Below are positions 1-64,000 of a stretch of DNA of 64,000 bases, piece after piece; the stretch's first letter is position 1, and each line of letters opens with the position of its first letter. Source of the stretch: Halichondria panicea (lineage: Eukaryota > Porifera > Demospongiae > Suberitida > Halichondriidae). The position numbers and the translations under genes were made by a program. The stretch covers positions 5,139,182 to 5,203,181 of the forward strand of contig NC_087384.1 in NCBI RefSeq assembly GCF_963675165.1, in the 5' to 3' direction. The notes under the pieces were generated by a model that did not search any database, was not told the origin of the DNA, and saw nothing but the letters and a program-made list of their open reading frames with translations.

Positions 1-433
1 AGCTGTAGTAATCTGTGTGGGCTGCCCATACCCTAAGGGGAAGTTAGGGGGCCTCTCCTCTCCTTGCCATTGGTGGTTGGCCATCGTGTTCAGGACAAGA
101 GCCTGTAGACATGCAGAAGAACATATCTAAGTGTGTACAGTCATAACACAACGCTACAATTGTGTGGTTTCAGTAAAGGTCACGCTGGTAGTGCTGCTAG
201 GGTTTGTCAATGTAAGCTGTTAAGCTGCTGCTTTAGGCTAGGGTACTGGCTACGTGTGTGTGTTTGCACAGGCATAGTTACCCCTTCATCGTAGCGGGGG
301 TTGCAATGGAACACATAGTCCTGCCCACACATGAAGTTGAGCCCAGTCCGGGTTGGTGCCGTTGGAGAGATATACGTCATGTTGACAAAACAACCAGTAC
401 CCCAGGAACCAATACCCACTTGAACAGTATCTC
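1..433 (-). CDS. Galectin (partial; two exons in an intron of the EP400-like gene)
   Basis: Galectins are beta-sandwich lectins that bind beta-galactosides, usually secreted without a signal peptide. Two exons are readable on the minus strand: about 433-282 and 102-1, the second running off the window. The first encodes the strand with FHCNPRYDEG, and a donor follows directly after GGG (gtaact). The second opens after ctacag with ALVLNTMANHQWQGEER. Together these give the full sugar-binding signature: H, N and R of HxNPR, the N of VLN, the W, and the E and R of WxxEER, in the same spacing as galectin-1. The acceptor of the first exon (ctgctag before 433) is less certain and the N-terminal exon was not found between 434 and 1518. 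The + strand ATPase gene starts mid-domain at 1519, so this galectin lies within an intron of that gene or at a gene boundary just left of the window. Family assignment is strong; the gene model is partial. Confidence 0.85.
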
Positions 434-1285
434 CTAGCAGTGCAGTGGGCATACAAAAAACATCAGATTTGTACAGCTATTATAAACATGCATACAATTA
501 AACTATCTGAAACTACACTATCTGGTTACCCATGATAGTATTTGGCTTCTTCAATAGAATACAGTCACAGTAGCTCTCTCAAACTCTTTGTTCTGAACTC
601 TTGGGGCCAGTACTAGTATCAAGTAGATCTGTTTGTCACATGTGCAGTGTGTGTGTGGGTGTTCAAATATGGTCTGCTTTTTATTGGGATTCCCTGGGTC
701 TATGAATATAGGCCACCACTTCATTGTAGCCTAGGCCATAAGATTGATAATAAAGATTTCTACTCCTGATTGTGTTGAGTACTTCACAGCTAAAAGTAGC
801 CTCCTTCACAAGGCCTAAACAATTAGGCCTGCTACTGACTGCTTGCGCATGTGCAAAATTATTGGATAATATTCCCGTAATGTTTCCCATTAAACTGAAT
901 TTTACCCGAATTATATCCTGAATAACATATACAGACAAAGAATACTCTTCATAAAGTCAGACACAGAGCTATATAGCTAGCTAGCTAGAGACAGAGCTGT
1001 ATTGGTTACAGCAGCAATTTCTTTCTGATAGAGTCGACTTTCACCAAGGTTAGTGTCAGATGGGCGTGGCCTATCCATATAGGCTATTGTCAGCCTTCCC
1101 CTCCGTTCAGAGGATTGTTATCCACACTGTTGCAGGCTGTGAGTCTTTTGTTAACATAGTAGGCTAAGGGTAGCTATTAGAATGCTATCACACGGGCTAC
1201 AATCACACTTCTATCCCACTTTCTTCAATCCACTTCCGTTCGTTGTGACGTCATTGTTTTACTGAGCAAAATACAATGGTATCCG

Positions 1286-1369
1286 AATTACCCACTTTCT
1301 GGGTAATAGGTGGCGCATGCGCAAACAGTCGATACCAGGCCCTCTCTTAGCGGCCTGGAATCGAGGCTA
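1286..1369. repeat. Relic end of an inverted-repeat MITE
   Basis: The stretch ending cggcctggaatcgaggct matches the terminal repeat of the complete element at 30944-31565, including the nearby GCGCATGCGC block. No matching opposite end was found close by, so it is a fragment in the intron or spacer before the first visible ATPase exon. Nothing gene-like is evident in 434-1285. Confidence 0.6.
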
Positions 1370-1518
1370 AGCTAAAAGTTGCCATCCACGTGTTAGGGTG
1401 ACCGACCTCCTTGTTCTTCCCTTTGAGTAGTTGGGTATACATGTACAGTTTACATACGTCATTTTTACCTTTTCGTTTTCAGCTCCATTTCACTAATATT
1501 TCTCTTCCGTTTCTGTAG

Positions 1519-19008
<17,490 letters not shown>

Positions 19009-19221
19009 ACACACATGAACCAAAACACATTTAATTCTCATTTATTACCTTAATTATTAAAATTTTAACTAGATTAATTTGTGGTTTTGATAGTCATAAA
19101 TTGACAATACGTCATCAGAATGAATGCATTCTTGGATCTTTAGCTAGCTAGCTAGCGCTGGGATAATACTTGAAGACGAAGTATAATAATTTTTGCTAGG
19201 TCTATATAATAGAGAGAGAAA

Positions 19222-22200
19222 ATGGGGAGCAAAGGAAGCAAGCACTCTAATGTCGATGTTGAGCAGACGGATGGTGCAGCTGGCAACTCCACAATGGCCA
19301 GGGCCATCGCTAAGGGCAGGGTATATATAATCATCTCCTATCCTAACTCTGTGATTGGATACGAAGGGGTTGCATTCAACGACAGTCAGTTTAGGGAGCT
19401 GCTGATGGCACTGCAGGAGGTATGAATGTGGAGCTAGGCCGGGTTCTTGTACATATCGAGCTAGTGCATGTATGTACAGCTTGCTAGTCTAGCTGCATGC
19501 ATGGTCTATCTGCATGCTAATGTGAATAAGCTTATGGAAATTTGATATGCCTAGCATATATAGCATGTGCACTGTAAATTAATGAAACCTGAAAGTCGTG
19601 TGGTAATTATAAAACATGCATTTTTTGGTGTATTCGATCTGTCTGTTTAATACGTACCTATGTACGTACGTACGTAGGCCTAGCTATGCACGTTTATTGG
19701 GGAACCTCGCTTTATATAGAGAGTGTAGTATAGGAAGATAGCATTGGCACATAATTATTATTGTCTCGGGTACAGTGCAAGTGATTATGTAACTATTCCT
19801 GTAACATTTAGCATCCCATTGGCTAAGGTTGTGATATAAGTGCACATCAAAGCCTAAAGACTACAAAAACACTCTGTCAACATGGTTGTAAATTGCTGTT
19901 TGTATATATTAGGAAATTGATGTTTGCCTATTGCTGTTTGACTAGTTATTGCCAAATTGTTTTGTTGTTAAATCAGCAATTGGACGCACTACAATAAGAC
20001 TTAATGTAGATCTATTTGTGCATAAATTAGATTTTCAGATTTTCCCAATTGTGATTGTATTATCATTATCATGATGGTGACAATAGCTCTGTTGCGATTA
20101 GCTTGTTGCTTGTCCAAGATGGTTGTCAATAGTTCCTGTCACATGAATAAAAGTGTATGTAAGTGATTATTCCTCCTAAACAGTCAACTGTATTGCAAAA
20201 CATACTTATTCACTAACTGTTCTTAGTGGCATTCTTTGGCTAATACTGAATAATTATACTGTCCCTACAACTGCTCATTTGCCAGGTGCTGGATAACCTT
20301 TTTTGATGTGGCCTGGCCTACACACTAACCTAATTGTGGAGTAGAGCAGGCCACGTTAGTCTATTATGGTTTGTAACCAAGCTGTTCTTTGTGACTCCAA
20401 ATAGCTCAGCCAGCTCAATAAAATTGTTGTTTCTTTGCCAATTTATTCACTGCCTTGGTATGTGCTCTGTGTACCCTAAAGGAGAGTGATTGAATGGTTG
20501 TCATAGTAATTTTCTGAGGCCAAAAGCTATTTATTGTAGCAATGTGAATGGCTTCACTGTTACCTCAGTTTTTGCTGCCACAGCTTTCGTTCTTGATACT
20601 GAAGGATATGCTTCCTTTTTCTGTATAGTACGTTATACATGTGCTTTATCTGGTGGCAGTTGCTATTTTCCACATAACACTATATTATCTCACAGTCCGT
20701 TTTAAGCACCTACAATTGTTTAAATTCTACCATGTCTGCATGAGTAAGCTGAAAGTTCTTTAAGATCGATCCCTCACATTTTAAGCCCCTACAGTCTTCC
20801 ATGCTTAAACCAGAGTCTTATAATAGTAATTTGTCACTTTGCGTTCTACATACCACACAGCAACTAGCTGACTTTGAAGTGATAGTCGATGCCGGAAAAG
20901 TGGATCGGTTCTGTGAATTCGTGACGTGTCACAATAGCAACGACCCGAACAAGCTGGTCTCCAAACCGAGAGTTCTGGTGGAGGTCTTCTACACGGGGGT
21001 CTATGCTGGTATTGAGAAGAAAAAGATACAGTCAACCGTACAGGAGATGCTGGACCCTCAGAGCTACTGCTTGTAAGTCCATTTATTGTGAAGATGATAT
21101 ATTTCTTTAGTCTACATGTATATAGTGCTGAATATGGAAGACCATGTCTAGTTGATTTTAGCACAGGGAGCCTGAGAAGGCCTCGGCGGAACAGTTAGTG
21201 GGTGCGCTTAAAGCATAGATTAAAGCATAGATTAAACCACACCCCCTCTACCCCAATGCACATTGACTAAGCGATGGTACTCTCCGTGTCCCACTTGCTT
21301 CATAATGTTCTATAGCAGCTGTTCCTACCTGCGACACACCTGGTCAGTATCATTGCACTGGTGTTACTATTTGGAGGATACATACTACCGTATAGCGCGA
21401 AATTTTCGAGGCACTTAAATTTCGATCATGGAATGGCTTCTAAAAGGATAAATTTCGCGCTATTTAGTGAAATGACGTTGTGTCTTAGCATTTCGTGGAC
21501 CTAATTTTTGTGGAGGTTTGCTAACCCACGAAAACAGGAGTCCCTTGAAAATTTCGCGCTATGTGGTGTTTGTTGTAGCCTGTGGGAGCTGTGTTTAGGT
21601 ATCATGACTGCGTTTCACCATGCAGTGATGTCACTATGATGTAGATACACAATGTTATACAGTTATAAATGTACCTGTGACTGCAATATTCCAGGCAAAG
21701 TTACCATCTACAGCATAAGTATGGTTTCTATGGTTTTGGTGAAGCATTACAGTAGTGTAGTAGTAATTTGAGGTCAACCATTTTGACGGCACAGGAACAC
21801 ATGACCTTAATTGACTCCATGTCTGTTTGCTATAGCCTGGGCCCAAAGCTTTTTTTTCATGTTAAAGTATACATGTATTCCGTGTAATAGACTCTCTTCC
21901 TACATGCAGTGTAACTATAGCAGTTTCAGAACTAACTATAGATGAATATGCAGCTGTATAGATCTGTGATGTCTAACACCACAATGGCCTTGTTGTAATC
22001 AGTTGTACATGATTCCCTGAGGGGCATACTGGTATGGTGTGGGCCTTGTGTGAATGGTCTTTGATCTGGCCATAAATACAAAGCATTCAACCTGGGCTCT
22101 TTGTAGCTCTTCTCATTGTGGTCGTCCTACAGCTAAATTTATAATAATCTCCAAAAGTCTTTATATATAGTATGTGTTTCAACCTGTGTTATAGCAGGCC

Positions 22201-25200
22201 ACCTCTTTATTTCAGCCATTGTTGATTCTCCCTATGGACAGGTGTCACTGTATTACCTACCCTCACCCCCAGCCTAAGTTTACACTCACACGTACCAGGC
22301 ATATAGGTGGTACATGCATATACGTTGATTACAAACTATGAATATGTCCTCTCGCCTAATACAGTGCATCCAGTCTAGAGAGTAGAATACAAAAATAGGT
22401 GAGTAGTTGTACTTAAATGTATCTCAAGATTGGAACATTTCTAAGAAATTGTCCATTGTATAGGTAAAAGAATAAGCATGATTCAAAAATATTTCCCCAA
22501 AAGTTGTTGTAGTGGAAAATAATTTTAGGTGATAAAAGGGGTGGTCGCAAAAAAATGTACGTAACATCAATTATCTCTGGAACTAATTGGAAAAAAAATT
22601 TGTTATCAAAAGTTAGACAATTTATTCAAGCTTACTCTGTGTAATTTTATAGACTTTAGCCGTAAGGTTTTCTTCAAATCTCTCCCTAACCGAAACGGCA
22701 CTAAAAACTAGCAATTTTGAGCACTGCGGAGGATGTGTAGATATTTAAGTAACATCGAATCTTTCATAAGATAGCCAAACTATCTATAGATGTTGTGACA
22801 AAGTTCCAAACCTTAACCGGAAACCGTTGGCCTTTTCTCTCCCTAACCGATTACCCACTATAACAATTGGGTACTGTTTTATTAATCACCACAAACCCAC
22901 CACCTTATGTTGTCATGGAAATAATTTTGGATGTGATGTAGCTTATTCATTCGCCTACACAATGGTATCAGCAGATTTTCTTAGAAATGTTCCAATCATA
23001 AGATATTTACATTTAAGTACAACTACTCACACATTTTGGGTATTCGACTCTTTAGACTGGATGCACTGTATACGTACTACACACAACAAACAGTACATGA
23101 TGTACAACTTTATCATGTGACTCTCCCCACAGTATTGACGTGCGGTGTGAGATGGGACGTTACCACACGACCAACCACTTAGAGACATTGCTTAGAGTAT
23201 GAACTTCCCGTCGCCTATTCATCATCTGACCTGATTTTCAGAACTCTGCCTCGATTCAGGACTCGTGTTTTCTTAATTTTGTATATACATGTTTGCGTGT
23301 ACCTGATTGTACTTTCTGTTTCAGTTAGGTTTATTTATACTATTTGTTATGTCCACCAAATTTTTGTTTGCTATGCAGATTTGCTGTTCGTGGATAATAA
23401 TGATCTTATTAGTCTATCTAAGAAAATTAATGTCTATATATACTCGTTGTATATGTCTATATATAATAGGGTGCCAGTGACGATCAATTTAAGGTTATAT
23501 ACACTTGAACCTTAATTTGAATATAATTTTAAGGACACGAGCTTATAATTTTTTGTCTATAGCTCTGGTGGCTGCATGCATAGGGAGGTTCACTCAAAAG
23601 AGCAAATATTTGGATATATATAATTATATATATATATATATATTGCATGCATGCATGTGGCTTAACAAATATTTTTAAAGCTCCAACTCTCTATTTATGC
23701 TGCATAATAATTATATGCATGCATGTGGTCCTATATATAGTAATAATTAACGAGTGCTGCAAGCTGTGCTGTGCTGTGCTGTGCTAAGTAATTAATGCAT
23801 GCTTCCTTCCATTCTCGCCATCTTACACTCAGGAGTGTAATAATGTTACATGTTATGTTGTTACGTTATTATTGTTGATTGCATGCAGAATTAATTGAAT
23901 TCCACAGTTATTATAATATTAAAGAGAGGAGTTGATCATGATCACAAAATATCCCACATAATTGCTAAAAATTAAACGAAATTTTTCGCTCGGGTCCCCC
24001 CCCCACAGAAACATGTATGGGGGCCCTCGTCTAGTGTACTGGCACTTTTAAGGTTTCAATACCCCTGAGACATCATTTGGCGAGGGTGCATGTCATTACA
24101 GCTAGTTTGGTAACCTCATCATTATTTGTGTCGTCCTGCAGTTCCACCAGTACTTTGAGGCATTATTTGCAAAAGGGGAGGGGTTTGTGACAAGGGTTCT
24201 GGGTGTGGCTGGGTTGGGTTACCAATGGGGCCAAATTGAGTTGCCAATTAACACTAATCGAGGTACACCCCTTCGAGAGACCAGATCAACTCCCACGTAA
24301 TCAGAGCAATTTTGCATGCTGAGGTCAACTCTAACAGATCAACTTTTCATAGTCAACTCCTCTAATCAACTCAATCTTGAAATCCAGTAATTAACTTAAA
24401 GGTGTTGACCTCTATTTTTAGCTAATTACTGTCGTGCATGTGCGTCCTTGCCAAAGTACGCCTCATATAGATTTTATCACAATGCACACTCATTCACAAT
24501 GGCTCAATTCATCGAACAATTGAGGAGCTAGGAAAGATTTTAAATTTGAGGGGTATGATCTACACAAAATAAGAGAGACATCTTGTGACATTTTATAGAA
24601 ATCCATCAGCCCAGAATAGGTCCTGATATTATGCTCAAAACAATTTTAGCACCAATTAGGTGTCTTGGGCAACACTGTCCATTTTTGATAAAGATCATTA
24701 CATTAAGTTTTGGATAACGACGTTCTCATGGCACGATACTTCGATAATTACAGCGGGGAGCCAGAGGTGGCTACTTTTTGAGGCAGAAACATTATTTTTA
24801 AAAGTCCTTGTAGGGAATCCACTAGCCTTAATTAATTATTCCAGGCCACTTTAAAATACGAACTACATGTATTACAATAAGTCATTAAGTGGCTAGGACG
24901 CGACATATAAAACAACACAGCTTGAGTAAGTGCTACTTTGATAATGTCCTAAGATGTAGTGTGTTGCATATTTGGAGGGTCTCCTTAAAAAATGTACACA
25001 AGATACAATATACATGACGATTGTACGTTAAAACATAGTGCCTTTATATGTGCTCTACTGTCTACGCAGTTTTGTATAATGATTTTACAAATGCCCCCTC
25101 ACTCAACCACTTGTCTAGCACTTTGGTCCTTCACTGATCTTTTTGTTCATATCGCTTCATAGCTGATTGATGTGGTTTAGCCTGGCCCAAGCCTAAATTA

Positions 25201-25464
25201 ATGTACTTACAATGTGATAAATGTACATAATTATGTGTTTGACTCATGATTATTACCGTACAATTGACAGACTGTTTGTCAGTAGGAGTGCTGGCACTCG
25301 TAGTCTGTAGTGTGCACTAATTCCTTATATAATTAATTATTGTTTTTTTTATATAACACTCTGCAGGTACAGAGATCTACCATTGGGTTGCTGAGTACTG
25401 GCAATCTCAACAGGTTGCTCCGATCCCTCAGCGGCACGTCTCGTTCACATGGAGCATGCAGTGA
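19222..25464 (+). CDS. Unknown 230-residue protein with N-terminal myristoylation signal
   Basis: Five exons (19222-19419, 20861-21072, 23133-23196, 24142-24262, 25367-25464) join with agreeing phases into 693 nt, 231 codons including TGA. The protein starts MGSKGSKHSN, a good N-myristoylation pattern (Gly2, Ser6, basic residue 7), so it is probably held at a membrane. The rest is a compact, mixed alpha/beta-like sequence with no signal peptide or membrane span. Recognisable segments are ISYPNSVIGYEGVAFNDSQF, RVLVEVFYTGVYAGIEKKKI, DVRCEMGRYHTTNHLETLLR, and TEIYHWVAEYWQSQQVAPIP. I recognise no family. Exon 3 could instead run to TGA at 23200-23202, giving a 159-residue form. The ATG is 213 bp after the ATPase stop on the same strand. 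aataaa near 25804 is a possible poly(A) signal. Confidence 0.75.
21245..21384. repeat. Dispersed 139-bp repeat, copy 2
   Basis: Second copy of the repeat at 17906-18044, same orientation, in intron 2 of the myristoylated-protein gene. It abuts the MITE at 21386. Confidence 0.85.
21386..21563. mobile_element. Small inverted-repeat element (tagcgcgaaattttcg ends)
   Basis: The ends tatagcgcgaaattttcg and gaaaatttcgcgctat are inverted copies, with further wording of the same kind inside. Related single ends occur near 27066 and at 58932-59096. Confidence 0.65.
22362..23068. mobile_element. 707-bp MITE with TA target-site duplication
   Basis: Terminal inverted repeats of about 90 bp begin CAGTGCATCC and end GGATGCACTG, flanked by TA at 22360-22361 and 23069-23070. 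No transposase is encoded. The TA duplication suggests a Tc1/mariner-type source. It lies in intron 2 of the myristoylated-protein gene. Confidence 0.85.
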
Positions 25465-25592
25465 CTAACAAAATTAATTAGCAGTAATTTTTGAAACTCA
25501 TCTTACTCTGTTTTTATATTACTCTTGTCCTGGACGGAGAAACAGAGTCGCCTTCCAGCGGCTCCAACGGTCTGACTAATGGTGGTCTTGCT

Positions 25593-25595
<3 letters not shown>

Positions 25596-25624
<29 letters not shown>
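25596..25624. repeat. (GT)n microsatellite
   Basis: About 14 GT units in the presumed 3' UTR or spacer after the stop at 25464. Confidence 0.9.
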
Positions 25625-25626
<2 letters not shown>

Positions 25627-26025
25627 AGAAACCCCTACCCCACTAGTGTCTTTGGATATCTTTCTCGGAGCCGAGTACTCGTTGGGCTGCCAGTGACACT
25701 TGTGAGAGGCCTGGGTAGCCATCTCTAGCTCTGTTGTTTTAATGTATTTTTCCTACGAACCATAAGGTATAACGTATTCTCATTTTCCGTTTTATTATCA
25801 ACAATAAATTTAGCGCATGTGCACTAACACCCTGCAATGAACACCAGGCCGTGTTTTAATCGGCGTGGATTCTAGGCTAGGATTCACCTTTCGCACGCAG
25901 AGATGTCCACTATAGATACTATAAATTAAGAAAAAAGACGCTTGGGAAGCATTTAAACATGTGCTTATACGTACCTCAATGTCAGAGCATCTTCACTCAT
26001 GCTGGACTAAATTTACCATAATTAT

Positions 26026-26840
26026 ATGGTAACTCCTGAGAGCATTGCAGAGGCAGCCAGTCTCCCCGTTGACCCTAGTGATGTGTGGATAGCTACCTAC
26101 CCCAAGTCTGGAACAACATGGACACAAAACATTTGAAACTGATCCGAAACAAAGGAGAAAAAGATGGCGTTCAATTAATGCTAAGTGTGCCATGGGCAGA
26201 AGCAAACAGTAATCTTAGCGGATTGAAAATCAACCTCTCCACTTTACCGAAACCTCGTACCTTCAAGAGTCACTTGACGTACGACTTAATGCCCTGTGGT
26301 AAACCAAACACCACTAATTGTAAGTACATATACGTTGCTCGTAACCCAAAGGATGTGGCAGTCTCCTATTTTTTTCACTACGTACGGATCTCTGTTAGGA
26401 AAGACGCTACCTTGGATTGGGATATCTTCTTCCGCAACTTCATCTATGGAAACGTTGACTTAGGGGACTTTTTTGATCATGTTCTGAGCTGGTGGCCTCA
26501 CAGAAACGAGGATAATGTTCTCTTCCTCATGTTTGAAGATATGAAGAAGGACCCACGAGCAGCCATCACTCGTATTGCAATGTTCATTGGTTCTGACATT
26601 TCCGAGGAGGTGGTCGACAAAATTGTTGCTGAAACATCTTTTGATTCAATGAAGAAAGACGAAATTGCCAATTATTCAGTCATTGACTTTTGTTATAATC
26701 CTGGTTCGACTCAATTCTTGAGAAAAGGGGATGTGGGTGACTGGAGAAACCACTTGTCACCCGAGCAATCTGCTGAGATTGACCAACTCTGTCGAGAAAA
26801 GCTCAAGGACACTGGACTAGTGTTTGACTTTGGAGAGTAG
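26026..26840 (+). pseudogene. Cytosolic sulfotransferase with one frameshift
   Basis: SULT enzymes transfer sulfate from PAPS to small hydroxylated or amine compounds. The frame from ATG 26026 reads through the 5'-phosphosulfate loop, TYPKSGTTWTQNI, and meets TGA at 26134-26136. One frame over, the protein continues at once with LKLIRNKGEKDG and runs to TAG 26840. That part includes the 3'-phosphate site (YVARNPKDVAVSYFFH) and the PAPS loop RKGDVGDWRNHLSPEQ near the C-terminus. One missing base near 26131-26136 explains the break. Everything else is intact and intronless, about 270 residues against the usual 280-300, so the damage is recent or a sequencing error. A short N-terminal exon upstream is possible. 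Family is certain; substrate cannot be inferred. Confidence 0.88.
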
Positions 26841-28070
26841 AATATTGTATTTCCTTTGAACCAGAACTAGAATCTATAATCATTGCACTAGAGAGATCAG
26901 GCTAATATTGCATGCTAGAATAGTAGATTGCCTCTTTGATTGGGCTTGTGTAGTGGAAGTTTCAGTTATTGGTACATTCAAGAGTGCTGACCTTTGCAGC
27001 TCACTTGGAAGTTTTGGTCAAATATATAGTAAAATGCAAAAAACCACTTGAAATAATAGTTTACATACCATATAGCGTGTAATTTTCGTGGGGCAAAATA
27101 TTCGTGGTTGGAGCTCTGTATGGTGTCATCTACGGTGGCCGATGTAGGCCTTGCCCAATTATGCTCAAAATTTTACCTAGTCTCCAAGTCTCATGCATTG
27201 TACCTATTAGTCTTTAATTATTACCTAATTATTACCCATTATTCTCGATAAAAATCATCAACGAGAATTAATTATACTGCAACACCACAGACGCTTCTAT
27301 ATATATAATCTTCTAAGGAGCTATACTGGTGAAAGAAATCTTAGAAAAGAGTTAACTGATCTAGTAGTACTATAGCCTCAAATCCACGCCGATTAAAATA
27401 CGTATTTTAATCAGCGTGGATTCGAGGCTAGTAGTACTACTATAGCACCTTCCATATGTATACTCAGTATTAGCATTACTCTGCTATTGAGGCTATATAT
27501 AGTGCTTCTATAAAATCATACTTTCTACCAAAATTTGGTAAAAATTGCCTAATAGGCTCATATTTTTTGCCTATTAGGCTTGCATAACCCTTCCTTGCCA
27601 TTCGTGAAATCTGGAACAGGAGCGTCTTTAGGTCGATCAATTAGTGTGGATCCGGCCTCACCACGCCTCCATGTCATTCTATTAGTCTAGATCCGGCTAG
27701 CAATTCTAGCTGGGACTCCCAGTTCTAGCTCGTTTTGTTTAGCGTGTCAGAGACTGGGAGAAGATGATTGGCACTCCTTGGCTCCTTTGGATGTACAGCT
27801 GTCCAGATCCCTAGAACATACCCTCCATTCTGACGAGTTATCAGTGCATAGGGTGCTTACTAGATTCTTGCCAGCCAGTACAGTTCAAGCTACACACAGC
27901 ACCGCTCAACTATTCTCTACCCCATTATCTAGCTAAATCTGGTCCAACTAGACAGCAGACACAGCTAGTTAATTCAGTAAAGCCAGGGGTAGCCCTACTT
28001 CTACGGTTGTTCAGTACCCACGGTAACAAAAAAAACCAGGGCAGGCTGCTCAGGCCATTCCCTTCAAATT
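26841..28070. other. Spacer without recognisable gene
   Basis: Contains a MITE end like that at 21386 (near 27066) and the palindrome at 27374. I found no open frame with protein-like content on either strand. Confidence 0.5.
27374..27426. repeat. Near-perfect palindrome
   Basis: Arms of about 27 bp (agcctcaaatccacgccgat and its reverse, one or two mismatches) meet at tacgta. A single related arm is at about 25850-25880. Both look like ends of a foldback element. Confidence 0.75.
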
Positions 28071-28289
28071 AAATTTGCTAGAAATAACTATTCAAGACAC
28101 TTCTACTTCATTAGAATTGCAAAAGTATGGAATAAATTGCCGTCGAATTTAATAAATCTAGATTCATCTCTAGGAACAATCAAGAAAAAGACTTCGGACT
28201 TTTTAGTGTCAGATTTTCTAGAAAACTTTGACACAAATAACTTATGTTCATTTCATATGGTTTGCCCATGCTCTAAATGTCATATATAG
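28071..28289 (+). mobile_element. 3' end of a non-LTR (LINE) retrotransposon
   Basis: A 72-codon open stretch ending in TAG 28287-28289 reads FYFIRIAKVWNKLPSNLINL and then a run that fits the LP..F..FK...DFL pattern. This R..WN.LP motif is the hallmark of the C-terminus of many LINE ORF2 proteins, after the reverse transcriptase. No reverse transcriptase lies upstream, so it is a 5'-truncated copy. The ataataataata run at about 28428 may be its 3' tail. Confidence 0.7.
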
Positions 28290-28740
28290 GATCCTCTGTT
28301 AACTATACTTATCACTCTATAGATTATATAATATACATCAGCTGCTCCAATGTTGGAGTAAGTCTGTCAGCTATTTCCTCTCACCCAATAATTTTCACTT
28401 AATTTCTTTTGTCATGCTGTAAAGTTCACATAATAATAATAATAACAATTCCTCTGGGCTGGGCTAACTAGTTGAGCCACGCCTCCCAATTCTCAAGGCT
28501 AGGTACATGTCTCTGTCTAGCTGCTTCTTCAGCTTCTTGCTCAGTTTTGTGGCTTAGAGAAAGGCCAGCTACTCAGGGGGAAGAGTCGAGATGAAAGTCT
28601 GGCAGCCAGGTGACGTCCAAACGGTCAGTTATTCTTTCCACCAACTTTTTAATCTAGTCTAGTCCTGCTTGCACTGCTACTACTACTGTTACTCTTCCTA
28701 CTACTACTACTGCTACTCTTCCTAGCTAGTCAAAGGTTTC

Positions 28741-28760
28741 TTTTTTTTTTTTTTTTTTTT
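28741..28760. repeat. T20 homopolymer
   Basis: Twenty consecutive T residues. Could be the poly(A) tail of a minus-strand retroelement, but nothing recognisable adjoins it. Confidence 0.7.
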
Positions 28761-28981
28761 AACTACGTACATATGCACAAAGAGACATCAAAGCTTACAT
28801 CAAAGGACACAGATTTTTAGCCTACTTGACTGATAAGGCCGTTACCTAGACTACAGTTTGTTTGTCAGGGAGGAGCTCACATACAACTTCATCTAATTCA
28901 TCATAACGATTCGTTACCGTTGTTGTAATTTCTACAACAGATTGCCAACGAAAGAGATAATGCTCAATGCTCCACCGCACC

Positions 28982-29083
28982 TATTAGCATAGATAGTAGA
29001 GGAAGGGGGATTGGAAACACAGGCAATTAGCACTATTTCACACGGACCGTCCTTGCTACTTCCTCTACTATCTATGCTATTAG
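28982..29083. repeat. Hairpin with 25-bp arms
   Basis: The arm attagcatagatagtagagg is repeated inverted as cctctactatctatgctatt, with about 55 bp between arms. Confidence 0.8.
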
Positions 29084-29290
29084 TCTCAAAATTATGCTAG
29101 CATATTGGGCAAGGCCTAGTGTCCGATAGGGGTCCGCCTCTGCTTGTTGCCCTCCTATGCCGCGCACGGTAAAGGGTCGCCGTATTCTCTACCGGCGAGC
29201 GGTAAAGAGCGACCGCCTCACTGTGGTGGCCACTTTATGACCGCCGCGTCAAAAACCTCGCCGCCAGCGGTAACAATCGCGAGATATCTC

Positions 29291-29483
29291 AAAATTCTAA
29301 TAAGAGCGCATCTTACGTTTGCAGCATCTGTGTGGAGAGCTTTTAAATTATTACACATCCCAGAGGACCTTCATAAAGCATAGACTATTCACAGGGATTT
29401 AATTTGTAAGCTCTGGAGTACTATGCCATAGTACTCCTGTCCAGGGCTTACAGATGAAATCCATATGCGCTCTTATTAGAATA
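29291..29483. repeat. Inverted repeat element (attctaataagagcgcat)
   Basis: 20-bp inverted ends enclose a second hairpin around 29408-29452 (gagtactatgccatagtact). GC-rich flanks on both sides share ggtaaa and cggtcg wording, suggesting a larger degraded foldback element of about 29100-29610. Confidence 0.65.
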
Positions 29484-29649
29484 GCGTAGGTGTGCTCTTA
29501 TTAGAAACATATACCTTTACCAGAGATACTTCTGTTTTGGACCCCTCACCGTGGGCGGTAAAAGAAGGCGGTCGGCGGAGGAGGTGGGTGACCCCTCGGC
29601 CACCGTCACTGTCTTGCGCATGCGTGCTACATCTAGTCCATATTATTTT

Positions 29650-30425
29650 ACAGGGGTAGAGTCTTGCAACATAAACTTTTAACCAGTCTGCGCATGCGTA
29701 GAGATCTGCCACCATGTGATCAGTAAAAATGGATTCTAAAGTGAAGTCCAGGACTTGTATCACTATGTAGCTAGCTGAGGCAAGTAGTAAAATCAAAAGT
29801 GGGCAGTCTATCTTGGGATGGTGTTGTCACTGTCATTGGTCCTACAAGGCTGAAACACTGCCATTCGATTGAAGTCTTTATAAGGATACGGCCAACTTAA
29901 AAGAAGGCCGCAAGATATATTACATGTCCGACTACGAAACTAGGGTATTAAAGCTTCCTCTTCTACCAAGTTCCTATTGGTTCGAACTCATGCATGGATG
30001 TATTGTTTTGACCACGATGTCAATCCCACTACAGTGAACTCTGCTACATTCTACAACATCCACGAGTTAGAGCTGGCACCACTGGTTGCAAGCTCGAAGT
30101 TTAATACACAAGGCTATGGCAACCTCTGCAAATTTTAACTCCTGCTGATGTATTACACTCATGCTGCACATCACTATAATAAATTAATTTGGGGTTCAGA
30201 CACTTCCACGCTGGAGTACTCTGGCTCACCAATTACATCGTAATATCATTTCTGTACACATCACCCTCCACTGTTATAATTATGTGAAAAGAGAGTTTTG
30301 AGGCTGCCTTACTCATTTCCACACGCACATGCACTGACCCTTAGCTAATAGTCTGCGGTGAGATCAAAGGCAGATCTCTGCGCATGTGCAGACCGATTAA
30401 AAGTTCAAAACCCTGTACCAGGATA
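29650..30425. mobile_element. Degraded MITE, about 775 bp
   Basis: Left arm (about 29655-29712, containing ctgcgcatgcgtagagatct) and right arm (about 30368-30420, agatctctgcgcatgtgcag) are inverted copies. The interior holds no convincing ORF. It lies directly upstream of array gene A and may contribute to its promoter. Confidence 0.65.
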
Positions 30426-30568
30426 CAGTATAATTATGTGTATTTGTAAAAAGCCATTGATTATTAGCTACCTACTGGTGTGTGAAAGTGAAACTGTTTC
30501 ATTAAGTGAGTGTGACTTTGTTCTATTGCACTGAAGATCCAGCTAGACTGTGTAGATTCGTCACTGAG

Positions 30569-33500
30569 ATGTCTGAGGGTAAGATATAAAAGTTGTATAT
30601 CTTACTATGAATTAAACTAGTTACATCTTTTGCAATCCACTACAGAAAAGATTTCAGCTACACCAGATGTGCACCCAGGAGACACGTACTCCAACCAACC
30701 ACCACCTCCTCAACCTTACCTTGGCTACCCTCCATTACCAGGTGCTCCTGGAACAATTGCCTACGACCCCACAAAACAACCAATGGGAGTAGGAGCAGCA
30801 CAGTCAGGGCCAATGCCTGCAGGTTAAACTTGTAGCATACATGCTTGCATGGAGTACTGTAGAGACGCTTATAATTTTTTTAAGGGGAATAAAACAATGC
30901 ATACTCCTAGTGGACTAGAAAAATTATAACTCCATGCATGTATTAGCCTCGATTCCAGGCCGCTTGAAAAAGGCGGCCTGGTATACCTTGTATGCGCATG
31001 CGCGAAATAATTGACCATCATACAAATTGTAAAAAAACGGACAAAGTTACAAAAGGGAATAATACGTATGACAATGTGACCAAAATGACAGCTTTTTCAG
31101 AGACACTAATCAAAGTAGAATAATTATGCTGCAGCAGTGTTAGTTCTTCTAGCTCTGTTTATCAAAGAGACAGTTCAAGAAAGCCTCCCAGACAGCTAGA
31201 GCTGCCAGCTAGGAAGAGTGGTGGACTCTTTAATACATCAGTAGATTTAGTAGCAGAATACTTGCCTGGTCTATATTACCACAGCCTCATCAGGGGACCC
31301 ACAGGAACACATCATGCCTTTCCTGTAGCCTTACAGTGTAGGGTGTCGTTAAGGCTTGATGCAATAAAGGGCGTATATGAACTCAGTCATCTTTGCACAA
31401 TACTTCTATGTAACGGACTGTAAAATCAGAATACAAATAGTATACGGTTTATTTTACTGACAGTATCCACAAATACACGGATTACCCCCTTTTTGGGGTA
31501 ATGTACACGCATGCGCATACAAGGTATACCAGGCCGCCTTTTTCAAGCGGCCTGGAATCGAGGCTATGCATGTATATCCAATTACCCCTATGAATTTGAT
31601 TTGATTTTAAAATGTAAAATATGTGTTTACTGAGGTCAAATGATGGGTCTAATACCTGCTAAGTGGTTTTGCTAAGTGGTTTGTGGCCTAGATGTTTACT
31701 CCATAATCTGGTTGAGAATATTCACAATCATGACAGTAAAGTATATATAGCAACATTTTCTTCAGTGGATGTACCATCTGACTTCTGCATGTGCACTATC
31801 TCTTCACTATACAAAGACTGGTCGTCCCATAAAATATGTCCATGCACTGAATGGAAACAGAGTAGTCTAGAATTGTAACATTTGCAAGAAACACTGCAAC
31901 GAGTAGTTAACTATGTTTGGAAATGTATACATGTAGTATTGAGTTAGCAAATGTAATAACACTAGCACACACGCACACATTTAATACATTCTTTACATGC
32001 AGGTTGATGTAGATTATATATAAAGTGTGTAAACAGTATTTACAAATGGTTTTGTAGAATCTGGGATGGGTGAAAGAATTGGCTGTGGTTTCTTGAAATC
32101 TGACTTAGAGCCAAAAAGTTATTTAATGGGTCCCCCTCCCCGCCCCTTCAATATACATGCATGTTCATAGATTGAAGAGAAAGGGATTGGCACGAAAATC
32201 AAGATTATTTTTTATTCATTTCCAAATGATACCTACCATCAGGGGGCATGTGTTTTTAAGTGTTGGAGGGGTCTTTGAGAAGTAGGCATTAGACACAATA
32301 AGTTTCCCGGGTTTTCGCAGGAGTTTTAGGGCGAAACACAAATGGTTTCAGGCCCATCTGTCTACACTCTATGCAAAAGCATCACGTGAACTGCCTCCGT
32401 TGCCTGGAATCCCTTTCTCTTCAATCTATGGTTAGACCAAGTGTTGCTTGTGAAACCTATAATTAGACACTAGATTATAATTATATATACTGCAGCCCCG
32501 GTAACATGCATTGTGAAGTTCTCTTGTATACCGGCATTGTAAAAATGATATGTATAATGTCAAGCATTTTCTTATGGTTTCATGTGAATGCAGGAAATGG
32601 TGCCCCTCCCTACTACCCTAACCCCAACTCTCAGCCACCACCAGGAAATGGTGCCTCTCCCTACTATCCCAATCCCAACTCTCAGCCACCACCAGGAAAT
32701 GGTGCCCCTCCCTACTATCCCAACCCCAACTCTCAGCCACCACCAGGAAAGGGTGCCTCTCCCTATTATCCCAATCCCAACTCTCAGCCACCACCAGGAT
32801 ATGGTGCCCCTCCCTACTATCCCAATTCTCAGCCACCACCTGGAGCATGGCCACCTCAACCAGTGAGTGCATGTGTTCATCTCAATATCACATTAGGAAC
32901 TATAAAATTATGCTGTACACATCGATCAGTGTCAACCTTTTTCAACTCACTTGAAATGCAAAACATATAGGCATTGTAAATGCCAATAGTTGGGGGTGTG
33001 GTGTTGTTTGTGTGCATGTCACAGCAGAGAAGGTACGACAGGCGTACAGCGTTATTGCTGTGCCATTCAATTAGAGAAAAAACAGCCTGGACACAGCAAT
33101 AACATTGTATGTGGGCGGATAATTAGTGTTTCAATCGAAGGGTAATTGCTTGAGCTGTATACAGCGCCTATCAGCGTGATCATGCAGAGGCCGTTTTTAT
33201 ATAAAGGCCGCACTCAAATAGTAGCCTCTCTATATACAGCCCATCTTCAGTGCAATAGAAGCCGCTCTCAAATATAGTAGCCTCATCAGTGAACTTTCAC
33301 CCTATATCTGAGGCAATCATCTCTGCACTATTGATACTGCATGGTATCAATGCTGGTGTCTGTAGCAACTAGCTAGTAGATAAGACTTTCTCATGGCAAA
33401 GTTTGAGTTTGTGCAGGTGAAAAGAACTTCTAAAATTTCCTGCTATGTATAAAGTAGGGGAGCTCAAACTGTATAAGAATTGTCACCTATAGTACAATAT

Positions 33501-34650
33501 TGATGGATTTGTACTGACATTAGACAAAATACAGCCAGATGTGGGAGGGTCTGCTCTAATCTGATGATATGATAAGACAATAAAGTGCTCTCAGGAGATG
33601 AATTCCATTCACTTCTGTGACATGCACACAAACTATTAGACACCCTTGTAATGCACACTATAATTATGTAGGCTATGTATTCTGAGGCCAATTTTTCCAA
33701 GTAAAAAGTATAGGCCTGATAATTCCCATTAATTCTTTAAACATGTGCCTATTATTCTCATATAAAAGTACACTGTTATCTATACTCTAATTCTATATTG
33801 AGAAGACACATGACTAATATATAATATAAGACACAGTCATGGCTATAATATAAGACATGCGACAATAAACCTTGACATAACATGATAAGCTGCTACAAAA
33901 ATTAATGGTGCATGGTGATGCCAATCTCTTAGCAGGCTTTTAACAACAATGTGATTGCAATATTCAGTTTCATTTTTCTGAGGCTTCCTATAATTATGGT
34001 GGCCTATAGTTACACACAACTTCATATACATGTATATACATTCCAGATTGCCCAGCAACAGACCAGCAGCAATGTGGTGGTGGTCAACTCCCAACCCTCA
34101 GCGATGTCCTCCACAGTGTATGTGACCAGCAATGATCAGTCCTCCTTCATATTTGGTGTTGTGGTTTCTGTGGTGGCAGTCTTCTGTCTCTGCTGGTGGT
34201 CTCTGGTCTGCACCATCCCAGGGGCTGTGGTGGGACACATGGTGAGCTCTTTATACTATAATTGGCAGGCTTCCATGCAGTTCATTTAATTTTGCTTCAG
34301 GTTAATGAGTCTGCATGTAAAGATTCAATGTCATTAGTGTTCACGTGCATGCATGTGTACGTGGGCACATTAATCATGTGTATAACTATACAAAATTCTG
34401 GTCGCATGATTCAACGGTATACATGTTCCATTCAACTTACCCAATCTATGGCATGCAGGCTGCAGCTGCTGGCAGGAATGGAGACAAAGTAACCAAGAAG
34501 AAGTACGACCAAATCTCCGGGGTACTCATAGTGGCTGGTATCATCTTCCAAGTCATTGGCCCCATCATCATCATAGGAAGTTCTGTGGCAAGTGTGGCGA
34601 GATTGTCTAGCAGCATACCATCATCATATTACTATTATAATTCAGGCTAA
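30569..34650 (+). CDS. Array gene A: proline-rich two-membrane-segment (CD225/dispanin-like) protein
   Basis: Exons 30569-30578, 30646-30822, 32594-32862, 34047-34241 and 34459-34650 join to 843 nt, 280 residues. The N-terminal half is Pro/Gln/Tyr-rich: a PPPPQPYLGYPP segment, then four and a half repeats of a 17-residue unit (GNGAPPYYPNPNSQPPP). Exon 4 has IAQQQTSSNVVVVNSQPS and a first hydrophobic span around FGVVVSVVAVFCLCWW, followed by CTIPGAVVGHM. Exon 5 has a loop with a GD pair, then a second span, GVLIVAGIIFQVIGPIIII. The order Pro-rich cytosolic tail, Cys-rich span, GD loop, second span is that of CD225/dispanin proteins. That family call is inference; the gene model is firm. There is no signal peptide. 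The 1.8-kb intron 2 hosts a MITE. Confidence 0.82.
30944..31565. mobile_element. 622-bp MITE with 10-bp target-site duplication
   Basis: Terminal inverted repeats of about 60 bp (tagcctcgattccaggccgc at the left) are nearly perfect. The direct repeat atgcatgtat flanks both ends at 30934-30943 and 31566-31575. No coding capacity. Inserted in intron 2 of gene A. Confidence 0.9.
32166..32431. mobile_element. Small MITE, about 265 bp
   Basis: Ends catagattgaagagaaaggg and tccctttctcttcaatctatg are inverted copies. Intron 2 of gene A. Confidence 0.75.
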
Positions 34651-34920
34651 GAATAATTAGACTTGGATTGTCTGCAGTAGCAAGACCTATACATGTATAG
34701 GTGTATACTAGATATAAACACTAAGTGTAGGTGTGATAATTATGATTATTTTTATACCACTTAATTAAATCAATCATTCAAAAGTGAATGATGGTAATTG
34801 TCGCAGACTGTCCCAAAACTATGATACTATTATAATTATGCTGTATACTTTATAGTTCTATTTGAACAACTGTTTAAAACTTAATAAATTTTTGCACCGC
34901 ATAAAGTATTATATTACAGG
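34651..34920. other. Gene A 3' flank
   Basis: Presumed 3' UTR of gene A. An aataaa at about 34883 is a possible poly(A) signal. No gene seen. Confidence 0.5.
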
Positions 34921-34922
34921 TA

Positions 34923-36162
34923 CAGTGCAACAACCAAAGAGAGTAGATTTTTTTTTATATTATTTTTTTTCACATTTTGTGGCATATCTTCTGAAGTAAA
35001 AGTGATATGATCTATTTGAGTGCAGGTACTGAAAGTTCAATTATTGGCGCTTCCATTGGACCACCACCTGTTACATCATATGACATCATCACTATGAAAT
35101 GGCTGTCTGAAGATGTGTACCTCTGAAAATATGTTAGGAATAGAAGTAGCTTATTTGTTTGAGTTAAGATCTGAAATTTATTGTGTATGTACCTGACTAT
35201 ATTGCTCATCTTTTGAGCTTCAACGGAAGTCTGGGCTGCTAGTAAGTTCTGAGAAATACTGAATTTTGTTGTTTTTTGGTGGCAAATATGTTAGGAATAC
35301 AACTTTTGATTTTATGCTAGTTAAGGTCTGATTTTTGAGGAGCATGTACTACAATAGCATAGAATTCATCTGTACTAACTTACAGGAGCTAGACAAGTCT
35401 CATCTTTGCTAGAGCAGCCCTTCTTGTCAAAAATGGTGATTTTGCTCCGTTTTGCTACTTTTGCTGACGTATGCAATGATATTCATTGATTTGTGACATC
35501 ACAAATCATCTTGTTGTTATTTGCTACATCCAAAGGTCATGTGATGTCTACCTGCAAATACACAGTTGGTGTTGGTCATTCTGTGTCACAGGGCGTGGTA
35601 ATTGAGCTTACTACGTAGCCAAATTGCCCCAAAAGTCATAAAAAGCACTGTTTTTGACAAGATGGGCCGCTCTAGCAAAGAAGAGGCTAGCCTAACTCCT
35701 GTAAGTTAGTACAGATGAAAAGTACACTATTGTAGTACATGCTGCTCAAAAATCAGACCTTAACTAATATAAAATCGAAAGTTGTATTCCTAACATATTT
35801 GCCACCAAAAAACAACAAAATGCAGTATTTCTCAGAACTTACTAGTAGCCCAGACTTCCGTTGAAGCTCAAAAGATGAGCAATATACTCAGGTACATGCA
35901 CAACAAATTTCAGATCTTAACTCAAACAAATAAGCTACTTCTATTCCTAACATATTTTCGGAAGTACACATCTTCAGACAGCCATTTTATACTGATGATG
36001 TCATGTGATGTAACAGGTGGTGGTCCAATGGAAGCGCCAATAGTTGAACTTTCAGTACCTGCACTCAAATAGATCATATCACTTTTACTTTAGAAGATAT
36101 GCCACAAAATGTAAAAAATGTGTACCAAAAAAAAAAATCTACTCTCTTTGGTTGTTGCACTG
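34923..36162. mobile_element. 1.24-kb foldback element with TA target-site duplication
   Basis: Nearly the whole element is one inverted repeat: arms of about 580-600 bp meet near 35520-35560. It starts CAGTGCAACAACC and ends with the reverse, flanked by TA at 34921-34922 and 36163-36164. Mirror-image open frames of 65 codons exist in both arms, but neither resembles a known protein. The CAGTGCA start is shared with the MITE at 22362. Confidence 0.88.
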
Positions 36163-36449
36163 TACATGACATTGTAATCTATAATGAACTTTTGATGACA
36201 CTCTGAAGCATTCCCTCAACGGACCTACCTGAAAACCTCTAGATCTGATTACAGGTTGGTTCACTTCAACTTGTAATTTCTGCCAACCAACCTGAAATCC
36301 TCTGTATATTATTATAATTATTATTGCAAAGCTATATATATATGTAAATCAAGATCTCTACCACCTCACCTGTATACTTAATTAGTAGCCTCTTCATATA
36401 GTATTCAATCATGTACTATAGCTGAATATATATATAGGGTACAGTTACG

Positions 36450-36520
36450 TAGAACCTCGATTATCCGGACACCTTGGTTCCAGAGGCAGGCCGAATAACC
36501 GGTTAATCGAATAGATATAA
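36450..36520. repeat. Single end of a pogo/Tigger-like MITE
   Basis: tagaacctcgattatccgga is the terminal wording of pogo/Tigger-type non-autonomous elements and resembles the ends at 41640 and 61537. The opposite end is missing. Confidence 0.6.
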
Positions 36521-36892
36521 ACCACGCCTTGATCCACCCACTTATTAAAGCACGTAGGCTGTATATATAAAATAATTATACCAATTAACGAGTCAGTGCA
36601 TGTATACAACTTAGCTGTCTTTAAAATCAGTGAGTTGTATTCCCCGGGGCCCCCTCCCATCCCTTATTCCTACGTACAGTTGTGTACATTGCTGTGTGAG
36701 AATGATGAGTTATACATGTATATGTAGCTATACATATTTTCTCTACAAGCAATTTGACAAATTTGCAGATATTAAGCCAGATTGTTCTGCAAAATACTTC
36801 CTATACTTCCATGGGGGGTTTATTTATTATTGTGCCAACAATAATTATACTATCCCTATATACGTACACTTCATATACATGCATGTGTTACA

Positions 36893-37035
36893 GTAGTGAA
36901 TTCTCAGTCCACTGCAGTGCAGTGCCTACTACAGTACATGTGACCAAAGATTGACCTGCAAGATTCCCTATACATGTACATGGTGATGCAGTGGTCATGC
37001 TCATTCTGGTTGTCTGTGCTGTGTGCTTGGTGTGA
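36893..37035 (+). pseudogene. Decayed exon 4 of an array gene
   Basis: The stretch agtgaattctcagtccactg, continuing through tacatgtgacca and ggtcatgctcattctg, aligns with exon 4 of genes B and D-G (SQPTTVPTTVHVT, then VVTLILFF). It has deletions and frame breaks in the middle and no usable splice sites. It marks a dead array member between A and B. Confidence 0.7.
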
Positions 37036-37379
37036 GTGGAATGTAATTAGGTATAATTAAAACTGAAATAGATAAGGTAATTCAATTTTAGCACCAGCTT
37101 ACTTACTGTTGATTATACCCTCAAGTTATTGTAGAGTCTATAAAATGTCCTATTGAATGCATAACAAACCAAAATTTACTTTTGTAGTCACAGCATACAT
37201 TACACACAAAATAAGCAGCCATGACAGATCTCACCTACAGCAAAAAAACAGCCTCAGTACGAATTTTCATAATAAAGATTTTCTCAGTGTAGCTAATAGA
37301 AGTGTATTTTTATCTTGACAATCTAAGAGTGCATGACCTGCATGCTTATTGAATAAGCTGCTATGTTATATCCACCCCA

Positions 37380-37505
37380 TGCAGTGCACATTGACTATAA
37401 GCACTGGTATACTGTGGCCCCAGTGCACATTGACTATATAAGCACTGGTATATTGTGGCCCCAGTGCACATTGACTATATATAAGCACTGGTACTGTGGC
37501 CCCAG
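37380..37505. repeat. Tandem repeat, about 45-bp unit, three copies
   Basis: Three copies of cagtgcacattgactataagcactggta followed by tgtggccc, the third with an added tata. The phrase cacattgacta and the following cctacctgc..acac wording tie it to the dispersed repeat at 17906 and 21245. Confidence 0.8.
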
Positions 37506-37871
37506 ACTATAAGCCTGCATGGTACTGGCAGCTGTATAATGTACTAGAAAGCATGCCATTTCTAGCTATAAGTATGTAAGTGTTCCTTCCTACCTGCAAC
37601 ACAATGGTAACTGGTGTTACATTGTAGGAAGACCCTTGTGCATATACTGAAGTTCTATTCTGAGCCTGTTTCCTGTTTCTACTGATAGTATCTAGGCTGC
37701 AAGAATTAGTCAACCCACAATTATTATTACTATGCAACAAGAGTGCATACAGATATGGTTTCTATGGTTTTGTGAGTAATCTCCATTCATATGGTGCAGT
37801 AGAATCTCTCCTGCAGTGTAGAACCATAGATTGACTATACTCTATCTATGGTAGAACTACAAGCTATACAA

Positions 37872-38500
37872 ATACAGTGGATTGCTGTACACTTGCAACA
37901 GAAAATTGCCAAACAGCAAAACCACCAGATATGAATTTCATTACCAATAGTAATTCTAAGCTCAGCTTGCATTTTTATTACAATTAGCAGAATCTCATTG
38001 AACATCTGCTTATTCCTAAACATATACAGGTATGAGCAAATTGAATCTACAAGCTGGGCCCAGGGGATTAAATCCTAAAAAGGTGCTCAGTCATACACCT
38101 CCATGCGATTATACAGATATTCTCAGGGCACTCCTATTAGTCTCACTCATAGATACCTACAGAATGGATACTTTATGATAGCACTCTTGAAAAGCTTAAG
38201 TAGACTAGAAATGCATGAAATACATTTCAAGAATGCTTGACTGACTACAGTGTACAAATGTCATGCATGTAAATTACGTTCTTTGGGGGGGAGGGGGCAT
38301 GCCTAGAGAGGTTCAATGAGTGTCTGCTGAAAATTGGTTACTTTCAGTTGGCTCTATGCTTTCTACCTGTTCTATGCTCTATGTTTTCTACCTGTAATCT
38401 TCAGAAAACTGATAATGATATTCATAATAATTTATCTGATTGTGGTTTTGCTGTTTGGCAATTCTCTGTTGCAAGTGCACTGCAATCCACTGTATGTGGT
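37872..38500. repeat. Widely spaced inverted repeat
   Basis: Left arm 37872-37945 (ttgccaaacagcaaaaccac) and right arm about 38420-38500 (gtggttttgctgtttggcaa) are inverted, roughly 75 bp each, about 475 bp apart. Probably a degraded MITE. Confidence 0.65.
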
Positions 38501-38657
38501 TGGTCAAGAACATGCATGTAATTATTATATTCCCTGAGGGCATACCCTATAGTGTGGGAGGTTGTCATAAGGTATGAGGAGCTGTAAATATCCTATTATC
38601 CCTTATCTTATGGGCTCCTGTTCAGTTTCATTGCATGGGGCATAACATTATAATTGT

Positions 38658-38672
38658 CCCCCCCCCCCCCCC
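38658..38672. repeat. C15 homopolymer
   Basis: Fifteen consecutive C residues in a spacer with no recognised gene. Confidence 0.85.
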
Positions 38673-39160
38673 TAAATACAGAATAGTTTTGACTGTTCAA
38701 TCTGCTAACAACATGGACCCTTTGTATAATATAGCTGGCCAAGTTGTGGTCTTATCCTGCCTGAGCCATCCCTTCTATATATATAGCTAACTTCAAAGTA
38801 TCTGCACTGATGTACTTCAACCTGCTTATTACAGCCATGCATGCATGCACTGCGGCATGTTGATTGATCATCCTCCCAAAGAAAGCTATGTAGACAGCTC
38901 ACTGCATACACTCACCCTGAGCCAAAGGCAGCAGACACTGTGTACATTTATAGCTAGATCCATATAGTTATGTATATTGATTTGAAAACAGTTCAATAAA
39001 GGTGTCAAAGTTGTCCCAACACATTTTTTGGGAATATTAATTTATGAGCTGACGAACTTTATCTGTACAATGTCATGTATACTGCAGGATAATTTTTTAG
39101 GAAACACATACATGCATGCACGTATTATTTATTACCTGTATATATAAGCACAAAAACTGG

Positions 39161-40032
39161 CTGTCTGTAATCAGTGGACTGACTACTGGACTGGACTGGA
39201 CTGGACTGGACTGTTGCAACACCAATTACATTCCTTTTCCTCATAACAAGACCACAATGACAAATGATTGTAAACACTGTTGTTTATAGGCTCAAAGTAG
39301 GGGAAATTACACAAACACGGGAAACGTTACAGGTATAGATCTACAGTGAGTAAACAGTTCCCAAGTGTGTCTTTAAACATTCATGCCCTTTTTTCAAATC
39401 CTTCCTGAAATAGCACCTTAATTTTTCAAGTGATTTTCCTTGTACAGGAACATCCTTTGTATCTACTACGACCGGATCTGATACAAATAGCGGGGGGGAT
39501 GCTCATCCGTCTTGTTTGTGGTTTATAAGTGTGCATGTATGTGCAACGGCTTCATGGAAAGTACGACAGGAGTATGCACACAGAGCATGCACATAGACTC
39601 GATCTTCGTATGAAAAATGGCAAATATTCACTCTCCACGGCTCAACAGAGAAGCAGACACGCTTTATCGAAAGTGTTTACAATCAATGTACCATTTTAAA
39701 TTTAACCTACGTTTGAGCCTAAAAACAACAGTTCTATATATAGATGCTCCAATTGTGGTTCAATTAAGCAAGAATGCATCATGGTCTCAACCAGCTAGGC
39801 CAGTTACCTGTCCTCCTATACAGAAAGCTAAACATGCTCTTCCATCACCATGCAAACCTAAAGACAAGCATTAATGTAGCTAGGTGAACATGTGTTAAGT
39901 TTTTACAATCATTTGTCATTGTGGTCTTGTTATGAGGAAAAGGAGGTGTTGCAATAGTCAGGTCAAAGTCCAGTCCAGTCCAGTAGTCCAGTCCAGTCCA
40001 GTAGTATAGTCCGGTCCACTGATTACAGACAG
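39161..40032. mobile_element. 872-bp MITE with CTGGA-repeat ends
   Basis: Ends ctgtctgtaatcagtggac and gtccactgattacagacag are inverted, each followed inside by short tandem ctgga/tccag repeats, then a longer inverted block (cataacaagaccacaatgac). An 85-codon + strand frame (39617-39874) lies between the arms; it has no recognisable family and is probably chance. The right end is about 75 bp upstream of the TATA box of gene B. Confidence 0.82.
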
Positions 40033-40107
40033 CCGCACATGCAAGAAGTGTGTTTGTGCCCACAACTTTCAATTAAATGGGAAATTCCCCTAATAACCTG
40101 GTACAGA

Positions 40108-40115
40108 TATAAAAA
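40108..40115 (+). promoter_or_regulatory. TATA box of array gene B
   Basis: gatataaaaagg occurs at the same place, about 150-195 bp before the ATG, in genes B, D, E, F and G. Here it is 196 bp before ATG 40304. Downstream lies a 5' UTR stretch ending gattgaacatcag, as in the other copies. Confidence 0.7.
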
Positions 40116-40303
40116 GGAAGGAAACTATAGTGTAGTCAGTCTATAGTATTTGTGCTGCAAAAAAATTGTATTGAAGTTGAAGCCAGCTCAGTAAACTATA
40201 TAGAATAGCTTGCAAAGATTGAACATCAGAAAGTTAGTATATTTTCATGCAGGTTTGTTAATGGTTTGTCCCTGATCATGCAATGTTAATACTTTCAACA
40301 GAC

Positions 40304-43300
40304 ATGACGAGCGAGAATGCTGAGGTGTACCCAGGCAATGCTGCCTACCCTAATCCAACAGTCCACCCTAACCAGCCACCCCCTCAAGCTAATGCTGCCT
40401 ACCCTAACCCAACAGTTGCCCCTAACTATAACCAGCCACCACCTCCTCAACCTTACCCTGGCTACCCACCAGCTGATCCTGGAATGACTGCCTACGACCC
40501 CAACAAACAACAAATGGGACCAGGAGTGCCAGCAGGTTAGTAGAAATGATATCAGTATATAATGATGCATGCATTAATAACTGCAAAAGAAAAAATTAAT
40601 GCATGCATGGATTTTTTGCAGGTGGAAATCTACCACCATACCAACCATATCCTTCTCATCAGCAACAACCAATGTATGCTCAACCACCAGTGAGTATATG
40701 AAATTGAACTCTCTTAAGATTTGCGTAAAAAAATATCGTCAAATTCCACTATAATTATAATAGCCTGGAGAGTGTTGCTATAACATGCATGAATATTGGT
40801 GTCATGTTTAACAGGTTGTCCAGCAACAAAGCAGCAGCAATGTGGTGGTAGTGAATTCTCAGCCCACTACAGTGCCTACCAGAGTACTTGTGGCGAGAAA
40901 TGATCAATCAGCTTTCATCTTTGCCATAGTGGTCACGTTCATTCTGTTCTTCTGTGGCTGCTGGTGGTCCCTTGCCTGCACGATACCTGCTATGGTGCTC
41001 GGAAGCATGGTGAGTGAAAGTGTATTCAGTATAACCAAGGGCGTATAAAAGAAGAGAGGGCATGCAACTGCACTATCACTATCAGTACCTAGCAGAGTTT
41101 AAACGTGGGCGGAGGAATGTGTGCATTTGCATGAAGTGCTAAAAATAGAAATTTCGATTTTTAGCATTTCATGCACAGTCATTCACATTCATCCGCCCGG
41201 AGTTGCATGCCCTCTCTTCTTTATACGCCCTTGGTATAACACTGAAATATCTCACTACTGAAGGAAAGCAATTTACAACTCTTTTTGCTTACTGATAGTT
41301 AGGCCACTCCAAGTGACACTCTGGTTTCTGGTCCTGATTGCATACGGGCAGGCGGCTTTTCTCATTATTTCATTATCAATTTCACCTTATGAACTCATTA
41401 TTTTGCAAATGAATATCATTATCACACTATTTTGTACTACATGGACCATTCTGCGTATGTGTAGTAGAAATAAATCCAAGAATAAAATCTGATGCGGGCG
41501 GAGGACCAGAAACCAGAGTATCACTTGGAGTGGCCTTACTAAGAGTAATCAAAAAATCATCCAATGGTAGATTTTTTTACCTTTGCCACATATTTATCCT
41601 ACAGCTTGTATATAAGAGTAGAGTATATAAGACATCGAACAGTAGAACTTCGCTAATCCGAATAGAGCCTGACCAGACCCCATCCGAATACATGAAATTT
41701 CCGAATTAACAGATGTCATTAAGTGACATTAACAAAGACACTTGTGTACATGTATTATGATATTACTGTGGCCGGAAGGGACTGCTAGCTAGAAATAGTC
41801 TTTTATCTCTCCAATACAGTAAGCTCTCTTCGTTTTCTTTGCAGTTCATTGTATTGAGCGAGGTATTGAGCATTTTATTAACAGATTTATTGCTGATTCA
41901 GCAAAGCAAGTTAGAGTGCGCATGCGTAGTAGTCTATTCTGCTGACAGCCCTCCTCTTTTTCAGTTTGCCATTTTGTCCGGATTTGTGAGGTTTCGGACT
42001 ACTGAAAGGGGTCCAGATTAGCGAGGTTCTACTGTAACAGCATTTGCCAAACTCGGTCTGTCATTCAACACTTCCCAGAAACCATACAGGTTAGAGTACA
42101 AACCACAGACCACAGCAGTTTACTCAACAACACATATTGTTCCGCCCACACTTAAATTTGCGTGGGTGTTCAATGCAGTTCAGTAAAGGCTACTCCAATT
42201 AATCTCGGTACTCTGAGAAACATAAAAATGCTAACCTTGCTAAGTACACTTACAAACAACATATATACCCATTACTGCAACGCTCCTTGGAGGGTGAGCC
42301 AGACCATGACTGATACTGTTAATTATAGGGTTAGGCCCTCTAATTAATTAGAGGAATGCAACCATGCTGGTTAAATAATAATTAGACATTAATTTTCTAA
42401 TAATTATAATTATTGCTCCCCTAATTAAGTACTTGGGGGTAAAGCCACCAGTCATAGCCTCGGCTCAGCCATGTCGTAACGACAGAGAAGATTATAGAAA
42501 TCAAGGGAGGGTTGGGTGTGGGGCTTTACTCAGATAGCTGATATAGCAAAGGCAGTGATCTCAGCACGAGGTAGTGAGCTGAGAGCACATGCTCATGCAT
42601 ATAAGATGGGCGAGGTCTTTATGTAATGATAGTAGGCAGGGCAGCATGGAGGTACATCGATTAACCTTGTTTAACTACCAATAAAGAACCGTCATGAATT
42701 CGCAGAATTTTGGCGAGGGGGAGCTGTTTAATAATATCATTTTCACCATAAAAATATATGTGTTATAACTAGTTTATATCCCGAGGGCATAGCAACATAA
42801 CACTGTTTTAGTAACACAATATAAACTGCACAAAAAGATGACAAAGACAACTCTAGACACAGCTCCATCTCTTCTCTCTTCTAGACGCCAGTATCTGCAG
42901 CGTATAAGATTGACATGACTGACGAATGGCTTGACACAAAATTGTTGGAGTCCCAACGCTGAAACCACTGTGTGTGTTTAGCAGGGAATTATGAGCCATA
43001 ATCTCATAGTTTCCCAGGGAATTATAAGCTTGAGGGTATAAAGTACAAGTATAATTTTTTGAATGCACAGAAATGAGCTGTAGCTGCATGATAATTAGCT
43101 ATGGGTATTCAGTTTTTTCACTACCAGTTTTTATAGCGTTTGCTGGATTGATGAGTAAGGTTCACCAGTATCTTTTCTTGTCTCTACGAGGAACACTAAG
43201 AGCCAGTGATTTTAACTGTTCTGGGTCCATTGTCACAAGCATGAAAGCATGTCTTCTACATGTATAGGCATTTGTCAACTTCGTCCTCCTGACTTCTGTT

Positions 43301-45758
43301 TCTATCCTGCAGCCATGTTTCAAAATTGTTACTTCAGTAGACTCCTGTGTCTTTTTGGGAACGATAGTGCACTGTAGCATTGCTGTAAGCTATTCCTTGC
43401 TAGCTAGCCCGTACAGATCAGAACAGTTCACTGAGAAGCTTGAGCTGGGGTGGGGCTTGAGTGCAGAGAAAAGAGGAGGCTGGGCTCATTTGTTGCAGAG
43501 CGCTTCCTGCACAAGGTGGAGTCACCAGTTTGTCCATCCAATGTTGAAGCAAGGCCAATGCAAAGGTTTTTTAGCAGAGAAGCAAAAATCATCTAGCTTG
43601 TCAGAACAGGACATTTTCAAAAATAAAACTGTTGCTAAGGCTTGCTGCTTTTATAGATACACTTCTTGCCTGAGGCAGCCAATGAAAAGTGCATGGGATC
43701 TAATCAGTTAGCACATGTGCATTCGGTATCTATGGTTATAGTGTCCCTCATCCATCGGGCAAAGCCCTCGTGATATGGGACACTATAACACATAGATACC
43801 TTATGCCCATGTACTATGTTATAGATAGTACATGGGCATGAGGTATCTATGTGTTATAGTGTCCCAATCACGAGGGCTTTGCCCGAGGGATGAGGGACAC
43901 TATAACCATAGATACCGAATGCACATGTGCTAACTGATTTAGATCCCACTTTTCATTGGCTGCCTCAGGCAAGAAGTGTATCTATAAAAGCAGCAAGCCT
44001 TAGCAACAGCTTTATTTTTGAAAATGTCCTGTTTTGACAAGCTAGATGATTTCTGCTTCTCTGCTAAAAAACCTTTGCATTGGCCTTGCTTCAACATTGG
44101 AATGGACAACTGGTGACTCCACCTTGTGCAGGGAGCACTCTGCAACAAATGAGCCCAGCCTCCTCTTTTCTCTGCACTCAAGCCCCACCCCCAGCTCAAG
44201 CTTCTCAGTAAACTATTCTGATATGTACGGCTAGCTAGCAAGGAACAGCTTGCAGCAATGCTACAGTGCACTATCTTTCCCAAAAAGACACAGGAGTCTA
44301 CTGTTTGAAACATGGCTGCAGGATAGAAACAGAAGTCAGGAGGAAGAAGTTGACAAATACTACAAGTTGAAGACATGCTTTCATGCTTGTGACAATGGAC
44401 CCATAATCATTGGCTCTTAGTGTTCCTCGTAAAGACAAGAAAAGATACTGGTGAACCCTACCATCAACCCAGCAAACGCTATTATAGAAACTGGTAGTGA
44501 AACTGAACAGCCATAGCTAATTATCATGCAGCTAGCTACAGCTTTATTATCATTTCTGTGCATTCAAAAAAAATATATTTGTACTTTATACCCTCAAGCT
44601 TATAATTCCCTGGGAAACTATGAGATTATGGCTCATAATTCCCTGCTAAACACACACAAGTGGGATCTAACTATAACTTATTGCACGAGCTAGTAACCAT
44701 ACTATTGATTAATCGTGTATGATGAAGTTCTCTGCAGTTTTTAATAACATTTTCAGCCGCAGCTGTTATTCGAAAATAATACATTGTCATTGGCAGCGTG
44801 CAATCACTTGACAGGTAATCACGCTGTCAATGACAACGTGCGATTACTAGACCGGATGTGATACGGGATAATTGCTGTACAATCTCCAGTCACTATCTTA
44901 CAATTATTGTAACTATCATTGTTTCATTGTTCTCTTTCATTGAATCATTGCAAACTACAAAATAATATTGTGATGTGATACTGTAACCTTAAATTGAATA
45001 TAGTGATGGCAGTAGAGTTTGGCAAATGCAATTCCACATTTACGCACTATATATACGTACCTAAGTTCAAAACTCTCTATACTTGTATCTAGTCTCATGA
45101 ATCAGCCGCACCTTTGGTGTCCGTCTGAGCATTTTTTACGTGAAATCATTTCACAATGGAATGTATTACGTCACTGTACAAGCTAAAAAAACCATAAAAA
45201 TGCAACCACATCCGCTATCTCTGCTCAGCCACATCACTGCTTGCTGCTCAACCGCATGTAAAGTTTCACTATTTGCTGCCTCCTATTCAAGTCACCTGAT
45301 GCTTGTGAGCAATCTCATTGGTCACGTTGGAAATCCATCGTGGCCCATGAGTTCACGTAAAGAGTGCTCAGACGAACACCAAAGGTGCGGCTGATTCATG
45401 AGACTAACTTGTATTTACTCTTGCTGGTAGGCATTAAACGAACCGCTTGCCTTGACAATCAACTTTGCGATCAAAGTATGCCAATATTAGAGCTAATTAT
45501 TTACATACAGTAACCTCCCCCCACCCCCCCCTCCACACACACGCGCAGGCATCCTCTGCAGGGAGTAGAGGGGACACAGATACTAAAGGCAAGTACGAAA
45601 AGATCTCTATGGCACTCACTGTGATAGCTATCGTGACTCAAGTGGTGGGATTTATCATTGTGGTTGGTGTGGCAGTAGGGATAGTCAATTCAACTAGAGC
45701 GGCGATAATTTCATCATGCTCCTCAAATCGTTTTTCGTCAAATTATTGTTTTGGCTGA
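40304..45758 (+). CDS. Array gene B: proline-rich two-membrane-segment protein
   Basis: Coding exons 40304-40535, 40622-40689, 40815-41009 and 45549-45758 join to 705 nt, 234 residues. The ATG follows the acceptor cttcaacag by two bases, so the 5' UTR is spliced. The start MTSENAEVYPGNAAYPN defines the second subtype of the array. In B the NAAYPNPTV block is duplicated. Then come QPYPGYPPADPGMTAYDP, SSSNVVVVNSQPTTVPT, and a first span with FFCGCWWSLACTIPAMVLG. The last exon has SAGSRGDTDTKGKYEKIS and a second span, VIAIVTQVVGFIIVVG. The last intron is 4.5 kb, against roughly 250-370 bp in D-G, because at least five transposons including a 1.7-kb palindrome have accumulated in it. Confidence 0.85.
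41036..41233. mobile_element. 198-bp MITE with 7-bp target-site duplication
   Basis: Ends CAAGGGCGTATAAAAGAAGA and the inverse, followed by gggcatgcaact, flanked by gtataac on both sides (41029-41035, 41234-41240). Same family as 61656-62203; degraded members are at 52739 and 54906. Confidence 0.92.
41302..41536. mobile_element. 235-bp MITE with TA duplication
   Basis: Ends ggccactccaagtgacactc and its inverse (one mismatch) continue into ggtttctggtcc. TA flanks both sides. Confidence 0.85.
41640..42034. mobile_element. 395-bp pogo/Tigger-like MITE
   Basis: Ends cagtagaacttcgctaatcc and the inverse of cagtagaacctcgctaatct. TA follows the right end. It contains the empty target site of the nested insertion seen in its sister copy at 61537. 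Confidence 0.85.
42969..44658. mobile_element. 1.69-kb near-complete palindrome inside intron of gene B
   Basis: Two arms of roughly 830-845 bp are inverted copies with a few percent mismatch, meeting at a short hairpin near 43822 (ccatgtactatgttatagat...catgg). Outer ends are ctgtgtgtgtttagcaggg and its inverse. Each arm holds an open frame of 118 to 145 codons (43355-43711 + and 43939-44376 -) with matching wording, but neither looks like a known protein. Probably a foldback transposon. Confidence 0.85.
45089..45406. mobile_element. 318-bp MITE with 8-bp target-site duplication (hAT-like)
   Basis: Inverted ends of about 50 bp (tagtctcatgaatcagccgc), flanked by acttgtat at 45081-45088 and 45407-45414. 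The 8-bp duplication suits a hAT-type source. It sits about 140 bp before the last exon of gene B. Confidence 0.9.
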
Positions 45759-45988
45759 TATGACTTACAGTTTTTTGAGTACTGGACAAAAACATTGAAC
45801 ATTATAGAATTATTATAGCTATATGCATGTATACATGTACTAACTAGATAGATCTAGTCGTTTTCAGTTCCATGCATGTATGCAGTCAGAGTATAACTGT
45901 AATTCATACACCGGTTGAGTATTGACAACCATTTTGTTTGCTGATCATAATAATTATTATTTCAACAATTGAAATCAAATATTACAAT

Positions 45989-46022
45989 TTAACGACAGTA
46001 TAAGACCGAGTTAAGTGACCTA
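45989..46022 (-). pseudogene. Faint relic of the last AMD1 exon after gene B
   Basis: tttaacgacagtataagaccgag, then agtgacc, resembles the end of the AMD1 coding region (57725 onward) and the clearer relics after D, E and F. Very short, so tentative. Confidence 0.35.
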
Positions 46023-46529
46023 ATAGACCACAACGTTCCCGCATTATTCGCTCAGTGTAATAAACCACGGATATTGACCATAATTATCACTGTTGCACAA
46101 ATGTCGCAAATTTTTATGGCCATGGTACTGTGGTCTTGTTGTAAGGGTGTCTTTCTTTTTTCGCTAATCATTGCAGCCAGTCTTTTAAAATGTTGTCGCT
46201 GGTCTTCCCATTCCTCCAGTGGCTGATAGGACCAGGGGGGTGAAGGTTAACTGTTCTATTTCACGTATCCTCTGATCGTACTGGCATTTTTTTTCCTGTT
46301 CATGACGCTCGTATGTTGCTTCCAATGAGCTTCGTCAGTTTAATCAGGCGCACTGGTTAAACGCTCTCAAATCCCATTCAAATCTTCCCTCCAAAAGCCA
46401 TAAGTGGAGACATTTTGTCAGGAGTTGTTATCAGTGTTCAAGGTCAAGTGTGACATTATCTCTCCAGGTATATAGCAGCTGTAGGTGAGGCTCAACACAC
46501 ACACTATAGCACACTTTAGACAGTAAGCG

Positions 46530-47010
46530 TGATGTGTGATGTGTGATGTGATGTGTGATGTCTCTCACCTCATTATGTCAGATGGAGGAAAAACCTCCTG
46601 TCGGACAGGAAAGGGCATTATCTATGTTGAAGACGTGTCCACAGGAGCAGGACGACGATTGGTTATGGATGGGCCAGTGATATCGGAGAGAGAGTGCGTC
46701 TCTAAACGCTGATTTATGCAGAGTAAAGCCGTGTGTACTGATTGGGAGGGCTGTTAGTAATCACGTCACCGTAATGGATGTAATCACAGTAATGGATGTA
46801 ATCACAGTAATAGATGTAATCACTGTAATGGACGTAATGGACTGTAAACATCGTAATGCATGGTTGTAATGTCAGTAATCACAGTATTGGGAGTAATCAC
46901 CGTAATGGACATTGCTATCACTGTAATGGACATAATTTTTATAGCTTATCACCGTAATGCAGACGTAGCTATCACTGTATTAATGGACCCAATCACTGTA
47001 ATGGTTGTAA
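46530..47010. repeat. Degenerate minisatellite (gtaatgga / gtgatgt units)
   Basis: 46530-46562 is a run of gtgatgt units. 46755-47010 consists of roughly 18-20-bp units of the type atcacngtaatggangta, imperfect. The rest of the spacer 45759-47838 shows no gene. Confidence 0.8.
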
Positions 47011-47838
47011 TACATGCACCCTTAATGTATATAAAAACACATGACAGTCACCTAGTATTCACACTAATCACACCATAATTATAGTTGTTTACTTTTATCA
47101 GTTTACAGTGGCATAGGAAGCAATTTCTCGAATGAAAAAAGTACAATTATCTATACATAATTATATAAAAAGTATAGGATAAATCATCTCTAGCTAGAAA
47201 GATGGGGGGGCTCCAGCCCCTGGAGCCCCCCTTCCTACGCCGCTGGTTTGGTCATGTGTTGTGCAATTAATCAGGTTTATAATTGTTGTAAATTCACAGT
47301 TTAGAGTTTGGCTTGGTCCTGGATGGAGCATGCAGCTGCTAGCACATGCAGTTGCCAGGAGGGAGTGTTGTATGTTGTAGGAGACTGTGTGTGATCTTAC
47401 CGAGGTGATCTGTGGGTGTGGATATCATAAATGCACATCGGATGAATGGTAATGCATGTTCAGAGGTGCATATCTACAATGTTCATACGTTAACTGTTTA
47501 GCTGAGAATTACACTTGGCCAGACAGATTGTGCTATATACAGGCGGCGTCAGGAACGGGTGCTTTAATCAGTAAACAAGTTCTAATCATGCAGTTTCAAT
47601 GTTTGGCTTTCATGAGAAACACATTGAAACAATCAACACAGCAGAATAATCAATTTGTTGTCAAACAGATTATATATAGTACAGACATAAAGCAACAGAT
47701 TACTGCATGATGGAATCCCATGAGAAAATCAAGTCTGCATGGTATAAATTGAATGATGGAGTCTTTGTTCAAGTTATTCTGTTAATCTTGCCAACTGCCT
47801 ATAGTCTGCTATATATATAGTATAGCTATACGGAGATA

Positions 47839-49485
47839 ATGTCTGAAGGTACTGCACATGTATGCCAAATAATCTTACGCGTACTGTGTAACATTTCTCC
47901 TTGTAACCACAGAAAAGGCTTTGCTTCCAATGTGCTCGAACAACCAGCCACCACCTCCTCAACCTTACCCTGGCTACCCTCCGCCAGCTGCCTCTGGAAT
48001 TACTGCCTATGACCCTATGAAACAAACAGCACCGCCAGGCCTAGGGCCACCACCTGCAGGCACACTGTTTATATGATACCGTTGCCGTAGTCACTGACTA
48101 TAATGAGACTGTATAATTAGCAATGCATGTTTTTCACTGAGGGTGTGTTCGCTTGTACAATCTGGTAGACTTATATATATACATACATCCATGCATGTTC
48201 TTTATGTCAATGTGTGTTTCATACAAACACATGCAGGATACGTTGCCCCTCCCTATTATCCTGCCTCTCAGCCTCCACCACCACCTGGAGCATGGGCACC
48301 CCAACCAGTGAGTGTTGAATTTGTATCAGCTATAACAATATTATACTTATGCATGTATACAGTAGAGTCATTGCGCACTCTCATAAATTTATATAGGTAT
48401 TCAGCTGCATCAGTATTATACATGCATGGCTATGAGTGTATGCATACGGCCAATAAACAGTTTAATTGTGGTGCCTTGAAAACCATTTTTGCTACATAGA
48501 AACCACTTGCTGCATTTGTTTACTGTTTTTGATGGCTGATAATATTATGGTAATAATTGTATGGGTGCTGAGCCTGCATAGCAAACTTCCACACATGCAG
48601 GAACACCACATATATACTTCAGAGAGTGTATCCCTATATATATATATACAAGCATGCAATGATTTGACAGTAATGTTTGGGAGGAGGTGGGAATTTTTCT
48701 CCAGAGGTCAACTTTCTGTATGCTATAATTATCAAAACTCGCCACAGTGCAATAACTATAATTATTGGCACTTTGATTTCAGAGGTTAAAGGTCAAAAGG
48801 CAGCAAGACAAACTATGGCAGGCACTTCTGAATAATTATTGTCATAATTATTATACATATTTTGTTAACCTTTAATCCACTCCAGATTGCCCAGCAACAG
48901 ACTAGCAACAATGTGGTGGTGATGAACTCCCAACCCTCAGTGGTGTCATCCACAGTGCGTGTGACCAGCAATGATCAGTCCTCCTTCATATTTGGTGTTG
49001 TGGTTTCTGTGGTGGCAGTATTCTGTCTCTGCTGGTGTTCTCTGGTCTGCACCATCCCAGGGGCTGTGGTGGGACACATGGTGAGCTATATATACAATGC
49101 CGTTTACAAAGTGGTGTACACTTCCATGACTTATTAATGTGCGAAGTCATGTTATAAAAAATGATACATAATTATACATGTATAATAATTATGTATGCAT
49201 GTGGCTGTAAATTATATTATGTACAAAACTTTTTCTTGTAATTTGCCTGCCAAACAATTAGCGTGACACCAATTAATTTGATAACCTTTTCACTCCCATG
49301 TATATATACAGGCCGCAACTGCGGGCAGGAATGGAGATAAAGTAGCCAAAAGGAAGTACGATCAAATCTCTGGGGCACTCATAATTGCTGGCATTGTCTT
49401 TCAAGTCATTGGCCCCATCATCATTATAGCGAGTGTTGTTGGGCCAAGATTAAAATTTACTGCACATGGCTTACGTATAATATAG
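47839..49485 (+). CDS. Array gene C: proline-rich two-membrane-segment protein (subtype of A)
   Basis: Exons 47839-47848, 47913-48059, 48237-48307, 48886-49080 and 49312-49485 join to 597 nt, 198 residues. It starts with a ten-base exon (ATGTCTGAAG), as does gene A, and shares A's exon 4 (first span FGVVVSVVAVFCLCW, CTIPGAVVGHM) and exon 5 (AGRNGDKVAKRKYDQIS, second span ALIIAGIVFQVIGPIIIIAS). It has a single GYVAPPYYPASQPPPPPG unit where A has a repeat array. The donor after exon 2 is GC (cctgcag/gcacac), where A, B and D-G have gt; only this splice preserves the frame, so it is a poor GC donor or a damaged gene. The C-terminus differs from A after IIIIAS. Confidence 0.75.
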
Positions 49486-49991
49486 AGACTTGAATGATAT
49501 ACATATATAGCAGTCAACATGTATAGCAAGACTTTTAGGCTACATGTATATATATAGGTTTATATTGATTTTAATACTGATATACCTGCATGCATGCGTT
49601 ATTAATTGCATGATAGGTCTAGATGATTCAGATAATTGACACATGCATTCATCCTATGCTTACTATATATACATGACTGTATATGCGTGTACGGAGTACT
49701 GATTCAGAAGCTATATAAAAGGTGTCAAAGTTATCCCAAAATATTGTAAGGGATATTCATGAGCTGTATTTGAAACAAGAGAACTTATCTACTGTACGTA
49801 TATATACTGCAAGTAGCTATATTTGGTGCAAAGTTTAGGAAACACATAAGCATGAAAACATTGAACATGGTGTGTATAATTATACTCACAGTAATGATAT
49901 GATTGCATGTGCACACAACTTTTCAAGCTTTCAAGATAATTATAGCCTAATCATTTAATTTATGGTAAAGTCCCCCGCATTAACTGGCGGA

Positions 49992-49999
49992 TATAAAAA
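49992..49999 (+). promoter_or_regulatory. TATA box of array gene D
   Basis: gatataaaaaggatgaacgg, 160 bp before ATG 50152, followed by tctcaaaactgg and the 5' UTR ending ctgaacctcag/gtatat. Confidence 0.7.
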
Positions 50000-50151
50000 G
50001 GATGAACGGAATAAATACAGTCTCAAAACTGGTTGGTTGTGAATTGAATTCGAACCAGTGAACTATCAGCAGAAAGACATAGCAGACTGAACCTCAGGTA
50101 TATATGTTAATCAATGGTTTGTCCCTGATCAATGTTGATGCTTCAACAGAC

Positions 50152-51066
50152 ATGACGAGTGAGAATGCTGAGGTGTACCCAGGCAATGCTGCCTATCCTA
50201 ATCAAACGTTCTCTCCTAACCAGCCACCACCCTCTCAACCTTACCCTGGCTACCCGCCAGCTGATCCTGGAATGACCGCCTACGACCCCACGAAACAACA
50301 AATGGGACCAGGAGTGCCAGCAGGTTAGTAACCATAACAAACTAACACACGTCAGTACTATATACCTCTACTCACCTGGCTAAAATTGCATGCACATTTC
50401 TTGAATGGAATTATTTTAGCCGACAAATTTTTGAACTGCATGCAGGTGGAAATCCACCACCATACCATCAACCAGCTGCATACCCTTCTCACCAGCAACC
50501 AATGTTCGCTCCACCTCAACCAGTGAGTTGAAAGTTAAAGAAAAAAGTGTTCACAACATTTTTGCATGAAACGTTCGTAAATTGCGCATTATAATTAGGA
50601 CATGCATAATTATTATAATAATGTCATGTTTAACAGGTTGCCCAGCAACAGAGCAGCAGCAATGTGGTGGTAGTGAATTCTCAGCCCACTACAGTGCCTA
50701 CCACAGTGCAGGTGACAAGAAATGATCAATCAGCTTTCATCTTTGCCATAGTGGTCACGCTCATCCTGTTCTTTTGTGGCTGCTGGTGGTCTTTTGCCTG
50801 CACAATACCTGCTATGGTGCTCGGTAGCATGGTGAGTGGAAGTGGTATATATGTATCCCTAGCTGATTATATTATAAGACGAAATATCTCACGATGTTGA
50901 AGGTAATTAATAAGCAAGGTAGATCTATAATATATTATATCTATACAGTGTTTTGCATGCATGCACTATAATGACAACTTAAAACGAAGCTCAACCAATT
51001 AATGATGTGTTTATAATTATACACCCTCCACACACACATACACACACACGCGTGTGCGCGCGTACA

Positions 51067-51108
<42 letters not shown>

Positions 51109-51339
51109 CACATGCAGGCATCCTCTGCAGGGAGTAGAGGGGACACTGACACTAAACGCAAGTACGAAAAGATATCTATGGCACTCACAGTGGTAGCTAT
51201 CGTGACCCAAGTGTTGGGATTTATCATTGTGGTTGGTACAGCAGTGGGGATTGTCATTTCAGGGGCTAGTGCGGCTAGATCAATCGTCACGTCATGCTCC
51301 TCGAGTCGTTTCTCGTCAAATTATTGCGGCTTTGACTGA
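50152..51339 (+). CDS. Array gene D: proline-rich two-membrane-segment protein
   Basis: Coding exons 50152-50323, 50446-50522, 50637-50831 and 51118-51339 join to 666 nt, 221 residues. Same plan as B: MTSENAEVYPGNAAYPNQ, a PPPSQPYPGYPP core, SSSNVVVVNSQPTTVPTTVQ, first span IFAIVVTLILFFCGCWW, CTIPAMVLGSM, loop SAGSRGDTDTKRKYEKIS, second span VVAIVTQVLGFIIVVGTAVG, and a short Ser/Cys/Tyr-rich tail. The acceptor of the last exon follows a (CA)n tract. A poly(A) signal aataaa is at 51480-51485. Confidence 0.87.
51046..51116. repeat. (CA)n tract before the last exon of gene D
   Basis: Alternating CA with a few TA and CG interruptions runs up to the acceptor tgcag at 51117. In E, F and G the same place has only a short caccc/caccaccc run. 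Confidence 0.88.
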
Positions 51340-51541
51340 TATGACTTACAGTTTGAACTTTGAACACTGGACAAACATTGCATGAACCATTATTATAATT
51401 ATTGGCTATAAATTGTCATTATAATAGATAGAATTTTCCCTAGTTGACAATATATTATTATTATATTGCTTAATTTTCCAATAAAGTTATTAATGAAACT
51501 ATATACACAATCAAATCAAACCATCAAAAACATACTATGAT

Positions 51542-51692
51542 TTAACAACACACATGCAGGTAAGGCTTGTCCTTGCTAGTCCGAGTGAAGTGACCAAATT
51601 ATGTGAGGTCGTAAAAATAAACTAATCGCTGTATGCGGTAGCATTTGCAAATACGATTTTCAAGGGCAAAAATTGTCGTTAGCATTTGAATT
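51542..51692 (-). pseudogene. Relic of the last AMD1 exon after gene D
   Basis: Shares with AMD1 57726-57884 the stop region (ttaac.acacac), ccgagtgaa.tgaccaaat, tgtgaggtc, gcggtagc, caagggcaa, cgttagc.tttgaattctgca, in order. Frame is broken by indels. The acceptor wording tgcag is kept. Confidence 0.8.
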
Positions 51693-51935
51693 CTGCACAA
51701 ATTACATTTGTAAGATCAAGGCATGAGTATAACTGTGACAGTGTATACAATGAATCTTACTTGAATATACATGAACAACGTGCTATTATTGCATACATGC
51801 ACACAGTATTGAATGTGCATTGTGTGCATGTGCTCACTGTATTGATATGTTTGTGCCCATCATAACTTTCAAGTTTAGGTTTAGTAATAAATATAATCAT
51901 TGCTATGGTAAAGTCTGCATCAACTCCATGGAAGA

Positions 51936-51943
51936 TATAAAAA
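51936..51943 (+). promoter_or_regulatory. TATA box of array gene E
   Basis: gatataaaaaggatgattgg, 161 bp before ATG 52097. About 20 bp downstream is the imperfect palindrome cagttttcagtctcaaaactg, also seen in F. Confidence 0.72.
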
Positions 51944-52096
51944 GGATGATTGGAATACATCAGTTTTCAGTCTCAAAACTGATTGCCAGTAAACTATATA
52001 CATAGCAGAAAGACACAGCAGAGATTGAACATCAGGTATGTTAATCATAGTTTGTCCCGATCAATGTTACGTTGATATATTATACCTTCAACAGAC

Positions 52097-53274
52097 ATGA
52101 CGAGCGAGAATGCTGAGGTGTACCCAGGCAATGCTGCCTACCCTAATCCAACATTCCCCCCAAACCAGCCACCTCCTCAACCTTACCCTGGCTATCCACC
52201 AGCTGCTCCTGGAATGAATGCCTACGACCCCACGAAACAGCCAATGGGACCAGGAGTGCCAGCAGGTTGGCTAATCAACATGCATGCATGCACGCACGCC
52301 AATACTACCTCCAAACTGCATTTATAATATTCAAATGGAAATCAGCAAAATAAATAATTTTTACTGCAGGTGCAAATCCACCACCATACCAACCATCTGC
52401 ATACCCTTCTCAACAGCAACAACCAATGTTTGCTGCACCTCAACCAGTGAGTGAATTTTAAAGAAAAAATGTTGCATGAAAATGTTCTACAGATGGCCCA
52501 GCAACAGAGCAGCAGTAATGTGGTGGTAGTGAGTTCTCAGCCCACTACAGTGCCTACCACAGTGCATGTGACAAGAAATGATCAATCAGCTTTCATCTTT
52601 GCCATTGTGGTTACGCTCATTCTGTTCTTCTGTGGCTGCTGGTGGTCTTTTGCCTGCACAATACCTGCTATGGTGCTCGGTAGCATGGTGAGTGGAAGTT
52701 ACATGCATGTATATCCCTGCATGCATGGTTAATGTAAGCAAGGGGCTTATAAAGAGAAGAGGGCAATGACGCATACATGCATGTAAATCGAGGCAGGATA
52801 ATTATACAGTATAGTGTGAAAAGTCATGCATTCCACCCACGTTGAATGTCTAAAAATAATATTACAGCTGAGTTGGCATGCATGCCCTCTTCTTTTTATA
52901 AGCCCTTGATATAAAAGACAGGAAATTAATTTTTGCAAGTATAGACTATAATTTTATCCTAGAGCTTTTATGCATGCACTAATGTTAAAACAAACCTCTA
53001 CCAAAGTGTGCATACACCCTCCACACCCACACCCACCCACGCATGCATGCAGGCATCCTCTGCAGGGAGTAGAGGGGACGCTGACACTGAAGGCAAGTAC
53101 AAAAAGATCTCTATCATACTCACAGTGGTAGCTATCGTGACTCAAGTGGTGGGATTTATCGTCGTGATTGGTACGGTAGTAGGGGTCGTCCTTTCACCTG
53201 GTGCATTCGTTTCAACATCATCACGCTGCCTCTCATATTATTCTTATTCGTCACGCTGCCGCTATTATGGCTGA
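52097..53274 (+). CDS. Array gene E: proline-rich two-membrane-segment protein
   Basis: Coding exons 52097-52265, 52370-52446, 52493-52687 and 53053-53274 join to 663 nt, 220 residues, with splice phases 1, 0, 0. N-terminus MTSENAEVYPGNAAYPNPTF, then QPYPGYPPAAPGMNAYDPTK, a Gln-rich SQQQQPMFAAPQP, first span IFAIVVTLILFFCGCWW, loop SAGSRGDADTEGKYKKIS, second span LTVVAIVTQVVGFIVVIG, and a Ser/Tyr/Arg-rich tail. The 5' UTR exon ends aacatcag/gtatgt and a 60-bp intron precedes the ATG. Poly(A) signal aataaa at 53652-53657. Nearly identical to F over 2.1 kb. Confidence 0.88.
52739..52908. mobile_element. Degraded CAAGGGC-family MITE in the last intron of gene E
   Basis: caaggggcttataaagagaagagggca at the left and the inverse at the right; duplicated with the gene at 54906-55074, and a remnant is in gene G near 57130. 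The insertion therefore predates the E/F/G duplications. Confidence 0.75.
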
Positions 53275-53711
53275 TCTGACTCAGTTAAAACACTGGACAA
53301 ATTAACATTGTAGATATCGATCAAGATGTATTATAGCTACATTTTATATACTAACTATATAGTATAGATATACGTTTTCAGTTTCATGCATGCACGCAGT
53401 TCATGAGTATATTATACAGTTGAAAGTTGACAAAAAATTTATCATTTTAAATTGTTTGCTGCTCAATTATTTTTCCACATAAGGTAATACTGAGCAGGTA
53501 TCAACTTTTGAATATTATGTATTAGTTAGAGCCTAGCCAGAGTGCAACTAGCCTCGATCCCAGGCCGAGTTTTCGCTTTTATAACGGTTAGGCGAACAAC
53601 CATAATTATATTGACAATATAAATTATTATGATTATATTGCTTAATTTTCCAATAAAGATTTAATGAAACTATATTATACACAATCAAATCAAATCATAA
53701 AAAACTATGAT

Positions 53712-53858
53712 TTAACGACACACAGTGTAAGGCTTGACTTGCTAGTCCGAGTGAAGTGACCAAATTATGTGAGGTCATAAGAATTAACTAATCGCTGTAT
53801 GCGGTAGCATTTGCAAATATGATTTTCAAGGGCAAAAATGTTCGTTAGCGTTTGAATT
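53712..53858 (-). pseudogene. Relic of the last AMD1 exon after gene E
   Basis: Same decayed block as after D and F, matching AMD1 57726-57884 from the stop region to the acceptor. Frame broken. Confidence 0.8.
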
Positions 53859-54100
53859 CTGCACAATTACATTTGTAAGGTCAAGGCATGAATATAACTG
53901 TGACAGTGTATACAATGAATCTTACTTGAATATACATGAACAACGTGCTATTATTGCATACATGCACACAGTATTGAATGTGCATTGTGTGCATGTGCTC
54001 ACTGTATTGATATGTTTGTGCCCATCATAACTTTCAAGTTTAGATTTAGTAATAAATATAATCATTGCTATGGTAAAGTCTGCATCAACTCCATGGCAGA

Positions 54101-54108
54101 TATAAAAA
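54101..54108 (+). promoter_or_regulatory. TATA box of array gene F
   Basis: gatataaaaaggatgattgg, 161 bp before ATG 54262, promoter nearly identical to E. The frameshifted copy therefore keeps an apparently intact promoter. Confidence 0.7.
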
Positions 54109-54261
54109 GGATGATTGGAATACATCAGTTTTCAGTCTCAAAACTGATTGCCAGTAAACTATATACATAGCAGAAAGACACAGCAGAGATTGAACATCAG
54201 ATATGTTAATCATAGTTTGTCCCGATCAATGTTACGTTGATATATTATACCTTCAACAGAC

Positions 54262-55440
54262 ATGACGAGCGAGAATGCTGAGGTGTACCCAGGCAATGCT
54301 GCCTACCCTAATCCAACATTCCCCCCAAACCAGCCACCTCCTCAACCTTACCCTGGCTATCCACCAGCTGCTCCTGGAATGAATGCCTACGACCCCACGA
54401 AACAGCCAATGGGACCAGGAGTGCCAGCAGGTTGGCTAATCAACATGCATGCATGCACGCACGCCAATACTACCTCCAAACTGCATTTATAATATTCAAA
54501 TAGAAATCAGCAAAATAAATAATTTTTACTGCAGGTGCAAATCCACCACCATACCAACCATCTGCATACCTAATTCTCAACAGCAACAACCAATGTTTGC
54601 TGCACCTCAACCAGTGAGTGAATTTTAAAGAAAAAATGTTGCATGAAAATGTTCTACAGATGGCCCAGCAACAGAGCAGCAGTAATGTGGTGGTAGTGAG
54701 TTCTCAGCCCACTACAGTGCCTACCACAGTGCATGTGACAAGAAATGATCAATCAGCTTTCATCTTTGCCATTGTGGTTACGCTCATTCTGTTCTTCTGT
54801 GGCTGCTGGTGGTCTTTTGCCTGCACAATACCTGCTATGGTGCTCGGTAGCATGGTGAGTGGAAGTTACATGCATGTATATCCCTGCATGCATGGTTAAT
54901 GTAAGCAAGGGCTTATAAAGAGAAGAGGGCAATGACGCATACATGCATGTAAATCGAGGCAGGATAATTATACAGTATAGTGTGAAAAGTCATGCATTCC
55001 ACCCACGTTGAATGTCTAAAAATAATATTACAGCTGAGTTGGCATGCATGCCCTCTTCTTTTTATAAGCCCTTGATATAAAAGACAGGAAATTAATTTTT
55101 GCAAGTATAGACTATAATTTTATCCTAGAGCTTTTATGCATGCACTAATGTTAAAACAAACCTCTACCAAAGTGTGCATACACCCTCCACACCCACACCC
55201 ACCCACGCATGCATGCAGGCATCCTCTGCAGGGAGTAGAGGGGACGCTGACACTGAAGGCAAGTACAAAAAGATCTCTATCATACTCACAGTGGTAGCTA
55301 TCGTGACTCAAGTGGTGGGATTTATCATCGTGATTGGTACGGTAGTAGGGGTCATCCTTTCACCTGGTGCATTCGTTTCAACATCATCACGCTGCCTCTC
55401 ATATTATTCTTATTCGTCACGCTGCCGCTATTATGGCTGA
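54262..55440 (+). pseudogene. Array gene F: near-identical copy of E with a 2-bp frameshift
   Basis: Exon blocks 54262-54430, 54535-54613, 54660-54854 and 55219-55440 correspond one to one with gene E. In the second block, gene E has gcatacccttctc and F has gcatacctaattctc, a net gain of two bases. The block is 79 rather than 77 bp, so the frame is lost before both membrane segments; reading on gives a stop at the exon end or just inside exon 4. All splice sites, promoter and poly(A) signal (55804-55809) remain. At most a short secreted or cytosolic Pro-rich peptide of about 80 residues could be made. Could be a sequence error, though the change is not in a homopolymer. Confidence 0.8.
54906..55074. 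mobile_element. Degraded CAAGGGC-family MITE in the last intron of gene F
   Basis: Counterpart of 52739-52908, carried along by the duplication. Confidence 0.75.
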
Positions 55441-55864
55441 TCTGACTCAGTTAAAACACTGGACAAATGAACATTGTAGATATCGATCAAGATGTATTAT
55501 AGCTACATTTTACTAACTATATAGTATAGATATACGTTTTTTCAGTTTCATGCATGCACGCAGTTCATGAGTATATTATACAGTTGAAAGTTGACAAAAA
55601 ATTTATCATTTTAAATTGTTTGCTGCTCAATTATTTTTCCACATAAGGTAATACTGAGCAGGTATCAACTTTTGAATATTATGTATTAGTTAGAGCCTAG
55701 CAACTAGCCTCGATCCCAGGCCGAGTTTTCGCTTTTATAACGGTTAGGCGAACAACCATATATTGACAATATAAATTATTATGATTATATTGCTTAATTT
55801 TCCAATAAAGTTATTAATGAAACTATATTATACACAATCAAATCAAATCATAAAAAACTATGAT

Positions 55865-56016
55865 TTAACAACACACACACAGTGTAAGGCTTGTCCTTGC
55901 TAGTCCGAGTGAAGTGACCAAATTATGTGAGGTCATAAGAATTAACTAATTGCTGTATGCGGTAGCATTTGCAAATATGATTTTCAAGGGCAAAAATGTT
56001 CGTTAGCGTTTGAATT
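55865..56016 (-). pseudogene. Relic of the last AMD1 exon after gene F
   Basis: Third clear relic; cgttagcgtttgaattctgca is identical to the acceptor end of the true exon. Confidence 0.82.
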
Positions 56017-56252
56017 CTGCACAATTACATTTGTAAGGTCAAGGCATGAATATAACTGTGACAGTGTATACAATGAATATATTACTTGAATGTACATGAA
56101 CAACGTGCTATTATTGCATACCATGCATGCATGCACACAGTATTGAATGTGCATTAATTGTGTGCCATGTACTCACTGTATTGATATGTTTGTGCCCACA
56201 ATTTTCAATACATAATCATTGCTATGGTTAAGTGTCTGCATCAACTGGCAGA

Positions 56253-56260
56253 TATAAAAA
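56253..56260 (+). promoter_or_regulatory. TATA box of array gene G
   Basis: gatataaaaaggatgaacgc, 159 bp before ATG 56412, then cagttttcagtatcaaaactgg and the 5' UTR ending aacatcag/gtatgt. Confidence 0.72.
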
Positions 56261-56411
56261 GGATGAACGCAGTTTTCAGTATCAAAACTGGTTGTCAGAT
56301 TAGTAAACTATACATAATAGCAGAAAGACACAGCAGAGATTGAACATCAGGTATGTTAATCATAGTTTGTCCCGATCAATGTTACGTTGATATATTATAC
56401 CTTCAACAGAC

Positions 56412-57482
56412 ATGACGAGCGAGAATGCTGAGGTGTACCCAGGCAATGCTGCCTACCCTAATCCAACATTTCCCCCAAACCAGCCACCCCAACCCGCTTA
56501 CCCTGGCTACCCACCAACTGCCCCTGGAATGACTGCCTACGACCCCACGAAACAGCCAATGGGACCAGGAGTACCTGCAGGTTGGCTAATCAACATGCAT
56601 GCATGCACGTCAGTACTATACCTCCACTCACCTGGCAAACTGCATTTTAAAAAATTGTAATCAGCAAAATAAATATTTTTTACTGCAGGTGCAAATCCAC
56701 CACCATACCAACCACCTGCATACCCTTCTCAACAGCAACAACCAATGTTTGCTGCACCTCAACCAGTGAGTGAATTTTATAAAAAGTTACATTGAAATGG
56801 CATGCTAATCCTATACAGATGGCCCAGCAACAAAGCAGCAACAATGTGGTGGTAGTGAGTTCTCAGCCCACTACAGTGCCTACCACAGTGCATGTGACAA
56901 GAAATGATCAATCAGCTTTCATCTTTGCCATTGTGGTCACGCTTATCTTGTTCTTCTGTGGCTGCTGGTGGTCCTTTGCCTGCACAATACCTGCTATGGT
57001 GCTCGGCAGCATGGTGAGTGGAAGTTACATGCATGTATATCCCTGATCAATCATAAGCAGAGTGTGAAAAAGTTATCATTCCCACCCATGTCTAAAAATA
57101 ATAGGATGAAGTTTGAGATAGCCTGAGCTTGCATGCCCTCATAAAGCCCTTGATATACTATTTATCCTAGAGATTTTATGCATGCACTAATGTTAAAACG
57201 AACCTCTACCAAAGTGTGCATGCACCCTCCACACCCACACCCACCCACGCATGCATGCAGGCATCCTCTGCAGGGAGTAGAGGGGACGCTGATACTGAAG
57301 GCAAGTACAAAAAGATCTCTATCATACTCACAGTGGTAGCTATCGTGACTCAAGTGGTGGGATTTATTATTGTGGTTGGTACGGTAGTAGGGGTCGTCAC
57401 TTCAGGTGCTCGTGCAATTGTTTCAACAACATCACGCTGCACCTCATTTTCTTATTCGTCAAGCTGCTTCTATGGTGGCTGA
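56412..57482 (+). CDS. Array gene G: proline-rich two-membrane-segment protein
   Basis: Coding exons 56412-56580, 56689-56765, 56819-57013 and 57261-57482 join to 663 nt, 220 residues. It differs from E mainly in the Pro-rich part (NQPPQPAYPGYPPTAPGM) and in the tail after the second span (SGARAIVSTTSRCTSFSYSS), while the membrane segments and loop are almost unchanged. This is the last member, convergent with AMD1, whose stop lies 243 bp beyond the stop of G. Confidence 0.88.
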
Positions 57483-57725
57483 TCTGACTTCACAGTAATA
57501 TAAAACACTGGACGGACTGAAACATTGAACCTTATATAGAATGTATTATATAACTATGAGTGTAGACATAATTATCATTTTCAGTTTCACGTATGCATGC
57601 AGTTCATGAGTATATACAGTACAGTTGAAAGTAAAAAAAAACTTATCATGTTTGGTACTAATTAATTATAATTATTTCCACATAAGGTAATACACAATCG
57701 AACACAAAAATAAATAATACACAAT

Positions 57726-60700
57726 TTAACGACACACAGAGTAAGGATTGTCTTTGCTAGCCCGAGTGAAATGACCAAATGTGAGGTCATAAGAATTAAA
57801 GCTACAAGATTGTTTATCTCGGCAGCGGTAGCCTCTGATTTTCTCATTTCCAAGGGCAACAAGTGATTCGTTAGCGTTTGAATTCTGCATGAGATAATAA
57901 GATACTATTACAGCACATCATAAAATCATGTACGTAGTGATATACACCTAGTACCATGACAACAATACAGTTACAATTCCATAAAATGAGACAACAGCTA
58001 GCCTAGATATCTATATACTTACAACATTTGCGGGGATATTCGATTTGAATCAGTTACACCAATGTCAAACTAAATACATGGATAGGTCACACCATTACAG
58101 TGTACACAAAGGTTGCAACAATTGCTTGGCCAGGCATACAATTAATTTTCCATAATACACCCACCCATGAACACGCAAACCAGGACCGACCTCACCTTGC
58201 TCATAAAGAGAGACATGGTGAAGCTGCCAGGCTTGAAGATGGACAGCACTTTGGCTATGATAGGGATGTGGGAATCCAACACAAGGTTAGTCTCGAAGCT
58301 CACCCAAGAACATTCAACCTGAGGGGTCACGTGGATCGTGAAATATTCGTCACCCTGCAGGCATAAAAATGTGGAACACGAATGTGATGTTGTGACATTT
58401 GTTTTGATGACTTGAGGGAGAGTGGTTACTGAGCAAACACAGCTGTATCCTTAGATGGGGTTACTCTATTTCATGTTTTCTACACTTGCTACTAAAGACA
58501 ATATCCCAAGGACAGGTGTCAACAGTTCAGTATCAACTAGAGCCTCGTATAAGGACACCAAATTGCCGCTAGCAACAGCCATGCAAATTAATACCCACCT
58601 TAATGATGGCATTGGCTGAGAAGCCACATGGGTCGAATATTTTGGAGTCGAGGATGGCTCCAGGGACAATCTGGTCTATACCCGTGTCACGCATGAGTAG
58701 CTTGCCGGAGGGGTAGGCTACCGAGGAGTAGAGGGCCATGATGTCAGGGTCCAGGTCTGTCATCAGGATCTAGGGGGAGGTGTTGGGGAGGAGGAAAGTT
58801 ACATATGTGAGTGTAGGTACACTTTGACTATGAAAAGTACACTGTCTTAGGAAAAAGCGTGTTATCATTTGAAACACATAATTTTATGAGAGTGTGTGTA
58901 TACAATAGAATTTAGCAACACTATTATGGTAATACCGTATAACAGGTAATTTTCGTTGGTGCAAATTTTCGTGTGAACTACCCATTACAGGATAGAATAT
59001 AATTATAGTGACGTTGAATCTAGAATAATTTCGTGCTCTTCCAATACGAAATATACGAACATTTCCACCATACGAAAATAACCTGCTATACCATTTTAGA
59101 CAAAGAAGATGCCATTGTACATGTAGTAAGCACAAAGAATGTAGAGGTCACCCTTAGGCAGAACAACAACAAAGAGGTGACCTGCTATAAACTCAAGACA
59201 AACCACTCGCTTCAATGGGAGATCTTAGAGATTATTATTTACATATATGGGTGACCACAACCCAAAAAATACTCTTGTACACAAGCTAACAGTTAATGCC
59301 AGTAAAGTACAAGTGCACATGTACACGTATAGCTGGTAATTTGTGGTTGGAGGTCAGACCACGAATATTGTACCCACGAATGAAGCAACCTTGCCTACCT
59401 TTACCTGCAGTGCAAGCAGCAACCACGAAAATAAAATATTGCTCAACCATGAATGTTTTGTCCCCTGAAAATTACTGGTATAATAGTCACAGTATAGCTA
59501 CGTATAGTGAGACAGTACCTCCAGTGTTTGGTCATTGCCCTCCACCAGCTGAGGCACACACACAGTGTACAAGTACCAGGCGTCTCCATTGATCCTACCC
59601 AGGGCATATGCAGCACCGTCTGTGTAGGATAGACATGTAGTACACAGTAGTACAGGGATATGCCCACACTGCATGGTCGGTGGTGGTTTTAGTCCTAACC
59701 ACCACTAAACAACAGTAGCCACTATCAACAAAAATAGCCCATAATTAGGCTATAAAAAAAGGCAAATTAGTGCGTGGAATTGAGATTGAGGATTGAAATA
59801 GCCACTATACCTCAAAATTGTGGGCACATTAATTACTGACAGTACAGTTCACCCCATAAGCTGACCCGGTCTCTATAACCAATCCAGCTAGGTTTTAATG
59901 ACTCCAAAGTTTCCGTAACGTTTCAACCTATGGCCCTCGGGTATACTTTAGTGCCGGTGATAAAAAGTCACTAGGGAGATGATGTTTGCATGTACAGTTA
60001 GCAGAGCAGCAACTTGATAATCATTAGTTTTTGTTATTCATAGTCTACATGTACACGAAAGTTCCCACTGTAGATAATGAAAGCACCATGGGTGTTGATG
60101 CCTCGGTGGAGGCAACAAAGCTGTACGACATCAGAGCGACATGAAGCTACATGGCCGTAAGAACCAGGGGGCAACTGCCCTAGTCTAAACACCCGAGGCA
60201 TAATTGCATGTATGTATTTTCTTAACATTAGTGTAATCAACATTCCCAGGCTCTTAAACTATCAACTGTATTATACAGTGCACAGCATTTTCTAAGCTCA
60301 CCTTTGAAGATTCTATCCAAATATCGAACCTGTACATGGGAACAAGTGTGCACACTACACTTTACTGTCTAAAAGGACATGATGAATCATGACTGAACAG
60401 GACACAAATCACACCAATCCATGATTTGATCACCCACCATACAAGTAGACACATAGGAACAAGTGTACATACTACACAAAAAATTTACACTCTACAAAAA
60501 TAGAGCAAACATTTTTTTTAAAAATCACCCACCAAGTTACCATGACATTCTATCCTTATTGGCAACTATAATTATAGGCAGTAGCCATTAAAATTAATGG
60601 TTAGACAAACCTCGTCCTCGAAGCTGCTGTGTGGGTGTGGCTGCAGCTGTGGTTTCTGGAAGTTACGGTGAGAGTAGAAGAAGGCCTGTATGCATGGCGA

Positions 60701-61267
60701 TGGAATGATACTAGTTGGGATATTTACGTGTTACTGTGTATACAGAGATGTTGTCCCATTATACTCTTTATGGCACTCCTGAGAAGCTTATTCAATCACA
60801 AATCCAGTCATCACTGAATGAGACTCACCGTGACTTTGTTGTTAGGAAACGCGGCTGAGATCAGCTGAAAGAGCGGCTTCACTGCACAGAGGAGGGTGGT
60901 GTTGCCGCAGGTTTTAAGGACGAATCTGTTGCTGGATACAAACAGACTGCTCTCACTGTGTGTGAGAGAGAGAAAATGGTGGTAAAATTGCATGCAGGTG
61001 CATCTACTCTTTGCAACGGTGCTTGCACACTACATACACACCTAAAACAGTGTCCTTTAAGCAGTGTACACATCGTTTAATAGCAACGCTACATCAGTTT
61101 CATATTCAATTTCAATTAATGACACAGTGTACATTTCTCTCCCCCCTCCCTCGACTGGGAAGTGTTGATAAGCCTCTTACCTGAGTAGGTAGGCGTCCAT
61201 GTACCCGTTGCTACAGCTGCTCAGAATCTCACAGTTGACAAGCTTCAGTAGCACTTCCCAGTTACTC
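57726..61267 (-). CDS. AMD1: S-adenosylmethionine decarboxylase proenzyme (first exon missing)
   Basis: Makes decarboxylated AdoMet, the aminopropyl donor for spermidine and spermine. Exons in order of translation: 61267-61181, 60955-60829, 60685-60611, 60329-60302 (only 28 bp), 59619-59519, 58769-58599, 58354-58196, 57884-57726. They join in frame to about 301 residues; the human protein has 334, and the roughly 38 N-terminal residues (with FEGxEK) are not found to 64000. The self-cleavage site is present as LLSESSLFVS, so Glu67/Ser68 (pyruvoyl) are conserved. Also present are FVLKTCGNT (Cys82), HRNFQKP, GAAYALGRINGDAWYLYT, IFDPCGFS (Phe223, Ser229), FTIHVTP (His243), and SWVSFETN. The residue after TIHVTP is Gln where human AMD1 has Glu247. 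The C-terminus IRGYRCRDKQSCSFNSYDLT matches the family. Human numbering is from memory. Confidence 0.95.
58932..59096. mobile_element. 165-bp MITE in an AMD1 intron
   Basis: taccgtataacaggtaattttcg and cgaaaataacctgctatacc are inverted ends; related wording (ttttcgtggg, gcgaaatttt) is at 21386 and 27066. Confidence 0.65.
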
Positions 61268-61314
61268 CTACACACAGAGGAGATAATTTATAGCAATGCT
61301 GTAATAGTACACAC

Positions 61315-61455
61315 CATTACACATACACATACACATACACGTACACATACACGTACACATACACGTACACATACACGTACACATACACGTACACATACAC
61401 GTACACATACACGTACACATACACGTACACATACACGTACACATACACATACACG
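61315..61455. repeat. (ACATACACGTAC)n microsatellite
   Basis: About ten copies of a 12-bp unit in the AMD1 intron upstream of 61267. Purine-pyrimidine alternation makes Z-DNA possible. Confidence 0.92.
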
Positions 61456-61536
61456 TATTAAAGTCTATGTGTTGAGTTCAACTTCATAAAGTTTTCATAA
61501 ATTTGTCAACTTCATTGAAATTCAAAGTTTCATATA

Positions 61537-62465
61537 CAGTAGAACCTCACTAATCCGAATAGAGCCGGACTAGACCCTATCCGAATACATGAAATTTTCG
61601 GATTAACGGATATCATTAATTACAAATAACGAAGACACTTTTGTACATGTATTATCAAGGGCGTATATATAAAGGGAAGAGGGCATGCAACTACAAATCT
61701 ATCGTATTATAAATGACCGGGGGCTTATGTATAAAAATAGTAAAGAAATTATTTCACATGGCACTTTAGGCCATGCAAAGTCAATTTGTAGTTTCTCAGG
61801 CCCTCGCGCTTGGAAATTGGCAGCTTTATTAAATATCACGTGACCTCAAATTAAAGGCACTAAAAGAAAAGAAAACATTTGTATGGTTTTTTGGTCATGA
61901 ATAATAATTATGACTAAAATTAATTAGAAAAAATTATGCACTTCCTCTTATTGAGGAAGTTAGGGGTGTGTTTCAATTAAAATTCTATGAATATCATTAT
62001 CATTGATATTTATCAAATGCCTCAATCCGCTTGCTATTTTAGCCTGAGAAACTACAAATTGACTTTGCTTGGCCTTATACTCCTTGTTTTTCTATCCTAG
62101 TGGGCGTTGGCTAAATCATGGCTAAATAATTATAGTATATCCTGCTGACTCATCAATAATACATATTGTGAGTTGCATGCCCTCTTCTTTTCATACGCCC
62201 TTGGTATTATGATATTACTGTGGCCAGAAGGGAAGCTAGCTAGAATAGTATTTTATCTCAGCTTTCTCTCCAATATACAGCGAGTCTTGTGAGCTCTCTT
62301 CGTTTTCTTTGCAGTGGCCATTGTATTGGGCGAGGTATTGAGCACTTACATGTATTATAAAATTATTGCTGATTCAACAAAGCAAGTTAGAGGACAGCCC
62401 TCCTCTTTTCTGTTTGCCATTATGTCTGGATTTGCGAGGTTTCAGACTAAAGGGGTCCGGATTGT
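61537..62465. mobile_element. Pogo/Tigger-like MITE interrupted by a second MITE
   Basis: Sister of 41640-42034: starts TA-cagtagaacctcactaatcc and follows the same sequence to gaggtttcagactaaaggggtccggatt, where the right end degenerates. Split by the insertion 61656-62203. Confidence 0.82.
61656..62203. mobile_element. 548-bp CAAGGGC-family MITE nested in the Tigger-like copy
   Basis: Ends CAAGGGCGTATATATAAAGG and the inverse CATACGCCCTTG, flanked by gtattat at 61649-61655 and 62204-62210. The uninterrupted sister element at 41748-41770 shows a single gtattat, proving a 7-bp duplication. Confidence 0.93.
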
Positions 62466-64000
62466 ACCAGTGGATTCCTTGTTAAAAAGCGCTTCTATCT
62501 ATAATTTATTTATGCTATAGAGCTGGTAAGCTAAAAGTTAGCATTTTTAGTGTAGAAGTCCTAGGCATACTTGTCCACCACATATATAGTTACATGTAAA
62601 GCGTAAATGAAGCCATAATGGACCACATAACTTCTGGGGCCGAACTCAATGCAAATAGACTTTAGCATTGAGAGATTAATGTTTGACGTAGATGTTACAG
62701 ATAACTGTACAGTGATGTGTCCAGGCGGTGGTTATTATTCTTTATTAGTATTGTGATACTATTGCACTCCGTGGAATTTGTACAGTGAAGCAGTATCACT
62801 CCGGACAAGTAATTGAGGGTCGTCAAGGCTGAAATTGCACTGGGGGTTGTTTTAGAAACTGCCTCATAACGATTAGCAATCAATAGTATGGTTACTTGTG
62901 CAACGAGTGTTGCAAGCGTGCGCTTGCTAATGCCTCTCGCCATGTTTTTGCTTTCGCTCAGAGTGTTATAGAAGAGGTAAATAATTTGCAATGTGCTTCA
63001 TTGTTTCACAAGAAAGGGGTGTCCACAGTTAATAGTCTATATACTGTGAGTTTGTCAAAGGCACGGTGTAAGAGAGAAGAAAAAAAAGAAAGAAGAGAGA
63101 ACAGACAGTAGTATAGTATATACAGTACAATGTATGTATCTATTATACTGAAAAGAAAATACTTGTCTACATGTATCTATTGTTACCAGACTTGTGTACA
63201 TGTATCTATTGTTACCAGACTTGTGTACATGAATCTATTGTTATCTAGTCTATATGGTATCATTTGTTTTGTGGCTTACCGCTATACCAGGACCTCAAGA
63301 AAAAGAAGTAAGTTGACAGCCACTGGATTCTCTATTAACATGTGGGGATGAGCGCGCATGCGCATTGCATCCACAGGAATATTTAAAGGGTGTGTCCAAA
63401 GAGATCAAGTTCACAATGGCTACTGCTAGCTAGCTGTTTTAACATATCTTTTCTGACTCTTGTAGCTAACAAAAAGCTAGCGCTTTAGTGCAAGGCTAAC
63501 TCATGTGTTGAATAGAAAGTTTGTGTGAACAGATGATGCTATGAAAGATTCTGAAGAGACTGCAACAGCCTTCAATGTGAGTCAAACTAGCCATAACTCG
63601 AGAAAGAAGCTTTAGTTTGCTAATCCACGAATCAAAATCCAAGAGAACGTGGCTAGAAGCCTATAGAAGCTGTTAGTTTTCGTCGCATTGCAACCGTTGA
63701 GCAGTTACAGCTGGAACGGACACACACACACACACACACAGTTAGCTCCCTCGTGCGGCTACACCTCGAGGCATAATAAGGGACAGTCTTAACAAGCGCT
63801 GGCAATTAAGGTAAATAACACTCGGCTTTGCCTCTCGCAATTAATCGCTATTAATCCCATTGCACTTTTAACAATACCAGCAGATTACAGAAGGAGCAAC
63901 TAACTCTACATGAGTTTGGAAATTGTATCTCGTGTGTTTTCCTAAACGCCTTACAAGGAAGGTGATAAGCTAACCTATGTGTCAGCTCTTGCCTACTGAT
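62466..64000. other. Right end: no convincing gene
   Basis: Contains a 29-bp tandem repeat (63161-63247) and an (AC)n run (63721-63741). A + strand ATG at 63541 opens a 12-codon stretch (MKDSEETATAFN) ending in gtgagt and could be a first coding exon of a gene to the right, but nothing else supports it. The missing first exon of AMD1 was looked for here and not seen. Confidence 0.4.
63161..63247. repeat. 29-bp tandem repeat, three copies
   Basis: Unit acttgtctacatgtatctat plus tgttaccag at 63161, 63190 and 63219, with one to three differences. Confidence 0.92.

Follow-up and report, generated by a model that had tools for sequence, protein, structure and literature searches.

A tandem array of seven putative membrane-protein genes that may belong to a divergent dispanin/CD225 branch in a demosponge-like genome

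The proline-rich proteins encoded in tandem at this locus raise the question of whether they are relatives of the dispanin/CD225 family (PF04505; IFITM, PRRT2, TUSC5, SynDIG/TMEM90, TMEM91) or a separate family of similar appearance. Manual gene modelling of the window (the whole stretch of 64,000 nucleotides analysed here) bears out the seven-copy tandem array in two subtypes described by a sequence-only reading: seven head-to-tail copies on the forward strand occupy positions 30569-57482, the limits being the ATG of A1 and the stop codon of B5 as that reading had placed them. Two copies belong to subtype A (A1 and A2) and five to subtype B (B1-B5), with one exon plan common to all, and every intron is GT-AG with the sole exception of one GC donor in A2. 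The exon encoding the first membrane segment (TM1) of B2 matches those of the other copies with E values of 4.6e-36 to 2.1e-20, a likeness within the array that is beyond chance.

Copy A1 (30569-34650, 280 amino acids, introns GT-AG, frame intact) has five coding exons (30569-30578, 30646-30822, 32594-32862, 34047-34241 for TM1, and 34459-34650 for the GD loop, the second membrane segment and the tail), and owes its long N-terminus to a 51-bp tandem repeat in exon 3 with Pro/Tyr/Asn-rich units (repeat family D11, 32591-32845). Copy B1 (40304-45758, 234 amino acids; exons 40304-40535, 40622-40689, 40815-41009 for TM1, and 45549-45758 for the second segment) has a last intron of 4.5 kb that contains inverted repeats. 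Copy A2 (47839-49485; exons 47839-47848, 47913-48059, 48237-48307, 48886-49080 for TM1, and 49312-49485 for the second segment) carries the GC donor, at 48060 after its second coding exon, together with an altered C-terminus; it therefore looks damaged and may be decaying. Copies B2 (50152-51339, 221 amino acids; exons 50152-50323, 50446-50522, 50637-50831 for TM1, and 51118-51339 for the second segment), B3 (52097-53274, 220 amino acids; exons 52097-52265, 52370-52446, 52493-52687 for TM1, and 53053-53274 for the second segment) and B5 (56412-57482, 220 amino acids; exons 56412-56580, 56689-56765, 56819-57013 for TM1, and 57261-57482 for the second segment) follow the same plan. B4 (54262-55440; exons 54262-54430, 54535-54613, 54660-54854 and 55219-55440) is a close duplicate of B3 that is no longer intact: compared with B3, its second coding exon has 2 extra nt, and the frame is lost. 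B3 and B4 are carried by tandem units with a spacing of about 2.16 kb (repeat blocks, 51700-56078); six blocks aligned without gaps (D1, D3, D4, D9, D10 and D13) show 95-100% identity and a seventh (D8), also compared ungapped, 66%. An exact string search, which carries no chance estimate, places a TATA-like string (ATATAAAAAGGATGA, 51935-51949) 5' of B3, and the string recurs at 49991 (B2), 54100 (B4) and 56252 (B5), with a shorter match at 40108 (B1).

The layout that the same reading had proposed for the proteins is present throughout the array. All seven copies have a 65-codon exon encoding a Cys-rich first membrane segment of the form C-x-C-x5-C, followed by an in-frame acceptor, GD and a second hydrophobic segment. 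Composition and hydropathy were scored on six models, leaving out the frameshifted B4; in these unshifted frames the N-terminus is P/Q/Y-rich (P, Q, Y, G and N amount to 0.58-0.69 of the residues up to the first QQQ), and the two segments coincide with hydropathy peaks above 1.6 in 6/6, in keeping, as far as hydropathy shows, with the suggested topology of two membrane segments and a GD loop. PPxY is present in five of the six. N-terminal length varies as claimed, with 76 (A2) to 152 (A1) codons preceding the TM1 exon. The membrane parts had been called nearly constant, which is true of the TM1 exon (86-98% identity among B1, B2, B3 and B5) but not of the exon encoding the second segment (40-46% identity between subtypes), the C-terminal end of which is the fastest-changing part.

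Several of these characters are those of dispanins, for which PMC3282796 reports a loop splice site, GD, a double Cys and an Asp preceding helix 1. The window proteins share with the family the long N-terminus, the two membrane segments, GD in the loop (7/7 copies), a double Cys in helix 1 (C-G-C or C-L-C, 7/7), an Asp flanking helix 1 (N-D-Q before the helix, 7/7) and the loop splice site. They differ from it in carrying C-x-C-W-[WC]-S and, five residues further, a third Cys, in lacking the A-x6-A loop motif (at the corresponding register the window copies show K or E and, after six residues, S) and in lacking the second Gly of a GxxxG starting at GD (GDTDT, GDADT, GDKVT or GDKVA in the seven copies). 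Their tail is also longer: in the six models the last hydropathy peak is followed by 13-34 residues, as against the fewer than 10 C-terminal residues reported for dispanins (PMC3282796). The second codon after the loop junction, which we take to be equivalent to IFITM3 R85, is never Arg in the window copies and is Arg in most CD225 genes of C17. An R-SNARE-like motif with a central Arg has been described for IFITM restriction factors, and this Arg is missing from a subset of human CD225 proteins (PMC11730294).

A direct Pfam match to CD225, proposed earlier as a check, is not found: none of the five spliced window proteins matches PF04505 at E<=10, in searches where HMMER filters can drop weak matches, and none of the 37 above-cut-off CD225 matches in an exon scan of the genome lies inside the window. 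Weak matches of the five proteins to TatC, DUF4190 and other membrane families all fall below cut-off and were rejected. NCBIfam yields no match above cut-off for two proteins, and a PDB sequence search with B2 yields none at E<=1.

The relationship is better seen through eight relatives elsewhere in the genome (seven at C7:5.68-5.73 Mb and one at C17:5.105 Mb), which match the window TM1 exon with E values of 5.9e-13 to 1.6e-3 and from which the window rows separate as a group of their own (99/97). Like the window copies, most relatives have a QQ..NVVV-like lead-in, they carry C-W-W or a similar motif, 7/8 have the same junction and several have a Ser/Tyr/Cys tail; unlike the window copies, and nearer to CD225, they include GDxEG in two of eight, GNxEG in another two and [AV]-x6-[SA] in seven of eight. 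Their loop motif is GD in three, GN in two, GE and GQ in one each, and absent from one. Among the six relatives scanned, CD225 scores 8.7-19.8 bits against a cut-off of 27.1 bits and is the top Pfam match, below cut-off, in three (E = 8.8e-4, 4.6e-3 and 4.2e-3). A CD225 array at C17:662-682 kb is likewise tandem, with the same junction relative to GD and proline-containing N-termini, but its single scanned member scores 87.2 bits for CD225, and the array has A-x6-A spacing, P-[LI]-G-x-x-A in helix 1 and, at the exon's second codon, R in most cases.

Profile comparison points the same way. The family profile (14 rows) scores 53.8 against a broad CD225 profile (P = 2.2e-10, 66 columns), in an alignment that superposes the two GD motifs, leaves the stretch from junction to GD ungapped and requires three gap positions in helix 1; the reversed profile scores 15.2. 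Against ten CD225 rows, nine of them from outside the C17:662-682 kb array, the score is 49.4. The window copies alone carry a weaker CD225 signal than the whole family: their rows score 31.5 against the broad CD225 profile, less than one unit above the best shuffle (30.6), and 15.1 against nine CD225 proteins of the C17 array (P = 0.048, not significant). E values obtained with hmmsearch on tiny target sets were excluded from the evidence.

The loop intron provides a further character. An in-frame acceptor lies nine codons before the end of Gly-Asp in 17/17 CD225 exons and 7/7 window exons, the nine codons running through D (once E), as in B2 (51118-51144), and the window donors of this intron are in phase 0. 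Further in-frame AGs occur near the junction in 8/17 of the CD225 exons.

An unrelated proline-rich family with two segments could have come to resemble dispanins by convergence on a hydrophobic hairpin with Cys and a loop GD. The missing A-x6-A and GxxxG motifs and the missing Pfam match in five window proteins favour this, as do the weak matches to other membrane families in the scans of the relatives, some with E values near that of CD225 (PorA 0.0075 beside CD225 0.0046), and the marginal result with a narrow CD225 profile of nine C17-array proteins (whole family 36.8, best of 450 shuffles 36.5). Convergence is nevertheless quite unlikely, given that the broad-profile score is reached by 0/450 column shuffles (300 local, maximum 36.2) and that of the window rows by 0/600 (400 local), the local shuffles roughly preserving the hydropathy pattern; that an unrelated hairpin control built from three of the four TM2 loci (three rows; one TM2 locus and all nine LITAF loci, which gave no usable reading in the frame examined, left out) scores 10.7; and that the intron falls at the same codon and in the same frame in CD225 genes and window copies. 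The sub-cut-off CD225 matches of the relatives, the profile score above shuffles and the intron position support distant homology of the family to dispanin/CD225, which is very likely; the original family call is partly supported, in this distant form and not as a direct Pfam match.

The pattern of substitution bears on what the array may do. In 6/6 B pairs dN is lowest in the TM1 exon and highest in the C-terminal tail. A decaying cluster of tandem duplicates under relaxed constraint and with little function would fit the frameshift of B4, the GC donor and altered tail of A2, the dN/dS of the tail (0.33-6.67 in six B pairs) and of the loop plus second segment (up to 0.99), and the value of 0.68 for the TM1 exon of A1 and A2; it is unlikely, as dN/dS of the TM1 exon is 0.03-0.30 across the six pairings of intact B copies, the models of A1, B1, B2, B3 and B5 keep an open frame and canonical splicing signals, and the TATA-like string is common to copies. 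The tail of B3 and B5 differs by 15 nonsynonymous changes and one synonymous change, but strong positive selection there was set aside because it depends on this single pair and a gapped alignment. With distant homology and tandem expansion, the same pair would suit an array that acts on viruses or bacteria at membranes in the manner of IFITM, its tail changing in conflict with pathogens or symbionts, and a table fragment of PMC6019070 apparently places a CD225/dispanin gene among those higher in symbiotic Hydra. Such restriction is quite unlikely, since the tail dN/dS of the other five B pairs is 0.33-1.09, with poor tail alignment, and the second Gly of GxxxG, mutation of which weakens IFITM3 oligomerisation and restriction (PMC7665892), is absent from 7/7 copies. 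Antiviral action like that of IFITM therefore does not follow for proteins lacking this Gly and A-x6-A, and the role against pathogens or in fusion suggested earlier finds no support of its own.

The reading we favour, by a modest measure, is that a divergent dispanin/CD225 branch has expanded in tandem, in a lineage-specific manner, in a demosponge-like genome, with the proteins serving as membrane adaptors; a non-enzymatic adaptor mode of working is, taken by itself, a tentative proposal. The proteins would be membrane-embedded and would have a disordered N-terminus, long and rich in P/Q/Y, as well as a GD loop, a second segment and a short tail. PPxY-type motifs bind WW domains, and the N-terminus, through PPxY, would recruit trafficking proteins. 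It is assumed to be cytosolic, as in IFITM3; PMC3282796 places both dispanin termini outside the cell, which speaks against this assumption. At least three Cys lie in the first membrane segment and are likely S-palmitoylated, as are Cys residues of IFITM3 (PMC13194588), and the palmitoylated anchor would set the location in endosomal or surface membranes. The length of the N-terminus and the fast-changing tail would be the chief differences between paralogues. That a fixed membrane core bears a rapidly diversifying, outward-facing Ser/Tyr/Cys tail, forming a set of paralogues that interact with microbes or symbionts at the membrane, is a highly doubtful extension. Among the literature listed, the nearest is the possible Dispanin C1 named in the sponge Oscarella carmela (PMC7653359); a sponge array of this kind is not described among the open-access matches listed for CD225, dispanin or interferon-induced transmembrane with sponge, or in the accessible part of PMC5620054, and no open-access paper was found for CD225 with Amphimedon.

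Scanning the exons of this genome with Pfam CD225 leaves the whole branch undetected; it comprises at least 15 gene copies, the seven of the array and the eight relatives elsewhere. As a marker that depends only in part on sequence, the common loop intron may serve to find further members of the branch, and it may also help in asking which dispanin features are old (the Cys anchor, GD and the splice site) and which are not common to all branches (A-x6-A, GxxxG and the SNARE-like Arg).

The tandem array of seven gene copies put forward by the sequence-only reading (A1 and A2 of subtype A, B1 to B5 of subtype B; window 30569-57482) proved real: it was found by motif scans and repeat analysis, after which gene models of the copies were built by hand. 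Exon phases are concordant among the copies (phase 1 after the proline-rich exon, phase 0 on either side of the TM1 exon, a 65-codon exon with the first membrane segment, helix 1) except in B4, where loss of the frame disrupts them; in subtype A an additional short first coding exon is present. Five copies are intact (A1, B1, B2, B3 and B5), and the frame of A2, which has a different C-terminus, is open only with a GC donor. Six ungapped blocks shared by B3 and B4 show 95-100% identity, and a seventh drops to 66% in a gap-free comparison; four B copies have the upstream string ATATAAAAAGGATGA in common.

Three of the ten other window reading frames scanned have Pfam matches (SNF2, Helicase_C and a sulfotransferase); the sulfotransferase reading frame lies ahead of the array (window 26082-26840; Sulfotransfer_1, E 1.9e-60). 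Close to a helicase exon, a tandem repeat with both strands open in frame (window 9457-9837) is perhaps an intronic minisatellite. The A1-B1 interval contains a large inverted repeat (window 34966-36118; 489-nt arms, 92% complementary, 175 nt spacing), perhaps a transposable element, and the 4.5-kb last intron of B1 contains nested inverted repeats (window 42969-44658) with arms of 245 nt (96% complementary) and 92 nt (98%).

The window corresponds to C8:5139182-5203181. The genome (131 Mb, 39 contigs) yielded 37 exon matches to Pfam CD225, the dispanin/IFITM family domain, none of them within the window, as well as three matches to zf-C4 and at least 213 to SRCR, numbers in keeping with a demosponge. 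Approximately ten CD225 genes form a separate array on contig C17 (C17:660000-686000), with the same loop intron in each; more exon matches are on C14, C6 and C17 outside its array. Five of the seven window copies, scanned as spliced proteins, gave no CD225 match at E<=10 (HMMER filters drop weak matches). With the TM1 and TM2 exons of B2 as queries, the same genome yielded relatives, at least seven genes on C7 and at least one on C17. CD225 is among the Pfam matches of all six relatives scanned, out of eight (E 8.8e-4 to 2.6), and the best match in three, but above the cut-off in none; the positive control scored 87.2 bits.

The dispanin family paper describes a conserved splice site in the loop between the membrane segments (PMC3282796). 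All 17 CD225 second-half exons listed among the genome matches, and all seven window copies, have an in-frame AG exactly nine codons ahead of the point where G-D (once G-E) ends; extra in-frame AGs occur nearby in 8 of the 17 exons and in none of the window copies. Among the CD225 genes, in-frame donors after helix 1 were seen in the C17 array. In seven of the eight relatives the exon start likewise precedes the end of G-D/N/E/Q by nine codons, and the eighth is without the motif. With the alignment anchored on GD, chance is judged an unlikely source of a loop intron identical in codon and frame.

Profile-profile comparison of the 14-row family core (window copies plus relatives) gave 36.8 (P 2.1e-6) against a narrow profile of nine C17-array CD225 proteins, versus 36.5 for the best of 450 shuffles, and this match is therefore marginal; against a broad profile of a wider CD225 set the score was 53.8 (P 2.2e-10; best of 450 shuffles, 36.2; reversed-profile control, 15.2). 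Window rows alone scored 15.1 (P 0.048) and 31.5, respectively, the latter reached by none of 600 shuffles (best 30.6). The score was 10.7 for a three-row TM2-hairpin control and 49.4 for a set of ten CD225 rows, nine of which come from outside the C17:662-682 kb array. Thus, the CD225 link is strong when the whole family is considered and weak when the window copies are taken by themselves. In a 14-row tree, the deeper forks of which carry long-branch warnings, a branch supported at 99/97 separates all six rows representing the window (B4 left out) from the others. The proposed CD225/dispanin assignment stands as a distant superfamily link, well supported by profiles and loop intron, but not as a direct Pfam match; the window copies are classed as a divergent branch of the superfamily and are not counted as CD225 members.

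The expectation of nearly constant membrane parts beside a variable N-terminus was borne out in the B copies for the TM1 exon, their most constrained part, but not for TM2. Pairwise comparison of the intact B copies (six pairs; uncorrected for multiple pairs, alignment error and gene conversion) gave a dN/dS of 0.03-0.30 in the TM1 exon, 0.14-0.68 in the N-terminus, 0.20-0.99 in the loop and TM2, and 0.33-6.67 in the tail, the top ratio coming from the single pair B3/B5 (15 nonsynonymous, 1 synonymous). All six pairs have minimum dN in the TM1 exon and maximum dN in the tail. A1/A2 is unlike the B pairs, with a TM1 exon dN/dS of 0.68.

In all seven window copies helix 1 contains C-x-C and is preceded by Asp, and GD and the loop splice site are present; A-x6-A, the second Gly of GxxxG and a C-terminus under 10 residues were not found in them. 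The absence of these motifs casts some doubt on an IFITM-type mechanism. The N-terminus of IFITM3 is cytosolic. In the dispanin family paper, both termini are extracellular (PMC3282796). Observations on the array concern homology, exon structure and motif content only. By analogy with dispanins in general (PMC11730294, PMC13194588), the proteins may share their cellular location and palmitoylation, may bind adaptors via PPxY (present in five of six models), and may have some membrane-traffic role. An immune role of the array is unproven; its distant dispanin link is well supported.
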